Shown one piece after another: positions 1 through 64,000 of a stretch of 64,000 bases of DNA (position 1 is its first letter; every line of letters starts with the position of its first letter). A program made the position numbers and the translations under genes. Origin of the DNA: Polycyclovorans algicola TG408 (GTDB lineage Bacteria > Pseudomonadota > Gammaproteobacteria > Nevskiales > Nevskiaceae); the NCBI RefSeq assembly GCF_000711245.1, contig NZ_JOMH01000001.1, forward strand, positions 862,830-926,829, written 5' to 3'. The notes under the pieces are model-generated. The model did not search any database. It was not told where the DNA came from and saw only the letters and a program-made list of their open reading frames with translations.

Positions 1-1014
1 ATGATCCACTCCGACCTGGTTCAGCACGAGAATTGCTGCGTCGATCATGGGCGGCGGACCGCAGAGGTACGCATGACGCAGCGCCAGGTCGGGTATTTGC
101 GTTTGGGTCAGGGCCTGCGTGACCAAGCCGCGCAGGCCGCTCCAGTCGCTGCCCTCAGGTTCATCAGAAAGCACGGGGATGAACGTGAATTTCGCGGGCC
201 ACGAACTGGCCAGGCACTTGATCTCGTCGAGCGCGTAGAGGTCGCGCTGTGTGCGAGCGCCGAACAACAGAGCAAGTTCGCGTTTGACCTGCGATTCAGC
301 AGCAGCCTGCAAGATCGAGATGAGCGGCGCCAGACCGCTGCCACCGGCGATACAGACCAGCGGAGCGATTCCGCTACGCAGCCAGAAATTGCCGAAGGGT
401 CCGTTGAGCTCAATACTGTCGCCGACCTGCGCGGTCTCGAACAGCCAGGTCGTGAAGTCGCCTCCAGGTATCTTGCGAACGAAGAACCGAAACTCCTGGC
501 TGCCTCCGGCGCCGAGCTTGCTCGCGAAGGAATACGCACGCCCGCGGTCAAAACCAGTCGCTTTGAGCTCCGCGTATTGCCCGGCGGTATAGGGAAAAAA
601 GCCGTTGGAGCGCAGCCTGAGTTCGATGATGTCGTGTGCGAGGTGTTTCTTGCCGGTGAGGGTTGCAGCCACCGTAAATTGACGGTGGCGCGGTGCGTCT
701 GCTTCGACGTCGATCTCCAGCACGCATTTCTCGCCGGGCTTGACCTTGGCCTGACAGGCCAGGATGTAACCGGCCTGCAGTTCTTCGCCGCTGAGGACGT
801 AAGAAAAATCCCGAATCGGCTTGACGGCGCCGGACCGCAGCAGAGACCGACAGGTCATGCACGTGCCGACCTTGCAGCTATGGGGAAAGGGGAGGCCGGC
901 ATCCAGCGCGGCCTGGAGAATGCTCTGTTCCTTGGGAACCGTGATTTCTTTACCGAAGGGTTCGATGCGAACTCGTCCCAATTCCGGTTCCTGTCGCTTG
1001 AACAAGCTAAACAT
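1..1014 (-). CDS. xylA: XylA-like oxygenase reductase, 3' end cut by window edge
   Basis: NADH-dependent electron-transfer component for a membrane hydroxylase. About 338 residues are visible and only the last few are lost at the left edge. Residues 1-100 are a plant-type [2Fe-2S] domain with Cys47, Cys52, Cys55 and Cys87. An FAD domain follows with RAYSFAS (159-165), then an NAD domain with GGSGLAP (224-230) and a C-terminal YLCGPPPM. Recalled features such as FPHxCKVGxC, the LAHDI stretch and FGARxQRDLY match XylA of the TOL pathway better than the benzoate-dioxygenase reductase XylZ/BenC. The start is the second of two overlapping ATGs; the upstream one reads into a stop after three codons. 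It diverges from a XylM/AlkB-family hydroxylase, its likely partner, and may also serve the two xylM copies at 6-8 kb. Confidence 0.85.
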   Translation of the reverse strand, partial: MFSLFKRQEPELGRVRIEPFGKEITVPKEQSILQAALDAGLPFPHSCKVGTCMTCRSLLRSGAVKPIRDFSYVLSGEELQAGYILACQAKVKPGEKCVLEIDVEADAPRHRQFTVAATLTGKKHLAHDIIELRLRSNGFFPYTAGQYAELKATGFDRGRAYSFASKLGAGGSQEFRFFVRKIPGGDFTTWLFETAQVGDSIELNGPFGNFWLRSGIAPLVCIAGGSGLAPLISILQAAAESQVKRELALLFGARTQRDLYALDEIKCLASSWPAKFTFIPVLSDEPEGSDWSGLRGLVTQALTQTQIPDLALRHAYLCGPPPMIDAAILVLNQVGVDH

Positions 1015-1251
1015 ACATGACCGCTATTGCGAAGAATTGTGATGTCATTAGTTGTAGAATTTCGAAGTACTCGACCAACGTCATGCTGATTAAAGTGTGG
1101 AGCGATAGGATAAGGTATTTCTTACGGGATATGTGGGCCAGAGCATCAAGCTGGCTTGGCGGAGGTCTGAGGGCTTGGCCGGAGACTTTGCCAGCGGCGA
1201 GCCTAACATGCATGAATCACGTTGCCCCAAAACTTTCGAGGCGCACTTCTA
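1015..1251. promoter_or_regulatory. Divergent intergenic region between reductase and hydroxylase genes
   Basis: These 237 bp separate two divergently transcribed genes and must hold both promoters. I found no convincing sigma-70 or sigma-54 site. A sequence near 1175-1190 looks like a sigma-54 site, but the GG-to-GC spacing is one base too long. The base composition is more AT-rich than in the flanking genes, especially between about 1030 and 1130, as expected for a promoter region. Confidence 0.4.
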
Positions 1252-2382
1252 ATGATGAATATGATCGGTGAATACACGCGGTATTTGGTGGCCACAGCCA
1301 TGCTGTGCGTCGGCCTCCTCGGTTTGGCCCTGGGCGGCGCGTGGGTCTGGTTGGGGCTGACCACCTTCGTGGCACTCGCGCTTGCGGATGTGCTGGTCGG
1401 CAACGACGTCCTGCTGCATGACAAGGCGCCGAAATGGCTCTACGACGGTGTTCTTTACCTGCAACTTCCGCTGATGCTGGGCCTGTGGCTGCTGCTTGGG
1501 TTACATGTGCGTCACGAAAGTTTGAGCACGTTCAATTTTCTCGGCGCGATTATTTCCGTCGGATTCCTGAGCGCCCTCGCCGGACTACCAGCAGCGCACG
1601 AACTGATGCACCGCAAGCATCCCTTCGAGATATTCTATTCGAGTCTTTACTTGACCTTATTCGGGCTGCCGTTGAACGATCTCTACCATGTCCACGGTCA
1701 TCATCCGAACGTTGGAACTTTTTCTGACTCCGATACGCCGCGGCGGGGCCAGACCGTATACGACTTCACGCTCAGATCCCTTTCCCACGGATTTCTCATT
1801 GCTGCGCGCCTGGAAATGACACGGCTCAACAAGCTCAGACTTCCACTGTGGTCGCTGCGTAGCCGCGTGATGTGGGGCGCTTTGAGTCTTGTAGTCTGGA
1901 TCGGTACGTTTCTTTTCGTTGCAGGACTCTGGGGCGTGCCGGTGTTGCTGGTTTCGTGGTTTATGTGCTTCCTGATCATCAGCGGCTTCAACTACACCCA
2001 GCACTACGGCCTGGTTCGGCAACCGGGTACGCCATTGCTGCCGCATCACTCCTGGAATCATCTGAAGACCCTCAGCCGCGCGGTCTCGTTCGAGATATCC
2101 AATCATTCCGAGCATCATCTGGACCCTGATAAGGCGTATGAACGACTCGTAGCCTATCCTCAGGCTCCGCAGATGCCCAGCATCGTGATGTGCTTTTTGG
2201 CTTCGTTCGTTCCGCGGCTATGGGAGGAAGTCATCGCCAAGCCCCGTCTGAAAAACTGGGACCTGCACCACGCGAGTGAGGCCGAACGAGAACTTGCGAG
2301 AAAGGCCAACCAAGTTGCCGGTTGGCCCGACTGGCAGGACGCGATGCAGTCCAAGACTCATCCGGCAGAGCCGACTGGATAA
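1252..2382 (+). CDS. AlkB/XylM-family membrane di-iron hydroxylase
   Basis: Integral-membrane non-haem di-iron monooxygenase of the AlkB/XylM/CymAa group, 376 residues, which hydroxylates alkyl chains or ring methyl groups. All histidine boxes are present: HELMHRKH (116-123), HVHGHH (146-151), NYTQHYG (247-253) and NHSEHH (284-289), with hydrophobic segments between them. It is clearly divergent from the two xylM-type genes at 6-8 kb (HVHGHHPNVG against HVNTHHIHLD; NHSEHH against NHINHH), so the substrate may differ. The start chosen is the first ATG of an ATG-ATG-AAT-ATG run, with GAGG about 10 bases upstream; a TTG 30 bases earlier is in frame. The adjacent XylA-like reductase is the probable electron donor. 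An IS3-family element begins 22 bases after the stop. Confidence 0.85.
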   Translation: MMNMIGEYTRYLVATAMLCVGLLGLALGGAWVWLGLTTFVALALADVLVGNDVLLHDKAPKWLYDGVLYLQLPLMLGLWLLLGLHVRHESLSTFNFLGAIISVGFLSALAGLPAAHELMHRKHPFEIFYSSLYLTLFGLPLNDLYHVHGHHPNVGTFSDSDTPRRGQTVYDFTLRSLSHGFLIAARLEMTRLNKLRLPLWSLRSRVMWGALSLVVWIGTFLFVAGLWGVPVLLVSWFMCFLIISGFNYTQHYGLVRQPGTPLLPHHSWNHLKTLSRAVSFEISNHSEHHLDPDKAYERLVAYPQAPQMPSIVMCFLASFVPRLWEEVIAKPRLKNWDLHHASEAERELARKANQVAGWPDWQDAMQSKTHPAEPTG

Positions 2383-2464
2383 TGACTGGCATCAAATACT
2401 GAATTGGACTTCCCCCGGTGCAGTAGGCAGCCGGTGCCTATGATTTGAGCATAGGAGGAAGCAC

Positions 2465-3520
2465 ATGAGCACCCAGAGGTTTACCCCGGAATTCAAGGAA
2501 GAGGCAGTCCGCCAGGTCGTTGATCGCGGCTACTCGGTGGCCGAGGTGTCGGCCCGAGTCGGCGTATCGGCGCACAGCCTTTACAAGTGGGTCAAGGCGG
2601 TGACGCCCGACCGATCGGAAAAGCAAGCTGCTGATCTGATCGAAGCCAAGAGCGAAATCCTCAAGCTGCGTGCGCAGCTGCGCCGCACCGAGGAGGAGCG
2701 CGAGATCCTAAAAAAAAGCGGCGCGGTACTTCGCCAGGGAGCCCGAGTGAAGTACCGCTTCATCAATGACCATCGCGACCAATACCGTGTCATGACCATG
2801 TGCCGCGTTCTGGGGGCTTCTCGCTCCGGCTTCTACGAATGGCTCCACAACCCCAAATCGCGACGTGTCATCGAGAACGAGCGGCTACTCGGACTGATCC
2901 GTGACTCCTATGCTGCCAGCAGCGGCGTCTATGGATCACCGAGGGTATTTGGAGACCTTAGAGAGGCAGGGGAAACCTGCGGCAAACACCGGGTGGCCCG
3001 CATCATGCGTGCCAACAAGATCAAGGCAATACGAGGCTACAAGGCACCTCGGCATATCGCGGGACGGCCATCGATCATCACGCCCAACCACCTCAACCGG
3101 GCGTTCACGGTTGATACCCCGGACCGCTTTTGGGTCACGGACATCACCTATATCCGCACCTGGCAGGGCTGGCTGTACCTGGCCGTGGTCGTAGACCTTT
3201 ATTCACGCAAGGTCGTCGGCTGGTCGATGAAACCCACTCTGGCCAGGGAGCTGGTGCTTGATGCCTTGATGATGGCGCTCTGGAGACGTCTCCGACCACA
3301 TCAGTGATGGTGCATTCCGATCAGGGATCCCAGTACGGTAGCGACGACTGGCAACGCTTCTGTTTGACCAACAATCTGCAGCCCAGCATGAGCCGGCGCG
3401 GCAACTGCTGGGATAACGCTGTCGTCGAATCGTTCTTCAGCAGCCTGAAAAAGGAACGCATCCGGAAACGCATCTACAAAACCCGCGATCTCGCCAAGGC
3501 CGATGTCTTTGACTACATCG
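2465..3520 (+). pseudogene. IS3-family transposase orfAB, 5' part, broken
   Basis: Encodes the OrfA helix-turn-helix and coiled-coil region followed by the OrfB integrase. At 2709-2716 a run of eight A residues puts orfA and orfB in one continuous frame. Deleting one A would restore a normal orfA end ([15 protein letters not shown], stop), so the fused frame imitates the product of programmed -1 frameshifting. A second lesion near 3287-3292 looks like loss of one base: the frame stops at 3307, while the continuation [14 protein letters not shown] lies in another frame and runs to 3520. There it is cut by an IS5-family insertion; the last 29 codons lie at 5041-5130. Not functional. Confidence 0.85.
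3511..3520. repeat. 10-bp direct repeat flanking the nested IS5-family element
   Basis: GACTACATCG at 3511-3520 recurs at 5041-5050, on either side of the nested element. Joining the flanks at one copy restores the continuous IS3 OrfB reading DVFDYIEGFYNR, so the repeat is a duplication of IS3 target sequence. Ten bases is longer than the 4-bp duplication usual for IS5-family elements. Confidence 0.75.
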
Positions 3521-5040
3521 TCGTCCCTGAAGAATTCACTCTGCCCGTCACCTGACGGCGCTTGTGATCGGGAATTGAGCTTGATGTCGGTCTTGAACTG
3601 CTGACATCGATTTCAGTACCCACAGGATTTGGGCCCAAGAAAGGGCGATCCATCGCATTAACCATCTGATGTTGTAGCCGGCAGCGGCCAATACGGCGTT
3701 GAGGGCATCGCCGAGTTGTCCCTTCAAGTGACAGCGCCGCATGCGGTGTTCGTCCTTCAGGTGGCCAATGGTCGGTTCGACCGCCTGTCGTCGTTTGAGC
3801 AGTTTGACCTGCGGGGGTTTGAGGGTCTTGCGCTTGCCTCGGTGAACAATGGTGATGTTGTCAGGCTGCCTGCCGCGATAACCCAGATCGACGATGGCGG
3901 TCTTGGGGCTGACGCCGGTGAGGATGGCGGTCTGTTCAAGATGCTCTTCGAGGGTGTCGCCGTCATAGGGGTTGCCCGGAAAGCTGCGGGCCCCGACGAC
4001 CAGGCCCTTCTTTGCGGTGATGGCAATGCCGACCTTGACGCCGAATTCGTAGGGTTGGCGGGCGCAAGCCCAAAGCCAATGCACTCCACTTCCGGGGCAT
4101 GCAGGGCGTAGAGCTTGTTCTTGTCTTTGGGCTTTTGGGTACGCAACCGCTCGGCGCGCTCCAGCACGGTGGCAAGCCGCTGCAGTTGATCTGCATGGGC
4201 CTTGCGATGCAGCTCCCGAATCAGGCGCCCCAGCAGGGTACGCTGGCTCTTGAGCGTCCGGCGCAGGCGCTTGAACTGCTTGGCGTGGGCATAGCGGCCT
4301 GCTTTGAATCTGAGCGCCGGGCCGATACGGGCGTAGCTCTGTCGCAGGGTGATGCCTTCAGCCTTGGCGGCCTTCACCAGCTTGTGCCGGGCAATCTCCA
4401 GCAAGCGGCTGTCGGTGGGGTAAGCGACGTTCTTCTCCTGCACCGTGGAGTCGATGATGATCTGTTCCAGATCGGCACTACGCACCGCCTTCAAACCCTT
4501 GGCAGCCTCGATGGTCTGGGCCAGCAGTTCTTCGACGCCGGCTTCTCCCAACCGCTGACGGAAACGCGTCAGTGAACTGGGGTCACAGGGGAAGCGGGTC
4601 TGGAAAAACACCTCTCCGCAGAAGAACTGCCAATAGGGGTTCTCCAACCAGCGGGCACAGACCTGCTCATCAGAATGGTTGTAGGCGTGCTTCAAATACA
4701 GCAAGCCGATGATCATCCGCAACGGCAGAGCGGGACGCCCTGCGCCAGCGGGCGCGGGGGGCAGCACACTTGAGAGTTCGCGCTCCAAGGTCTCCCAGGG
4801 CATAAGCGCAGCCAACTGGATCAGGGGGTGGCGCATCTCGATCATCTGGTCCAGGCGTGATCGAAAAAGATCCTCAGAGCGGGCTTCAGGTCCATCGACC
4901 GGTGAACTGCGATGACGCGTGTCCAACACCTCAGAATTTGCCAGTTTCTGAATGCAATTATCGCAAATATCGGCGATTCACGAAGCTACAAAACAGACAT
5001 TTCTCGAATACAGTCAGATGGTTGGGGATTTTTCAGGGGC
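3521..5040 (-). mobile_element. IS5-family insertion element nested in the IS3 element
   Basis: About 1.52 kb. The ends are imperfect inverted repeats: GTCCCTGAAGAATTCAC from 3523 against GCCCCTGAAAAATCCCC read inward from 5040, 13 of 18 positions identical by eye. One transposase gene lies on the minus strand. The protein has the IS5-family N-terminal pattern (MIIGLLYLKHAYNHSDEQV, then ENPYWQFFCGEVFFQ). The subgroup is not certain. Confidence 0.8.
3548..4929 (-). pseudogene. IS5-family DDE transposase, frameshifted
   Basis: The N-terminal two thirds read in frame from 4929 to about 4075, including the DNA-binding region and the first catalytic stretch LEQIIIDSTVQEKN. After EVECIGFGL the expected continuation ARQPYEFGVKVGIA appears in a different frame from about 4070 and runs to the stop at 3548. 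This is a single-base change within 4062-4078. The later part contains the remaining DDE region (TAIVDLGYRG and EPTIGHLKDEHRM). Presumed inactive unless the shift is a sequencing error. Confidence 0.85.
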
Positions 5041-5130
5041 GACTACATCGAGGGCTTCTACAATCGAACTCGCCGTCACAGCCATCTCGGCGGCGTCAGT
5101 CCCGAGGCCTTCGAGCAGGCCGCCCCGTGA
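5041..5130 (+). pseudogene. IS3-family transposase orfB, 3' fragment
   Basis: The last 29 codons of the interrupted OrfB: DYIEGFYNRTRRHSHLGG, then VSPEAFEQAAP and a TGA. This is the usual C-terminus of IS3-group OrfB and continues the frame cut at 3520. The IS3 right inverted repeat follows at 5154-5165. Confidence 0.85.
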
Positions 5131-5165
5131 GGCAACGGAATGTCTGCCGCTCTGGGGGAAGTCCA

Positions 5166-5432
5166 CCCGGCAAGCGGCGGGCCCTGCTGGACACCCCCGC
5201 TGGGGCGACTGATCAACCAGATCGAGCAGGCCAAGGCGCGGATACGCGCCAAGGTCGAACATCCCTTCCGGGTGATCGAACGCCAGTTCGGGTATCTGAA
5301 GACCCGCTACCGGGGTCTGGCCAAGAACCGCGCCCAGATCGTCACCCTGTTTGCTCTGACCAACCTGTTTCAGGCGAGGCGACGATTGATGCTGGCAGGC
5401 GAGGTGTGTCCGTGAAAGCGGTTTTGCAGAGA
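5166..5432 (+). pseudogene. C-terminal remnant of another IS5-family transposase
   Basis: The frame ending at 5415 reads ARIRAKVEHPFRVIERQF and KTRYRGLAKNRAQIVTLFAL, the usual C-terminus of the IS5-subgroup transposase. It differs from the IS5-family element at 3521-5040. No N-terminal part is present; the sequence begins directly at the IS3 right end, so the front half was probably lost when the IS3 element arrived. GGTTTTGCAGAG near 5420-5431 resembles an IS5-type terminal repeat and marks the likely right boundary. Confidence 0.75.
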
Positions 5433-5869
5433 ATTGCCCTTGAAATCGGGCATATCACCTCTGATCGAACCGACAATCCGACCAAAGCCGCGCCGTCACC
5501 ACGGACTCCACTGTGACAGCAGGATCAACCACGCCCAGCACTGGGGCTGAATGGATCAGTGCAGAGCATCCTTAGCCTGCCAGACCGGGGAAAACCCGTT
5601 GCAGTCGGCGTGTTGTCAGGGTAACCGCCCAATTTCGGTGGAATGTCGACGACGCAATGGGCGGATCGAACCGGCGCCTTATGGAAATGTCAAGGCTTCG
5701 CCGCCCTGGGCCGGGTCGTAGTCGTAATGTAGTCAGGTGTTGCTGCGCTTCTCTGACGGCCAGCAGGTGACTTGACGTTTTCGTAAAGCGTCTGCTGCCA
5801 TCGTCGAAAACGGGATGGGCGTTCATCTACAATTATCCGCAATGATCTGAAAAGAAAAGAGAATTATTG
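5433..5869. other. Non-coding stretch between IS remnant and sigma-54 promoter
   Basis: I see no credible gene in these 437 bp; the short open frames show no family features. The part near the IS remnant may be IS-derived. The part nearest the operon (from about 5700) should be the upstream regulatory region, because it precedes a consensus sigma-54 promoter and holds the inverted repeat at 5776-5812. Confidence 0.6.
5776..5812. promoter_or_regulatory. Candidate upstream activator site (inverted repeat)
   Basis: CGTTTTCG at 5776-5783 and its exact complement CGAAAACG at 5805-5812 form an inverted repeat. The half-site centres are 29 bp apart, close to three helical turns. The midpoint is about 100 bp upstream of the start site predicted from the sigma-54 promoter, a normal place for an enhancer-binding protein. 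It does not match the XylR site as I recall it, so the activator is unknown. Confidence 0.4.
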
Positions 5870-5885
5870 TGGCACGGAGGTTGCT
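5870..5885 (+). promoter_or_regulatory. Sigma-54 (-24/-12) promoter of the xylM-led operon
   Basis: TGGCACG at 5870-5876, four bases, then TTGCT at 5881-5885 is an exact match to the sigma-54 consensus TGGCACGNNNNTTGCW with correct GG-to-GC spacing. Transcription should start near 5895, leaving about 85 bases of leader before the xylM start at 5982. TOL upper-pathway operons also use sigma-54 promoters, driven by XylR. No XylR-type activator gene lies in the window. Confidence 0.88.
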
Positions 5886-5981
5886 ATGCAGAATAGTATT
5901 AAAGCCTGCCGCTGCCGCAGGTTTCCGACGACTCCCGGATTGACCGAGAGCACCAGAATCAGCGTGAGGAGATGGCCCGAC

Positions 5982-7115
5982 ATGGATACCCTGCGTTATT
6001 ACCTCGTACCGTTGACGACGTTTTGCGGGGTATTAGGATTCTGGCTGGGCGGACCCTGGGTGTGGCTGGGCTTCGTGACCTACCCAGTGCTGGCCTTCTT
6101 AGATATCGTGCTGCCTCGCGACCTCTCGCCCCGCAAGGTGGGCTCCACGCTCCTGCTCGACCTGCCGTTGTACCTGCATCTATTGCTGATGTTCGCCCTT
6201 TACGCGGCGTTCATCCGCTCGGTGGTCATCGGCATCAATCCACTGACCGGGGAGGGCGCGATCTGGCAGATCGTCGGCAGCCTGGCTTCGCTGGTCTGGA
6301 TGAATGCCGTGCCCACGGTGCCGGTCACCCATGAGCTGATGCATCGTCGACACTGGCTGCCACGCCGCATGTCGCAAGTTCTCAGCACCTTCTTCGGCGA
6401 TCCGAACCGCGACGTTGCGCACGTTAATACGCACCACATTCACCTGGATACCGCCGAGGATTCCGACTCTGCGCGGCGTGGCGAAACGGTTTACACCTTC
6501 ATGTTTCGGGCTACCTGGGGATCCTACAAGGATGCCGTCGAGCGGGAGGCGCGTCGTCTGCGCCGTGGTGGTCACAGCCCCTGGTATTGGACCAATCGCA
6601 GCTATCAGCAAGTGCTGCTGCTTTCGGTGCTGCCGCTGCTGTGCCTGGTTTTCGCCGGCGGCGTGGCGATGGCGGTCTGTGCCGCATCCATGGCCGGCAG
6701 CAAGCTGTTTCTGGAGGCGCTCAATTATTTTCAGCACTACGGACTCCTGCGCGTGCCCGGTAGCGTCGTGCAGAAGCATCACGCATGGAATCACCTAGGT
6801 GCGGTCATCCGGCCGATTGGTCTTGAGATCACCAATCACATCAATCACCACCTGGATAGCTACACGAAGTTCTACGACTTGCGCCCGGAGCCCGAAGCGC
6901 CGCAGATGCCTTCCCTGTTCCTGTGTTTCATGAGCGGCCTCATTCCGCCGATCTGGTTCGAATTCATCGCCAAGCCGCGGCTCAGGGATTGGGACGAGCG
7001 ATTCGCAACGCCTGCCGAGCGCAAGCTGGCGATGGAAGCCAACGAGAAGGCCGGCTGGCCGCGCTGGCTGGAGACTGACAGTGCGCAGCGCCTGACAGGT
7101 CCCGGCAGCGCCTGA
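5982..7115 (+). CDS. xylM: XylM-type membrane hydroxylase, copy 1
   Basis: Hydroxylase subunit of a xylene/cymene-type monooxygenase, 377 residues, which oxidises a ring methyl group to the benzyl alcohol with electrons from a XylA-type reductase. Histidine boxes: HELMHRRH (117-124), HVNTHH (147-152), NYFQHYG (248-254), NHINHH (285-290). The N-terminus MDTLRYYLVP and the block FGDPNRDVAHVNTHH match TOL XylM closely as I recall it. The start at 5982 has GAGGAG ten bases upstream. An in-frame ATG at 5886 is rejected because it lies upstream of the start site predicted from the sigma-54 promoter. First gene of the operon, 36 bp before a paralogue that aligns without gaps and is about 70% identical over the first 160 residues. 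Confidence 0.92.
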   Translation: MDTLRYYLVPLTTFCGVLGFWLGGPWVWLGFVTYPVLAFLDIVLPRDLSPRKVGSTLLLDLPLYLHLLLMFALYAAFIRSVVIGINPLTGEGAIWQIVGSLASLVWMNAVPTVPVTHELMHRRHWLPRRMSQVLSTFFGDPNRDVAHVNTHHIHLDTAEDSDSARRGETVYTFMFRATWGSYKDAVEREARRLRRGGHSPWYWTNRSYQQVLLLSVLPLLCLVFAGGVAMAVCAASMAGSKLFLEALNYFQHYGLLRVPGSVVQKHHAWNHLGAVIRPIGLEITNHINHHLDSYTKFYDLRPEPEAPQMPSLFLCFMSGLIPPIWFEFIAKPRLRDWDERFATPAERKLAMEANEKAGWPRWLETDSAQRLTGPGSA

Positions 7116-7151
7116 TGCCGTATCCGACTGCAAATCTTCGAGAGAAAAATT

Positions 7152-8249
7152 ATGGATAGTCTGCGTTACTACATCGTGCCGTTGACGACGTTTTGCGGAG
7201 TGCTCGGGTTCTTGCTGGGTGGGCCCTGGGTGTGGTTGGGCATCGGTACGTTCCCGGTACTGATGGTGCTCGATCTTGCGCTCCCTGCGGATACCGCCCC
7301 GCGCAAGATTGGCATGGGATGGGTCGCCGACCTTCCTCTGTACCTGCACGTGATGTTGATGTTCGGGCTTTACGGGGCGTTCATTTATTCGGTCAATAAC
7401 GGGACCAACCCGCTGACGGGACCTGGCGCATTCGGGCAGATCGTTGGAAGCCTGCTTTCGCTGACATGGCTTAGCTCGGTGCCCAACCTTCCCGTCGCGC
7501 ACGAACTGATGCATCGGCGTCACTGGTTCCCTCGCAGGATGTCGCAGGTACTCAACACGTTTTACGGTGATCCGAACCGCGACATCGGGCATGTCCGCGT
7601 CCATCACCTGCATCTGGACACGCATCGCGATTCGGATACGCCGCTGCGCGGCGAGACCATGTACCGCTTCGTGTTTCGTGCCTCATGGGGTGCTTACACG
7701 GATGGGGCAGAGGGCGAGGCCGAGCGCCTGCGCAAGCAGGATCGCAGCGTCTGGCACTGGAGCAACCGCATGTACCAGGAGATAGGACTGCTGGCGTCGG
7801 TGCCACTCATCTGTTACGCCTTCGGCGGCACGGCGGCCATGCTGATGGCACTGGGAACGCTGTTCTTTGCCAAGCTGTTGCTCGAAGGCTTCAACTACTT
7901 CCAGCATTACGGACTGGTGCGGGTGGAGGGCACGTCGATCCAGAAACATCACGCCTGGAATCACCTGGGCGCTATTGCGCGCCCGCTGGGCGTTGAGATC
8001 ACCAATCACATCAACCACCATCTCGACGGCTACACCCGGTTTTACGATCTTAGGCCCGAACCCCAGGCTCCGCAGATGCCCTCGCTGTTCCTGTGCTTCG
8101 CGCTGGGCCTGATTCCGCCGCTATGGTTTCGCTTCGTCGCCAAGCCGAGGCTCAAGGACTGGGACGAGAGGTTTGCCACGGCGGCCGAAAAAAAACTCGC
8201 CATGGAGGCCAATGCCAAGGCGGGCTGGCCGCAGTGGGTCGCCGCCTGA
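7152..8249 (+). CDS. xylM: XylM-type membrane hydroxylase, copy 2
   Basis: Second XylM-family hydroxylase, 365 residues, co-linear with copy 1. Boxes: HELMHRRH (117-124), HVRVHH (147-152), NYFQHYG and NHINHH. The changes around the second box (HVRVHHLHLD against HVNTHHIHLD) and in the stretch 31-60 are the main differences and could alter substrate choice. The C-terminus is shorter than in copy 1, which has an extra DSAQRLTGPGSA-type tail. It sits 36 bp after copy 1 and 49 bp before the dioxygenase gene, so it is co-transcribed. A recent tandem duplication is less likely than an old one, given about 30% divergence. Confidence 0.92.
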   Translation: MDSLRYYIVPLTTFCGVLGFLLGGPWVWLGIGTFPVLMVLDLALPADTAPRKIGMGWVADLPLYLHVMLMFGLYGAFIYSVNNGTNPLTGPGAFGQIVGSLLSLTWLSSVPNLPVAHELMHRRHWFPRRMSQVLNTFYGDPNRDIGHVRVHHLHLDTHRDSDTPLRGETMYRFVFRASWGAYTDGAEGEAERLRKQDRSVWHWSNRMYQEIGLLASVPLICYAFGGTAAMLMALGTLFFAKLLLEGFNYFQHYGLVRVEGTSIQKHHAWNHLGAIARPLGVEITNHINHHLDGYTRFYDLRPEPQAPQMPSLFLCFALGLIPPLWFRFVAKPRLKDWDERFATAAEKKLAMEANAKAGWPQWVAA

Positions 8250-8298
8250 GCACACCAAGGAATCTACTCTTACAACGGCACACTTGGAGGAAAACAAA

Positions 8299-9633
8299 AT
8301 GAATCAGATGGTAGATGAGAAATTCGAGGAGTTCGTGGCGCACGGCCCCCGCGGCACTCGCGCGCTGGACCGGCGGCTGTTCAGCGACGCCGCACTCTTC
8401 GAGCAGGAGTTCCCGCTGATCTGGGAAAAGATCTGGGTGTATCTGGGGCACGAAAGCCAGATACCCAAGCCGCGCGACTACCTCACCACCTGGATTGGCC
8501 GGGTGCCGGTGATCGTCAACCGCAATGACCAGGGAAAGGTCGGCTGCTTGGTCAACATCTGCACGCACCGCGGCGCGACGCTCTGCCGGAAGATCAAGGG
8601 CTCGACCGGCGATTTTTCGTGCAGCTTCCACGGCTGGACTTTCGATCTCGACGGTAACCTGCAATCAGCAGTATCCGAATCGCGAGCGGGGTTTCCTGAA
8701 GGGTTCGACAAGTCCACGCGCGGATTGCGTAAGGTGCGGGTGGAGAATTATCGCGGCTTCATCTTCGGCACGCTCAACGAAGAAGCCGAGCCGCTGGTGG
8801 ATCATCTTGCCGAGACCAAGACGTTCATCGACCTGATCGTAGACGAATCGCCACAGGGCGTTGAATTGCTCAAGGGTATGTCCACGTACACCTATGACGG
8901 CAACTGGAAGTCGGCTGCTGAGAATGGGCTCGACGGATTGCACGTCAATGCGGTGCACGGCAATTACGTGGCGACGGTGAAGAACCGCATGGAGCGTAAG
9001 GCGACGGCCAACACGATCGAGGTGCGCAACGTCGGAGGAATGGCGCGCACGGCGGGCGGTTTCTACGACCTCGGAAGAGGGCACGCCATTCTCTGGAGCG
9101 AATGGCCGAATCCAGAGGCCAGCCCCCTGTGGTCTCAGCGCGACCTGCTCGAACAGCGCCTGGGCAAGGTGCGCGCGGACTGGGCCACCGGCTATCTGCG
9201 CAACATGCTGATCTACCCGAACGTGTTCCTGATGGACCAGATGAGCACGCAGATCCGCGTGATCCGGCCGTTGTCGGTGGACAAGACCGAGGTCAGCATC
9301 TACTGCTTCGCGCCGGTGGGAGAGGATCGCGCGTCGCGTTCCAAGCGACTGCGCCAGTACGAGGACTTCTTCAACGCCAGCGGCATGGCGACGCCGGATG
9401 ATCTGTCCGAGTTCAACGCCTCGCACGTTGGCTACAAGAACCACCACATCATCCGCTGGAGCGACCTCAGCCGCGGTGCGGCGCACGAGATCGAGGGTCC
9501 GGACGAGCGCGCCAAGGCGCTCGGCCTGCAACCACTGCGCAGCGGCGCGAAGCTGGAGGATGAGGGCATCGTGCTGCCGCAGCACAAGCGTTGGGCCGAG
9601 CTGATGGCGCCGGCCATCGGGGAGTCAAGCTGA
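8299..9633 (+). CDS. xylX: Benzoate/toluate dioxygenase large subunit (XylX/BenA type)
   Basis: Catalytic alpha subunit, 444 residues, of a ring-hydroxylating dioxygenase that converts benzoate-type acids to cis-1,2-dihydrodiols. Rieske [2Fe-2S] ligands: C88-x-H90 and C108-x2-H111. Mononuclear iron ligands His215 and His220 sit in ENGLDGLHVNAVH. STYTYDGNWK and HESQIPKPRDYLTT are typical of BenA/XylX rather than of hydrocarbon dioxygenases. The ATG at 8299 has GGAGG nine bases upstream; longer in-frame starts would run into the xylM gene. The stop overlaps the next start by one base (TGATG), so translation is coupled to the beta subunit. No matching reductase (XylZ) or diol dehydrogenase (XylL) follows, unlike TOL or ben operons. 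Confidence 0.9.
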   Translation: MNQMVDEKFEEFVAHGPRGTRALDRRLFSDAALFEQEFPLIWEKIWVYLGHESQIPKPRDYLTTWIGRVPVIVNRNDQGKVGCLVNICTHRGATLCRKIKGSTGDFSCSFHGWTFDLDGNLQSAVSESRAGFPEGFDKSTRGLRKVRVENYRGFIFGTLNEEAEPLVDHLAETKTFIDLIVDESPQGVELLKGMSTYTYDGNWKSAAENGLDGLHVNAVHGNYVATVKNRMERKATANTIEVRNVGGMARTAGGFYDLGRGHAILWSEWPNPEASPLWSQRDLLEQRLGKVRADWATGYLRNMLIYPNVFLMDQMSTQIRVIRPLSVDKTEVSIYCFAPVGEDRASRSKRLRQYEDFFNASGMATPDDLSEFNASHVGYKNHHIIRWSDLSRGAAHEIEGPDERAKALGLQPLRSGAKLEDEGIVLPQHKRWAELMAPAIGESS

Positions 9634-10145
9634 TGCGGGCCGAATTACCCAACGACCCGGTGCGACTGCGCAGCGCCGTTGAAGAATTCCTGTCGCGCGA
9701 AGCGCACTACGTCGACACACGACAGTGGGATATGTGGCTGGCGCTGTTCGAGGAGGGCGCAGAGTACTGGATTCCGAGCTGGGATTCAGAGCACGAATAT
9801 GTCAGCGACCCGCATGACCAGGTGTCGTTGATGTACTACCCCGACCGGACCGGATTGGAGGATCGGGTGTTCCGCATTCGGACCGAACGCTCGGCGGCCT
9901 CCACGCCGTTGCCGCGCACCTGCCATCTCGTCAGCAACGTGCTTGTGGCCGAGTTGCCCGACGGTATGCTGGAAGTGACGGCCAACTGGGTGACGCACTC
10001 GTTCCGTTTTGGGGCCTCTTCGCATTTCTTCGGCCGATACGAATATCTGCTCGCCCGCCATGAGACGAGCTGGCGCATACGCAAGAAGAAAGTGCTGGTT
10101 TACAACGACACCATCCCGACAGTGCTCGACATCTACAGCGTCTGA
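9633..10145 (+). CDS. xylY: Benzoate/toluate dioxygenase small subunit (XylY/BenB type)
   Basis: Beta subunit, 170 residues, which packs with the alpha subunit into the dioxygenase oligomer and has no redox centre. The family pattern is clear: FLSREAHYVDTRQWDMWL near the start, then YYPDRTGLEDRVFRIRTERS in the middle, as in BenB. The start overlaps the large-subunit stop. A 91-bp gap follows before the alcohol dehydrogenase gene; in TOL lower operons this position holds xylZ and xylL, which are absent here. Confidence 0.9.
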   Translation: MRAELPNDPVRLRSAVEEFLSREAHYVDTRQWDMWLALFEEGAEYWIPSWDSEHEYVSDPHDQVSLMYYPDRTGLEDRVFRIRTERSAASTPLPRTCHLVSNVLVAELPDGMLEVTANWVTHSFRFGASSHFFGRYEYLLARHETSWRIRKKKVLVYNDTIPTVLDIYSV

Positions 10146-10236
10146 AGCCCTGGTCGAAAAAGTAGGTGATCGGCTCGTACCGTCGGCGAGGCTCGGGCGC
10201 AGATCGCATTCAGAACATTTCAGAGGAGAAACGATC

Positions 10237-11367
10237 ATGAGTAGTTCCCTGGGCGCCGTTACTGCCAAGGCAGCCGTGGTTCGCGAGTTGGGCAAGCCTT
10301 TCCAGATGGAAGCGATCCAGGTCGCGCCGCCGCGCGAGTTCGAGGTGCGCGTGCGGATTGCCGGCGTCGGCATCTGTCACACCGATATCGTGGTGCGTGA
10401 CGGCTTCAACGTGCCAGCCCCCGTGGTGCTGGGCCATGAGGGTGCGGGTGTGGTCGAGGCGGTCGGAGCCAAGGTCCGCCACGTCAAGGTGGGTGACCAC
10501 GTGGTGCTGAGCTATAACTCCTGCGGCCACTGCAAGGCCTGCCGCGACGAGCGCCCGCCGTTCTGCCTGGGTTTCTACCCGCACAACTTCAGCGGTGTGC
10601 GTCCGGACGACAACTCATCGCCGCTGTCGATTGGCGGCGCGATGATGCATGGCAATTTCTTCGGTCAGTCCTCGTTCGCAACCTACGCGGTTGCCCATGA
10701 GCGCAACACCGTCATCGTCGACAAGAGCCTGCCGCTGGAGATCATGGGGCCGCTGGGCTGCGGTATCCAGACCGGCGCCGGGGCGGTGGCTAGGGCGTTG
10801 GGTCTGAAGAAGGGGCAGTCCCTCGCCATTTTCGGTGGCGGCGCGGTTGGGCTATCCGGCCTGCTCGCGGCACGGGCTCTCGATGCGGCCAACGTCATCG
10901 TCGTGGAGATCAATCCGGAGCGCCGCCGGCTGGCCAAGTCTCTCGGGGCGACACACGTCGTCAATCCGACCGAGACGCCGGACGTGCTCGCTGCCATCAA
11001 GGAGCTGTCTGGCGGTGGCGTGACGCACGCGATGGATACCACGGGGCGACCGGCCGTCATCGAGACCGCATTCCAGACCCTGCTGCCCGGTGGAATGCTC
11101 GGCCTGATCGGCGTTCCGCCGCCGGACGGGGTGCTGAGCATCAATCTCATGGACCTGCTGATCCGCGGAGTGGGCGTGAAGACCGTCATCGAAGGCGACG
11201 CCGATCCGCAGGAGTTCATTCCGCAGATGATCCGCTGGTATCAGGACGGAAAATTCCCGTTCGACCGGCTGATCAGCAAGTTCACGTTTGATCAGATCAA
11301 CGAGGCTTGTCACGCATCCGAGAAGGGCACGGCGATCAAGCCGGTGCTGGTGATGCCGAAAGATTGA
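10237..11367 (+). CDS. xylB: Zinc-dependent benzyl alcohol dehydrogenase (XylB type)
   Basis: NAD-dependent medium-chain alcohol dehydrogenase, 376 residues, likely converting (alkyl)benzyl alcohol, the product of XylM, to the aldehyde. Catalytic zinc region: GICHTD (Cys47) and GHEGAGVVEAVG. The structural zinc lobe has four cysteines in SCGHCKACRDERPPFC. The nucleotide site is GGGAVGLSG. The start has GAGGAG nine bases upstream. In TOL plasmids xylB belongs to the upper operon; here it sits between lower-pathway genes xylY and xylT. The aldehyde dehydrogenase expected next (XylC) is not in the window. Confidence 0.85.
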   Translation: MSSSLGAVTAKAAVVRELGKPFQMEAIQVAPPREFEVRVRIAGVGICHTDIVVRDGFNVPAPVVLGHEGAGVVEAVGAKVRHVKVGDHVVLSYNSCGHCKACRDERPPFCLGFYPHNFSGVRPDDNSSPLSIGGAMMHGNFFGQSSFATYAVAHERNTVIVDKSLPLEIMGPLGCGIQTGAGAVARALGLKKGQSLAIFGGGAVGLSGLLAARALDAANVIVVEINPERRRLAKSLGATHVVNPTETPDVLAAIKELSGGGVTHAMDTTGRPAVIETAFQTLLPGGMLGLIGVPPPDGVLSINLMDLLIRGVGVKTVIEGDADPQEFIPQMIRWYQDGKFPFDRLISKFTFDQINEACHASEKGTAIKPVLVMPKD

Positions 11368-11371
11368 GCGA

Positions 11372-11740
11372 ATGGCTTACGCGATCACCATTGGCGGCAG
11401 CGGTCAGCGCTTCGATTGCGCCGAAGGACACAATGTTCTTCAGGGAATGATGCTGCGAGGTCGCAGCGGCATTCCGGTCGGATGCCGTGGCGGTGGATGC
11501 GGAGTCTGCAAGGTGCGCGTGCTCGAAGGTCGTTACAGCACCGGGGCGATGAGCTCTGCGTGCGTGAGCCATGAGGAGCGCGAAACCGGCATGGCCTTGG
11601 CCTGCAAGCTGGTTCCGGAAACCGATCTGAGGCTCGACGTGGTCGGCAAGATCGCGCGCCTGTTGGAGCGGCATTCTGACCCGTTTCATTTTTATAGCGG
11701 CGCTGTTGGCGCTGCCAAAAACTATTCGAAGGAGGATTGA
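11372..11740 (+). CDS. xylT: [2Fe-2S] ferredoxin, XylT type
   Basis: Small plant-type ferredoxin, 122 residues, with GCRGGGCGVCKVRV and a later ACKL giving the four cysteines in the usual C-x4-C-x2-C plus distal C arrangement. XylT-type ferredoxins re-reduce the ferric iron of oxidised catechol 2,3-dioxygenase and so rescue it from inactivation. The position directly before the xylE-type gene (4 bp gap) is the classical xylT-xylE order and is the main support for the call. Confidence 0.88.
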   Translation: MAYAITIGGSGQRFDCAEGHNVLQGMMLRGRSGIPVGCRGGGCGVCKVRVLEGRYSTGAMSSACVSHEERETGMALACKLVPETDLRLDVVGKIARLLERHSDPFHFYSGAVGAAKNYSKED

Positions 11741-11744
11741 AATC

Positions 11745-12677
11745 ATGGCAATGACTGGCGTGATGCGGCCGGGGCATGTGGCCCTGCGCGTGCTCGACAT
11801 GGATGCAGCGATCAAGCACTACACCGAGGTGCTGGGCCTGAGCGAAACCGGGCGCGATAACCAAGAGCGTGTGTATCTGAAAGCCTGGGATGAGGCGGAT
11901 CACCACAGCGTCGTGCTGCGTCAGGCGGACTCCGCGGGCATGGATTACATGGGCTGGAAAGTGGATTCCGAGGCCACGCTGGAGCGTTTGGCCGTGGAGC
12001 TCGAAGCTTCGCCGCTGGCCACCGAGACGAGCTGGATCGAGGCCGGCGAGCACCCGCGCTGCGGGCGGCGTTTCCGATTCACGGTACCTACCGGGCATGC
12101 GATGGAGTTGTACGCGCAGAAAGACATCGTCGGCTGCGCCACCGGCTATCAGAATCCTGATCCTTGGCCCGACGATCTGCGCGGCATGGCGCCCTCGCGC
12201 TTTGACCATTGCCTACTTTACGGCGATGACCTCGACGGCACCGTGAAGTTGTTCATCGACATCCTGGGATTCAATCTCACCGAGCAGATCGTCGCCGATG
12301 GCGGCAAGCTGCAGATTGCGGCATTTCTCGCCTGTTCCAACAAGGCCCATGATGTCGCCTTCATCCGCCAGCCGGTGAAGAACCGGCTACACCATGCGTC
12401 CTTCCAGCTCGGCAGCTGGAACGAGGTGTTGAGGGCGGCGGACATCATCTCCAAACGCAAGGTGCCGCTCGATCTGGGACCGACGCGCCATGGCATCACG
12501 CGCGGCGAAACGATTTATTTCTTCGATCCCAGTGGCAATCGCAACGAAGTGTTCTCGGGCGGCTACATCTGGTACCCGGACAAGCCGACCATCACCTGGA
12601 CCGACGACCAACTGGGGCCGGCGATTTTCTACCACGACCGCAAGCTCAACGAGGCTTTCCTGTCGGTCTCGACCTGA
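11745..12677 (+). CDS. xylE: Catechol 2,3-dioxygenase (XylE type)
   Basis: Type I extradiol dioxygenase, 310 residues, that cleaves catechol or alkylcatechol to 2-hydroxymuconic semialdehyde. There are two VOC modules. Iron ligands lie in RFDHCLLYG (His155), RLHHASFQLG (His216 or 217) and RNEVFSGGY (Glu268). Length matches the family (about 307). The start ATG follows a strong GGAGG at 11731-11735. It follows the rescue ferredoxin gene and precedes the matching hydrolase, the lower TOL order. Confidence 0.93.
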   Translation: MAMTGVMRPGHVALRVLDMDAAIKHYTEVLGLSETGRDNQERVYLKAWDEADHHSVVLRQADSAGMDYMGWKVDSEATLERLAVELEASPLATETSWIEAGEHPRCGRRFRFTVPTGHAMELYAQKDIVGCATGYQNPDPWPDDLRGMAPSRFDHCLLYGDDLDGTVKLFIDILGFNLTEQIVADGGKLQIAAFLACSNKAHDVAFIRQPVKNRLHHASFQLGSWNEVLRAADIISKRKVPLDLGPTRHGITRGETIYFFDPSGNRNEVFSGGYIWYPDKPTITWTDDQLGPAIFYHDRKLNEAFLSVST

Positions 12678-12712
12678 GACCGCGGGCATTCCTCATTCCA
12701 TCGAGAAAACTC

Positions 12713-13555
12713 ATGAACAAGGCATCGGCAAACAGCAACCCGGAAGTGGGCAAGCGCATCAAGGCCAATGGCATCGACACCAACTATCACGATGTCGGCA
12801 GCGGCTTCCCCGTGTTGACGATCCATGGCTCCGGCCCTGGCGTGAGCGCCTGGGCCAACTGGCGCCTGGTGATTCCTGCGCTGTCCCAGGGGCGGCGGGT
12901 GATCGCGCCGGACATGGCAGGTTTCGGCTACACCGAGCGCCCGGCCGGGATCCAATACGGTCTCGACACCTGGGTGGCGCATGCGGTTGGATTGCTGGAC
13001 GCGCTGGAGATCGAGCAAGCCGATCTGATCGGCAATTCCTTCGGCGGCGCCTTGTCTCTGGCCATCGCCGCACGCCATCCTAAGCGGGTTCGACGGCTGG
13101 TGCTGATGGGCAGCGCTGGCGTCGATTTCGAGCTGACGCCGGCGCTGGACGAGGTCTGGGGTTACACGCCGTCGTTCGAGAAGATGCGGCGCATGATGGA
13201 CCTGTTCGCCTTCGACCGTTCCCTGGTCACAGACGATCTGGCGCGCATGCGTTACGAGGCGAGTCTCCAGCCCGGACTGCAGGAGGCGTATGCCGCAATG
13301 TTCCCGGCGCCGCGCCAGCGTTGCATCGAGGCGCTCTGCACCCCTGTGCATGACCTGCGCGCACTGCCGCACGAAACCCTGATCATCCACGGCCGCGAAG
13401 ATCAGGTCATCCCCGTGAGCAACGCGGAAAAGCTCTTGCACTGGATCCACAACTCGCAACTGCATGTCTTCGGCAAGTGTGGACATTGGACTCAGATCGA
13501 GCACTCGGCACGGTTCGCACGCCTGGTCGGAGATTTTCTCGGTGAGGCCGGGTGA
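12713..13555 (+). CDS. xylF: 2-hydroxymuconic semialdehyde hydrolase (XylF type)
   Basis: Alpha/beta-hydrolase, 280 residues, that hydrolyses the ring-cleavage product to 2-hydroxypenta-2,4-dienoate and an acid. Oxyanion region HGSGPGVSAWANW; nucleophile elbow GNSFGG; acid in HGREDQVIP; catalytic histidine in CGHWTQIEH. The HGSGPG and WANW features are typical of meta-cleavage hydrolases (XylF, DmpD, TodF). The dienoate product would pass to MhpD, MhpE and MhpF, encoded 3-13 kb downstream. Confidence 0.9.
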   Translation: MNKASANSNPEVGKRIKANGIDTNYHDVGSGFPVLTIHGSGPGVSAWANWRLVIPALSQGRRVIAPDMAGFGYTERPAGIQYGLDTWVAHAVGLLDALEIEQADLIGNSFGGALSLAIAARHPKRVRRLVLMGSAGVDFELTPALDEVWGYTPSFEKMRRMMDLFAFDRSLVTDDLARMRYEASLQPGLQEAYAAMFPAPRQRCIEALCTPVHDLRALPHETLIIHGREDQVIPVSNAEKLLHWIHNSQLHVFGKCGHWTQIEHSARFARLVGDFLGEAG

Positions 13556-13629
13556 TGCATCCAGTTGATCGGTGCGCATCAAGCTCTCTGTGCTGAAGCG
13601 TCCTTAATATCTGGAATTGGAGAGCCTAA

Positions 13630-14961
13630 ATGAAGCACGAACGAGACGTCTCGCTACAAACTCTGCGCTGTGTTCTGGCTGCGCTTGCGCTGAGAGCAAG
13701 CCTCGCATCCGAGGCAGGCGGGGGCTACAACCTGCTGGGCTATGGGCCACTCGCGCACCAGGCCGGCGGCACGTCGATCGCGATGGGTTTAGACGGCTTT
13801 TCCGGTGCTTCAAACCCGGCCAAGCTCTCCTTCGTCAATGATCGGCTCGATCTGGATTTGCTGTTTTTTTCGCCGCGTCGCACGATCGAACGCACCGGCA
13901 CCGGAACCCCGTTTGATTTTTCTTCAACCAGCAACAACACTCTGTTTCTATTGCCAGAAGCCGGCTACGCACGCAAGGTGGCTCAGAATTGGTCAGTGGG
14001 TGTCGCACTGTACGGAAACGGCGGTCTCAACACCGAGTTCCGTGACGATACGGGTATCCCCGAAACCAATGGTAATCCCGAGCGCTGTGGGGATGCAGCA
14101 GGAAATTTCCTGCTTGGATGCGGCAAACTCGGTTTCGATCTTGCTCAAATAATCGTGGCGCCCACGCTTTCCTGGCAGTACACCGAAGGGCAGAGCTTCG
14201 GTTTATCGGCGCTGATCGGGCACCAGCGGATCAAGGTCTACGGCTTCCAGGCTCTAGAGAATATATCGGCGCATCCTGAGGCCGTGAGTAATCGTGGCAA
14301 CGATGACGCGTTCGGCGCCGGTGTCCGCTTGGGTTGGTTTGGACGTTTACTGCCTTGGCTGGACATTGGCGCTGCGTATTCTTCACGAATGTACTTTCAA
14401 AAATTTGATCGCTACCGAGGGCTTATCGCAGACGGTGGTGGTTTCGATATTCCTCAGAACATCGCCCTCGGTATCGCCATCCGCCCAGCGAGAGATTGGG
14501 AGGTGGGCCTCGATATCCAGCGGGTGTTCTGGGGTGACATTCGAGCGCTGAGTAACGGCGTACTCAATAGCTTGCAAGACCCTGAGAACAAACCGTTTGG
14601 AAGCAAGGACGGGAGTGGATTCAACTGGGTTGATCGGAACAGCTATCGGGCTGGTGCCTCCTACGCCGTCACGCCGCGGCTCACCCTTCGCGCCGGCGCC
14701 ACCTACGGCAAACGCCCGGTGGCCGATTCAGACTCCAATTCTGTGACGCTTAATCTATTCGCACCCAATCCCGAATGGCAGGTCACTGCGGGGGGAACGT
14801 GGTCACGCGATACACGCAATCAGCTGCATTTGGCTGTTGGCTACTACGTGGAAAAAGAGTTCGGGGGAGCGTCCGCGACCGATGCCATCGGTCTTGGAGG
14901 TGTCGAAACCTCGAGGCCTTATGTCATCACCTTGATGTTGGGTTGGAGTCGCAAGTGGTAG
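13630..14961 (+). CDS. FadL-type outer-membrane hydrocarbon channel
   Basis: Outer-membrane beta-barrel of the FadL/TodX/XylN family, 443 residues, for entry of hydrophobic aromatics. A signal-like N-terminus (hydrophobic VLAALALRASLAS) is followed by GGGYNLLGYGPLAHQAGG, close to the family hatch start, and GLDGFSGASNPAKLSF. The protein ends YVITLMLGWSRKW, with a terminal aromatic residue typical of outer-membrane barrels. Last gene of the xylM-led block. The 142 bp to mtgA contain a short open frame ending QVNPALTYRYRP (15056) that I cannot place. Confidence 0.85.
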   Translation: MKHERDVSLQTLRCVLAALALRASLASEAGGGYNLLGYGPLAHQAGGTSIAMGLDGFSGASNPAKLSFVNDRLDLDLLFFSPRRTIERTGTGTPFDFSSTSNNTLFLLPEAGYARKVAQNWSVGVALYGNGGLNTEFRDDTGIPETNGNPERCGDAAGNFLLGCGKLGFDLAQIIVAPTLSWQYTEGQSFGLSALIGHQRIKVYGFQALENISAHPEAVSNRGNDDAFGAGVRLGWFGRLLPWLDIGAAYSSRMYFQKFDRYRGLIADGGGFDIPQNIALGIAIRPARDWEVGLDIQRVFWGDIRALSNGVLNSLQDPENKPFGSKDGSGFNWVDRNSYRAGASYAVTPRLTLRAGATYGKRPVADSDSNSVTLNLFAPNPEWQVTAGGTWSRDTRNQLHLAVGYYVEKEFGGASATDAIGLGGVETSRPYVITLMLGWSRKW

Positions 14962-15103
14962 TCCGCAATCCAGGGGCCAGCGTCAACAGCGTGTCGGCCA
15001 TCGAAGGGCAAAACCGGCAGGTCAATCCGGCGCTGACCTACCGCTACCGGCCTTAGCGATTGCCGCTGCTGGTTGGTCGAGTGGAGCTGTCGCACAATAG
15101 GCC

Positions 15104-15904
15104 ATGTCTCGAAAGCCGCCCGATGTCGATTCCGGCTTGATCGTCCTGGCGGATCTGCGCCGCCGCGGACGCCCACGCCGCGTTCGGCGTCGGCGTCCGG
15201 CGCTACCCGGCTGGGGCGCTCGCGCCCGGCTGCGGCGTGCCGTGCTGGCCCTGCTTGCCGCGGTGTTGCTGACGATCGTGCCGGTGCTGGTGTTGCGGTT
15301 TGTTCCCGCGTGGACGTCCAGTTTCATGGTCGGTTACCAGGTCGATCGTCTGGCCAATCCCGACCTCGCGGCGCTGCAACACCGCTGGGTGCCGTGGGAG
15401 GAGATCGCACCGGTCGCAGGCCTGGCGGTGATCGCGGCCGAGGATCAACGCTTTCCGGATCACTTCGGGCTTGATCTCGTGGCCATCAACAAGGCCCTGG
15501 AACACAACCGTGAGGGTGGCCGTACCCGCGGCGCCAGCACCATCAGCCAGCAGGTTGCCAAGAATCTGTTCCTTTGGCAGGGGCGCAGCTGGGTGCGCAA
15601 GGGCCTTGAGTTGGGCTACACCCTGTTGATCGAGATCCTGTGGTCCAAACAGCGCATCCTCGAGGTGTACCTTAACAGTGCCGAATTCGGCGAGGGCATC
15701 TACGGCGTGGAGGCGGCCGCCCGGTTCTACTTCGGCAAGCCCGCTGCCCGACTGAGTGAATACGAGGCGGCGTTGCTGGCGGCGGTGCTGCCCAGCCCGC
15801 GCCGGTATCGCGTGTCGCCGCCGTCACCGTATGTCAGTGAGCGTGCGGCATGGATACAGGGCCAGATGCGGCAGCTCGGGCAGGTGACCCTCGACCGCCT
15901 GTAA
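15104..15904 (+). CDS. mtgA: Monofunctional peptidoglycan glycosyltransferase MtgA
   Basis: GT51 glycosyltransferase, 266 residues, that polymerises lipid II glycan strands at the cytoplasmic membrane. An arginine-rich N-terminal tail is followed by one transmembrane helix (about 46-66). Motifs: [26 protein letters not shown] and the [13 protein letters not shown] block; there is no transpeptidase domain. It is a housekeeping gene between two catabolic blocks, so the blocks may have been inserted on either side of it. Confidence 0.93.
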
Positions 15905-15975
15905 GGCCTTGGACTGCGACCTCTAATGTGCAACTTACAAGCGAGCTAGCCGGAATGTTGCATGCCGAGGGGTGA

Positions 15976-15999
15976 TGGTTTAGGCTCTTGGCCAAACCA
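15976..15999. promoter_or_regulatory. Inverted repeat upstream of mhpF, possible operator
   Basis: TGGTTT at 15976-15981 and its exact complement AAACCA at 15994-15999, with 12 bases between. It lies 60 bp before mhpF, the first gene of the meta-cleavage block. The size suits a TetR-type repressor site, and a TetR gene lies inside the block. Suggestive only. Confidence 0.3.
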
Positions 16000-16058
16000 A
16001 GACAATCATCATCTGCGCGCACGCCATGAACGCGGACGCAGACCCCCGAGGAGCCTTC

Positions 16059-16964
16059 ATGACCAAAATCCCCTGCGCCATCATTGGCCCTGGCAACATC
16101 GGCACCGACCTGCTCTACAAATTGCAGCGCTCCCCGCTGCTGGAGCCGGTGTGGATGATCGGCGTCGACCCGACCTCCGAAGGCTTGGCCCGCGCCCGTG
16201 AAATGGGCCTCAAGACCACCGACCAGGGCGTCGACGGCATGCTTGAGCATGTGAAGGCCGACGGCATCCAGATCGCTTTTGATGCCACCAGCGCTTACGT
16301 GCACAAGGCCAACTCCGACAAGTTGAACGCCCTCGGCGTGATGATGATTGACCTGACGCCGGCCGCCATCGGGCCTTACTGCGTGCCGCCGATCAATTTG
16401 AAAGAACACGCCGGCAAGCGCGAAATGAATGTGAACATGGTCACCTGCGGTGGCCAGGCGACCATTCCCATGGTCTACGCCGTGTCGCGGGTTCAGCGGG
16501 TCAAATACGCAGAGATCATTGCCACCGTCGCCAGCAAATCCGTCGGTCCCGGCACCCGTAAGAACATCGACGAATTCACCCGCACCACCGCGGGGGCCGT
16601 CGCCAAGATCGGCGGTGCCGACGAAGGCAAGGCCATCATCGTCATTAACCCGGCCGAGCCGCCAATGATCATGCGCGACACCGTGCACTGCCTCACCGTG
16701 GACGAGCCCGACCAGCAGGCCATCACCGAATCCGTGCACCGCATGCTGGCCGAGGTGCAGAAGTACGTGCCGGGCTATCGCTTGAAGAATGGGCCGGTGT
16801 TCGAGGGCAAGCGGGTCTCCGTGTTTCTCGAAGTCGAGGGCTTGGGCGACTACCTGCCGAAGTACGCCGGCAACCTCGACATCATGACCGCCTCGGCGGC
16901 ACGGACTGCCGAACTGTTTGCCGAAGAAATCTTCGCGGGGCGGTTGAACCTCGAGGCGGCATAA
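16059..16964 (+). CDS. mhpF: Acetaldehyde dehydrogenase (acylating)
   Basis: Converts acetaldehyde (or a short-chain aldehyde) plus CoA and NAD to acyl-CoA, the last step of meta-cleavage pathways; 301 residues. The Rossmann start is [17 protein letters not shown]; the catalytic Cys sits in [12 protein letters not shown]. Homologues are MhpF, BphJ, DmpF, XylQ and CmtH. The start ATG at 16059 has CGAGGAG just upstream. These enzymes form a channelling complex with the aldolase MhpE, the next gene. Confidence 0.93.
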
Positions 16965-16975
16965 AGACAACCGTT

Positions 16976-17075
16976 CCCTCTCCCGCAGGCGGGAGAGGGT
17001 TAGGGAGAGGGCGCTGGCGCCAGCCAGCGAGAAGCTCCGCACTGATGTGCGGCCCTCTCCCACCCCTGCGGGGAA
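16976..17075. repeat. REP-like palindromic repeat, copy 1
   Basis: A near-perfect palindrome at 16976-16999 (CCCTCTCCCGC, then GCGGGAGAGGG) is followed by a second inverted pair: GGGAGAGGGC near 16993 and its complement at 17052. Related CCCTCTCCC/GGGAGAGGG units occur at 24583-24748 and 26485-26613. The element fills the gap between mhpF and mhpE and can fold as RNA, so it may lower or stabilise parts of the message. Confidence 0.75.
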
Positions 17076-17098
17076 AATTGCAGCCAAGGAGTATCGAG

Positions 17099-18127
17099 AT
17101 GAGCCAAAACCTGAAGGGCATCCAGATCAAAGTGCACGACATGTCGCTGCGCGACGGCATGCACCCCAAGCGTCACCAGATCACGGTGGAGCAGATGAAA
17201 AACATCGCCCAGGGTCTGGACGAGGCAGGCTGTCCACTGATCGAAGTGACCCACGGTGACGGCCTCGGCGGCGCTTCGGTGAACTACGGCTTTGCCGCCG
17301 CCAGCGACGAGGAATACCTGCGCGCCGTCGTGCCGCTGATGAAAAACGCCAAGATTTCGGCACTGCTGCTGCCGGGTATTGGCACCGTGGACCATCTGCG
17401 CATGGCGGCCGACTGCGGCGTCACCACCATTCGTGTGGCCACGCACTGCACCGAAGCGGATGTGTCCGAGCAGCACATCAATCTGGGCCGCGAGATGGGT
17501 TTGGACACCGTGGGCTTTCTGATGATGGCGCACATGATCGCGCCTGAAAAACTCGTCGAGCAGGCGTTGTTGATGGAGTCCTACGGCGCCAACTGCCTGT
17601 ACATCACTGACTCGGCGGGCTACATGCTGCCGGACGATGTCACCGCCCGCGTCGCGCTGCTGCGCGACAAGGCCAAGCCCGAAACCGAGATTGGCTTTCA
17701 TGGCCATCACAACCTCGCCATGGGCGTTGCCAATTCTGTGGCCGCCGTGGCGGCAGGCGCACGCCGCATCGACTGTGCCTGCGGCGGCATGGGCGCAGGC
17801 GCGGGCAACACGCCCATGGAAGTGTTCGTGGCCGTGTGCAATCGCATGGGCATCGAAACCGGTGTGGACGTGTTCAAGATCTCCGATGTCGCCGAAGACC
17901 GGGTCACCCCGATTCTCGACTTCCCGGTTCGCATTGATCGCAACTCGCTGACCTTGGGTTATGCCGGTGTGTACTCGTCATTCCTGCTGTTCGCCAAGCG
18001 GGCTGAAGCCAAATACGGCGTGTCGGCCCGCGACATTCTTGTGGAAATGGGGCGGCGCAAGACCGTGGGTGGTCAGGAAGACATGATTGAAGATGTGGCA
18101 CTTGATCTTGCCCGCGCCAAAGCTTGA
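17099..18127 (+). CDS. mhpE: 4-hydroxy-2-oxovalerate aldolase
   Basis: Splits 4-hydroxy-2-oxovalerate (or its alkyl homologue) to pyruvate and an aldehyde; 342 residues. The TIM barrel has the metal and substrate motif [11 protein letters not shown] near residue 17, HGHHN for metal binding, and the DmpG-type C-terminal communication domain. Homologues are MhpE, BphI, DmpG, XylK and CmtG. The start has AAGGAG 8 bases upstream. It pairs with mhpF and is separated from it by a REP-like repeat. Confidence 0.93.
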
Positions 18128-18161
18128 GCCGTCCGCCGTATTTCCGGATTGAGGAGTCCGC

Positions 18162-19856
18162 ATGACATCGAGTGAAGTCCTGGCCTTTGCCGCCGCCCGC
18201 GATCTGCTGATCACCCATCGGCTGGATTACGCCAAGGCGATGGCCGAGTTCCGCTGGCCGGTGCTGCCCGAGTTCAACTGGGCGCTGGATCACTTTGATG
18301 CGCTCGCCAAGGGCAATCAGCGCGCCGCACTGCGCATCGTGGACGAGTCCGGCGCCGAGCTCAGCCGCAGTTTTGAGGACCTGCGTGTCGCCTCCAACCG
18401 CGCGGCCAATTTCCTGCGCGAGCAGGGCATCCGCCGCGGCGACCGACTGCTGGTGATGCTGCCCAACCGCGTCGAGTTGTGGGAGCTGATGCTGGCGGCG
18501 ATGAAGATTGGTGCGGTGCTCAGCCCCGCCACCACGCTGCTGTCCGAGGCCGACCTGCGCGATCGCATCACGCGCGGCCAGATGCGCGGCGTCATCGTCG
18601 ATACCGATTACGTCGAGCGCTTTGCCGGCCTCGCCGATGACTGTATCCGCATCCAGGTCAATGGTGAGCAGTCCGGCTGGACGGACTATGCCGGCTCGGT
18701 CGCGTCGTCCGAGCGTTTCCAGCCCGACGGCATGACGCCGTCCAGCGACCCCTGCGTGCTGTATTTCACCTCGGGCACCACCTCGAAGCCGAAGATGGTG
18801 TTGCACACCCACTACAGCTACCCGGTGGGGCATTTGTCGACCCTGTACTGGCTGGGGCTGCAGCCCGACGACGTGCACCTCAACATCAGCTCGCCCGGCT
18901 GGGCCAAGCACGCGTGGAGCTGCTTTTTCGCGCCATGGACGGTGGGCGCCACCATCTTCATCTACAACCAGGGCCGCTTCGACGCGGCAAAGACCCTGGA
19001 CACGCTGGTGCGCTGCGGCGTGACCACGCTCTGCGCGCCGCCGACCGCGTGGCGTTCGCTGATTCTGCAAAACCTGTCGCAATATCCGGTCAAGCTGCGT
19101 GAGCTGGTCAGCGCCGGTGAGCCACTCAACCCCGAGGTGATCGAGCGCGTGAAAGCCGCCTGGGGCCTGACCATCCGCGAGGGCTATGGCCAGACCGAAT
19201 CGACCGCCATGCTCGGCAACCCGCCGGGCCAGCCGCTGCGCTACGGCTCCATGGGCCGCCCCCTGCCGGGCTACGCGCTGGACTTGCTCGATACCGACGG
19301 CCAGTCCGCCGACGAGGGCGAGGTGTCGGTGCGGCTCAACCCGCGCCCGGCCGGGGTGATGGCCGGGTATGTCGGCGATGCCGAGAAAACCCGCATGGCG
19401 CTGGGCGGGAGTCATTACGGCACTGGCGATGTTGCCTCACGCGATGCCGACGGGTTTTTCTGGTTCGTAGGTCGCACCGATGACGTGTTCAAGTCCAGCG
19501 ACTACCGCATCTCGCCGTTCGAGCTGGAAAGCGCGCTGATGGAATGCGACCTGGTCGCCGAGTCGGCAGTGGTTGAAAGCCCTGACGCCAAGCGCCTCTG
19601 CGTGCCCAAGGCCTGCGTGATTCTCAAACCCGGCGTGGCGGCCAGTGCCGACACGGCGCGCAGCATTCTGAAGTTCACCCGCGAGCGCTTGGCGCCGTAT
19701 CAGAAGATTCGTGTGATCGAGTTCTGCGAGGAGTTGCCCAAGACCGTCTCCGGCAAGATTCGTCGTACCGACTTGCGCGCGGCTGAAGCCGCCCAGCGGG
19801 CCAGCGGCGCGCGCGGTACGCAGGAATTTTTTGAAACCGATTTCACCGACAGTTGA
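18162..19856 (+). CDS. AMP-forming acyl-CoA synthetase
   Basis: ANL-superfamily ligase, 564 residues, that activates a carboxylate as an acyl-AMP and then acyl-CoA. The P-loop is YFTSGTTSKPK; the later motifs are EGYGQTES, GDVASRDADGFFWFVGR and PKTVSGKIRR (catalytic Lys near the end). The layout resembles acetyl-CoA or medium-chain acyl-CoA synthetases (ACSM group) or benzoate-CoA-ligase-like enzymes. From memory, the Pseudomonas putida p-cymene operon also contains an acetyl-CoA synthetase gene (cymE), so a role with the short-chain acid released by the hydrolase (such as isobutyrate) is plausible. Substrate not shown. Confidence 0.8.
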   Translation: MTSSEVLAFAAARDLLITHRLDYAKAMAEFRWPVLPEFNWALDHFDALAKGNQRAALRIVDESGAELSRSFEDLRVASNRAANFLREQGIRRGDRLLVMLPNRVELWELMLAAMKIGAVLSPATTLLSEADLRDRITRGQMRGVIVDTDYVERFAGLADDCIRIQVNGEQSGWTDYAGSVASSERFQPDGMTPSSDPCVLYFTSGTTSKPKMVLHTHYSYPVGHLSTLYWLGLQPDDVHLNISSPGWAKHAWSCFFAPWTVGATIFIYNQGRFDAAKTLDTLVRCGVTTLCAPPTAWRSLILQNLSQYPVKLRELVSAGEPLNPEVIERVKAAWGLTIREGYGQTESTAMLGNPPGQPLRYGSMGRPLPGYALDLLDTDGQSADEGEVSVRLNPRPAGVMAGYVGDAEKTRMALGGSHYGTGDVASRDADGFFWFVGRTDDVFKSSDYRISPFELESALMECDLVAESAVVESPDAKRLCVPKACVILKPGVAASADTARSILKFTRERLAPYQKIRVIEFCEELPKTVSGKIRRTDLRAAEAAQRASGARGTQEFFETDFTDS

Positions 19857-19922
19857 TCGCGGGACAACAGACGCTCGGCCCAAACGGCTTGCTGAGCGAA
19901 ACCGATTAGAGAGGAGAGGCTG

Positions 19923-21212
19923 ATGAACCAACCGACCATGAACGAGCAACCCATCGTCTGGCACGAAGCCGACAATCACCGCTTCAAGGTGAACCGCAGC
20001 GGCTTCACCGACCCGGCGATTTTCGAGCAGGAATACGAGAAGATTTTCGCCAAGTGCTGGCTCTATGTCGGCCACGACTCCGAGCTGGTCAAGCCCGGCG
20101 ATTTCGTGACCCGCATCATCGCCAAGCGCAACATCCTGTTCACCCGCGACAAACAGAACAAGGTCAACGCGCTGTTCAACACCTGTCCGCACCGCGGTGC
20201 GCAGGTCTGCCGCGAGGCCAAGGGCAACGCCAAGAGCTTTCAGTGCTTCTATCACGGCTGGGTGTTCGGCAACGACGGCGCGCTGAAGAGCCAGCCGGGC
20301 AGCGAGTGCTACCCCGAAGACTTCAATGCCGACGGCGCCGCCAACCTGGTGCCGGTGCCACGGCTCGACGTGTATCGCGGCTTCTGGTTCATCTGCTTCG
20401 ATCCCAATGTGGAGTCGCTCAGCGACTATCTGGCCGGTGCCAAGGAGTGGATCGACATCATTGCCGACCAGTCCGAGGTCGGCATGTCGCTGGTCGGCGG
20501 CACGCAGGAGTACCAGATTCGCGCCAACTGGAAGCTGCTGACCGAGAATTCCATCGACGGCTACCACGCGATGAACACCCACGCGACCTACGTCGACTAC
20601 CTGAAAAACATGCAGGGCAGCATGAGTCCGGTGCCGTTTGACGGCACCGGCTACGACCTTGGCAATGGCCACGCGGTGATCGAGTACAAGGCGCCGTGGG
20701 GCCGCCCGGTGGCGCAGTGGATTCCGCTCTGGGGCGAAGAGGGCAAGGTCGAGCTGAACAAGGTCAAGGCCCGTCTGGTCGAGCGCTTCGGCGAGGAACG
20801 TGCCGACCGCATCGCCACGCTCAATCGCAACATGTTCATCTTCCCGAATCTGGTGATCAACGACATCATGGCGATCACCATCCGCACCTATTTCCCCACT
20901 GCGCCGGACGCCATGCAGATCTCCGCGTGGGCGTTGGCGCCGGAGGATGAAAGCCCCTGGGCGCGCAAGTTCCGCCTGTCGAACTTCCTCGAATTTCTTG
21001 GCCCCGGCGGCTTCGCAACGCCGGATGACGTCGAGGCGTTGGAGCAGTGCCAGCGCGGCTACAACGCGATGAAGGAAGCGCCATGGAACGACATCTCCAA
21101 GGGCATGATCAAGGAGAAGGTCAACTACGACGACGAGCTGCAGATGCGCGTGTTCTGGAGCGAGTGGCAACGCCGCACCGGCGCCCGCGTGCCGACCCAG
21201 GGAGGTGTGTAA
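19923..21212 (+). CDS. cmtAb: p-Cumate-dioxygenase-like large subunit
   Basis: Alpha subunit of a ring-hydroxylating dioxygenase, 429 residues. Rieske ligands: C88-x-H90 and C108-x2-H111. Mononuclear iron histidines 215 and 220 lie in [25 protein letters not shown] and the pattern of neighbours (separate Rieske ferredoxin, VOC extradiol enzyme, SDR, hydrolase, mhpDEF) fit p-cumate 2,3-dioxygenase (CmtAb). Other acid-type dioxygenases, such as substituted benzoate enzymes, are possible. It is clearly distinct from the XylX-type subunit at 8.3 kb. The stop overlaps the beta-subunit start by one base. Confidence 0.7.
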
Positions 21213-21703
21213 TGAACATCGACACCGTGACCCGCGAGCAGGTCGAAGACTTCATGTTCCTCGAGGCCGAGATGCTCGACGAATGGCGCCTCAAGGAATG
21301 GCTGGACCTGTTCACCGCCGATGGCTGCTACTACGTGCCGACCACCGATTCGGCGCCCAATGCGTCGCCGGATGACTCGCTGTTTTACGTTGCCGATGAC
21401 CGTTTCCGGCTGGAACAGCGCGTTGAGCGTTTGCTCAAGCGCACCGCGCACGCCGAGTTTCCGCGCTCCAAAACCCGTCATCTGGTCAGCAACGTGCGCA
21501 TCCGTGGCCGCAAGGATGACGAGCTGGACGTGGGCGCCGCCGTGCTGACGTATCGCACCAAGATGGGCCTCACCGAAACCTATATCGGCAGCTATCGCTA
21601 CCGCATCGCGGTCACGCCCGACGGCCTGCGCATCCGCGAGAAGCGCTGCGTGCTCGACATGGATGGCTTAAAGCCGAACGGTCGCATCAGCATCATTCTT
21701 TGA
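21212..21703 (+). CDS. cmtAc: p-Cumate-dioxygenase-like small subunit
   Basis: Beta subunit, 163 residues, cone-shaped NTF2-like fold. EAEMLDEWRLKEWLDLFT and YVPTTDSAPN near the start and KTRHLVSNVRI in the middle are family features. The start ATG shares its A with the stop of the alpha-subunit gene, so they are translated together. A long hairpin element begins in its own stop codon (21701-21703). Confidence 0.75.
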   Translation: MNIDTVTREQVEDFMFLEAEMLDEWRLKEWLDLFTADGCYYVPTTDSAPNASPDDSLFYVADDRFRLEQRVERLLKRTAHAEFPRSKTRHLVSNVRIRGRKDDELDVGAAVLTYRTKMGLTETYIGSYRYRIAVTPDGLRIREKRCVLDMDGLKPNGRISIIL

Positions 21704-21844
21704 AACATGGTCATGAACCTACTGCGCTCGGCATTTGGGCCTTCTGCGCTGCTCGGAAGCCTCATTGATTTACACATCAACTCCGGTTCCTGCGCTGCTC
21801 GAAGGCCCAAATGCCTTCGCTCGCTACGGTTCCTGACCATGTTT
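21703..21844. repeat. Long hairpin element, copy 1 (142 bp)
   Basis: Ends are AAACATGGTCA (21703-21713) and its exact complement TGACCATGTTT (21834-21844). Inside, GGCATTTGGGCCTTC on the left pairs with GAAGGCCCAAATGCC on the right, and the centre TGATTTACACATCA is again palindromic. Shared features with the element at 35870-36059: ACTGCGCTCG on the left and TTCGCTCGCTACG on the right. The first base is the last base of the upstream stop codon. Likely a folding RNA element or MITE-like repeat. Confidence 0.8.
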
Positions 21845-21855
21845 GGAGCGATTCG

Positions 21856-22770
21856 ATGAACATCCCCTTCCGCTACCGCCGCCTCGGCTATGTGGCGCTC
21901 AACGTCACCGACCTTGCGCGCAGCACTGACTATTACCGCGACCTGGTCGGCTTGACGGTCAGCGAATCCAGCGACGCCTTCGCCGCGCTGCGCTGCTCGC
22001 GTGACCATCACAACGTGTTGCTGTATCCGGCGGGCGAGCCCGGCCTCAAGCGCATCGGCTTCGAGCTGGAAAGTGCCGCCGATCTGGCCGCCGCGCAGCA
22101 GCATGTCGAGGCGCTGGGGCTGGTAATCGAGCCCGTCTCGGCCGAGGAGCTTAAGGCCCTGCGCACGGTGGCGGCCTTCCGCTTCCGCCTGCCGGACTCG
22201 GGCATCTGCTTCGAGTTCTTCGTGCAGATGATGCAGATGGCCAAGGCCTACACGCCCACTGTGAGCAAGATCGAACGGCTGGGTCACGTGGTGATCAACG
22301 TGCAGGACTTCGACGGTGCGCTGGGGTGGCTCACCGACAAACTGGGTTTCAAGGTCTCGGACTTCGTGCCCGGCTTTGCGGCGTTTCTACGGGCCTATCC
22401 AAACCCGCTGCACCACTCGCTGGCGATTTTGGCGGGTGCCGACAACCACCTGAACCACGTCAATTTTATGGTCACCGATGTCGATGATGTCGGTCGGGCG
22501 ATGAACCGGATGAAGCAGAACGACGTCGAGATCGTGTTCGGGCCCGGGCGCCACCAGCCCTCTGAAAGCATTTTCCTGTACTTCCTCGACCCGGACCGGA
22601 TGACCGTGGAATACAGCTTCGGCATGGAAACCTTCCCCGAGCAGGGCGCACGTGAAGCGCGGCTGCTGGAGCCGGTGCCAGGCACGCTGGACAGTTGGGG
22701 CAGCGTGCCGACGCCCGCGTTTGGCAAGGTCGGCCAGATCGAACAGCGCCCCGAGCAGGCTGACGCATGA
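21856..22770 (+). CDS. cmtC: Type I extradiol dioxygenase (dihydroxycumate type)
   Basis: Two-module VOC-family extradiol ring-cleavage enzyme, 304 residues, expected to cleave 2,3-dihydroxy-p-cumate or a related dihydroxybenzoate. The iron ligand pattern His-His-Glu is present in the C-terminal module: RLGHVVINVQD, LNHVNFMVTD and MTVEYSFG. It differs strongly from the XylE-type enzyme at 11.7 kb, which suggests a different substrate class. The ATG at 21856 follows TTGGAGCG. It lies directly after the hairpin element and overlaps the next gene by 4 bases (ATGA). Confidence 0.7.
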   Translation: MNIPFRYRRLGYVALNVTDLARSTDYYRDLVGLTVSESSDAFAALRCSRDHHNVLLYPAGEPGLKRIGFELESAADLAAAQQHVEALGLVIEPVSAEELKALRTVAAFRFRLPDSGICFEFFVQMMQMAKAYTPTVSKIERLGHVVINVQDFDGALGWLTDKLGFKVSDFVPGFAAFLRAYPNPLHHSLAILAGADNHLNHVNFMVTDVDDVGRAMNRMKQNDVEIVFGPGRHQPSESIFLYFLDPDRMTVEYSFGMETFPEQGAREARLLEPVPGTLDSWGSVPTPAFGKVGQIEQRPEQADA

Positions 22771-23519
22771 GGTTCGACGGCCGTGTGGCGGTGATCACCG
22801 GTGCCGGACGCGGCATCGGCTTGGCCGTCGCCGAGCGCTTTGCCCGCGAAGGTGCCCGGTTGGTGCTCGGTGATCTGGATGCCGCCACCGTTGAGGCGGC
22901 GGCTGCGCAGTTACGCAAGCAGGGGGCCGAGGTGGTGACGGTGGCGGGTGACCTGTCTGACCAGGCCGTCGCCGAGCGCACCATCGCTGCCGCCACCGAG
23001 CATTTCGGCACCGTCGACATCCTCGTCAACAACGCCGGCGGCGGCATTCTGCGGCCCTTCCTCGAGCACACGCCCGACACCTTGCGCGCCACGATTGATC
23101 GCAACCTGTGGACCTGCATCTGGTGCTGCTGGTTGGCGCTGCCGATCATGAAAGCCAGGGGCTACGGCCGGATCGTCAATCTGGGCGCCGACTCGGTGCG
23201 TAACGGTCTGTTCGACCACGCCGCCTACAACGCCGCCAAGGGCGGCATGCACGGCATGACCACCGGGCTGGCGCGCGAGTTTGCCCGTGACGGCATTACC
23301 GTCAACACCGTGGCGCCCTGTGTGGTGGCGACGCCGCAGCTGGAGGAGGTGGCGAAAGCCAATCCCGAGCTGGTGCGCAAGGTCACCGAGATCGTGCCCA
23401 TGGGGCGCCCCGGCACCATGGCCGAGATCGCGTCGATGGTCACTTACCTGGCTACCGAGGAGGCGTCCTTTGTAACGGGTCAAGTCATCAGTGTGAACGG
23501 CGGCACCACCATGCTGTGA
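22767..23519 (+). CDS. cmtB: cis-Dihydrodiol dehydrogenase, SDR family
   Basis: Short-chain dehydrogenase, 250 residues, which should rearomatise the cis-diol made by the dioxygenase. Motifs: ITGAGRGIGLAVAERF for NAD binding, NNAGG, and catalytic Ser and Tyr-x3-Lys in GADSVRNG and YNAAKGG. The C-terminus GQVISVNGGTTML is standard. Position between the dioxygenase and extradiol genes and the ferredoxin gene supports 2,3-dihydroxy-2,3-dihydro-cumate dehydrogenase (CmtB). It could perhaps also serve the XylXY product, since no XylL is present. Confidence 0.7.
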   Translation: MRFDGRVAVITGAGRGIGLAVAERFAREGARLVLGDLDAATVEAAAAQLRKQGAEVVTVAGDLSDQAVAERTIAAATEHFGTVDILVNNAGGGILRPFLEHTPDTLRATIDRNLWTCIWCCWLALPIMKARGYGRIVNLGADSVRNGLFDHAAYNAAKGGMHGMTTGLAREFARDGITVNTVAPCVVATPQLEEVAKANPELVRKVTEIVPMGRPGTMAEIASMVTYLATEEASFVTGQVISVNGGTTML

Positions 23520-23541
23520 ACCCATTCAAATTCTTTTAGCC

Positions 23542-23856
23542 ATGACCCAGACCCATCCCCTGCTCGCGACCTCCGAACTGCTCGAAGGCGAGATCAAAAG
23601 TGCCACCCTGCCGGACGGCACCGTGGTGGCGCTCTATAACGTCAACGGCACTTACTACGTGACCGACGACACCTGCACCCACGAAGAAGCCTCGCTGTCG
23701 GACGAGGGCATGATCGACGGCGACCAGGTAGTCTGCGGCTGGCACTTCTGCGGCTTCGACATTGCCTCCGGCGCGGCCATGGCCTCGCCCTGCAGCGAGC
23801 CGCTGAAGACCTATGTCGTGTCGGTCATCGACGACGTGGTTCATGTCGCGCTCTGA
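23542..23856 (+). CDS. cmtAd: Rieske-type ferredoxin of the cumate dioxygenase
   Basis: Small Rieske [2Fe-2S] protein, 104 residues. Ligands: CTH in DDTCTHEEASLS and CGWH in VVCGWHFCGFD, the C-x-H and C-x2-H pair. It transfers electrons from a reductase (CmtAa type, not found in the window) to the dioxygenase alpha subunit. The start follows a weak ribosome-binding region. The 3' end overlaps the TetR gene by 14 bp. Confidence 0.8.
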   Translation: MTQTHPLLATSELLEGEIKSATLPDGTVVALYNVNGTYYVTDDTCTHEEASLSDEGMIDGDQVVCGWHFCGFDIASGAAMASPCSEPLKTYVVSVIDDVVHVAL

Positions 23857-24553
23857 GCTGATCACTGGCGCCCTGGGGTCGGTTCTCCCGGGGGTCGCCA
23901 AAAAACGCGTGCCGTCGCGGCCCAAACGCCGAACACAGGCCGAGCGCTCCGACGCCACCCAGCTCAAGGTCATCGAAGCCGCGGCCGCAGTGCTGCGCCG
24001 CAAGGGCTACGCGGGGTTTCGCACCGACGAGGTGGCGCGTGTCGCCAAGGTGTCGCGCGGTGCGCAGCAGCATCACTTTCCGACCAAGGACAGTCTGGTA
24101 CTGGCCACCGCCGCGCACCTGTTGCGTGATGGCTTGGCGCGCGGCCAGGCGCGCGCCGCCAAGGCCCATGAAGCCGCAGACCCCATCGAAGCCATCATCG
24201 AAGACTGCATGGACTTCTTTTTGGGGCCCGACTTCAGCGTCATGCTCGACCTGGTCATGGCCGGCAGCAAGGACCGCGCGCTGCGCGACCAGATTTATGG
24301 CTACACCCGCGAAAGCCGCCTCGGCGTCGAACAGGCTTGGCTGGACGTGCTGGTCGCCCGCGGCCTGCCGCAGGACAAGGCCGAGAAGGTGCTGTGGCTG
24401 ACCATCAGCGTGGTGCGCGGCCTGTCGGTACGCGCGCTGTGGCAGCACGACGACGCACTGTTCCGCAGTCTGCTCGACGAGTGGAAATTGATATTGGCTG
24501 GGCACCTTAAGTTGCTGGATGGCGGGGCCGGTAACCGGTCCTCCAAACGATGA
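23843..24553 (+). CDS. TetR-family repressor inside the meta-cleavage block
   Basis: 236 residues. The N-terminal helix-turn-helix spans about 35-85: LKVIEAAAAVLRRKGYAGF, then TDEVARVAKVSRGAQQHHF. The remainder is a helical ligand domain (DPIEAIIEDCMDFFLG). In P. putida F1 the cumate and cymene operons are controlled by CymR, also TetR family, so a similar role sensing the acid substrate is plausible. The start is ATG inside the ferredoxin gene; a later start is possible, since the first 30 residues are low-complexity and basic. Targets may include the inverted repeat at 15976 or the palindrome at 24608. Confidence 0.75.
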   Translation: MSRSELITGALGSVLPGVAKKRVPSRPKRRTQAERSDATQLKVIEAAAAVLRRKGYAGFRTDEVARVAKVSRGAQQHHFPTKDSLVLATAAHLLRDGLARGQARAAKAHEAADPIEAIIEDCMDFFLGPDFSVMLDLVMAGSKDRALRDQIYGYTRESRLGVEQAWLDVLVARGLPQDKAEKVLWLTISVVRGLSVRALWQHDDALFRSLLDEWKLILAGHLKLLDGGAGNRSSKR

Positions 24554-24582
24554 AGAGGGTTGTGTAGTGGTTGCGGTTTACG

Positions 24583-24748
24583 CCCCTCGCCCGCTTGCGG
24601 GAGAGGGGCAAACGTATACGTTTGCGGGGAGAGGGCGGCGCCCGAAGGGGCCGGGGGTTTTGGCGAAGTCCTCCGCGCCTGCGGCGCGCCCTCTCCCCAC
24701 CACCCGCTTTGCGGGTGGTTCCCCCCTCTCCCGCAAGCGGGCGAGGGG
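24583..24748. repeat. REP-like palindromic repeat, copy 2
   Basis: A perfect 26-bp inverted repeat: positions 24583-24608 and 24723-24748 are exact reverse complements (core CCCGCTTGCGG/CCGCAAGCGGG with flanking CCCCTC and GAGAGGGG). The interior holds further CCCTCTCCCC and GGGGAGAGGG units and the palindrome at 24608-24625. It occupies the gap between the TetR gene and the hydrolase gene. Same family as 16976-17075 and 26485-26613. Confidence 0.85.
24608..24625. promoter_or_regulatory. Perfect 18-bp palindrome, candidate operator
   Basis: GCAAACGTATACGTTTGC is its own reverse complement. It lies 55 bp after the TetR gene and 168 bp before the hydrolase gene, inside REP-like repeat 2, but is not present in the other two repeat copies. 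Length and symmetry fit a TetR-type operator; a structural role in the repeat is the alternative. Confidence 0.4.
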
Positions 24749-24792
24749 ACCAAGTCTCGCTACGCGAGCATCACATTAATGGAGAGAAAACG

Positions 24793-25644
24793 ATGAGTCT
24801 CTGGCTCGACATGGTGGGCACCGAAATCCGTTATGTGGACACCCCCACTTACGGCCGCATCCGCATCGCCGAAGCCGGCCCCAAGGGTGCGCCGGTGATC
24901 CTGTTTCAGCACGGTATTGGTGGTCACCTTGAGGCGTACTGCAAAAACCTGATGCCGCTGTCGGACCAGTTTCACTGCATTGCTTTCGACTACGTCGGCC
25001 ACGCGCTGTCCAACCGCAAGGCGATGGACTACAGCCCCAAAGTGCTGGCCGACCAGGTGCGCGAACTGATGGATGTGCTGGGCATCGACAAGGCCCATCT
25101 GTCGGGCGAATCCCTCGGCGGCTGGGTGTCGGGCTTCTTCGCGCTGCAGTTTCCCGAGCGGGTCAACAAGCTGATGCTCAACACCGGCGCCGGCATCCCC
25201 ATCGTTAGCGAGAAAGGCCGCGCCGACATGGCCGACCTGATGGAGCGCTCCAAGAAGGCCGCCGGGGTGGCGCCAACCTACGAGATCGTCAAGCACCGCA
25301 TCGAGTGGCTGATTCACCCCGACAACCACCATCTGGTCACCGACGAGTTGGTGAACCTGCGCCTGCATTACTACCTGATGCCCGAAGGCCTTGAGGTGAC
25401 GCCGCGCGTCAACCGCATGCTGGCCCACCACGATGATTACTTGCTGCCGCTGGAACAGATCACGCAGAAGACGATGATGTTGTGGACGCGCAACAACCCG
25501 ATTCACGACCTTGAATGTGCCGAGGCGGCGGCGAAGCGTCTGCCCAACGCCACGCTCTACGTGATGGAAGCCGACGGCGCGCACTGGCCGCAGTACGAGG
25601 CGCCGGACGAGTTCAACCGCGTCGCTCGCGACTTCTTTTCATGA
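24793..25644 (+). CDS. cmtE: Meta-cleavage product hydrolase (CmtE-like)
   Basis: Alpha/beta-hydrolase, 283 residues. Oxyanion region [16 protein letters not shown], nucleophile elbow SGESLGGW, C-terminal histidine in [10 protein letters not shown]. It should hydrolyse the ring-fission product, after decarboxylation in the cumate route, to a hydroxypentadienoate and a short acid. No decarboxylase (CmtD) is encoded nearby. It differs clearly from the XylF-type hydrolase at 12.7 kb. The ATG has GGAGAG close upstream; the gene overlaps mhpD by 4 bases (ATGA). Confidence 0.7.
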
Positions 25645-26420
25645 GTGCCGTCGAGACTGCCGCCGCCCGTTTGCTGGCGGCACACGACAGTGGCCAGGCC
25701 TGCGCGCCGGTGCGCGACCTGATTGCCCTCGACGACGTGGCCAGCGCTTACGCCGTGCAGGAGCACAACACGCGCATCTGGCTGGATCAGGGGCGGCGTC
25801 TGGTAGGCCGCAAGATCGGCCTCACCTCGCAGGCGGTGCAGAAGCAGCTGGGCGTTGATCAGCCCGACTTCGGCATGCTGTTCGCCGATATGGCGGTGTG
25901 CGATGACGAAGCCGTGGCGCTGGGCCGGGTCATTCAGCCCAAGGTGGAGGCCGAAGTGGCCTTTGTGCTCGAGCGTGACCTGACCATGGAGCAGGCCACC
26001 GTCGCCGACCTGATGCGCGCCATCGGCTATGCCGTCGCCGCCATCGAAATCGTCGGCAGCCGTGTCGCCAACTGGGACATTCGCCTGGTCGACACCGTGG
26101 CCGACAACGCCTCTAGCGGCCTGTTCGTGCTCGGCAACACGCCCTTTGGCCTGAACGGTCTGGACTTGCGCGACTGCACCATGCACATGACCCGCAATGG
26201 TGAGTCGGTGTCGTCCGGTGTTGGCCATGCCTGCCTTGGTCATCCGCTCAACGCCACCCTGTGGCTGGCGCGGAAAATGGTCGAAGTCGGCCGGCCCTTG
26301 CTGGCCGGTGACATCGTGCTCTCCGGTGCGCTCGGGCCGATGTCGGTGGTGTCACCGGGTGATCGGTTCGAGGCGCACATCGACGGTCTGGGGTCGGTGC
26401 GTGCTGCGTTTGCTGGCTGA
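25641..26420 (+). CDS. mhpD: 2-hydroxypenta-2,4-dienoate hydratase
   Basis: Adds water to 2-hydroxypenta-2,4-dienoate to give 4-hydroxy-2-oxovalerate, the MhpE substrate; 259 residues. Family features: [20 protein letters not shown], the metal ligand Glu residues in [14 protein letters not shown], and [13 protein letters not shown]. Homologues are MhpD, XylJ, DmpE and CmtF. Start overlaps the hydrolase stop. Last gene of the block that begins with mhpF; together mhpD, mhpE and mhpF could finish both ring-cleavage routes. Confidence 0.9.
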
Positions 26421-26484
26421 GGCAGAACGTGTTGTGCGGCCGGGCACTTGAAGTGCCACCCAGGCGTTCCGGCAGTCCTCGCTT

Positions 26485-26613
26485 CCCCTCTCCCACTTGT
26501 GGGAGAGGGTGCCCCGAAGGGGTGGGAGAGGGCCGGCGTCAGCCGGTGCGAGGTTGGGTACCCGATTGGATTTCCGCGCTGCGCGCGCGCCTCTCCCGCA
26601 AGTAGGCGAGGGG
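26485..26613. repeat. REP-like palindromic repeat, copy 3
   Basis: An inverted pair (26485-26509 and 26590-26613) built from CCCCTCTCCC and GGGAGAGGG units, with an inner copy GGGAGAGGG at 26523. It sits between convergent mhpD and the NTF2-like gene, where a bidirectional transcript end is needed. Nothing else is seen in the 248-bp gap. Confidence 0.75.
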
Positions 26614-26668
26614 AGTGACTTCGCCCCCCATCGAAACCGATAAGGCTTACCGAGCGCGCATCACGACA

Positions 26669-27064
26669 CTAACGACCGCCGAACGCGGCGGCAGCCACCG
26701 CCGTGTTCATGAAGTCGCGAAAGTGCAGCCACTTGCCGTCCCGCAGGGTGATGACGTGGACGAAGTCCGACTCGATCTCGCCGCCGGTGCTGCGGGCGGT
26801 AAGCCGCAGATGCCCGGTGACGATGACCTTGTCGCGCTCGGCGATGAACTCCTCGGCATCGAACTGGTGAATGTCGACCGAGCTGAGCACCGTGTCGAAG
26901 AAGCGGGTCGCGCCAGATTTGCCTTCGTAATGACCGGCATAGGGAATGACCGACGGGCCGTAGAAGTCGATGACGATGTCGGGGTGCATCATCTCGACGA
27001 TGGCGGGCACATCGCCGCGACCGAAGCGGACAAAGATTTCCTGGGTGGCTTCGACATTGTTCAT
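26669..27064 (-). CDS. SnoaL/NTF2-like small protein
   Basis: 131 residues, NTF2-like fold. Pattern: EIFVRFGRGDVPAIVEMMHP near the start, YAGHYEGKSGATRFFD in the middle and a C-terminal strand VHVITLRDGKWLHFRDF. Members are small-molecule isomerases, cyclases, hydratases or plain ligand-binding proteins; the sequence does not reveal which. The start overlaps the P450 stop by 4 bases (ATGA), so it is translated with it and likely acts on the same substrate. Confidence 0.7.
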   Translation of the reverse strand: MNNVEATQEIFVRFGRGDVPAIVEMMHPDIVIDFYGPSVIPYAGHYEGKSGATRFFDTVLSSVDIHQFDAEEFIAERDKVIVTGHLRLTARSTGGEIESDFVHVITLRDGKWLHFRDFMNTAVAAAAFGGR

Positions 27065-28287
27065 GGGTTCAGTCCTTCAAGCGTGGCGGGCAGGTGGGTC
27101 ACGCTGTGCTGCAGCAGGGTGGCCGTCTGCGGGGTGGGCGGCGTGCTGCCGCGGCGCAGAGCGGTGCAGCGGTCGAGCAGGCCTTCGATCAGGCAGGCTG
27201 TTTCGAGATTCGCCAGCGGCGCGCCGAGGCAATAGTGAATGCCGTGGCCGAAGCTGAGGTGCTGGCCTGAATTCTCGCGGTCGAGCCGGAAGCGGGCCGG
27301 GTCCGGGAAGGCGGCGGGATCATGGTTGGCGGCGGCGAAGAACAGCGCGATCCACTCGCCTTCGCGGATGGTCTTGCCGCCGATCTCGACATCGGTCAGA
27401 GCCTTGCGGAACAGGCGCTGCGGCGGGCCACTGAGGCGCAGGGTTTCGGCCTGGAACTTGCCGATCAGGCTGCGATCCTGCTGCAACTGGGCGAAGACCT
27501 CGGGGTGTTCCAGCAGCATGTTCAGACAATTGGCTGCGTAGTACATCGTGGTCTCGCTGCCGGCCACGACCAGGGTGAAACAGAAGCGCCAGACTTCATC
27601 GTGGGTCAGCTTTTCGCCGTCGGCCTCGGCGGTCAGCAACGCGTCAATCAGGTCGCCAGACGGCTCGGCGCCGGCATGCAAACGCGCGGCGCGCTCGGCG
27701 ACGATGCCCTGGAAGTACCGCACCATGTCGATGTTGCTTTGGTTGCGTTCCTCCGGCGGCATGTCGGTGGACAACATGAAGGCGTTGGCCCAACGCTGGA
27801 ATGGATCGGCCATGTCATTGGGCAGGCCCAGCAGCCGCACCATCAGGCGTGCCGGCAGCGGCGCGCACAGGGTCGAGACCAGATCGACTTCACCGCCCGG
27901 CAGCGCGTTGATCAAGTCGGCCACCACCTGCTCCACGTGCGGCCGCAGTTCGCGCACGCGCTTCATGGTGAAGGCCTGAATCACGATCTTGCGCAGGGCT
28001 GCGTGCTCGGGGTCGTCGTGGTTGACGAGCATCAGGCTGGGCGCGCCGGTGTCCTGCTGAAAGTTGGCGGACGAGAAGCGCACGTGGTCTTTCGATGCGG
28101 CGACCACATGGGCGTGCTGCAGCAAAGCCCAGGCCTTGAGCGGCGCGTCCTGCCCCGGCACCGTGCCGGGCGGCCAGTCGGCATATCCACTGACCGGCGA
28201 TTGGGCGCGCAGGGCATCATAGGCCGGGTAGGGATTGGCGATGACGTTGGCGGTGGCCAAGTCCTGTGGTGGAAATTGTGTGCTCAT
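27061..28287 (-). CDS. Bacterial class I cytochrome P450
   Basis: Soluble haem monooxygenase, 408 residues. I-helix AGSETTMYYAAN, ExxR-type helix in FQAETLRLSGPP, haem-binding loop FGHGIHYCLGAPLA with the axial Cys. No ferredoxin or ferredoxin reductase gene lies next to it. The sequence resembles CYPs acting on terpenoid, steroid or alkyl substrates, but I cannot assign a CYP family. It diverges from a MarR-like gene 58 bp away; between them ACGGG and CCCGT (28307-28323) form a small inverted repeat that could be the operator. Confidence 0.88.
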   Translation of the reverse strand: MSTQFPPQDLATANVIANPYPAYDALRAQSPVSGYADWPPGTVPGQDAPLKAWALLQHAHVVAASKDHVRFSSANFQQDTGAPSLMLVNHDDPEHAALRKIVIQAFTMKRVRELRPHVEQVVADLINALPGGEVDLVSTLCAPLPARLMVRLLGLPNDMADPFQRWANAFMLSTDMPPEERNQSNIDMVRYFQGIVAERAARLHAGAEPSGDLIDALLTAEADGEKLTHDEVWRFCFTLVVAGSETTMYYAANCLNMLLEHPEVFAQLQQDRSLIGKFQAETLRLSGPPQRLFRKALTDVEIGGKTIREGEWIALFFAAANHDPAAFPDPARFRLDRENSGQHLSFGHGIHYCLGAPLANLETACLIEGLLDRCTALRRGSTPPTPQTATLLQHSVTHLPATLEGLNP

Positions 28288-28345
28288 GGTGTTCCTCCAG
28301 AACGTGACGGGACGAATGCCCGTTTATTATTGAAAATCAGAAATT

Positions 28346-28969
28346 ATGTCCCGAAGACAAGATAGTCCTGCCGCCACGAAGCGGTCAAGTCGTGCCGCGC
28401 AAGCGGCGCAGGCTCCCGTCGTTTCGCAGGAGGCGAAAGATTTCGTCGAGCTCTTTTACCCGGTGCATTACAAGATCGGCATCGGCATTGAAGACGCCCT
28501 GCGCGGCGGGCGTTTGAGCCGTCATCAGGTCGCGATCCTCTGGTTGATTCGCAACGAGGGCGAGGGCGGACGCAGCCTGGCGCGCAAGGAGATCGAGCGC
28601 TCAATTACCCGCTGGTTTGAGATCGGCAACTCGGCGATCTCCAAGACCCTGCGGGTGATGGCGCGCCCCCCCTTCAAGTTGCTGGACGTGCGGGTGCACC
28701 CCGAGTCCGGCCGCGAGCGCGAGGTGGTGCTGACCGCGCGAGGCGTCACCGAGATCGATCAGATGGTGGTACGCGGACAGGCGTTCGTGCAGCTCATGGT
28801 GAACCACCTCAGCGTCCCGGAAGCCTTGGACGGCGTTCACTTTCTGACCCGGGTGAGCGACATCATCGACCGCGTGGCGCCGGCCATTCGTGAGGTCGGC
28901 GGGTCTGCGGGCAAGCCGCCCAGACGTGCCGCCGCAAGCGGTCGAAAAAAGGTCAGCGCCGAGTCGTGA
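28346..28969 (+). CDS. MarR-like winged-helix regulator next to P450
   Basis: 207 residues. The N-terminal tail is basic (SRRQDSPAATKRSSRAA), followed by a winged-helix domain with GGRLSRHQVAILWLIRN and the recognition region RWFEIGNSAISKTLRVMA, and a basic C-terminus (RRAAASGRKK). MarR proteins bind aromatic or lipophilic ligands and usually repress a divergent gene; here the divergent neighbour is the P450. The spacing between starts is only 58 bp, so binding at one site could control both. Confidence 0.65.
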   Translation: MSRRQDSPAATKRSSRAAQAAQAPVVSQEAKDFVELFYPVHYKIGIGIEDALRGGRLSRHQVAILWLIRNEGEGGRSLARKEIERSITRWFEIGNSAISKTLRVMARPPFKLLDVRVHPESGREREVVLTARGVTEIDQMVVRGQAFVQLMVNHLSVPEALDGVHFLTRVSDIIDRVAPAIREVGGSAGKPPRRAAASGRKKVSAES

Positions 28970-28999
28970 TGCCTGGCACTACAAGCCAGCCGCGACGCG

Positions 29000-29593
29000 T
29001 CAGGTTGGCGAGGACAGGTCGAGCGGTTGGTCGCTCAAACTCGCGATGGCCTGCTTGACCTTGCTCAGCCCGCGCGACATCGCATCGCGCTCTTCGGGCG
29101 TCAGGCCGGCGAAGATGTGATTGTTGAACTGCACCTCGAGCTGGGTCATCCGCTCAATCAGGGCCTGCGCCGGTTTGGCAAGGTAAACCCGCTTTGCACG
29201 GCGGTCGCTGGGGTCGGGATGGCGCACGATCCAGCCGGCTGATTCCAGGCTTTCAATCACGTCGCCGAGGCTGGCTTTGCCGACTTCGAGCACGTCGGCA
29301 AGCTGTGTCTGCATCATGCCGTCGTGGCGCGTCAGGTGCGCCAGCACCCACCACTGGGCGCGGGTGACGCCCAGCGGCTTCATGTGCTGGTCGTACGCGC
29401 TGCGACGCATGCGTGACACGTCATGCATCAGAAAGCTGAGGCGGATGCCGCTGCGTGCCAGGTCATCGGCGACGTGCGGCCCAACCTCAGGGCTTTTCGC
29501 GCCGCGGGTGAGCGACACGTCATGAGTGCCTCGGGCCTTTGCGATGGCCTTGACCACCTTCTCAACCGTCGCAATCTTGCGTTGCCGTGCCAC
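29000..29593 (-). CDS. MarR-family regulator with N-terminal extension
   Basis: 197 residues. Winged helix at about 75-165: LGVTRAQWWVLAHLTRHDGM, TQLADVLEVGKASLGDVIE and the wing DPSDRRAKRVYL. About 40 residues precede the usual MarR start (KVVKAIAKARGTHDVSL). The start is GTG with GGAG six bases upstream. It converges on the other MarR-like gene with 30 bp between stops, and diverges from the phosphotransferase gene; which genes it controls is not shown. Confidence 0.75.
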   Translation of the reverse strand: MARQRKIATVEKVVKAIAKARGTHDVSLTRGAKSPEVGPHVADDLARSGIRLSFLMHDVSRMRRSAYDQHMKPLGVTRAQWWVLAHLTRHDGMMQTQLADVLEVGKASLGDVIESLESAGWIVRHPDPSDRRAKRVYLAKPAQALIERMTQLEVQFNNHIFAGLTPEERDAMSRGLSKVKQAIASLSDQPLDLSSPT

Positions 29594-29903
29594 ATTATTC
29601 TCCGCTCGGTGAGGAACCCATCATGGCCTGCGAAGACCGCGAGTTAAGGGTGAGTTTCGATCGGATGATATCGTTATTTCTGTCAGAAACGTGCTTGCCG
29701 GGCCCGACGTGATATGCCTTCAGGCGGGAATGGACGAAAACGCAAGCCCATGAAGTGCTTGATCTTCCAATCGAACGAAGCGGCAGCAGCGACATAAATA
29801 ATATGGTGCCTTATCATGGCATCGCGACTGTTTTGACCCATCACAACGACTGCAGGGCGGGGCGCACGACCTAGCAGCGAGCCTATTCAAGGAGATCAAT
29901 GTA
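29594..29903. promoter_or_regulatory. Divergent non-coding region, MarR gene and phosphotransferase gene
   Basis: These 310 bp hold no plausible gene. The middle is AT-richer (GACATAAATAATATGGTGCC near 29792-29812). The strong ribosome-binding site AAGGAGAT lies before the phosphotransferase start. I did not find a clear -35/-10 pair or palindrome. Confidence 0.4.
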
Positions 29904-31100
29904 ATGCCCGTCGTCGACAAGAACCGGCCATCCCCCGAATGGATTGCCGAGTTGCGCAGGCGCTTTCCCGTCGAGCGCGAGATCGACCGCATTCTCACCC
30001 GCAAGCTGACGCTTCGATCCGGCCCCGGATTCGAACCGCAAACGCTGGAGCCGCTGGTCGCATCCGTCACCCGTCTGATCACCCACAACATCGGTGACAA
30101 CTTCAAGATATCGGGGGCCAAGTGGCTGTCGGGTGGTGCGTCGAAATTGCAGATGTCATTTCGGCTGGACTGGGACCGCCCCGGCGTTGGTCGCGAGCAA
30201 ACCCGCATGGTGCTGCGCATGGAGCCGGCGGCGTCCATCGTCGAGACCAGCCGTCTGCGCGAGTTTCAGCTCATCAAGGCGCTCGACGGCACGGTGGCGG
30301 TGCCGCCGGTGTTCTGGTGCGACGCCGATGCCGAGTTCTTGCCCTACCCGGCGCTGATCTACGGGTTTGCCGAGGGCGTTGCTAAGCCCAGCCAGTCGGG
30401 CGACAAGGTGTCGGGCCTGGGGACCTTCATCCCGCCAGATTTGCGCGCCAAGCTGGCGCCGCAGTTCGTGGCCGACCTCGCCAAGATTCACACCTTTGAT
30501 TTTTCCAAGGCCGATCTCAGTGCCTTTGACGTGCCGCAACCGGGGCCGGAGTGCGCCGAGTGGGGCATCAACTGGTGGGAGCGCGTCTGGGAAGAAGACT
30601 GCGACGAAGACTCGCCGCTCATGCGCCTTTGCGCCGGATGGCTGCGCCGCAACAAGCCGTCGCTGGATCGGCCGGTGATCGTCCACGCCGACTACCGCTC
30701 GGGCAACTTCCTGTTCAACGAAAGCGACGGTCGCATCACCGCATGGTTGGACTGGGAGCTGGGCCGCATCGGCGACCGGCATCAGGACCTTGCATGGACC
30801 ACCAGCCATGCGTTCGGCCACTACGACACCGACGGCAAGACCTTCCTGGTCTGCGGCATGCAACCTGAGTCAGCCTTCTTCGAAGACTACGAAAAGGCCT
30901 CGGGGCTGAGCGTGGACCCAAAGTCGGTGCACTGGCACAAGGTCTACAACGATTTCATGATGGTGACGCTGGTGCTGGCCACCGGCTACCGCGTTGCCCG
31001 CGGCGGCAAGACCCACCAGGACGTGCTCGTCACCTGGTTGATGGGCATCGGTGCGCTCTTGCAGGAAGAAATGCGCGGTCTCATCGAGAAAGGAGCCTGA
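29904..31100 (+). CDS. APH-like phosphotransferase (acyl-CoA-metabolism type)
   Basis: Kinase-like protein, 398 residues, of the aminoglycoside-phosphotransferase fold. The catalytic loop HADYRSGNFLFN and metal motif WLDWELGRIGDRHQDLAW are intact; the N-lobe has KWLSGGASKLQMSF. The closest functional class is the ACAD10/11-like kinase domain family, which in bacteria often lies in lipid or steroid catabolic loci; an antibiotic target is unlikely. Strong AAGGAGAT upstream. It is followed 1 bp later by a small gene that travels with it. Substrate unknown. Confidence 0.75.
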   Translation: MPVVDKNRPSPEWIAELRRRFPVEREIDRILTRKLTLRSGPGFEPQTLEPLVASVTRLITHNIGDNFKISGAKWLSGGASKLQMSFRLDWDRPGVGREQTRMVLRMEPAASIVETSRLREFQLIKALDGTVAVPPVFWCDADAEFLPYPALIYGFAEGVAKPSQSGDKVSGLGTFIPPDLRAKLAPQFVADLAKIHTFDFSKADLSAFDVPQPGPECAEWGINWWERVWEEDCDEDSPLMRLCAGWLRRNKPSLDRPVIVHADYRSGNFLFNESDGRITAWLDWELGRIGDRHQDLAWTTSHAFGHYDTDGKTFLVCGMQPESAFFEDYEKASGLSVDPKSVHWHKVYNDFMMVTLVLATGYRVARGGKTHQDVLVTWLMGIGALLQEEMRGLIEKGA

Positions 31101-31101
31101 C

Positions 31102-31632
31102 ATGCAGATGCGTCCCGACATACAGATTCAAAGCATGATCAAGGCGCTGACCGACGTCGTGCTGCCCGCCGTCGATGCCGACAACAAGCTCGCTCACGAG
31201 CAGACCCGGCTGGTGATTGGCTTGCTGGGGCTGATGGGCAAGCAGATTCCCATGCAGTTTCAATACGACTGCGACGAGCTGGGCCGCCTGCTGGAGTTCG
31301 CCACCGAACTGCAACGCGCCACCGGTGCCGATCAGCCCGAGCTGGTCGCCCAGCAGCAGCGCGGGTCGCAGGTGCTTGAGCGCGCCAAGGCCGACCCCGC
31401 TGAAGTCGTCGCGGCTGTGCGGGCGCTGCGCGCGTCGACCGGCGCGGTGATTTCCGAGGCGTTCCGCAGTGCTGATGCCCCGGTACAGGACCGCGTGCAA
31501 AAGACCGTGCTGGCCATGACCTCGGCGCAGTTGCTGCGCGAGCGCGCGTGGGTCATGGCTCAGGGTTGGGAGCCAGACCCGTCGGCCATCCCCGCCATCG
31601 ACACCTTGCTGCCGGACGTCAAAGCCGACTGA
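31102..31632 (+). CDS. Uncharacterised helical protein paired with the phosphotransferase
   Basis: 176 residues, no family recognised with certainty. The composition suggests an all-helical soluble protein, for example LAHEQTRLVIGLLGLMGK and AATELQRATG-like segments, with no signal peptide or membrane segment. It begins 1 bp after the phosphotransferase stop and has AAGGAG upstream, so the two are co-translated. The pairing is the only clue: a partner or accessory subunit of the kinase-like enzyme is possible. Confidence 0.6.
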   Translation: MQMRPDIQIQSMIKALTDVVLPAVDADNKLAHEQTRLVIGLLGLMGKQIPMQFQYDCDELGRLLEFATELQRATGADQPELVAQQQRGSQVLERAKADPAEVVAAVRALRASTGAVISEAFRSADAPVQDRVQKTVLAMTSAQLLRERAWVMAQGWEPDPSAIPAIDTLLPDVKAD

Positions 31633-31641
31633 GCGTGCACC

Positions 31642-31671
31642 CCATGCCGCGCCGTGACGCGCGCGGCATGG
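31642..31671. terminator. Hairpin between convergent genes
   Basis: CCATGCCGCGC (31642-31652), a loop of 8 bases, and the exact complement GCGCGGCATGG (31661-31671). It lies between two convergent stops 44 bp apart. No T-run follows on either strand, so it may end transcripts with Rho or other help. Confidence 0.7.
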
Positions 31672-31676
31672 GCACG

Positions 31677-32462
31677 TCAAGGCATCGCGAAGCCGTTGAC
31701 GCCGTAGCCGGCGGCTTCGGGAATTTCCAGCCACATCCCCTCGGGGCGTTCGACCGACACCGGCTGCACGGTGACGATGGGCTGGGTGCGGGCGGCTGCC
31801 AGCGCCTCGCCGACGTGCGCTTGCTGCCCGAGTTTCTGTACGTTGAGCAGGGTCGCGGGCACCACCGTGCGTCGACCGGCGGCGGCGTCTTCAATCACGT
31901 CGGCCGGCCGCAGCCACGCCGAATCGACCGCCTCAAAGCCGTCGTGCAGCGCCACCTGCTCGGCCGGCGCCGCCGCCAGATAAAAGTAGGTGTCGAAGCG
32001 TTTCGGCATGAAGGTGGGGGTGATCCAGTGGGCGAATGGCACCAGCGCGTCGACACACAACCGCAGGTCCTCGGCTTCCAGCATGTCGGCAATGCCCAGC
32101 TCGCCCTGGTCCAGCGCTCGCCGGTATTGATCGCCAAGTTGCGTCACCCGGGCCACATCGACAAGCGCCGAGCCCGCCCCGGTGCGCGCCAACAGCAGGC
32201 CACACTCCTCGAATGCTTCGCGTATGCCGCAGACCCGCAGCGCCAGTTCGTCGTCTGACAGGGTTTCGGCACCGATGCAGCGCGCACGCACGCGGGGATC
32301 GGTGTCGCCGGCCGCGAGCTTGCCGCCCGGGAATACCAGCGCGCCAGAGGCGAAGTCGATCTGCTGGTGTCGCACCACCATGAACACCTCCATGCCCTCG
32401 GCACCTTCACGCAGCATCAAGATGGTCGCGGCCAGGCGCGTGGTCTGTACGGGTTCGGTCAT
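31677..32462 (-). CDS. NUDIX hydrolase, NUDT19-like
   Basis: 261 residues. NUDIX core with LVFPGGKLAAGDTDP and the catalytic helix GIREAFEECGLLLAR; an insertion separates the GG from the RExxEE helix, as in the NUDT7/NUDT19 type that hydrolyses CoA esters. A CoA or acyl-CoA diphosphatase role would suit a locus with acyl-CoA ligases, but is inference. Single gene on the minus strand; starts upstream of the sulfotransferase in divergent orientation. Confidence 0.75.
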   Translation of the reverse strand: MTEPVQTTRLAATILMLREGAEGMEVFMVVRHQQIDFASGALVFPGGKLAAGDTDPRVRARCIGAETLSDDELALRVCGIREAFEECGLLLARTGAGSALVDVARVTQLGDQYRRALDQGELGIADMLEAEDLRLCVDALVPFAHWITPTFMPKRFDTYFYLAAAPAEQVALHDGFEAVDSAWLRPADVIEDAAAGRRTVVPATLLNVQKLGQQAHVGEALAAARTQPIVTVQPVSVERPEGMWLEIPEAAGYGVNGFAMP

Positions 32463-32647
32463 GTCTGGGTTTCTCCAAAGCTTTGTTGTTTTGATTGCGC
32501 AGCAGGGTAACCAACCGGGCGCCGTTTGGGGTGGACGCGCGCCCCCCCGTTATGGGGTTATGCCGGCCAACCGGGTTTTCTACGCTGCAGCTTGAGAACA
32601 ATGGGTGCTGCCATCACGGCGCGCTGACCAGAACGGATGGAGATGCG

Positions 32648-33829
32648 ATGAGCACAGCAACTGAAGCGGTGACCCTGCCCAACACGGTGCCCGAGGTGAT
32701 GGCTGCCGCATGCCAGATGGCCGGGCTGGACGACTTTGGTGATCGCCAGTTTGTGGAGGGCCTGACCCGGGTGCTCGACGGTTTTCGCAACGAGGCGCAG
32801 CTCAGCGCCATCGGCGAGCAGCTCGCCTACGGCGGCGTGATCAACATGCTGGTCAACCGGCTGCGCTACGTCCGCGACATCAAGGCGCACCCGGAAATTC
32901 TCGACGAGAAGATCGACCGGCCCATCGTCATCCTCGGCCTGCCGCGCACCGGCACCACCAAGCTGCAGCGGGTGCTGTCGGCCAGTCCGCAGGCCCTGGC
33001 AATGATGTACTGGCGGATGATGAACCCGGCGCCGTTTCCCGGTGAAGACCCGGACAACCCCATCGAGCGCATCCAGATGGCACGCGATGCGGTGCAGATG
33101 ATCACCGCGCAGTTTCCCGGCTTCGTCGCTCGGCATCCCACCGAGGCCGAGGTGCCCGACGAGGAAGTGCTGCTGATGCAGGGCTCCTTCCAGTGCGTGG
33201 TGACCTGGCTGTTCGCGCGCATGCCGTCGTTCTACGACTTTTCGATGAACACCGACCAGCGGCCGCTCTATGATTTTCTGCACGGCCAGATGCAATACAT
33301 GCAGTGGCAGCAGGGCGGCGCGCGCGGCCGATCGTGGGTGATGAAGTCGCCCTGCCATACCGGCGTGCTGGACACCCTGCTGCAGGTGTTCCCCGACGCG
33401 GTGGTGGTGCACTGCCACCGCGACGCCGAGGTCATTCTGCCGTCCATGTGCGGCCTCACCGAAGAGATGCGCCGTGTGCACAGCGATCACATCGACCGCG
33501 CGGTGATCGGCCCCGAGATGCTCGACTACTTCGGCACCAACATGGACCGCTATCTGGCGATTCGTGACGCGCTACCGGCTGATCGGATTCTTGACGTGCA
33601 TTACCAGGAAATCGTTGACGACGTCGCCAGCGTGATCCGCCGCATCTACGCCCGCGCCGGGCGCGAGGTCGATGCCGAAACGCTGGCCAACGCCCGTCAG
33701 TTCGAGGAACAGCGACCCCAGCATTACCTCGGCAGCTATCGCTACGCCGCCCCCGATTACGGCCTGACGCCCGCGATGATCAACGCGCGTTTCGCCGACT
33801 ACCGCCGCCGCTTTGCCGGCTTTCAATGA
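32648..33829 (+). CDS. Sulfotransferase-family protein
   Basis: 393 residues, P-loop-like sulfotransferase fold. The 5'-phosphosulfate-binding motif is GLPRTGTTKLQRVL near residue 100; the 3'-phosphate region is near WVMKSPCHTGVL. In catabolic loci of sphingomonads and actinobacteria, proteins of this family are common beside oxygenases and DUF1214 proteins, but few have known substrates. The ATG at 32648 is preceded by GGATGGAGA; longer in-frame starts lack a good site. No PAPS-synthesis genes nearby. Confidence 0.75.
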   Translation: MSTATEAVTLPNTVPEVMAAACQMAGLDDFGDRQFVEGLTRVLDGFRNEAQLSAIGEQLAYGGVINMLVNRLRYVRDIKAHPEILDEKIDRPIVILGLPRTGTTKLQRVLSASPQALAMMYWRMMNPAPFPGEDPDNPIERIQMARDAVQMITAQFPGFVARHPTEAEVPDEEVLLMQGSFQCVVTWLFARMPSFYDFSMNTDQRPLYDFLHGQMQYMQWQQGGARGRSWVMKSPCHTGVLDTLLQVFPDAVVVHCHRDAEVILPSMCGLTEEMRRVHSDHIDRAVIGPEMLDYFGTNMDRYLAIRDALPADRILDVHYQEIVDDVASVIRRIYARAGREVDAETLANARQFEEQRPQHYLGSYRYAAPDYGLTPAMINARFADYRRRFAGFQ

Positions 33830-33870
33830 CCCGCCCATAAACGGCGTCCAACGTGCCCCAGGAGTTTGCA

Positions 33871-35058
33871 ATGCCCCATACCCCCCGCCTGAAAGATCAA
33901 AGCTTCGCCACGCCCGACGTCTGGAAAACCGTCACCAAAGCCATGGGCGAGCTGGAAAAGCTCGTCTGGGATGACCCGCGCGTCGCTGATGATCTGACCC
34001 GTGCCGAGGGCGCGCGCCAGCTCACCCGCCTGATCGGTGGCGCGATGCCGATCACCATGGAAACGGTGGACCCGAATCATCCGCAGTTTCTGCAACTGCT
34101 GAGCACCCAGATTCAGTGGGGACTGCCCTCGGCCGACTGTCATTACCTGTGGGCGCCGCTGCACGGCGACAACGTCTACCGCATCGTCGGCGACCGTGGC
34201 ACGGCACGGCTGTTCGACATCGAGATTCGCAACGGCACCTTCGCCTATCTGGCCGAGTGGAGCTTGCATTCGCGCCTGGGCCACGTCGAGACCGGACCGG
34301 GCAACCAGGTGGAGATCTTCCTCAGCCGCAAGCGTCCCGCGGGTGCGCTCAACTGGGTGGAACTGCCGGAAGGCCGCTGCGACATTGTGCTGCGCCAGTA
34401 TTTTTACGACTGGGACACCGAGCAGATGGCGCGTCTGTCCATCGTCAACGACAACGCCGTGTATCCGCCGCCGCCGCTTTCCGCCGACACCATTCGCCAG
34501 AACCTTGAGCGCTTCTGTGACTTCCTCGAACAGGTGCCGCCGGTGTTCCGCCAATCGGTCGAGGTTTACTACCAGCAGCCGCCCAACCAGATGGCGTTTC
34601 ATGCCATCGACTACGGCTTTCGCGCGCTGACCTACGGCAAGGGCACCTACGACTGCAGGCCGGATGAAGCGCTGATTCTCGAAGTCAAACTGCCCAAGAC
34701 CCACTACTGGAACATCCAGCTTGCCAGCCATTTCTGGGAAGCGCGCGACTTCCACCTGCGGCAGAACGCGCTCAACGGCCATCAGGCGCAGGTCGATGCC
34801 GACGGCATGTTCCGCGCGGTGATCTCGCATCAGGACCCCGGCGTTGCCAACTGGCTGGATGCCGGGGGGCACGCACAGGGCCTGGCCACCATCCGCTATT
34901 ACGAGGCCGACACGACGCCGATTCCCACGGTGCGCCGCGTCAAGCTCGCCGAACTGGACGGCGCACTGCCCGCCGACACCGTGCGCGTCACGCCAGAACA
35001 GCGGCAGCGAATTCTGCGGAATCGGGCCTGGGCCATGCAGCGCATGGGCCGCAATTAA
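33871..35058 (+). CDS. DUF1214-domain protein
   Basis: 395 residues. The C-terminal half carries the DUF1214 pattern (ALILEVKLPKTHYWNIQLAS, FWEARDF and ISHQDPGVANWLDAGGHAQG). Function unknown for the domain. No signal peptide or membrane segment seen. The ATG with AGGAG six bases upstream is chosen over a GTG 18 bases earlier. It follows the sulfotransferase by 41 bp and precedes an SDR by 32 bp, so the three probably form one operon. Confidence 0.7.
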   Translation: MPHTPRLKDQSFATPDVWKTVTKAMGELEKLVWDDPRVADDLTRAEGARQLTRLIGGAMPITMETVDPNHPQFLQLLSTQIQWGLPSADCHYLWAPLHGDNVYRIVGDRGTARLFDIEIRNGTFAYLAEWSLHSRLGHVETGPGNQVEIFLSRKRPAGALNWVELPEGRCDIVLRQYFYDWDTEQMARLSIVNDNAVYPPPPLSADTIRQNLERFCDFLEQVPPVFRQSVEVYYQQPPNQMAFHAIDYGFRALTYGKGTYDCRPDEALILEVKLPKTHYWNIQLASHFWEARDFHLRQNALNGHQAQVDADGMFRAVISHQDPGVANWLDAGGHAQGLATIRYYEADTTPIPTVRRVKLAELDGALPADTVRVTPEQRQRILRNRAWAMQRMGRN

Positions 35059-35090
35059 TCCCGCCCCCGCACGTCCAGGAGACAACACAC

Positions 35091-35870
35091 ATGGCAAGCA
35101 GAATCGAGTCGCTGTTTTCGGTGCAGGGCAAGGTGGCGCTGGTCACCGGTGCGGGCACGGGCATGGGGCGGCAGTTCGCCCACACCTTGGCCGAGGCCGG
35201 TGCGCGGGTGGTCTGCGTGGCCCGCAATCAGGCGCGTCTTGAGGCGGTGGCCAGCAGCATTCGTGACGCGGGCGGTGAGGCAGTGGCGGTGGCCGGCGAT
35301 GTCGGTAGCACCGCCGGAGTTGAAGCGGTGTTCGACGCCGCCGAGCAGGCCTTCGGCCGCGTCAACGTGCTGGTCAACTGCGCGGCACAGGTGGACTTCG
35401 GCCTGTTTCCCGACGTCAAGGACGAAAACTGGGAGGCACTGCTCAACGTCAATTTCACCGGCATGATGCGCACCTGCCGCAGCTTCTCGCGGCGTCTGAT
35501 CGCCGCCGGTGAGCCGGGCGCCATCGTCAACATCACCTCCATCATCGGCGAGCAGGTGATTCCCGGCATTCCCACCTACGGCACGCTCAAGGCCGCCGCC
35601 ATCCAGCTGACACGGTCGATGGCCGTGGACCTCAACGGTCAGGGCATCCGCGTCAACGCGATCTCGCCGGGGTATTTCCAGACCGAGATGGCCGCCTCGC
35701 TGTTTGAGTCCGAGGCCGGCAAGGCGTTGATCGAGCGCCACCCCCTGAAGCGGCTGGGGCGGGTCGAAGAGCTGGACGGCCCACTGCTGCTTTTGGCCAG
35801 TGACGCCTCCAGCCACATGAACGGCGCGGTGGTGACCGTGGATGCCGGGCACTCGGTGTATCTCTTTTAG
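35091..35870 (+). CDS. SDR-family oxidoreductase
   Basis: Classical short-chain dehydrogenase, 259 residues. Rossmann GAGTGMGRQFAHTLAEAG, NCAAQ replacing the usual NNAG, catalytic Ser in NITSIIGEQ and Tyr-x3-Lys in TYGTLKAAAI. The C-terminus MNGAVVTVDAGHSVYLF is standard. Substrate not determinable; the neighbours suggest an alcohol or ketone of the unknown pathway. Its TAG stop (35868-35870) shares its last base with the start of a long hairpin element. Confidence 0.85.
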   Translation: MASRIESLFSVQGKVALVTGAGTGMGRQFAHTLAEAGARVVCVARNQARLEAVASSIRDAGGEAVAVAGDVGSTAGVEAVFDAAEQAFGRVNVLVNCAAQVDFGLFPDVKDENWEALLNVNFTGMMRTCRSFSRRLIAAGEPGAIVNITSIIGEQVIPGIPTYGTLKAAAIQLTRSMAVDLNGQGIRVNAISPGYFQTEMAASLFESEAGKALIERHPLKRLGRVEELDGPLLLLASDASSHMNGAVVTVDAGHSVYLF

Positions 35871-36059
35871 GAAACCTCTGCAAGACTACTGCGCTCGTCA
35901 TTTCGGCTTTTGACTTAAGCGGGCCTGACATCTGTCAGCCCCGTCCGGGGCCAAAAGCCGGCAGTGCTCGGAATACTCATGTACTCCAGTACATTCCGTT
36001 CCCTGCGCTCCGGCGGAACGCGAACTGAGCTTCGCTCGCTACGTTTTTCAGAGGCTTCC
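35870..36059. repeat. Long hairpin element, copy 2 (190 bp)
   Basis: Terminal inverted repeats GGAAACCTCTG (35870-35880) and CAGAGGCTTCC (36049-36059), one mismatch. Inside, CGGCTTTTG pairs with CAAAAGCCGG, and a central ACTCATGTACTCCAGTACAT segment is partly palindromic. ACTGCGCTCG on the left and TTCGCTCGCTACG on the right also occur in the element at 21703-21844. The outer ends resemble IS5-type terminal repeats, which would fit a MITE origin. Begins inside the stop codon of the SDR gene. Confidence 0.75.
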
Positions 36060-36151
36060 TGGGGTGTGCCTAAAGCGGCTTGACCGGGACCCTGGCAGTT
36101 CCTAACGTGGCACTGCCCTGGCCTTTTCGGCCTCGTGGCGCTGGAGGAGAG

Positions 36152-38935
36152 ATGCCGCGCAAGAAGGCTGCCAGCCCGACGCATGCCCGCGTCATCCGCA
36201 CCAAGTTCGAGCCCCCCCGGGCGTCGCGACGGACGGTGCCGCGCGACCGTGCGCTCAGCCTTTTGAGTCTGGGGGCCGAACGGCTGCTAACCGTGCTGCG
36301 CGCCCCTGCCGGCTTCGGCAAGACCACGGTGCTCGCCGACTGGCGCGGCCAGCGGTTGGCCGCAGGACGCCCGGTGGCGTGGCTGACCCTGGACGAAGAC
36401 GACAACGACCCTGGCTCGTTCGTCCATTACGTGATCCGGGCGCTAAGTGACGCGCTGGGCGAGTTGGCCGACCACGCGCCCGAGCTCTCGGCCGACCCCG
36501 AGAGCGCGCCGCCCAAGGTGATGCTCACCTCGCTGATCAACGCGCTGGACACCATCGACGCGCCGGTCACACTGATTCTCGATGACTACGACCGTATCTC
36601 GGCGGCGGTCATCCACGACCTGTTGTCATTCCTGCTGCTGCACGCGCCCGACACCCTGCATGTGGTGATCGCCGCACGCGCCGAGCCGCCACTGCCGCTG
36701 GCCTACCTGCGCGCCCACGACGACCTGGTGGAGATCGACGCCAGCCACCTGCGTTTTGACCTCGATGATGCGCGGCGTTTCTTTGGCGAGGTGGCCGCAC
36801 TCAACCTCGATGCCGGCCAGTCACGCGCCCTGCACGACGCCACCGAAGGCTGGGTGGCGGGCATGCAACTGGCGGCGATTTCACTGCGCGACCAGACCGA
36901 TGCGTCGCGGGTCATCGACGCGCTGCCCGGCCGCTTTCGCGCGATCAATGACTACCTTGCCGAGGCGGTGCTGCCCAGCCTGGCCCCGCACACCGTTGAG
37001 TTTCTGCTGCGCAGCGCCATCCTCGAACGCTTCAACGGTCCGCTCTGCGAGGCGGTGACCGGTCGCACCGATGCCGCCGACCAACTGGCGGGTTTGCATC
37101 AACGCAACGCCTTCGTGCAATCGCTGGATGATGCGCAGCGCTGGTTCCGCTTCCACGCGCTGTTCCGTGATTTTCTGCGGGCTGAGCTGCTGCGCCGCTT
37201 CCCGGACGAGGTGATCCCCCTGCACACCCGCGCGGCCCACTGGTTTGCCGGGCAGCGGCTGTGGGCCGAGGCGGTGCGCCATGCGCTCGCGGCCGAGCGA
37301 CTCGATCTTGCTGCCGAGTGGGTCGAGCACTGTGCGATGCGCGAGGTCGAAGACAGCCGCGTGCACGTGTTGCTGACCTGGGCGCGCAAGCTGCCGCCGC
37401 CGGCCATCCGTGCGCGGCCCCGCCTGCGCCTCGCGGTGGCCTGGGCGCTGCTGCTGACCATCGAGCTGGACGCCGCCATGGCCATCGTCGACGACCTGGA
37501 CGCGCAAGGTGAATCGTTGGCGCTGGCCGAGCATGGGCTGGACCCTGCGGCGGTCGAATCCGAACTGCTGGCGCTGCGTTTCTGCATCACCGCGCTGCAG
37601 GACGACACCGTCGGCGCGTTGCCATTCGGTGAGCAATTTGTCGAACGCCTGCGCGACGGCACGGCCGGCGACGAACCGGTGGTCTGGGCGGTGCAGGCCA
37701 CGCTCAACGGCCTCACGCACTGCTACCAGAAGGCCGGGCGGGTGGCCGAGGCGCGCACCATGCAGAGCGCCGACTTGTACCCGCTGTCGCGTGACCGCAC
37801 ACGCAACCTGTTCACCCAGTGTTACCGCGCCGCGACGCTGAGTGCCTGTGACCTGCGCGAAGCCCAACTCTTCGAGGCCGCCCGCCGCCTGCGTGAAGCG
37901 CTGGCGCTGGCCGAACGCCACGCCGGCCGACGCTCCGCCGCCGCGACGCTGGTGGCGTGCTCGTTGGCGGCCCTCCACTACGAGTGGAACCAGCTTGATG
38001 AGGTCGACCAGTTGCTCGCCGACCGGCTCGATATCGTCGACGAGGCCTGTTACCTGGATTCGGTGCGCTCAGCCTACCTGTCGCTCACGCGGCTGGCCAT
38101 GGTCCGTGGCGACCATGACACTGCCCATGCACTGCTTGATCGTGGCGAGCTGCTCGCCAACCGGCGCGGCTGGGGCCGCTTGACCGCCGTGTGTCTGGCC
38201 GAGCGGGTGCGTCTGTATCTGCTCGAAGACCATCCGCTGGACGCCCGCGCAGCGCAGGTCCGGCTTGAAGGGCTGCTACCAGCCCGCGCGCCGGACGCGC
38301 TGGGCGCCGCCTCGGAAACCTGGCGGGTAATGGCCATTGCGCGCGCCCGCACCCGGTTGCATGCGGGGCGCGCCATTGATGCGGTGACCGCGCTCGAAGG
38401 CGTGATGGACGACGCCCGCGAAGACCGCAGCCCCTACCTTGATGCGCGAACCCGCGCCCTGCTGGCCGTCGCCCTCGACCGCGCCGGGCGGCCGGACGAC
38501 GCCCAGATCCAGGTTGTCAAGCTGCTGCAATTGGGCGCGGCCTCCGGTCTCATCCGCTCGCTGGCCGACGAGGGCGAGGGCTTCGCCAGACTGCTGCGAC
38601 GCCTGCCGGAGACCGCATGGCCGCAAACACCGGCGGCGTTGAAATGGCGCGACCAGCTACAGACTGTGCTCGGCATTTCCGCCGGCGCGGCACCCAAGGC
38701 GCGCAGCGCGGTGACCCTGATCGAACCGCTGAGCAAGCGCGAACTGGACGTGCTGACGCTGATCGCCCGCGGGCTGTCCAACGAGCAGGCGGCGCGCGCC
38801 CTGCAACTCGGTGCCGAGACCGTGAAATGGCACCTGAAAAATGTTTACGGAAAGCTGGGGGTGTCGCGGCGCACCCTCGCCGTGCACCGCGCCCGGCAGA
38901 TGGCCTTGATCTCTGACGACCCGCCGCCGTCCTGA
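36152..38935 (+). CDS. MalT-type LuxR-family transcription activator
   Basis: Large ATP-dependent regulator, 927 residues. Walker A APAGFGKTT (51-59), Walker B TLILDDYDRI (about 140-149), long helical repeat region (about 400-840), C-terminal LuxR helix-turn-helix LSKRELDVLTLIARGLSNEQ and ETVKWHLKNVYGKLGVSRRT. MalT-like proteins are signal-transduction ATPases (STAND class) that activate transcription on binding an inducer. Strong GGAGGAGA just before the ATG. It is probably the local regulator of the flanking operons on the plus strand. A small GC hairpin lies after the stop (38939-38955). Confidence 0.88.
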   Translation: MPRKKAASPTHARVIRTKFEPPRASRRTVPRDRALSLLSLGAERLLTVLRAPAGFGKTTVLADWRGQRLAAGRPVAWLTLDEDDNDPGSFVHYVIRALSDALGELADHAPELSADPESAPPKVMLTSLINALDTIDAPVTLILDDYDRISAAVIHDLLSFLLLHAPDTLHVVIAARAEPPLPLAYLRAHDDLVEIDASHLRFDLDDARRFFGEVAALNLDAGQSRALHDATEGWVAGMQLAAISLRDQTDASRVIDALPGRFRAINDYLAEAVLPSLAPHTVEFLLRSAILERFNGPLCEAVTGRTDAADQLAGLHQRNAFVQSLDDAQRWFRFHALFRDFLRAELLRRFPDEVIPLHTRAAHWFAGQRLWAEAVRHALAAERLDLAAEWVEHCAMREVEDSRVHVLLTWARKLPPPAIRARPRLRLAVAWALLLTIELDAAMAIVDDLDAQGESLALAEHGLDPAAVESELLALRFCITALQDDTVGALPFGEQFVERLRDGTAGDEPVVWAVQATLNGLTHCYQKAGRVAEARTMQSADLYPLSRDRTRNLFTQCYRAATLSACDLREAQLFEAARRLREALALAERHAGRRSAAATLVACSLAALHYEWNQLDEVDQLLADRLDIVDEACYLDSVRSAYLSLTRLAMVRGDHDTAHALLDRGELLANRRGWGRLTAVCLAERVRLYLLEDHPLDARAAQVRLEGLLPARAPDALGAASETWRVMAIARARTRLHAGRAIDAVTALEGVMDDAREDRSPYLDARTRALLAVALDRAGRPDDAQIQVVKLLQLGAASGLIRSLADEGEGFARLLRRLPETAWPQTPAALKWRDQLQTVLGISAGAAPKARSAVTLIEPLSKRELDVLTLIARGLSNEQAARALQLGAETVKWHLKNVYGKLGVSRRTLAVHRARQMALISDDPPPS

Positions 38936-39021
38936 CCGACCCCCCGTTTGGGGGTTCGTGATGGCGGGCGAAGGCCGGAAGCTGGGGCCGATACCCCACC
39001 CTAATCACGAGAGGATGCGAG

Positions 39022-39423
39022 ATGAATCTGGAACAGAACAAAGCCTTGGCCGCCGAGTTTTTCGCCTGCTTCGGCCGCAGTGACGTCGCCGGTGCGCTGG
39101 CGATGATGACCGACGACGCCACCTGGTGGATTGGCGGCAAGACGCGACTGTTTCCGCTGGCCGGGCTCAAGACCAAGGCGCAGATGGGCGAGCTGCTGAA
39201 CTCGATCGTCCCGACCATGAAGAACGGCCTGAAAATCACCCCCAAGGCCATGACGGCCGAGGGCGACCGCGTGGCGGTTGAAGCCGAATCGTTTGGCGAA
39301 TTTCCCGACGGCCGCGTCTACAACAACGAATACCACTTCTTGGTGCTGGTACGCGACGGCAAGGTGGCGGCGGTGAAGGAGTACCTCGACACCATGCACA
39401 CCGCCGAGATTCTGGGCGGCTGA
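39022..39423 (+). CDS. SnoaL/NTF2-like small protein
   Basis: 133 residues with NTF2-like fold features: EFFACFGRSDVAGALAMMTD, ATWWIGGKTRLFPLAG and a C-terminal VRDGKVAAVKEYLDTMHTAE. Same broad family as the gene at 26669-27064, but not a close duplicate. Starts 86 bp after the MalT-type gene and ends 5 bp before the next gene, so it is probably co-transcribed with it. Catalytic role not determinable. Confidence 0.75.
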   Translation: MNLEQNKALAAEFFACFGRSDVAGALAMMTDDATWWIGGKTRLFPLAGLKTKAQMGELLNSIVPTMKNGLKITPKAMTAEGDRVAVEAESFGEFPDGRVYNNEYHFLVLVRDGKVAAVKEYLDTMHTAEILGG

Positions 39424-39428
39424 CGCGC

Positions 39429-40754
39429 ATGCGCCCCGAGACGCCCGCCAATACCCGCCTGCTTAACGCCCCGCTGACGCTGCCCTGCGGCGCGGTTCTG
39501 CGCAACCGGCTCGCCAAGGCGGCGATGACCGAAGGCCTGGCCGATGCCGATAACCGCGCCACCGAACGCCATCTGCGCCTCTACCAGCGGTGGGCGGCCA
39601 ACGACTTTGGCGTGATGCTGACCGGCAATGTTCAGGTTGACCGGCAACACCTGGAGCGCCCCGGCAACATCGCCATCGACGGAAACGGTGGACTCGATCA
39701 GTTGCGGGCGCTGGCACGCGTCGCCACCGCGAATGGCGCGCACTTCTGGATGCAGATCAACCATGCCGGTCGCCAGACCCCGGCGGCGATCAACGCACAG
39801 CCCCTGGCACCGTCGGCGATCTCGCTGCCAATGGCCGAGGCCGGTTGTGGCCAGGCGCAGGCGATGAGCGTCGCGCAGATTCGCGACGTCATTCGCCGCT
39901 TTACGCATGTGGCGGTCACTGCGCGTGAATGTGGCTTTACCGGGATTCAACTGCACGCTGCGCACGGGTATCTGATCTCGCAGTTTCTCAGCCCGCTCGC
40001 CAACCAGCGCGATGACGAATGGGGCGGCCCGCTGGAAAACCGCGCGCGGCTGCTGATGGAGATCGTCAGGTCGGTGCGGCGCGCAGTGGGGGCCGACTTC
40101 CCGATCTCGGTCAAGCTCAACTCGGCCGACTTCCAGAAAGGCGGATTCAGCTTTGAGGAATCGATGCAGGTGGTGCGCTGGCTCAGCGACGCCTCAATTG
40201 ACCTGCTGGAAATCTCCGGCGGCAACTACGAGCAGATGCAGATGGTCGGGCTGGGCGAGCAGGCGCAGACCGCCGGGCGCCCGGTGGTGGCCAGCACCGC
40301 CGCACGCGAGGCCTACTTTCTCGACTACGCGCGGCAGATCCGTCCGCTGGCCAACATGCCACTGATGATCACCGGCGGCATGCGGACCCTGGCCACGATG
40401 AACGAGGCCCTGCAGTCCGGCGCCTGCGAAATGGTGGGCATCGGCCGGCCCATCTGCGTCGATCCCGACCATGCGGTGGGCCAACTGCTGCGTGGTGAGG
40501 TCGACGCCTTGCCGACGGTCGAACATGGCCTGCAACTGGCGCCCGGCGCGCTGGGGCCCGATGCTGACGCCGCGCTGTTCAAGCGCATCGAATCCTTCGG
40601 CCTGCTGGGCTGGTTCTGCCTGCAGTTGCTGCACCTCGGCGAAGGCCGCGCGCCAGACCTGCAGATGAGCGTGCTTGACGCCCTGCACGCCTACAAGGCC
40701 AACGAGACCGAGGCCGCCGCCGCGTGGGTGCGGCCGGTGCGCGAACTGGCCTGA
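39429..40754 (+). CDS. Old-yellow-enzyme-family flavin oxidoreductase
   Basis: NADH:flavin oxidoreductase/TIM-barrel protein, 441 residues. FMN-barrel pattern with NRLAKAAMTEGLADADNR at the start, WMQINHAGRQ, GFTGIQLHAAHGYLISQFLS and PLMITGGMRT. The substrate histidine pair appears as QLHAAHGYL. The length exceeds classic NemA enzymes; the extra C-terminus is helical, and no [4Fe-4S] cysteine cluster of the 2,4-dienoyl-CoA reductase type is seen. Reduction of an activated C=C bond is likely. Confidence 0.8.
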   Translation: MRPETPANTRLLNAPLTLPCGAVLRNRLAKAAMTEGLADADNRATERHLRLYQRWAANDFGVMLTGNVQVDRQHLERPGNIAIDGNGGLDQLRALARVATANGAHFWMQINHAGRQTPAAINAQPLAPSAISLPMAEAGCGQAQAMSVAQIRDVIRRFTHVAVTARECGFTGIQLHAAHGYLISQFLSPLANQRDDEWGGPLENRARLLMEIVRSVRRAVGADFPISVKLNSADFQKGGFSFEESMQVVRWLSDASIDLLEISGGNYEQMQMVGLGEQAQTAGRPVVASTAAREAYFLDYARQIRPLANMPLMITGGMRTLATMNEALQSGACEMVGIGRPICVDPDHAVGQLLRGEVDALPTVEHGLQLAPGALGPDADAALFKRIESFGLLGWFCLQLLHLGEGRAPDLQMSVLDALHAYKANETEAAAAWVRPVRELA

Positions 40755-40895
40755 GCATCCAACCCGCGACGAGGTGATCTTCGGTGCAGGGTTGGCGTCA
40801 CCTGTTGCCCGTCGCGGCGTTATTCTTTGGACCTTTCCGGCGTAACAAGATCCCTTCACCGGGGCGGCGCCATTGATCCCGTGGAGGAGACCCCG

Positions 40896-42460
40896 ATGCA
40901 GCCGAAGATCCTTGCGCAACCTGAGCGCATTCACCCCGAAGGCATGGCCGAGTGGTTTCGTCGCCGCGCCATGCGCGCGCCGGAAAAGCCCGCGCTCAGC
41001 TTCCAGGGTGAAACGCTGACCTATGGCGAGTTCCAGACGCGCATCGAACGTGCCGCGGCCATGTTGGCGGCCGGCGGTGTGCAGCGCGGCGATCGTGTCG
41101 CGGTGCTGGCGTTCAATCACCCGCAGACCCTGGTGCTGTTGTTTGCGGCCTCGCGCATCGGCGCCATTCTGGTGCCGCTCAACTACCGACTTTCGCCGGT
41201 GGAGCTGCGCGACATCATCATCGACGCCGGTGCCCACACGCTGATCTCCGACGCCCGCAATGTCGAGGCCATCGACAGCGTTCGCGGCGCACTCGGCTGC
41301 CAGCGGCATCTGCTGTTTGGCGGCAGCCGTGACGGCTGGGAATCAATGGAGGCCGCACTGGCCGCCGCACCCGCGAGCGTTGCCTTGATGGGCGGTCAGC
41401 CCGACGACATGGCCGTGCTGATCTACACCTCCGGCCCCACCGGGCGGCCCAAGGCGTGATGCTGTCGAATCGCAATTTCTGGGGCAACAACGCCAACTGG
41501 CTGCTGACCTCGGACTACACCTCGCGCGACGTGACCCTGAACATGGCGCCGCTGTTTCACGTTGGCGGGCTATGCGTGGTGTTGCTGGTCACTTTTTTGG
41601 TCGGCGGCCACAACATCCTGCATGACGGCTTCGAGCCGGGCGCATTTCTCGATGACCTTGAGCGCTACAAGGTGACGGTGACCTTCACCGTGCCGGCGAT
41701 GATGCTGTTCGCCAGTCAGCATGAAAAGTTTGCCGGCACCGATCTGTCCAGCCTGCGGATGATTGTCGCCGGCGGCGCGCCGGTGCCCGAGCCGCTGCTG
41801 AAAACCTATGCCGCGCGCGACGTGCCGGTCAGCCAGTGCTACGGCATGACCGAGGCCACGGCGGGGGTCACCTTCCTCGAAACCACCCGCGCCGCCACCA
41901 AGCTGGGCTCTTGTGGGCGGCCCGGCATGCTCACCGAGGCCAAGCTGATTGACGCCGATGGACGCGAGATCACCGAGCCGGACACGCCCGGCGAGCTGTG
42001 CATGCGTGGCGGCAACGTGACGCAGGGTTACTGGAACATGCCCGAGGCCACCGCGCAGGTGCTGAGTGCCGATGGCTGGTTCCGCACCGGCGATGTGGCG
42101 CGGCGCGATGCCGAGGGGTTCTACACCATCTGCGACCGCACCAAGGATATGATCATCAGCGGCGGTGAGAACATCTATTCCGCCGAGGTCGAGAGCGTGC
42201 TCTACGGCCACCCAGCCATCGCCGAGGCAGCGGTGATCGGCATTCCCGACGAGAAGTGGGGCGAAACCGTGCTGGCCATCGTGGTGCCCAAGGCGGGGCA
42301 GTCGATCACGCTCGAAGAGCTGCGCGACTTCGCCGCCCAAAGCCTGGCGCGCTTCAAGCTGCCGCGCGTGCTGGAGGTCATCGACGTGATGCCGCGCAAC
42401 TCCAACGGCAAGGTGCAGAAGCCGCAGTTGCGCGAGCGCTTCGGCGCCACGAAGGCCTGA
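40896..42460 (+). pseudogene. AMP-forming acyl-CoA ligase, frameshifted at the P-loop
   Basis: ANL-family ligase that would be 521 residues with one base restored. The first frame reads to VLIYTSGPTGRPKA and stops at 41459. The second frame continues at once with MLSNRNFWGNNANWLLTSDY and runs to 42460 with all later motifs: CYGMTEATAGV, GWFRTGDVARRDAEGFY, the DRTKDMIISGGENIYSAEVE block and PRNSNGKVQKPQL. A missing G at 41453-41454 (AAGGCGTG instead of AAGGGCGTG) explains the break. The P-loop also reads TSGPTGRPK where TSGTTGRPKG is expected. It may be real decay or a homopolymer sequencing error. GGAGGA precedes the start. Confidence 0.85.
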
Positions 42461-42496
42461 CGACGTCGACGCCCGGTCGCAGCATGAGGCCGGGCG

Positions 42497-44113
42497 TCAG
42501 CGTATTTCGAAACCCTCGTAGCCCTTCTGGGCAACGTCTTCACACGCCTGCCGATAGTTGCCCACGTGGATGTAGGACAGCACGCGGCGCGGCTTGCCTT
42601 CGATGTTGGCCCCGGTCCACCACGAGTCGACCTTGGCGATCAGCGTCGCGCCGGTCACTTCATCGTGATGTTTGACCCAGTTGTCTTCGAACGCCTGGGT
42701 GGCCTCGATCACCTTGGCCGTGCCGGCCTTTTCGACGTGGGCGATGCAGTCGGTGATCCATTCCACCTGCTGCTGCAGGCAGGTTGGCACGTTGCAGAAT
42801 GCGGACGCTGGTGCCAGCGGCGCGGCCGAGGTGAAAAAGTTGGGGAAGCCATGCTTCTGCAGGCCCATGGCCGTGGTGATGTCGCGGCCCCAGAGTTCTT
42901 TTAGCGAAACGCCGTCACGGCCGCGAATATCGATGGCATTGATCGCCCCGGTGCCGGCGTCGAACCCGGTGGCCAGCACGATGATGTCCAGCGGGTATTC
43001 GCCATCCCGGGTGCGGATGCCGGCCTCGGTAATGCACTCGATGGGCGCTGCCTTGAGGTCAACGAGGTGCACGTTGTCGCGGTTAAAGGCTTCCAGATAG
43101 CCGCTGTCCAGCGGCGGCCGCCGCGTGCCGAAGCCGTATTGCGGAATCAGCTTGTCGGCAACGCCTGGCTTGGTGATGCGGGCGCGCATCTTCTCGCGCA
43201 TGAATGCCGAGAGCTCTTCGTTGGCGACCGGGTCGACCAGCACCTCGGCGAAATTGCCGCCCCACATGATCAGCGAGCCGTCGGCGTACAGCGCCTCGAA
43301 AATGGCACGCCGCTCATCGGCCGTGGTTTCGGCCCAGGGCTTGGGGTGCATGTCGAAGGCAAAGCCGGTCAGCGAATGTTTTACCGCCTCGCCCAGCGCC
43401 TTGTACCGCGGACGAAGTGTGGCGCGGTCTTCGTCGCTCAACGCATGGTTGCGCATCGGAATCGCGTAGGTCGGTGTGCGCTGAAACACGAAGAGCTCGC
43501 CCACCTGCCCGGCGATGGTCTGGATCACCTGCACGCCGGTGGCCCCGGTGCCGATCACCCCGACGCGCTTGCCGGACAAGTCGATGCCGCCCTTGGGCCA
43601 GCGCGAGGTGTGCAGGAAGCGACCCTTGAAGTTCTCGTGCCCTTTGAAGGGCGGCACTTTCGGCTCTGACAGCGGCCCCAGGCACGACAGCAGATAGCGG
43701 CAATGGATGGATTCGCCCTGATCGGTGGTCACCGTCCACAGGTCGGTCGTGTCGTCCCAGTGAGCCGACGCCACACGGCTGTTGAAGCGGATCAAGGGGC
43801 GAAGCTTCAGGCGGTCGGTCACAAAGTTCAGATACCGCTCGGTCTCTTCCTGGGCGGGAAAGCGCTCACTCCAGTTCCAGTCGTTGAGCAGCTCGTCCGA
43901 GAACCAGTATTGATAGACCTCGGAGGCGGAGTCGGTGCGTGCGCCGGGGTAGCGGTTCCAGTACCAGGTCCCGGCCACCCCGCTGCCGGCCTCGAGTCCG
44001 CGCACGTTCAAGCCCATTTCACGCAGTCGGTGCAAGGCGTAGAGGCCGGCAAAGCCGGCGCCGATCACCACGGCGTCGAGCGTGTCGTTGGCGGTGTTTG
44101 CGGGCATGTTCAT
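42497..44113 (-). CDS. Flavoprotein monooxygenase, Baeyer-Villiger type
   Basis: NADPH-dependent flavin monooxygenase, 538 residues, of the cyclohexanone-monooxygenase-like group. FAD site GAGFAG (18-23), Baeyer-Villiger fingerprint FKGRFLHTSRWP (162-173), NADP site GTGATG (188-193). It would insert oxygen next to a ketone to give an ester or lactone. The start ATG has AAGGAGA ten bases upstream; the frame is open much further but the N-terminus fits this start. It converges on the acyl-CoA ligase gene, which is damaged. Confidence 0.88.
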   Translation of the reverse strand: MNMPANTANDTLDAVVIGAGFAGLYALHRLREMGLNVRGLEAGSGVAGTWYWNRYPGARTDSASEVYQYWFSDELLNDWNWSERFPAQEETERYLNFVTDRLKLRPLIRFNSRVASAHWDDTTDLWTVTTDQGESIHCRYLLSCLGPLSEPKVPPFKGHENFKGRFLHTSRWPKGGIDLSGKRVGVIGTGATGVQVIQTIAGQVGELFVFQRTPTYAIPMRNHALSDEDRATLRPRYKALGEAVKHSLTGFAFDMHPKPWAETTADERRAIFEALYADGSLIMWGGNFAEVLVDPVANEELSAFMREKMRARITKPGVADKLIPQYGFGTRRPPLDSGYLEAFNRDNVHLVDLKAAPIECITEAGIRTRDGEYPLDIIVLATGFDAGTGAINAIDIRGRDGVSLKELWGRDITTAMGLQKHGFPNFFTSAAPLAPASAFCNVPTCLQQQVEWITDCIAHVEKAGTAKVIEATQAFEDNWVKHHDEVTGATLIAKVDSWWTGANIEGKPRRVLSYIHVGNYRQACEDVAQKGYEGFEIR

Positions 44114-44235
44114 GGTGCTGGTCTCCTTGAAGGTTCGCGTCATGCGGCGACGCGAATAAGTGGGGAGACGGTAGCCGAGACCGGTGCATTCCGACGCTAC
44201 CCGTCGGAGTGGCTGCGCGGTTTGGCCCGCGCCGA

Positions 44236-44850
44236 TCAGACCCTGCGGCCGTGGGTGGCTTGCTTCGCACGTTGCAACACGACGTCGGCGTCGAAGTCGC
44301 CGCTGAACAGCCAACTGCCGCCCACGCAGAGCACCGCGTCCAGTGCCAACCATTGGTCGGCGTTGTCCGGGGTGATGCCGCCGGTCGGGCAGAAGCGGCA
44401 TCGGGCGAAGGGGGCGGCCAGGGCTTTCAGCGTCGGGATGCCGCCATTGGCCATGGCCGGGAAGAACTTGAAACGCTCAAACCCGAGGTCGAGTCCGCGC
44501 ATCAGATCGCTGGCGGTGGCGATGCCGGGGAGTAGCGGAAAACCGCGATCGAGCGCCGCGCGTGCCAGTGACGCGGTGAGCCCCGGACTGACGGCGAAAA
44601 CCGCACCGGCACGCTGGGCTGCGTCCAGGTCGCGGGGGTTGAGCACCGTGCCAGCGCCGACGACGGCGCCGTCGACCTTCGCCATTTCGGTGATCACCTG
44701 CAGTGCCGCAGGGGTGCGCAAGGTCACCTCCAGCGTCGTCAGGCCCCCGGCGACCAGCGCTGCGGCGAGCGGCTGTGCAATGCGCACGTCGGCCACGGTC
44801 AAGACCGGAATCACCGGGGCGGCTCGCATCAAGGCGTCGACGGTCATCAT
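44236..44850 (-). CDS. eda: KDPG aldolase
   Basis: 2-dehydro-3-deoxy-phosphogluconate aldolase, 204 residues, giving pyruvate and glyceraldehyde 3-phosphate: the last Entner-Doudoroff step. The Schiff-base lysine lies in [19 protein letters not shown] and [15 protein letters not shown] are family marks. Last gene of the zwf-pgl-edd-glk-eda operon, start overlapping the glk stop by 4 bases (ATGA). Confidence 0.95.
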
Positions 44851-45818
44851 GGCAAGGGGTCCTTAGCAAAGGCGGCAGCGGCGCCGAGCAGACCCGGCTC
44901 GGGATGCAGAATGAGGTGAACCGGCAGCTGTTCCAGCATCGGCGCCATCCGCCCCTTGGCGGTGAAGCGCGCAGCGAACCCCGAGCCAGGCAGCACCTTG
45001 GCCAGGCGCCGCCCCAGCCCGCCGGCCACCACGACGGCGGCCGCCCCCTGCGCCAGCGCGATGTCGCCGGCAACGCTGCCCAGGCACTGACAGAAGCGTT
45101 CGAGTGCGGCGTGGGCGAGCACATCGCTGCCGTCCAGCGCGGACTGCCACAAGACGCGCTCATCGAGGGTTGCAGGTTGGGTCAGCCCCGCCTTTTCGGC
45201 GAGCACCCGGTAGATCGTCAGCAGCCCGGGGCCCGAGATCACCCGCTCGGCCGAGACGCGCGCATGTTGCAGGCGCAGCGACGCGAGAATGGCGTCGTCA
45301 ATCGCATCCGCCGGCGCGAAGCTGACATGGCCGCCTTCGCATTCGACCACCGTGTCGCCCTGTGCGCTGCGCAGAATCTGCCCGACGCCGAGGCCGGTGC
45401 CGGGCCCGATGATGCTGATGACGCCGCGCGCCGGCAGCGCCCGCGCCGGTCCGCAGAGCCGGCGCAACTGTGCCGGATCGACTTGGGTAACGGCATGGCC
45501 GACGGCGCCGAAATCGTTGATCAGGCGGCACCGATCCAGCCCCAGGGTCTGCGCCAACGTGCGGCGATCCAGCGTCCAGGGGTTGTTGGTCATGCGCACG
45601 ACCTGTTCGGTCAGCGGCGCGGCGACGGCAATGGCGGCGTTGCGCGGCAAGCTGCGGCCACAGTACTGCATGAAGGCATCCCAGGCCGAGGCCAGGCTGG
45701 GGTGCGCGGCCGTCTTGAGCGTCAGCGGTTCGGACAGCGAGACCACCTGTGCCCCATCAAGCTGCGCCAGCGCAAAGCGCGCGTGTGTGCCGCCAATGTC
45801 GGCCGCGACGATCTCCAT
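44847..45818 (-). CDS. glk: Glucokinase
   Basis: ATP-dependent glucokinase of the proteobacterial Glk family, 323 residues. N-terminal phosphate loop [12 protein letters not shown], catalytic region [12 protein letters not shown] with the Asp base, GPGTGLGVG, then [12 protein letters not shown]. Supplies glucose 6-phosphate to Zwf. Two bases separate it from edd; overlaps eda by 4 bases. Confidence 0.94.
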
Positions 45819-45820
45819 GT

Positions 45821-47637
<1,817 letters not shown>

Positions 47638-47641
<4 letters not shown>

Positions 47642-48342
47642 GATGCGCTCCAGTAGATCGTGGTCGGGTTCTTGGCGTGCTGCAACAGGTGACCCACGGG
47701 TTGCGGCGAGGGTTCGGCGTCCAGCGCCTGTTCGATCACCTTGAGCTTGTCGTGTCCGGTCAGTGTCAGCAACAGATGACGCGCCGTGCACAGGGTGTTC
47801 ATCGTCAAGCTCACGCGCGCCACCGGGGCCTCAGGCGGCAAGGGCTCGGGACGCACACCAACGGCGCGGCGCGGCAGCGGTGCGGTCAGCGCCGCGTCCA
47901 GGTCCGGCCCCGGAAAAATCGACGCGGTGTGGCCGTCGCTGCCCACGCCCAACCACGCCAGATCGAGGGGCCAGGGCAGCGATTGCAGTCGTGCATCGGC
48001 GTCATCACCGGCCCGCAAGGGGCTCATGTTCGGGTCAGCGACCAGCGGCACGATGCGCGCACCCCGCGCTGCGAAATGCCGCTTCAGCAGTGCGGCATTG
48101 CTGAGGGGGTCGTTGACGTCGACCAGGCGGTCGTCGGTGGGCAGCAGGGTCACGCGTGACCAGTCAAGGTTGGCAGCGGCCAGCCGCTCGAAGATAGGCT
48201 CGGGCGTGCGCCCGCCCGGCAAGGCCAGCAAGGCGTGGCCGCGGGCGGTGAGGGCGTCGCCGATCAATGTGGTGATGGCGGCGCTGGCGGCCGCAACCAT
48301 GGCCGCAGGTTGAGTGTGGCGATGCCAGATTGGCTTATTCAT
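47638..48342 (-). CDS. pgl: 6-phosphogluconolactonase
   Basis: DevB/Pgl-type lactonase, 234 residues. Family marks are [25 protein letters not shown] and [17 protein letters not shown]. Hydrolyses 6-phosphogluconolactone from Zwf. Its start overlaps zwf by 8 bases, its stop overlaps edd by 4. Confidence 0.95.
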
Positions 48343-49822
48343 GCCAGCTCACCCCGTCGCGCTCGGTCAGCGCGATGGACGCCGCCGGGCCCCAGCTTCC
48401 GGCGGTGTAGCTGCGCGGCTGCACGTTGGCCGCCGCGCAGGCGGCGCGGATGCCGTCGACCCACTGCCATTGCGCTTCGACTTCATCACGGCGCACGAAC
48501 AGGGTGGGGTCGCCTTCAATCAGGTCGAGCAGCAGACGCTCGTAGGCGATACGGCGGCGTTCGTTAAGGCGGCGGGTCAAGGAAAAATCCAGGGGCACTT
48601 CCTGAAGCTGGATGCCGCCACGGTCCAGCCCCGGCTCCTTGGCCATCACATGCAGACGAACGTACTCCTCGGGTTGCAGGCGAATCACCAGACGATTGGC
48701 CTGCAAGGCACTGCGCCCGTCCCCAAAGATCGAATGCGGCACGGGTTTGAACTGGATCACGATTTCAGAATGACGCTGCGGCAGACGCTTGCCGGTGCGC
48801 AGATAAAACGGCACGCCTTTCCAGCGCCAGTTGTCGACATGCGCCTTGAGCGCGACAAAGGTCTCGGTGGTCGAGTTGCGCCCCAGTTCGGCCGTGTAGC
48901 CCAGGACCGCCTGGCCCGTGACCGCGCCGTCACCGTACTGGCCGAGCACCACATGCTGGGCCACACCGGCGCGGTCGATGGGGCGCAGCGAGCGCAGCAC
49001 CTTGACCTTTTCGTCACGCACCGAGGTGGGGTCGTACTGCGCCGGCGCCTCCATCGCCACCAGCGCCAGCAGTTGCAACATGTGGTTTTGCACCATGTCG
49101 CGCAGCGCCCCGGCGGCCTCGTAGAAGTCGGCGCGATCTTCAACCCCCACCGTCTCGGCGACGGTGATCTGCACGTGCTCGATGTGGACGCCGTTCCAGA
49201 CCGGCTCGAACAGGCTGTTGCCGAAGCGCAGCACCAGCAGGTTTTGAACCGTCTCTTTGCCCAGGTAATGATCGATCCGGTAAATGCGTGACTCATCGAA
49301 GGCGCTGCGCACCGCGTTGTTGATCGCGCAGGACGAAGCAAGGTCATGGCCCAGCGGTTTTTCCAGCCCGATGCGGGTTTGCTCGCCCGCGAGACCGGCG
49401 CCATGCAGGCCGGCAATCGTCGGTTCGAACAGGGTCGGCGCCGTCGACAGAAAAATGGCTGGGCGCCGCGTCTCGGCCCCGGCGGCCCGGGCCAGGCCGG
49501 CAAAGGCGCTTTCGTTGCCGATGTCCAGGGGCGCATAGCGAATGCGGCGCAGGAAGGCGTCGAGGGCGTTGGGCGCGCGCTGATCGGATGGCAACGCCGC
49601 GAGCGCCTCGCGCACCCACTGCCGATAAGCGTCATCACTGAGCGCGCTTCGGGCGGTGCCGAGAATTTCCAGATCGGCGGGCAGCAGACCGTCGGCATGC
49701 AGGCCGAACAGTGACGGCATGAGCATGCGCCGCGCCAGATCGCCAGTGGCGCCGAACAGCAGCAGCAGGTCCGCCGGCGCGGGGGCGTCCTGCAAGGACA
49801 GTCGAGACACGTCAGTGATCAT
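48335..49822 (-). CDS. zwf: Glucose-6-phosphate 1-dehydrogenase
   Basis: 495 residues. NADP Rossmann start [20 protein letters not shown]; active site [14 protein letters not shown]-terminal half typical ([16 protein letters not shown]). First gene of the Entner-Doudoroff operon. The 123 bp before the diguanylate-cyclase-type gene on the same strand should hold its promoter; I see no clear HexR-type operator. Confidence 0.96.
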
Positions 49823-49945
49823 GGGTGCACCTTGGGCTCATCGCGATTGATACCGCCTGAGTGTTGCCCACACTGTATCGGGCATGGCGATGGCGCAGAG
49901 ACGCGATGGGCCAAGGCCTAGTGTTTCGAGGCAGCGCGGGGTCGG

Positions 49946-52900
49946 CTATTGCCGTCGCATCTGTTCGGCGAATTGGTCGGCCGGGACCGCGCGACCAAAG
50001 TAGAAACCCTGGCATTCGTCGCAGCCGGCGCTGGCTAAAAAGTCGAGTTGATCCTGCGTTTCCACCCCCTCGGCCAGCACCCGCAAATTGAGTGACTGGG
50101 CCACCGCGAGGATGGCGTGGATGATGGCGGCATCGCTGGCCACGTTGGGCAGGTCCTTGACGAAGCTGCGGTCAATCTTGACCTTGTCCATCGGCATCTG
50201 CCGGAGATAGTTGAGTGACGAATACCCGGTGCCGAAGTCGTCGATCGAGAGGCTGACGCCCAGCGCTCTTAACGCATGGAGCTGTGCAAAGGTGCGGTCC
50301 CCCAGCTCCAAGAGTCTGCGCTCGGTGATTTCCAGCTCGATGAGCTGCGGCGGCACGCCGGCGTCGGCGATGAGCTCAGCCACTGAGGTCACGAAGTTCG
50401 GGTCAAGGAACTGCTGTGCAGAGAGGTTGACGGCGAGGCACTCAATCGGCAGCCCCTGATCAAGCCAAACACGCAGGTCCCGGCAGCTTTTGGTGAGGAT
50501 TTGCCGCCCCAGCGTGGCGATCAAACCGCTGTCCTCAGCGACTGGAATGAAGCGATCCGGCGTGATCATGTCGCCGTCGGCAGGCCACCAGCGCGCCAGC
50601 GCCTCGGCACCGACCATGCGGCGGTCGGCAATGCGATAGATCGGCTGATACCAGACCTGGAACTCGTCGTTCTCGATGCCGCGGCGGAGTTTCGTTTCAA
50701 TGTCCAGCCGCTCGCGGGCGGCTTCGGTCAACGCCTCGGTGTAGAACTGGCAGCTGTTGCCCCCTTGCTCCTTGGCGCGGTACATGGCGGAGTCGGCATT
50801 GCGGATCAGTAACTCGGGCCGGTCACCATCCGCCGGAAACTGGCTCACGCCGATGCTGACCTGAAGGTAAAAATCATGCCCGCTTGACAGCGCAAAGGGC
50901 TCGCTGAAAGCGTCCAGCAGCGCTTCGGTGACCCTGGCGGCACGGTCCGCGTCGCCCTTGTGCTCAATGAGCACCAGAAACTCGTCGCCCCCCAGGCGGC
51001 CCAGCGTGCCTTCAGCCCCAAGCACGCCGATCAACCTTTCTGCGACGGCCACCAGCAGCAGGTCACCAATTGAGTGACCGAGGCTGTCGTTGACGAGATT
51101 GAAACGGTCCAGATCGAGGAACAACACCGCCAACGCATCGCCGCGCCCTTGCGCCAGCTCAATGGCGTGGAGCAGATGCGACTCGAGCCATCGCCGATTG
51201 GGAAGCCCGGTGAGGGCGTCGTGGTGGGCCAATTGCTGCAGTTTTGCTTCGCTGCGTTTGAGCTCGCTGATGTCGCTGGCGACGCCGACATAGTGGGTGG
51301 GGTGACCGTTCGCGTCGCGCACCACGCTGATGTTGAGCAGGTCCGGGTACAGCTCGCCCGACTTGCGGCGGTTCCAGATCTGCCCCCGCCAGTGACCCAC
51401 CTCTTCCAGGGCACGAAACATTTCCTTGTAAAACGAAACCTCGTGACGGCCCGATTGGAGCAGGCGCGGCTTTTGGCCGATCACCTCGTCCGCGCTGTAG
51501 CCGGTGGCGCGGGTGAAGGCCGGGTTGACCGACACCAGGGTGCCGTCGAGCTCCGTGACCATGATCGATTCGAAGGTACTTTCGATCACCTCCGAGTCCA
51601 GCCGTTGCTGCTGCAACAGCTGCTGACGCTCGCTGACATCCGACACGATGCCGTGCCATAGCAGCACCTCCTGTGTCTCGACGGTGCAGTCGGCCTCGAC
51701 CAAGACCCAGCGGCGCCCGCTGGGCAGGTTGAGGCAACCCTCCCAGACGAAGGGGCGGTGCTGATCTTTCGCCTGCTTCCGCAGATCGCTGAAGGGGGTC
51801 ATGTCTTCGGCAGCGATTCGTTCTGACAGCCAAGCGGTGTCGGTCAGCGCCGTCTGCTGATCGATCTCCAGTAACGCGCAAAAGCGCGGGCTGACGTACT
51901 CGAAACGCCCCTCTTGTTTTTGCGTACGGTAGCGAAACACGCCGGCCGGAACGCGGTTGACCAGCTCCTGGTAGCGCGCGCTGACGATCTTTTCCTGCGT
52001 GACGTCGCGGAGGAAGTTGGTCAGTTGCGGCGGCTCGGCCTGCGGCAGGTAAGCGGCGGCCGCCTCGAAGTCGACAATGTGCCCATCCCTGTGCCGATGC
52101 CGCGTCTGATAGCGCAGGTGGCCGTGGTCGATGATCTGCTGTACGCGCGCCGGCCCGGTGATTGCCGGGTCATCCACGCGGAATTCGTTGACATTGCGGC
52201 CGATCAACGCGTCCCGCTCGTAGCCGAGCATTCGGCAGTAGGCGGGGTTGGTGTCGAGAATGTTGCCCCGCAGATCAGCGCAGATGTAGCCGTCGGTCAT
52301 GGTGTTCAGCATGTTGCGGGTGTTGTTGAGCTCGCGCGCCAAATCCTGCTCGGCCTGATGGTGCTGGGTGAGGTCCACCAGCATGCCCATGAGGGTGCGC
52401 TGCCCATCCCGTTGCACATGGCTGCCGAAGGCTTCGACCGGGAAGTGATGGCCGTCGGCATGCCGGGCTTGAAAGCGGTGGCGGACTATGTCGAGCCCGG
52501 TTGCCGTCGACGCACGGAACAGCTCGGTGACGTGCGGAACATCGTCAGCGGCCACCACATCATTGATCGCCAAGCCGACCATCATCCCCGGTCTATAGCC
52601 GAATGTGCGTTCCAGCGATGGGTTGGCGTAAGCAAGGCGCCCCTTTTGCATCAGGTAGACGCCCACAAGTGCGCCCTCGACGAGGTGGCGGAAACGCTCC
52701 TCCGACTCCTTGGCGTTGCTCAGCGCCTCGGCGCGGCTTTCAACCAACTGAAAGGTGTAACCGAAGACCCAGGTGAGCAGCGTCAGGGTGAGCGCAAATG
52801 GCCACGTCACATCCTCGTTGACGACCGTGCGCTGTGCCGTCGGCAACAGCAGCATCAACAGGACCGCCACGGCATGAACAAGGATTCCGAGTGCGAGGAA

Positions 52901-53305
52901 CGTGAGCGCCCCCGCGTGCAGCCTGACCTGGCGGCGAAACGGATAAGCAGCCGCCCCGATCATCGCGGCACTGGCAATCACCGCCAGTCCCACCCAGGTG
53001 CCCGTGCCCCCCAGCCAAAGGCGATAGCTGGCCGCCATCAGCATCGAGATGCCCGCCACCACAGGCCCCCCGATGAAGCCCGCCAGGCTCAACACAACCG
53101 AGCGACCATCGAAGATCAGGCCAGATTCGAGCGTGAACGGGTACAGCATGCCGAAGACTGCTGTTGCCCCGAACAAGACGCCAAACAGGCACTCCACTGC
53201 ACGCTCACGTTGCTGCAACCGATGCCCCAGGCCGCTGTACACGAGCACCAGCGCAAGCAACGGCGCGGCGATCATGGTCAGGCCTTCGAGCATCAGTATT
53301 GTCAT
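49946..53305 (-). CDS. 5TM-PAS-GGDEF-EAL sensor, c-di-GMP metabolism
   Basis: 1119 residues. Residues 1-190 form a membrane sensor of the 5TM-LYT type (several helices, SLAGFIGGPVVAGISMLMAA). Four PAS-like modules follow at about 201-317, 325-440, 445-560 and 570-685. The GGDEF domain (about 693-855) has intact GGDEF at 772-776; the EAL domain (about 870-1115) has EALARWW, ELEITERRLLE, IDDFGTGYSSLNYL, KIDRSFVKDL and AEGVET, so both cyclase and phosphodiesterase activity are possible. The start chosen is the ATG at 53305; an ATG 41 codons upstream lacks family support. Its signal is unknown. Confidence 0.9.
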   Translation of the reverse strand: MTILMLEGLTMIAAPLLALVLVYSGLGHRLQQRERAVECLFGVLFGATAVFGMLYPFTLESGLIFDGRSVVLSLAGFIGGPVVAGISMLMAASYRLWLGGTGTWVGLAVIASAAMIGAAAYPFRRQVRLHAGALTFLALGILVHAVAVLLMLLLPTAQRTVVNEDVTWPFALTLTLLTWVFGYTFQLVESRAEALSNAKESEERFRHLVEGALVGVYLMQKGRLAYANPSLERTFGYRPGMMVGLAINDVVAADDVPHVTELFRASTATGLDIVRHRFQARHADGHHFPVEAFGSHVQRDGQRTLMGMLVDLTQHHQAEQDLARELNNTRNMLNTMTDGYICADLRGNILDTNPAYCRMLGYERDALIGRNVNEFRVDDPAITGPARVQQIIDHGHLRYQTRHRHRDGHIVDFEAAAAYLPQAEPPQLTNFLRDVTQEKIVSARYQELVNRVPAGVFRYRTQKQEGRFEYVSPRFCALLEIDQQTALTDTAWLSERIAAEDMTPFSDLRKQAKDQHRPFVWEGCLNLPSGRRWVLVEADCTVETQEVLLWHGIVSDVSERQQLLQQQRLDSEVIESTFESIMVTELDGTLVSVNPAFTRATGYSADEVIGQKPRLLQSGRHEVSFYKEMFRALEEVGHWRGQIWNRRKSGELYPDLLNISVVRDANGHPTHYVGVASDISELKRSEAKLQQLAHHDALTGLPNRRWLESHLLHAIELAQGRGDALAVLFLDLDRFNLVNDSLGHSIGDLLLVAVAERLIGVLGAEGTLGRLGGDEFLVLIEHKGDADRAARVTEALLDAFSEPFALSSGHDFYLQVSIGVSQFPADGDRPELLIRNADSAMYRAKEQGGNSCQFYTEALTEAARERLDIETKLRRGIENDEFQVWYQPIYRIADRRMVGAEALARWWPADGDMITPDRFIPVAEDSGLIATLGRQILTKSCRDLRVWLDQGLPIECLAVNLSAQQFLDPNFVTSVAELIADAGVPPQLIELEITERRLLELGDRTFAQLHALRALGVSLSIDDFGTGYSSLNYLRQMPMDKVKIDRSFVKDLPNVASDAAIIHAILAVAQSLNLRVLAEGVETQDQLDFLASAGCDECQGFYFGRAVPADQFAEQMRRQ

Positions 53306-53491
53306 CGACGCAGGGTCCAGGTCGAAAAAGGGGGCGGCAAAATGCGCGGAGATGCAGGTCCCTAATTGCCCTGCACACGTGACGCTACGCCTCTCGCGAC
53401 ATGGAAGCGAGCAGGCAAGGTTTGCCAATGATCAGTCCCCCACGACCGCGCCGGGCACGCGTGCGACCGGGGGCGCGGCATCGGGGGCGAG

Positions 53492-54373
53492 TCAGCCCAG
53501 CCCGGCCGCCAGGATCGGCCACAGCGGGGCGGCCTGACGCCGAAACGCGCCCACATGACCAATGGCCTGAAGGCCGACGTCACCGGGGCTCAGGACGTGC
53601 AGGGTATGGGGGGCATTGGGCATCGCCGCGAGCAATTTGCGGGTGCAGGATTCCGTCATGGCCTCGTCGTCGGTGAAGCTGTAAGCCTCGATACCAAACG
53701 CCGCGCGCTGCAAACTTGGCCGGACCCGCTGCGGCTCGCTGCCCCAGGCGAATTCGGGGTGGCGACACCAGCGCGTCCACTGGCGCATCGCCGGGGCTGG
53801 CAAGTCGGCCACCATGCCGAGCCGGCGGCCAGGAAAGTAACCCCACAGCGGCGTCAGCAGTGGACCGGCGAGGTGCAGCATCAAGGGCGCCTTCAGCCTC
53901 GAAGGCTTCGCCCAGTCCCGCCAGTAGCCTGAGCCGGCGGCCACCGAGACCACCCGCTCTAGGCGGAATTGCGTTGCGCTGTCGGTCATCGCCGCGTGGT
54001 GCATGCCCAAGCTGTGTCCGATGAGCGCGATCCGGTCCTGTTCGGTGTGTTGGCAGAGGGCTTTGACCGCTGCTGGGAAATCCAGACCGGCCCAGGTCAA
54101 CAGGTCGGCATCCAGACCGCGCAGCGAGTGGCGATGCTCGGGACGTCTGGATGCGCCCATGCCCCTCAGGTCAAAGGTCATCACCGTGTGTCCACGGCCA
54201 GCCAACCAGGACGCGAAGGGCGCGTAGAAGTGCTGCGGGATGCCCAGTCCTCCACCGATCAGCACCGGGCGGCGATGCTCGGCCTCGGGCTCGAAAAGCC
54301 GGGCTTGCAGTCCCTCTCCATCGTCAGCGTGGATCGTGACGACCCGCCCGAGTGTCGCCCCGTCCACGGTCAT
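53492..54373 (-). CDS. Alpha/beta-hydrolase in the sigma-factor operon
   Basis: 293 residues. The oxyanion region is GGGLGIPQHFYAPFASWLAG, nucleophile elbow IGHSLGMH (GxSxG), then VMTFDLRGMGASRRP. The YheT/PA2949-like class of hydrolases shares these features; substrate unknown. The start overlaps the sigma-factor stop by 4 bases (ATGA). Third gene of a three-gene operon with no other catabolic genes. Confidence 0.75.
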   Translation of the reverse strand: MTVDGATLGRVVTIHADDGEGLQARLFEPEAEHRRPVLIGGGLGIPQHFYAPFASWLAGRGHTVMTFDLRGMGASRRPEHRHSLRGLDADLLTWAGLDFPAAVKALCQHTEQDRIALIGHSLGMHHAAMTDSATQFRLERVVSVAAGSGYWRDWAKPSRLKAPLMLHLAGPLLTPLWGYFPGRRLGMVADLPAPAMRQWTRWCRHPEFAWGSEPQRVRPSLQRAAFGIEAYSFTDDEAMTESCTRKLLAAMPNAPHTLHVLSPGDVGLQAIGHVGAFRRQAAPLWPILAAGLG

Positions 54374-55230
54374 GATGACGGGCCTGTGGTGAGAAACCCC
54401 TCTTGGCGGAGCACGGCACGAATCGCCGCACGCAAGTCATCAGGGGCCTGAGCTTCTGGGTGACGGCGAAAGACGCTGGCCGCATCGCTGATGCGGAAGA
54501 AGGCATCGAATGCCTGCTCGGCCGCATCAGAGTCGGCGGAGTTCGCCGGCTTTACAGCGCGGTTACCGCGCTGATGGCGGGCTGCGGGCAGCTGTCTGTC
54601 ACATCGGCAGGCCGCGTCCGGATTCACCAGGCCACAGGATCGCCCCATGAATCCGTGCAGACGTGCGCGGGTGCGCGAAAGCCGCTGCCGGTAGGCGGCA
54701 GGGGTAATGCCGACCACCGCTGCTGCCTGCTTCGAAGGCAGATCAAAAACAGTGTCCAGCACGTAAACAAGGCGCTGTTCGCGATCCAGCGCCATCAGCA
54801 TCGACTGCGTGCAGGCCAGCCCAACCTGCCGCGCCTCCAACTGCTCCTCCGGTGTCAGTGCGCCCGGTTCGCCCGTCGTGAGCGCAACATGGTCAGCGAA
54901 CGCCAATCCTGCGTCCAACCGCTCCGCGATGGATTCCAGCGAGACTGCGGGAGATTCAACGATGCGGGTGCGCGCCGTCATTAAGTGATTGTGGGCGACG
55001 CGCCAAACCCAGGTGCTGAACGATGCGTCACCACGAAAACTCGCGAGATGCATGACCACCTTCAGCAGAATGTCCTGTGTCGCGTCCGCCGCGTCCTGGC
55101 GTTGCCCCAACACGCGCACGGCCAGATTGTGAATGCCCGGCTGAATGACCCCAAGCAACTGATCCAGCGCGGCAAGTTCGCCGCGTTGCGCGGCGTCAAG
55201 CAGCTTGGAATCCGGATCAGAAATCTTCAT
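54370..55230 (-). CDS. Sigma-70-family (ECF-like) factor with Cys-rich extension
   Basis: 286 residues. Region 2: DATQDILLKVVMHLASFRG and STWVWRVAHNHLMTAR. Region 4: DLPSKQAAAVVGITPAAYRQ. After region 4, about 75 extra residues start with GRSCGLVNPDAACRCDRQ, a cysteine-rich motif that could bind metal. No anti-sigma gene is next to it; the neighbours are an exported protein and an alpha/beta-hydrolase, both overlapping by 4 bases. The extension may act in place of an anti-sigma factor. Confidence 0.8.
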   Translation of the reverse strand: MKISDPDSKLLDAAQRGELAALDQLLGVIQPGIHNLAVRVLGQRQDAADATQDILLKVVMHLASFRGDASFSTWVWRVAHNHLMTARTRIVESPAVSLESIAERLDAGLAFADHVALTTGEPGALTPEEQLEARQVGLACTQSMLMALDREQRLVYVLDTVFDLPSKQAAAVVGITPAAYRQRLSRTRARLHGFMGRSCGLVNPDAACRCDRQLPAARHQRGNRAVKPANSADSDAAEQAFDAFFRISDAASVFRRHPEAQAPDDLRAAIRAVLRQEGFLTTGPSS

Positions 55231-55985
55231 TGCGCGGGCTCGCCCTCACCGTGACGAAATGTCGGATTCGACGGCCGAGTGCGGGGCAGAAGAATGGGGG
55301 TATCGAACCACTCGGCTTCGGCCTCCATGTCTGCAGTCATCAGCAACCTTGCGGCACCAGCATCCTGCCAGAGGCTCAAGACACCCATTCGTCCCTCGTG
55401 GTCCAGAACCCGATAGCGTCGAAGCAAGCCCGCTGCGTGTTGGTCGGCGGCGACGAGGCCTGCAAGCGCTTGCGGCGAAACATCGGCAAAAACACTGTCG
55501 GCTGGCAGCAGCAAGAGCGATGCCACGGCATTGCTTCGGGGGTCTGGCGGCATGCCGTCTGGCACGGTGTCAACCACCGAGATGACCTGAAACATGCGCA
55601 CCGTCGCATCAACGCCGCGCTCACGTCTGACGCGCTCAAACCAGTCGGGCGAGAACCAGGCGCTGGCCTCGCCGAGCGAGTCCCAGAGGTACAAACCGCC
55701 ATAGGCGCTGCCGTCACGGTTGATCGCGTAAGCCTTGAACGCCAGCCCGGGGATCGATGTGTACTGCGGAATCGTCTCGCGCATCTTGCGGGTGACCATG
55801 AAGCGCGGGACATAGCCGGGTTTGGGCACTTCGACCACCGCGAGCACGGCGGTGTCCGCAGTCGCGGAGTCAGCGCCCGCAGGCTGTGCAGCAGACGCCG
55901 CGCCCAAAAGCATCAGCGTGGTGGCCCAGGTGATATGGCGCCAGGTTGGGCGGCAAAGCCGGAGCGGCGCAGAGCGGATAAACAT
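55227..55985 (-). CDS. Exported YdhR/ABM-like protein
   Basis: 252 residues. The N-terminus has a signal-peptide-like segment (ATTLMLLGAASAAQPAGA), so it is probably periplasmic. The middle, IPGLAFKAYAINRDGSAYGG and LYLWDS, resembles the dimeric ferredoxin-like (ABM/YdhR) fold, and a second similar half (VLSLWQDAGAARLLM) may be a repeat of it. Function not known. First gene of the sigma-factor operon, so it may sense or provide the signal. Confidence 0.6.
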   Translation of the reverse strand: MFIRSAPLRLCRPTWRHITWATTLMLLGAASAAQPAGADSATADTAVLAVVEVPKPGYVPRFMVTRKMRETIPQYTSIPGLAFKAYAINRDGSAYGGLYLWDSLGEASAWFSPDWFERVRRERGVDATVRMFQVISVVDTVPDGMPPDPRSNAVASLLLLPADSVFADVSPQALAGLVAADQHAAGLLRRYRVLDHEGRMGVLSLWQDAGAARLLMTADMEAEAEWFDTPILLPRTRPSNPTFRHGEGEPAQ

Positions 55986-56114
55986 GATGTCGACCTTTGT
56001 GAAAGTGGGCCCGGCGGGCCCTCTTCTCTACTTAGACGCATCCGCGATCCATTTTGTGACACTGCGCCGCTGGTGGTGGTTAGTGCAGCGCGCCAAACGT
56101 GCCGCTGTGAGCGG

Positions 56115-56624
56115 TTATCGAGTGACCGTCGTCCTCAGCGCCACGGCCCGCGACCGCTCGACATCGCTGCCCAGCTGCACAAGCCCCCGAAGCCCGGCGA
56201 ACAGCGCCTCCCACGGGCCCTGTCCCAGGCGCGCGTGGAGGTCGTTCTGCGCCTCAATCCAGCGGGGAATCGCGCGCTGCAAGGACTCGAAACCGGTGTC
56301 GGTCAGCCGCACCATCCGCGTTCTGCGGTCATCAGCGCTGACAATGCTGAGATGCCCGCTGCGCGCCAATAGCTGAACGTTTCGCGCCAGCGTGGTGCGG
56401 TCGGTTTCCAGCTGTTGGGCCAGTTTCGACATGCTGATCTCGCCAAAGTAATAGAGGCGGATCAGCAGGGAGAGCTGGGCAATGCCGATGTCCGCGTCGC
56501 CGAGGTGCTGCGTGTAGAGCTTGGTTACTGCGCGGTTTGCGGAGCGCAACTGCTCGGCAAAGCACACGTGGCGGTGGGCTCGAACTTCTTCCAGATACGG
56601 CAGGTGGTAGCGCTTGGCGTTCAT
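56115..56624 (-). CDS. MarR-family regulator, divergent from the molybdo-enzyme gene
   Basis: 169 residues. Winged helix with GIAQLSLLIRLYYFGEISM, SKLAQQLETDRTTLARNVQL and the wing SADDRRTRMVRL. It diverges from a molybdopterin oxidoreductase gene 101 bp away; a perfect 14-bp palindrome lies 4 bases upstream of its own start and is the likely operator, allowing control of both genes. Confidence 0.85.
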   Translation of the reverse strand: MNAKRYHLPYLEEVRAHRHVCFAEQLRSANRAVTKLYTQHLGDADIGIAQLSLLIRLYYFGEISMSKLAQQLETDRTTLARNVQLLARSGHLSIVSADDRRTRMVRLTDTGFESLQRAIPRWIEAQNDLHARLGQGPWEALFAGLRGLVQLGSDVERSRAVALRTTVTR

Positions 56625-56627
56625 ATG

Positions 56628-56641
56628 CGTGTATATACACG
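56628..56641. promoter_or_regulatory. Perfect 14-bp palindrome, MarR-type operator
   Basis: CGTGTATATACACG equals its own reverse complement. It lies between the divergent MarR gene (start 56624) and the molybdo-enzyme gene (start 56726), where MarR proteins normally bind palindromes of this size. Confidence 0.7.
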
Positions 56642-56725
56642 TTCAGAACATCAAGTGCCATCTGACCCGCGACGTTTCCCCGCGCGTCAGATCGCATCAG
56701 GTTTACTCAATTGAGGAGCACATCA

Positions 56726-58972
56726 GTGCCCGGAGTCCCTTCTGTTGGTCCCAGCGCGGCGGGCAGCCGCAGCATTCCGCGACCGCATCAGCGGCCGGGC
56801 ATCGAAACCCGCAAGGCCTTGTGCGCAAGCTGCGACATCGCCTGCAGCGTGGTCACCGAAATCCAGAAGGGCCGCGTGACGCGGGTGCGCTCGTCGGACA
56901 ACCCGCTGTTCAAGGACAACATCTGCATCAAGGGCATCGTTGCGCCGAAGAATTTCGCCAACCCGGATCGTGTGCTTTACCCGCAAAAGCGCGTCGGTGA
57001 GCGGGGCTCCGGACAGTGGCAGCGGGTGAGCTGGGATGAGGCCATGGAGGACATCGGCCTGCGCCTGAAAAAGATCATTGCCGAGCATGGCCCCGAGGCC
57101 TGGGCAGTCTCGACCAGTCAGTGGAACACCGGCACCGATCACGGGCTGGGGCGCCGCATCATGAATCACGTGGGCTCGCCAAACTGGATCAGCGGTGTGG
57201 CGCTGTGCGCGGGCAACACGGCTGCGATCAATCGTCTGACCTACGGCTGGTACCCCTGGCCGGACTACGACAACACCAACCTCATCGTGCTGTTCGGCCA
57301 CAATCCGGGCAAGAACTCCTGGGTGCCGATCTACAACCAGATTCAGCGCGTCAAGGCGCGCGGCGGCACGCTGATCGTGCTCGATCCGCGCAAGAGCGAA
57401 TGCGCCGAGATGGCCGATTTGTGGTTGCCGATCAAGGCCGGTACCGATGCGGCGATGGCCTTCGGCTGGCTGAAAGTAATCCTCGACGAAGGCCTCTACG
57501 ACAAGGCTTTCGTCGAGCGCTGGACCGTGGGCTTCGAAGCTCTCAAAAAGCGTGCCGACGAATTCCCGCTGGAGCGTGTGTCCAAAATCACCGGCTGCGA
57601 CGCGGCGACGATCGCCAAGGCGGCGCGCATGTACGCGACCATGGGGCCGTCGGTGATTCCGTGGACGCCGATCACCGACCAGCAGCGCAACAGCACCTCG
57701 GCCATTCGCCTGCAAAGCATCCTGCGCGCGGTCTGCGGCTACCTCGACGTGCCTGGCGGCGAAGCGCTGATGGGCTTTCATCCGCAGATCATTTCGGAGT
57801 CCGAGATCGAGATGCACCACGTGCTGCCGGAAAGCCAGAAGGCCAAGCAACTCGGTTCCGACAAACACCCCGCCTTCACCTACCGAGGGCAGGCCGCCCT
57901 GCGCGAACCCTGCAAGCGTGTCTGGGGCCATGAATATGCCAACCAGGTGACCGGCTGCTTCATGGCCAACCCGTCCGCCGTGTTCCGCGCCATGGCCGGT
58001 GAAGGACCGTACCCGGTGAAGGCGCTGTTCTCGTTCGGCAACAACACCTTGATGGGCTTCGCCAACATGCCACTGATCCTCAAGGCGATGCTCAATCAAG
58101 ACCTGATCGTGGTGCAGGAACACGTGATGACGCCGACCGCCCAGCTCGCCGACTACGTGCTGCCCGGCGATTCCTGGCTGGAACGGCCGTGGATGTTCGA
58201 CGGCTACGGCTGGCTGTCGATCTACAAGCCCTCGCAGCAATCGATGGCGCCGCCGGGCGAGTGCAAGAGCACTTTCGAACTCTGGAAGCTGACCGCGAAC
58301 GCGCTCGGCATGCCCGAGGTCGTGCCCTGGGCAACACTGGAAGATTTCTACGACTACCGCATCGCCAAGCTCGGCATCGGCTTCGAGGAGTTCTCCAGCA
58401 CCTACGAGGTGCACGCCGACACGCTCGAATTCCGCAAGTACGAAAAGACCGGCTTCGCCACGCCCAGCGGCAAGGTCGAGTTGTACGCCTCCATCCTCGA
58501 AGACCTGGGTTTTGATCCGCTGCCGTACTTCCGCGACGAGCCGCCAGCAGACCCCGACTTCCCGCTGGCCATGTTTACCGGCGTGCGCGAGGGCGAGTAT
58601 TTCCAGACCGGCGGCCGCCACATCCCCGAGATGCGCGCGCGCAAGCCGGAGCCGGTGCTGTTCCTCAGCCCCGGCACGGCGCAGCAGCTTGGGCTCAGCG
58701 AACACGAATGGGTGGAGGTGGAAACCCGCACCGGCAAGATCGAGATCATGGTCGGTATCCGTAGCAACATGCCCGACGGACTGGTGCGCATTCCCCACGG
58801 CTGGTGGAAGCCGGAGACCGAGCAGGGCCTCGGCAAGCTGTCCGGCGCGCTGCGTTACGCCGACGCAATGTTGTGTCCGGACGACGACGATTTCATCGAC
58901 CTTGAACAAGGCATTCCGCACTTGAAGGGGCTGCCCTGCCGCATCAACAAACTGAGCGGTGCGCCGCGATGA
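56726..58972 (+). CDS. Molybdopterin oxidoreductase, DMSO-reductase superfamily
   Basis: 748 residues, cytoplasmic by sequence (no Tat signal). An N-terminal [4Fe-4S] site CASCDIACS plus NICIKG, then the molybdopterin domains: GHNPGKNSW, LDPRKSECAEMADLWLPI and a C-terminal dinucleotide-binding part (MARKPEPVLF-like region, GWWKPETEQGLGKLSG). The GTG start has GAGGAG seven bases upstream; a TTG 15 bases earlier is less likely. Close functional relatives cannot be fixed by eye: formate-dehydrogenase-like, acetylene-hydratase-like or hydroxylase types are all possible. It overlaps a 68-codon gene by 4 bases. Confidence 0.85.
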   Translation: MPGVPSVGPSAAGSRSIPRPHQRPGIETRKALCASCDIACSVVTEIQKGRVTRVRSSDNPLFKDNICIKGIVAPKNFANPDRVLYPQKRVGERGSGQWQRVSWDEAMEDIGLRLKKIIAEHGPEAWAVSTSQWNTGTDHGLGRRIMNHVGSPNWISGVALCAGNTAAINRLTYGWYPWPDYDNTNLIVLFGHNPGKNSWVPIYNQIQRVKARGGTLIVLDPRKSECAEMADLWLPIKAGTDAAMAFGWLKVILDEGLYDKAFVERWTVGFEALKKRADEFPLERVSKITGCDAATIAKAARMYATMGPSVIPWTPITDQQRNSTSAIRLQSILRAVCGYLDVPGGEALMGFHPQIISESEIEMHHVLPESQKAKQLGSDKHPAFTYRGQAALREPCKRVWGHEYANQVTGCFMANPSAVFRAMAGEGPYPVKALFSFGNNTLMGFANMPLILKAMLNQDLIVVQEHVMTPTAQLADYVLPGDSWLERPWMFDGYGWLSIYKPSQQSMAPPGECKSTFELWKLTANALGMPEVVPWATLEDFYDYRIAKLGIGFEEFSSTYEVHADTLEFRKYEKTGFATPSGKVELYASILEDLGFDPLPYFRDEPPADPDFPLAMFTGVREGEYFQTGGRHIPEMRARKPEPVLFLSPGTAQQLGLSEHEWVEVETRTGKIEIMVGIRSNMPDGLVRIPHGWWKPETEQGLGKLSGALRYADAMLCPDDDDFIDLEQGIPHLKGLPCRINKLSGAPR

Positions 58973-59175
58973 AGCCCTACGTTGTCCGCGTCGCCCTCGC
59001 CAAGGTCGGGTTCGCGCTGGCCAAGAAAGCCTCGCGCAACCAGACCTGGTTTGATCGCATCGCCCGCCGCGTCCTGGAGCGCGTGCTGAAGTTCAACTTC
59101 GACCTTGACGAGATGGTGTTGCTCGACCAGGGCTACGACCCCGACGAGCTGGAGCGTTACCAGAACCGACGCTGA
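58969..59175 (+). CDS. Small protein paired with the molybdo-enzyme
   Basis: 68 residues. The first half is basic and amphipathic (VRVALAKVGFALAKKASR), the second half acidic (NFDLDEMVLLDQGYDPDELE). No known family. The ATG overlaps the stop of the molybdo-enzyme gene (ATGA), so the two products are made together; an accessory or assembly role is plausible. Confidence 0.7.
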   Translation: MKPYVVRVALAKVGFALAKKASRNQTWFDRIARRVLERVLKFNFDLDEMVLLDQGYDPDELERYQNRR

Positions 59176-59371
59176 GGCCGTGGCGGACTGGAGGCTTCTC
59201 TACCGGGCATCGAAAACCGCGCTGATGCGCCCGACAGCATGAAACGCAGAATTCCAGGTCCCGTGTTGGCCAACAAGCCGGTGAGTGGGGCGACGCGCCG
59301 GCCCCAGCCTGTCGCTCAGTCGTCGGGACTGGCGCCACAAACGGAGCCGGTGCGCCTGCTTGGAATCAGTG

Positions 59372-59437
59372 GTAGGCATCCGGTGCCTATGATTTGCGCA
59401 TAGGGGGAAGCACATGAGCACCCAACGGTTTAGCCCG
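59372..59437. mobile_element. IS3 left-end fragment fused upstream of an SDR gene
   Basis: 66 bp that match the IS3 element at 2423-2488 at 60 of 66 positions by hand alignment. It includes the IS ribosome-binding site and the first codons of orfA (MSTQRFSP). The terminal repeat is not recognisable, and no other IS sequence follows: the match ends 16 bases before the SDR start. Remnant of an excised or recombined element. Confidence 0.85.
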
Positions 59438-59452
59438 CAAGGAGAGATGGGA

Positions 59453-60196
59453 ATGAATCAAGCAACAGTGATCGTGTTTGGAGTGGGAACGGCGCGTGGC
59501 GTCGGTGGCGCGGTGTGCAAACGCTTTGCACGCGAGGGCTACCACGTGTTCGTGGCCGGACGAACGGCCTCCAAGATCCAGCAAGTTGTCGACGACATCA
59601 TGGCAACCGGCATCGGCAGCGCCGAGACCCTGCCGACCGATGTGACCGATGAAGCACAAGTCATTGCCGCATTTGATCGCGCGATGAACCCTGGGCCGGG
59701 TCGCGAGCCCGCCGATATCGTCGTGTCCAACGCGGGCAACAACGCAGTCATCGATTTCACCAAACTATCAGCCGCTCAGTTCGAGGATTTCTGGCGCGTG
59801 GGCTGCTACTCGGGCTTCTTGATTGGCCGTGAAGCGGCGCGGCGTTTGGTGCCACTGGGCCGCGGCACCGTGATCTTCACCGGCGCCTCGGGCAGCCTGC
59901 GCGGCAAGCCGGGCTTTGCCCAATTCGCCGCCGCCAAAGCGGGGCTGCGCATGATCTCGCAAAGCATGGCCCGCGAATATGGCCCCAAGGGTCTGCATGT
60001 GGCGCACGTCGTCATCGACGGCGGCATTCTCGGCGAGCGGCTGGAAAGTGCGTTCCCGCAGATGGTCCAGCGCCTCGGGTCTGAGGGCCTGCTCGATTAC
60101 GACGCCATTGCCGAGAACTACTGGATGCTGCATCGGCAGCCCAAATCCGCATGGACTCAGGAGCTTGATCTGCGGACCTTCAAAGAGAGCTGGTGA
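59453..60196 (+). CDS. Atypical SDR with Phe in place of the catalytic Tyr
   Basis: 247 residues. Glycine motif GVGTARGVGGAVCKRFAREG, VSNAGNN, VIFTGASGSLRGKPGF. The catalytic Tyr-x3-Lys reads FAAAK, that is Phe followed by the conserved Lys. This matches the SDR subgroup (cd05373 as I recall it) in which the active-site Tyr is replaced by Phe. The start at 59453 has AAGGAGAG upstream; an in-frame start at 59414 would add IS3 codons. Catalysis is uncertain. Confidence 0.8.
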   Translation: MNQATVIVFGVGTARGVGGAVCKRFAREGYHVFVAGRTASKIQQVVDDIMATGIGSAETLPTDVTDEAQVIAAFDRAMNPGPGREPADIVVSNAGNNAVIDFTKLSAAQFEDFWRVGCYSGFLIGREAARRLVPLGRGTVIFTGASGSLRGKPGFAQFAAAKAGLRMISQSMAREYGPKGLHVAHVVIDGGILGERLESAFPQMVQRLGSEGLLDYDAIAENYWMLHRQPKSAWTQELDLRTFKESW

Positions 60197-60319
60197 TGGC
60201 TTCGCTGATGTTGCGCGCTGGAACGTGATCAGAATCACCCATCAACGTATTGCTCGCCCAGCAAGATGGCGCCACCGGCCACGCTGGAAGTGCGTCGATG
60301 CATTGTAGAAAACGACATT

Positions 60320-60396
60320 TGGTGCGCCCGACAGGATTCGAACCTGTGACCCTTGGTTTCGGAAACCAATACTCTATCCAGCTGAGCTACGGGCGC
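60320..60396 (-). tRNA. tRNA-Arg (CCG)
   Basis: The reverse strand reads GCGCCCGTAGCTCAGCTGGA at the 5' end, an acceptor stem closing with CGGGCGC, the T arm GGTTCGAATCC, and anticodon loop TTCCGAA between TTGGT and ACCAA, giving anticodon CCG. The 3' CCA is encoded (60320-60322). 77 nt. No integrase or attachment-site repeat is seen beside it. Confidence 0.95.
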
Positions 60397-60426
60397 ATTG
60401 CGTCTGACCGGCGCGGATTGTAACCC

Positions 60427-60462
60427 AAGCCCCGCCCGCCGAATCGTCGGAAGGCGGGGCTT
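60427..60462 (-). terminator. GC-rich hairpin after the quinone oxidoreductase gene
   Basis: AAGCCCCGCC (60427-60436) and its exact complement GGCGGGGCTT (60453-60462) with a 16-base loop. It starts 6 bases after the stop of the minus-strand gene. No long T-run follows, so termination strength is uncertain. Confidence 0.7.
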
Positions 60463-60468
60463 GCGTCT

Positions 60469-61455
60469 TTACACCGTGACGACGATTTTGCCGAACTGCT
60501 GGTTCGATTCGAGGTAGGTGTGGGCCTCGACGATCTGGTCCAGTGAGAAGGTTTTGGCGACCACCGGTTTGAGCGCGCCCTTGCTCAGCCCCTCGGCGAC
60601 AAATTTCTTGCCGGCCGCGAAGCGCACCGGGTCGGCGTTGATCTCGAAGAGGGTGTAGCCGCGGAAGCTCAGTGCCCGGTTGAGTGCGGCGATCAGCGGC
60701 AGCGGCGTGACCTGCGGCTCCAGCGCGCCGTAGAGGAAGATGATGCCACCGGCGGCGGTGGCGTTGGCCAGCTTTTCCACCATGGGGCCGCCCACCGGGT
60801 CGAACACTACGCGGGCGCCCTTGCCGTCGGTGATGCGCATGACTTCGGCAACAAGGTCCTGGTCACCGGTGATGACGTGCTTGGCACCGGCCGCCTTGAT
60901 CGCCTCGACCTTGCCCTTGCCACGGGTGGTGGCGATGGGCGTGGCGCCCACGTAGTTGGCAATCTGGATGGCGGCGATGCCGACGCTGCTGGATGCCGCC
61001 GGGATGATGACGAAGTCACCCTTGCTGAGTTTGGCGATGTCGATCAGCGCGCCGTAGGCGGTGAGGTACTGCATCCAGATCGACGCGCTCTGCACTGCGT
61101 CAAGACCGGCGGGACGCGGTGTGCAGGCATATGCCGGGACGATGGCCTGGTCGGCGTAGACGCTGTAAGCGTTCATCGAAAAGGCCGGAATCACGCAGAT
61201 GGCGTCGCCCACTTTGAAGCCGCTAACCTCTGGTCCGACGGCCTCAACAATTGCCGACGCTTCGTAGCCGATGCCCGACGGCAGGTTGGGCGCCTCCAGG
61301 TACATACCGGCGCGGAACATCGCTTCGGCGCGGTTCAGGCCAATGGCCTCGACCCTGACCTGCAACTCGCCGGCGCCGGGCGCACCGACCTCGCGCTGCT
61401 CGATCTTCATCACTTCGGGGCCACCGGTCTGGTGGAATTTAACGATACGGCTCAT
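60469..61455 (-). CDS. Zinc-independent quinone-oxidoreductase-like enzyme
   Basis: Medium-chain dehydrogenase/reductase of the quinone oxidoreductase type, 328 residues, no zinc-ligand cysteines. Family marks: GLNRAEAMFRAGMYLE, IIPAASSSVGIAAIQIANYV for NADPH binding, VVFDPVGGPMVEKLA. Probably reduces quinones or enones. The start has AGGAG upstream; the long open frame reaching 61980 is not real. It follows nemA at 26 bp and is likely regulated with it. Confidence 0.9.
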   Translation of the reverse strand: MSRIVKFHQTGGPEVMKIEQREVGAPGAGELQVRVEAIGLNRAEAMFRAGMYLEAPNLPSGIGYEASAIVEAVGPEVSGFKVGDAICVIPAFSMNAYSVYADQAIVPAYACTPRPAGLDAVQSASIWMQYLTAYGALIDIAKLSKGDFVIIPAASSSVGIAAIQIANYVGATPIATTRGKGKVEAIKAAGAKHVITGDQDLVAEVMRITDGKGARVVFDPVGGPMVEKLANATAAGGIIFLYGALEPQVTPLPLIAALNRALSFRGYTLFEINADPVRFAAGKKFVAEGLSKGALKPVVAKTFSLDQIVEAHTYLESNQQFGKIVVTV

Positions 61456-61481
61456 GGACAAACTCCTCTTGTGGTTGTGGG

Positions 61482-62576
61482 TTACGCAGCGGACAGCGCG
61501 GGGTAATCGGTGTAGCCCCTGGCGTCGCCGCCATAAAACGTGTCGACGTCTGGCGTGTTGAGTGGCGCGTCTTGGGCCAGACGTTCGGGTAGATCCGGAT
61601 TGGCGATGAACAGGCGGCCAAACGACACCAGATCGGCCTCGCCATTTCGCAGCGCGGCGTCTGCCTTGTGGCCGTCGTATTCGGCGTTGACCATCAGCGC
61701 GCCGCTGAAGCGAGACCGGAAGTGTTTGGCCGGCAGCGGGCTGCCGCCGTGACGCAGGTCGGAATCGGACGGGTCCATCAGGTGCAGATACGCCAGCCCG
61801 TAGCCGCTCAGCCGGTCGATGAAGGTGCCGAAGGTGGCGTCGGGGTCGCTGTCGTGCATGTCGTTGAAGGTGCCGCTGGGCGACAGGCGAATGCCGACAC
61901 GGTCGGCGCCCCACACCGAGATCACCGCTTCGAGCACGGCGGTGGGCAAACGCATGCGGTTTTCCAGCGAGCCGCCCCATTCGTCGCTGCGGTGGTTGCT
62001 GCCGTCGCGCAGAAACTGATCGAGCAGGTAGCCGTTGGCGTTGTGGACCTCCACGCCGTCAAAGCCGGCGCGCTTGGCGTTCTCGGCCGCGCGGCGGTAC
62101 TGCTCGATGATGCCGGGGATCTCGTGCGCTTCCAGCGCCCGGGGCGTGACAAAGTCTTGCGGGCCGTCGTAGGTCAGCGCCTTGCCGGCTGGTTTGATGG
62201 CACTGGGCGCTACCGGAAGTTGGCCGTCCGGTTGCAGGCTGGGGTGCGAGATGCGCCCCACGTGCCACAACTGCAACACGATGCGCCCGCCGGCGGCGTG
62301 CACGGCGTCGGTCACGGTTTTCCAGCCGGCGACCTGCGCCTTGCTGTGGATGCCCGGGGTGCTGGGATACCCCACGCCCTCGGGGCAGATTTGCGTGGCC
62401 TCGGAAATGATCAGCCCGGCACTGGCACGCTGCCGGTAGTACTCCACGTTCAGCGCCTGCGGCACGTTGTCCGGGCCGGCGCGGTTGCGGGTGAGCGGCG
62501 CCATCACGACGCGGTTGGGCAGGTTGAGCGCGCCCATCTTCAGGGGCTGAAACAACGGTGAATCAGTGGCGGTCAT
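61482..62576 (-). CDS. nemA: Alkene reductase of the old yellow enzyme family (NemA)
   Basis: FMN-dependent ene-reductase, 364 residues. FQPLKMGALNLPNRVVMAPL at the start, HVGRISHP, and the substrate His-Asn pair in VEVHNANGYLLDQFLRDGSN, as in NemA/PETN reductase. Reduces activated C=C bonds, nitro compounds or quinones. Middle gene of a TetR-nemA-quinone oxidoreductase group, an arrangement like E. coli nemR-nemA. Confidence 0.9.
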   Translation of the reverse strand: MTATDSPLFQPLKMGALNLPNRVVMAPLTRNRAGPDNVPQALNVEYYRQRASAGLIISEATQICPEGVGYPSTPGIHSKAQVAGWKTVTDAVHAAGGRIVLQLWHVGRISHPSLQPDGQLPVAPSAIKPAGKALTYDGPQDFVTPRALEAHEIPGIIEQYRRAAENAKRAGFDGVEVHNANGYLLDQFLRDGSNHRSDEWGGSLENRMRLPTAVLEAVISVWGADRVGIRLSPSGTFNDMHDSDPDATFGTFIDRLSGYGLAYLHLMDPSDSDLRHGGSPLPAKHFRSRFSGALMVNAEYDGHKADAALRNGEADLVSFGRLFIANPDLPERLAQDAPLNTPDVDTFYGGDARGYTDYPALSAA

Positions 62577-62617
62577 GCGGGTTCCAATGAATGTGAAATG
62601 GATGTGCTGGCGATGGC

Positions 62618-63244
62618 TCAGGCCGAGCGCAGCACCTGAGCAAAGAACAGATCAATGAAGGCACGCAGCGGCGCCGGCTCGTGCGTCACCTTTGCGCGCA
62701 GCAGCGCGCCTTCCCAGCCCGAGAGCAGAAACTCGGCCAGTTGCGGGCTGGCGATGTCGTTGGTGAAATCGCCGCGTGTCCGCGCTTCTTCCAGGCACGC
62801 GGCAAAGCGGTCCACCCAGCCGCTGAACACCTGGTCCAGCCGTGCGCGGAAGGCGGGGTGTCGCCCGGCCAGTTCCTGGCCCAGATTGCCGATCAGGCAG
62901 CCGCTGCAAAAATCGGCCTTGATCATGTCGGCCATGCCAGTTTCAAGGTAGCCGCGCAGGCGCCTCAGCGGCGCCATTCTGGGACGGTTGAGCGCCACGT
63001 CGAGCTTGCTGCGATAATGCGCGTCGAAGCGGTCAATCACTGCAAAGCCAAAGTCTTCCTTGTTGGAGAAGTAGTAATAGAACGAACCCTTGGGCACGCC
63101 CGCCGCCAGCACGATGGCGTTGATGCCGGTGTTGTTGTAGCCCTGCGCGTTGATCAGCCCGCTGCCGACATCCAGCAGGCGCTCACGCGTCTCGGCGGCG
63201 GGGCGGCGGGTATTGTGCGGCGTCGTGGCTGCATTGAGGCTCAT
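62618..63244 (-). CDS. TetR-family repressor (NemR/AcuR-like)
   Basis: 208 residues. Helix-turn-helix with GYNNTGINAIVLAAGVPKGS and FYYYFSNKEDFGFAVIDRF; the C-terminal ligand domain contains cysteines (FCSGCLIGNLGQEL). NemR-type proteins sense electrophiles through cysteine and control nemA. The ATG at 63244 is followed upstream by a TAGAC/GTCTA operator. Expected to repress nemA and the quinone oxidoreductase gene. Confidence 0.88.
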   Translation of the reverse strand: MSLNAATTPHNTRRPAAETRERLLDVGSGLINAQGYNNTGINAIVLAAGVPKGSFYYYFSNKEDFGFAVIDRFDAHYRSKLDVALNRPRMAPLRRLRGYLETGMADMIKADFCSGCLIGNLGQELAGRHPAFRARLDQVFSGWVDRFAACLEEARTRGDFTNDIASPQLAEFLLSGWEGALLRAKVTHEPAPLRAFIDLFFAQVLRSA

Positions 63245-63255
63245 GTTTACGATAG

Positions 63256-63270
63256 TAGACCAGTCGTCTA
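63256..63270. promoter_or_regulatory. TAGAC-N5-GTCTA operator upstream of TetR gene
   Basis: TAGACCAGTCGTCTA: TAGAC and its complement GTCTA with five bases between, 12 bp before the TetR start. Operators of NemR and AcuR-type repressors, as I recall them, have TAGAC/GTCTA half-sites. Confidence 0.75.
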
Positions 63271-63389
63271 GTAATCGGGTACCCACTCTTTCCAATAGGG
63301 CCGCCCGTTGATATTCAGGTAGATTCTGAACATCACATCGATGCCATTGAGCGTGCCCGCGCGCGCCACAACATTCCAAGGGGAAGCTG

Positions 63390-64000
63390 ATGCGCCCAAT
63401 CCGCAAGCTGCTGGTCGCCAACCGGTCCGAGATCGCCATCCGCGTGATGCGCGCCGCCGCCGAGCTGGACATCCGCACCGTGGCCATTTACGCCCGCGAA
63501 GACCGCTTTTCGCTGCATCGCTTCAAGGCCGACGAAAGCTACATGGTCGGTGAAGGCGCCAAGCCCATTGCCGCCTATCAGGCCATTGACGACATCATCA
63601 GCGTTGCCAAAGCGGCGGGCGTCGATGCCATTCACCCCGGCTACGGCTTCCTCTCGGAGAACCCGGATTTTGCCGAGGCTTGCGCGGCGGCGGGCATCAC
63701 CTTTATCGGTCCAACGCCGACGGTGATGCGCACGCTGGGCAACAAGATTGCTGCGCGCAAGGCGGCTGAGTCCGCCGGCGTTCCAACCATGCCCGCGAGT
63801 GCCGCGCTGCCGGATGATCGCGACGCCTGCCGGAAAATTGCCGAAGAGATTGGCTACCCGCTGATGCTCAAGGCCAGTTGGGGTGGCGGCGGTCGCGGCA
63901 TGCGCGTGGTACGCAATGTTGAAGAACTCGACGGCGCAGTGCCGGTGGCGCGGCGCGAGGCCAAGAGCGCCTTCGGCAATGACGAGGTGTATCTCGAAAA
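63390..64000 (+). CDS. pyc: Pyruvate carboxylase, N-terminal part (cut by window edge)
   Basis: Start of a biotin carboxylase domain: KLLVANRSEIAIRVMRAA, AIHPGYGFLSENPDFAE, GPTPTVMRTLGNK, then the ATP-grasp glycine loop KASWGGGGRGMRVV. IYAREDRFSLHRFKADES and MVGEGAKPIAAY are typical of pyruvate carboxylase rather than of acetyl-CoA carboxylase AccC. About 203 codons are visible and the frame stays open to the edge. The start ATG has GGGGAAG upstream. Anaplerotic carbon entry; not related to the aromatic genes. Confidence 0.82.
   Translation, partial: MRPIRKLLVANRSEIAIRVMRAAAELDIRTVAIYAREDRFSLHRFKADESYMVGEGAKPIAAYQAIDDIISVAKAAGVDAIHPGYGFLSENPDFAEACAAAGITFIGPTPTVMRTLGNKIAARKAAESAGVPTMPASAALPDDRDACRKIAEEIGYPLMLKASWGGGGRGMRVVRNVEELDGAVPVARREAKSAFGNDEVYLE

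What the first reader, a model, noticed from the sequence alone, without database searches (positions are those of the whole stretch)
26669..44113. Uncharacterised oxidative gene cluster with sulfotransferase and DUF1214
P450, two NTF2-like proteins, an APH-like kinase with a small partner, NUDIX hydrolase, sulfotransferase, DUF1214 protein, SDR, old-yellow-enzyme homologue, CoA ligase and a Baeyer-Villiger-type enzyme, with MarR and MalT-type regulators. These classes together look like a pathway for a cyclic or terpenoid/steroid-type compound with a ketone step, but no single known pathway fits.
Basis: inference. Interest (0 to 1): 0.6.

Follow-up and report, generated by a model that had tools for sequence, protein, structure and literature searches.

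The report
Sulfotransferase–DUF1214 pair in catabolic clusters
The region is a patchwork of small gene sets, and its core is a widespread but uncharacterised pair (a sulfotransferase and its usual partner of unknown function) that also sits beside cholesterol-breakdown-type genes in mycobacteria, hinting that bacteria attach sulfate to intermediates while breaking down ring compounds.

Summary
In relatives (Nevskia/Hydrocarboniphaga type) the pieces lie apart as separate units: P450 + NTF2 + winged-helix; MarR + APH kinase + partner; NTF2 + old-yellow enzyme; a lone Baeyer-Villiger enzyme; and sulfotransferase–DUF1214–SDR. The CoA ligase is frameshifted here. The sulfotransferase–DUF1214 pair is the real find. 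In 7 genomes, 32 of 35 DUF1214 genes have a sulfotransferase within 1.5 kb (0.43 expected). Both gene orders occur, mostly with overlapping or nearly touching ends, and some loci carry a divergent sulfotransferase instead. Several distant lineages add sulfate-activation genes. The window sulfotransferase is nearest in structure to STF9 (M. avium) and STF1 (M. tuberculosis). In two mycobacteria the STF1-type trio follows hsaE/G/F-like genes. Best reading: PAPS-dependent sulfonation of an alcohol intermediate in ring-compound catabolism, DUF1214 acting on the sulfated product, perhaps eliminating sulfate (inferred). No paper in the held library contains both DUF1214 and sulfotransferase. Substrate and DUF1214 activity are unknown.

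The parts
32648..33829 (+). Sulfotransferase (Sulfotransfer_3, STF1/STF9 type); 5' PAPS loop GLPRTGTT, conserved K233, R258, S266
   Evidence: Pfam 2.2e-37; PDB 2zq5 E 4.4e-47; model pLDDT 94.5, STF9 Z 42.1 and STF1 Z 41.2; conserved columns
33871..35058 (+). DUF1214-type protein, usual partner of the sulfotransferase
   Evidence: Pfam 1.2e-07; model pLDDT 95.3; clear solved relatives 6ans, 3u07, 3vb9/2p3y are all uncharacterised; conserved columns
35091..35870 (+). SDR oxidoreductase, third gene of the trio
   Evidence: Pfam 6.4e-59; 54-77% identical and in the same order in the 7 loci L038-L044
39022..39423 (+). NTF2/SnoaL-like protein (NTF2b), pairs with OYE
   Evidence: Pfam SnoaL_2 1.6e-12; NTF2b-OYE pair in G004, G043, G006
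39429..40754 (+). Old-yellow-enzyme homologue (ene-reductase class)
   Evidence: Pfam 1.5e-52; 69-70% orthologs beside the trio in G004 and G043, without it in G006
26669..27064 (-). NTF2/SnoaL-like protein (NTF2a), P450 unit
   Evidence: Pfam 5.8e-16; unit kept in 4 of 4 relatives' loci
27061..28287 (-). Cytochrome P450, P450 unit
   Evidence: Pfam 3e-32; 70-72% orthologs in G004, G006, G017, G031, not beside a trio
28463..28969 (+). Winged-helix regulator, P450 unit
   Evidence: HTH_27 3.5e-05; divergent from the P450 in 4 of 4 relatives' loci
29000..29593 (-). MarR regulator, APH unit
   Evidence: Pfam 4.8e-14; divergent from APH in G006 and G017, 2 of 4 loci
29904..31100 (+). APH-type kinase, APH unit
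   Evidence: Pfam 3.2e-22; two paralogs in own genome
31102..31632 (+). Small partner of the APH kinase, no Pfam family
   Evidence: next to APH in all 5 copies in the 4 loci checked and in one own paralog
31677..32462 (-). NUDIX-like protein, not traced further
   Evidence: Pfam 9.4e-06
36152..38935 (+). MalT/LuxR-type regulator, not traced further
   Evidence: Pfam 6.7e-26 and 2e-15
40896..42460 (+). CoA ligase (AMP-binding), split by a frameshift at 41459 in the P-loop
   Evidence: G006 ortholog is one frame of 511 aa
42497..44143 (-). Baeyer-Villiger-type flavin monooxygenase
   Evidence: best PDB phenylacetone monooxygenase E 8.7e-152, also OTEMO and steroid monooxygenase; none of the finding's other genes found beside it in 3 of 3 relatives' loci

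Best explanation
The region is a mosaic of independently inherited catabolic units. Its core, 32648-35870, is a sulfotransferase-DUF1214-SDR module. Shown by sequence: the sulfotransferase and DUF1214 are co-inherited as a pair in actinobacteria, proteobacteria and myxobacteria. Well supported: the sulfotransferase uses PAPS to sulfonate an alcohol of an intermediate during breakdown of a ring compound (steroid, terpenoid or cycloalkane-like). Inferred: DUF1214 acts on the sulfated product, most likely eliminating sulfate to leave a double bond, while the SDR sets the oxidation state of a neighbouring carbon; in the window and in two relatives a nearby ene-reductase (OYE) with an NTF2 protein could then reduce that double bond. 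The scheme is a free-standing, catabolic counterpart of the ketoreductase-sulfotransferase-thioesterase step of curacin biosynthesis, where sulfation makes a leaving group. My share for the separate claims: real module 0.95; PAPS-dependent sulfonation 0.8; elimination by DUF1214 0.35.
For: Pairing: 32 of 35 DUF1214 genes in 7 genomes have a sulfotransferase within 1.5 kb, 0.43 expected (places); 27 of 29 loci of relatives (best DUF1214 match per genome) have one in the 1.5 kb flanks; 38 of 55 GTDB-wide loci with 3 kb on both sides have one within 3 kb, and 6 of the other 17 have a second kind (Pfam Sulfotransfer_3 in 3 of 3 tested; two of the six rest on a motif), so 44 of 55. Of 47 same-strand pairs 40 overlap or lie under 60 bases apart, 15 overlap by 4 bases, with predicted starts. 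Both orders occur (24 and 21 of 45) and pairwise distances agree, r 0.93, 0 of 2000 permutations; r 0.73 for divergent pairs. PAPS supply: cysD, cysN and cysQ beside the pair in 6 of 80 loci and in P. sprentiae, cysD-cysNC in Tsukamurella; the CysN is fused to APS kinase in both tested; a second cysD elsewhere in 3 of 5 searched host genomes. Catabolic setting: families of acyl-CoA dehydrogenase, CoA ligase, hydratase (label by eye) or thiolase in 29 of 80 loci; hsaE/G/F-like genes just before DUF1214-SDR-ST in two mycobacteria, that ST matching STF1 2zq5 at E 1.2e-222; Rv3531c listed as predicted required for growth on cholesterol (PMC6429209, passages) and a KstR motif with positive binding upstream of it (PMC1995591, passages). 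Curacin analogy: PMC5577590, passages. A type I sulfatase signature occurs in only 2 of 80 loci.
Against: No reaction, substrate or product is known. The DUF1214 fold matches clearly only uncharacterised structures, so nothing in the fold shows a lyase. 11 of 55 loci have no sulfotransferase of either kind within 3 kb. Of 9 plasmid loci opened (of 28 records), only P. sprentiae and Tsukamurella have the two genes adjacent or one gene apart; in four sphingomonads they lie about 3 to 10 kb apart and S. herbicidovorans has none annotated within 10 kb; Embleya L053 gave no sulfotransferase match; Novosphingobium RL4 was not analysed. cys genes are a minority. Two of 5 hosts keep cysD as a single copy, and the window genome has no match to this CysD, though it has APS kinase. 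OYE lies beside the trio in few genomes. 29 of 80 loci with the named acyl-CoA families means 51 without.
Confidence: 0.5

Rival explanations
1. Sulfation is a tag, not a leaving group: it keeps a hydrophobic intermediate soluble or trapped, and DUF1214 binds or carries the sulfated compound.
For: Sulfotransferase pairing and PAPS genes fit any sulfation; DUF1214 is a beta-rich fold with no characterised close relative.
Against: A type I sulfatase signature appears in only 2 of 80 loci, so removal of the tag is not evident; invariant polar residues (D89, Y92, Y103, R175, E184, N302, D322, N327, R342 in 14 members) suggest catalysis.
Confidence: 0.22
2. DUF1214 is a structural or regulatory subunit of the sulfotransferase and has no own chemistry.
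For: Close pairing, overlapping ends, co-inheritance r 0.93.
Against: The titles of 2z6v and 2zq5 name only the sulfotransferase; DUF1214 also occurs without either sulfotransferase kind in 11 of 55 loci.
Confidence: 0.15
3. The module is biosynthetic and makes a sulfated lipid or quinone, and only happens to lie in catabolic clusters.
For: Mycobacterial sulfotransferases with known roles make sulfated metabolites (PMC3141025, passages; Stf3 and sulfomenaquinone recalled).
Against: KstR site and cholesterol requirement reported for Rv3531c; acyl-CoA catabolic families around 29 of 80 copies; 11 DUF1214 places in one genome.
Confidence: 0.08
4. One reading: all genes from P450 to BVMO serve one pathway.
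For: They are contiguous here; Zhongshania L060 has APH-like (26%), the trio, NTF2 (51%) and a BVMO-like gene (28%) within 21 kb, and M. triplex L062 has the pair with CoA ligases and a P450; the G017 P450 unit has a CoA-ligase-like gene (34%) beside it.
Against: In relatives, orthologs of P450, APH and BVMO (about 57-85% identical) lie elsewhere as their own units, in G006 and G031 with no close trio in the genome.
Confidence: 0.12

Closest known systems
STF1 locus of mycobacteria (recalled as Rv3529c with Rv3530c and Rv3531c), KstR regulon
   Same: DUF1214, SDR and sulfotransferase on one strand; in M. triplex and M. colombiense it follows hsaE/G/F-like genes and the M. triplex ST matches STF1 2zq5 at E 1.2e-222
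   Different: Gene order DUF1214-SDR-ST against ST-DUF1214-SDR in the window; window ST about 30% identical to STF1; I did not read the M. tuberculosis genome itself; function unknown there too as far as the passages read show
Ketoreductase-sulfotransferase-thioesterase termination of curacin biosynthesis (CurM)
   Same: Works-like analogy: an SDR-type reductase, sulfation of a hydroxyl, then elimination (PMC5577590, passages); ST domain structures 4gbm and 4gox align at Z about 12, no better than other sulfotransferases
   Different: Domains of a polyketide synthase acting on a carrier-bound chain; no result here relates DUF1214 to a thioesterase
DUF1214/DUF1254 structures 6ans, 3u07, 3vb9, 2p3y
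   Same: Same fold for g38: 6ans Z 41.8; VPA0106 Z 14.1; VPA0735 Z 12-13
   Different: All uncharacterised by title; 6ans is from Burkholderia cenocepacia, its neighbourhood not examined
LvaA/LvaB and ACAD10/11-type kinase activation of hydroxy acids (recalled)
   Same: APH-type kinase with a small partner protein, as g34-g35
   Different: Not tested; g35 has no Pfam family

Membership tests
PAPS-dependent sulfotransferase (STF1/STF9 type) | Sulfotransfer_3 profile over the curated cut-off | tested here: met
   129.9 bits against 27
PAPS-dependent sulfotransferase (STF1/STF9 type) | Fold of solved STF1/STF9 | tested here: met
   Z 42.1 over 374 residues (STF9) and 41.2 over 358 (STF1)
PAPS-dependent sulfotransferase (STF1/STF9 type) | PAPS-binding residues kept (motif roles recalled) | tested here: met
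   G97, R100, G102, T103, R258, S266 invariant in 36 rows, K233 nearly so
PAPS-dependent sulfotransferase (STF1/STF9 type) | Transfers sulfate from PAPS | not testable with these tools
   No assay; cys genes beside relatives are indirect
DUF1214 (PF06742) | Profile match over the gathering score | tested here: met
   32.6 bits against 25, though the six-frame PF06742 search of the whole genome did not list this gene
STF1 operon of mycobacteria | Same three gene families together on one strand | tested here: met
STF1 operon of mycobacteria | Same gene order | tested here: not met
   ST-DUF1214-SDR here, DUF1214-SDR-ST in L139/L148
STF1 operon of mycobacteria | KstR control | not tested
   No KstR-type site was sought in the window
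Sulfonation-elimination step (CurM-like) | Elimination of sulfate from a sulfated hydroxyl | not testable with these tools
   Inference only

The most novel reading that the evidence does not exclude
DUF1214 is the founding member of a sulfate-ester lyase family: with a nearly constant sulfotransferase partner it removes hydroxyl groups from ring compounds by sulfonating and then eliminating them, a PAPS-paid dehydration used in steroid, terpenoid and hydrocarbon catabolism from mycobacteria to proteobacteria and myxobacteria, sometimes with its own PAPS factory.
Probability: 0.3. Interest if true: 0.87.

Novelty: new variant of a known kind. Interest (0 to 1): 0.64.

Why it matters
The trio's mycobacterial counterpart lies beside hsaE/G/F-like genes, and Rv3531c is listed as a hypothetical protein predicted to be required for growth on cholesterol (PMC6429209, passages). 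A conserved partner, a solved sulfotransferase fold and PAPS genes beside the pair in soil bacteria make the role of these orphan genes directly testable. If sulfation is a catabolic activation step, it would add a costly chemistry to bacterial ring degradation that I did not find described in the held library.

Tried and rejected
Single-pathway cluster: rejected as the main reading after the orthologs of P450, APH and BVMO were found apart from the trio in relatives. BaiE-like dehydratase for NTF2b: considered because OYE plus NTF2 resembles bile-acid dehydroxylation (recalled), but the PDB search at E 0.01 gave only 3fgy and TerC, so it stays a guess. TauD dioxygenase beside DUF1214 in L116 (L082 shares the family) suggested alkylsulfatase chemistry, but the best matches are taurine dioxygenases, with Rv3406 and AtsK lower. 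Viral occurrence: 34 pattern matches in viral contigs, none a relative. Single-protein scan of genome contigs: 9 pattern matches, no relative. NCBIfam: none of the rows shown for the finding's genes passes its cut-off (for SDR and CoA ligase only the best 25 rows were shown). Paper searches: DUF1214 with sulfotransferase 0 papers; DUF1214 alone 1 paper, off topic by its listing; Rv3529c 10, Rv3531c 5, Rv3530c 3 papers in listings; sulfotransferase with catabolism, leaving group, elimination and PAPS 0; of 25 listed papers (27 found) on steroid degradation terms, 23 do not contain the word sulfotransferase; two searches were read as listings, apart from PMC5577590 passages; one search gave PMC3141025, read in passages, which names stf1 without a role. 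PMC4810484 was searched for Rv3529, Rv3530 and Rv3531: none. Nothing outside this library was searched.

Limits: the 80 GTDB loci are the best 80 of 546 relatives, themselves from a capped list, so they lean to close ones. In one search, 7 genomes were counted: G004, G017, G043 and G020 were picked because they held close or many DUF1214 genes, G146 and G147 because they came from the scan; the other DUF1214-bearing genomes and G148 and G149 were not counted, because no sulfotransferase search was run on them; two matches of one G146 gene were merged. Copies in one genome are not independent, so the printed probability is not a fair significance. The 29 loci are those returned for relatives among 48 genomes with a match. 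Rows left out: one search counts 60 of 80 loci, one search counts 55 of 80, only pairs with complete genes within 2.5 kb. Of 28 plasmid records 9 were opened. Chance expectation for cys genes was not computed. The P-loop and sulfatase signatures are recalled motifs; the sulfotransferases of L064, L068, L074 and L083 rest on that motif alone.
Full report
What is there. A codon-based gene model with Pfam and NCBIfam scans confirms every class in the finding at 26669-44143. The genome is one contig of 3.65 Mb. Relatives in its family include contigs that match records named Nevskia and Hydrocarboniphaga by length and place, so it is a Nevskiaceae-type gammaproteobacterium; the species is not known to me. 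Upstream (16059-26420) lies what looks like a meta-cleavage aromatic pathway (Pfam), downstream an Entner-Doudoroff sugar operon. The CoA ligase is broken into two frames at 41459 within its P-loop, whereas the G006 ortholog is one open frame of 511 aa. I cannot tell mutation from assembly error.

It is a mosaic. I searched relatives with OYE, APH, BVMO and P450 (61 genomes each) and read the neighbourhoods of 12 of the best orthologs. P450, NTF2a and the winged-helix regulator keep together in 4 of 4 loci (66-79% identity); in G004 and G017 the trio is on other contigs, and G006 and G031 have no close DUF1214. APH and its small partner keep together in all 5 copies of 4 loci and in the window genome's own paralog at 3.32 Mb, with MarR in 2 of the 4; in G017 APH is on the trio's contig but 96 kb away. 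BVMO orthologs (82-85%) show none of the finding's other genes within about 7 kb in 3 of 3 loci. NTF2b–OYE is a pair in G004, G043 and G006, beside the trio in the first two. In G006 a CoA ligase ortholog lies near APH, and in G017 a CoA-ligase-like gene (34%) beside the P450 unit. NUDIX and MalT were not traced.

The core module. Sulfotransferase–DUF1214–SDR keeps its order at 44-77% identity in 7 Nevskiaceae loci: G017, G043 (three, two of them cut short by contig ends), G004, G053 and a second copy in the own genome at 2.09 Mb. L045 (G047) holds only part of DUF1214 with SDR and NTF2b and no sulfotransferase found. A third own copy of DUF1214, ST and SDR at 2.39 Mb follows a hydrolase, FAA-hydrolase, acetaldehyde dehydrogenase and aldolase; the last two are 93% and 96% identical to the window's g19 and g20. 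In whole-genome counts 32 of 35 DUF1214 genes in 7 genomes have a sulfotransferase within 1.5 kb, 11 of 11 in M. triplex and 7 of 10 in the Hydrocarboniphaga-like genome, with 0.43 expected. Conversely 32 of 75 sulfotransferase places are so paired. In 29 loci of relatives (best DUF1214 match per genome), 27 have a sulfotransferase in the 1.5 kb flanks. In the GTDB-wide set of 80 loci, 38 of 55 with 3 kb on both sides have the STF1-type within 3 kb and 6 more a divergent sulfotransferase with a different P-loop (Sulfotransfer_3 confirmed for 3 of 3 tested; L074 and L083 by motif only). Counting contigs too short for that test, 12 of 30 loci without the STF1-type show the second kind. Eleven of the 55 have neither: L066, L070, L071, L081, L082, L087, L101, L103 (one at about 3.7 kb), L105, L114, L116. 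Both gene orders occur (24 and 21 of 45 pairs); distances agree at r 0.93 against a permutation maximum of 0.23, and 0.73 for divergent pairs, though shared genome history adds to this. Forty of 47 same-strand pairs overlap or lie within 60 bases by predicted starts. On plasmids the picture is looser: of 9 loci opened, adjacency or a one-gene gap was seen in P. sprentiae and Tsukamurella, distances of about 3 to 10 kb in four sphingomonads, none annotated in S. herbicidovorans, no match in Embleya, and one was not analysed.

Link to sulfate activation. The Paraburkholderia sprentiae plasmid carries a kinase, SDR, MarR, alcohol dehydrogenase, DUF1214, sulfotransferase, VOC protein, CysQ, CysD and CysN in a row; that CysN has an APS kinase domain. 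A Tsukamurella plasmid has cysD and an APS-kinase-fused cysN divergent from DUF1214–SDR–sulfotransferase. Among the 80 loci, L079, L085, L094, L110, L115 and L124 have cysD, cysN and cysQ. A further relative (L033) has a CysN match in the flank, and L045 one nearby. A second cysD elsewhere exists in G150, G152 and G154, not in G151 and G153; L110's genome was not held. The window genome has an APS kinase but no match to this CysD.

Link to the mycobacterial cholesterol locus. The model of the window sulfotransferase (pLDDT 94.5) aligns best with STF9 of M. avium (2z6v, Z 42.1) and STF1 of M. tuberculosis (2zq5, Z 41.2). In M. triplex L139 and M. colombiense L148, homologs of FAA hydrolase, acetaldehyde dehydrogenase and aldolase are followed, after about half a kilobase, by DUF1214–SDR–sulfotransferase; the M. 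triplex sulfotransferase matches 2zq5 over 379 residues at E 1.2e-222. The Tsukamurella trio is 53-69% identical to these. [quoted passage not shown] That STF1 is Rv3529c, and that hsaE/G/F precede Rv3531c, is recalled; I did not read that genome. Such lower meta-cleavage genes also occur in other aromatic pathways, so the neighbourhood alone does not prove a steroid role.

What DUF1214 may do. The model (pLDDT 95.3) clearly matches only uncharacterised structures (6ans Z 41.8; 3u07 14.1; 3vb9 and 2p3y 12-13; next row 4.8). Across 14 divergent members D89, Y92, Y103, R175, E184, N302, D322, N327 and R342 are invariant among polar residues; in 73 members six of these stay invariant and Y92, E184 and N302 are kept in at least 90%, as for an enzyme. 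Sulfation can serve elimination, as in curacin biosynthesis, where a ketoreductase, a sulfotransferase and a thioesterase act in turn (PMC5577590, passages). An SDR, a sulfotransferase and DUF1214 would be a parallel set, and OYE could then reduce the new double bond. This step is inference; tagging or a subunit role remain possible. Type I sulfatase signatures are rare (2 of 80 loci).

Novelty. In the held library no paper contains both DUF1214 and sulfotransferase, and 23 of the 25 papers listed do not contain the word sulfotransferase. Subscription papers and preprints were not searched. I rate it a new variant of a known kind: known enzyme classes in a widespread partnership that I did not find described.

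Noticed in passing
window 41457-41461: Frameshift in the P-loop of the CoA ligase splits it into 187 and 333 aa; the G006 ortholog is intact.
   Followed up: partly
window 16059-18127 and L049:5378-7488: Acetaldehyde dehydrogenase and aldolase exist in a second copy, 93% and 96% identical, at about 2.39 Mb, just before another DUF1214-sulfotransferase-SDR set with a P450 next to it.
   Followed up: partly
window 29904-31632, L048:9170-10904, L047:10244-11422: APH kinase has two paralogs in the genome (58% and about 41% identical); the first keeps the small partner, which has no Pfam family.
   Followed up: partly
L066, L070, L071, L082, L116: DUF1214 genes without sulfotransferase in Rhodococcus/Nocardia-type genomes lie beside a family with an MFS transporter (Pfam tested in L066) or a TauD-family dioxygenase (tested in L116).
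   Followed up: partly
L062:11167-12768: In M. triplex a 533 aa protein with a PEP-utiliser mobile domain follows DUF1214; L063 has a relative.
   Followed up: no
L038, L039, L040, L042, L043, L058: One regulator family (AraC type, Pfam tested in L039) lies upstream of the sulfotransferase in these Nevskiaceae copies; the window copy has a NUDIX gene there instead.
   Followed up: partly
window 5140-5415, L048:11036-12022, L049:18076-19044: A 91 aa window ORF matches longer ORFs elsewhere in the genome at 75-96%, probably a remnant of a repeated element.
   Followed up: no
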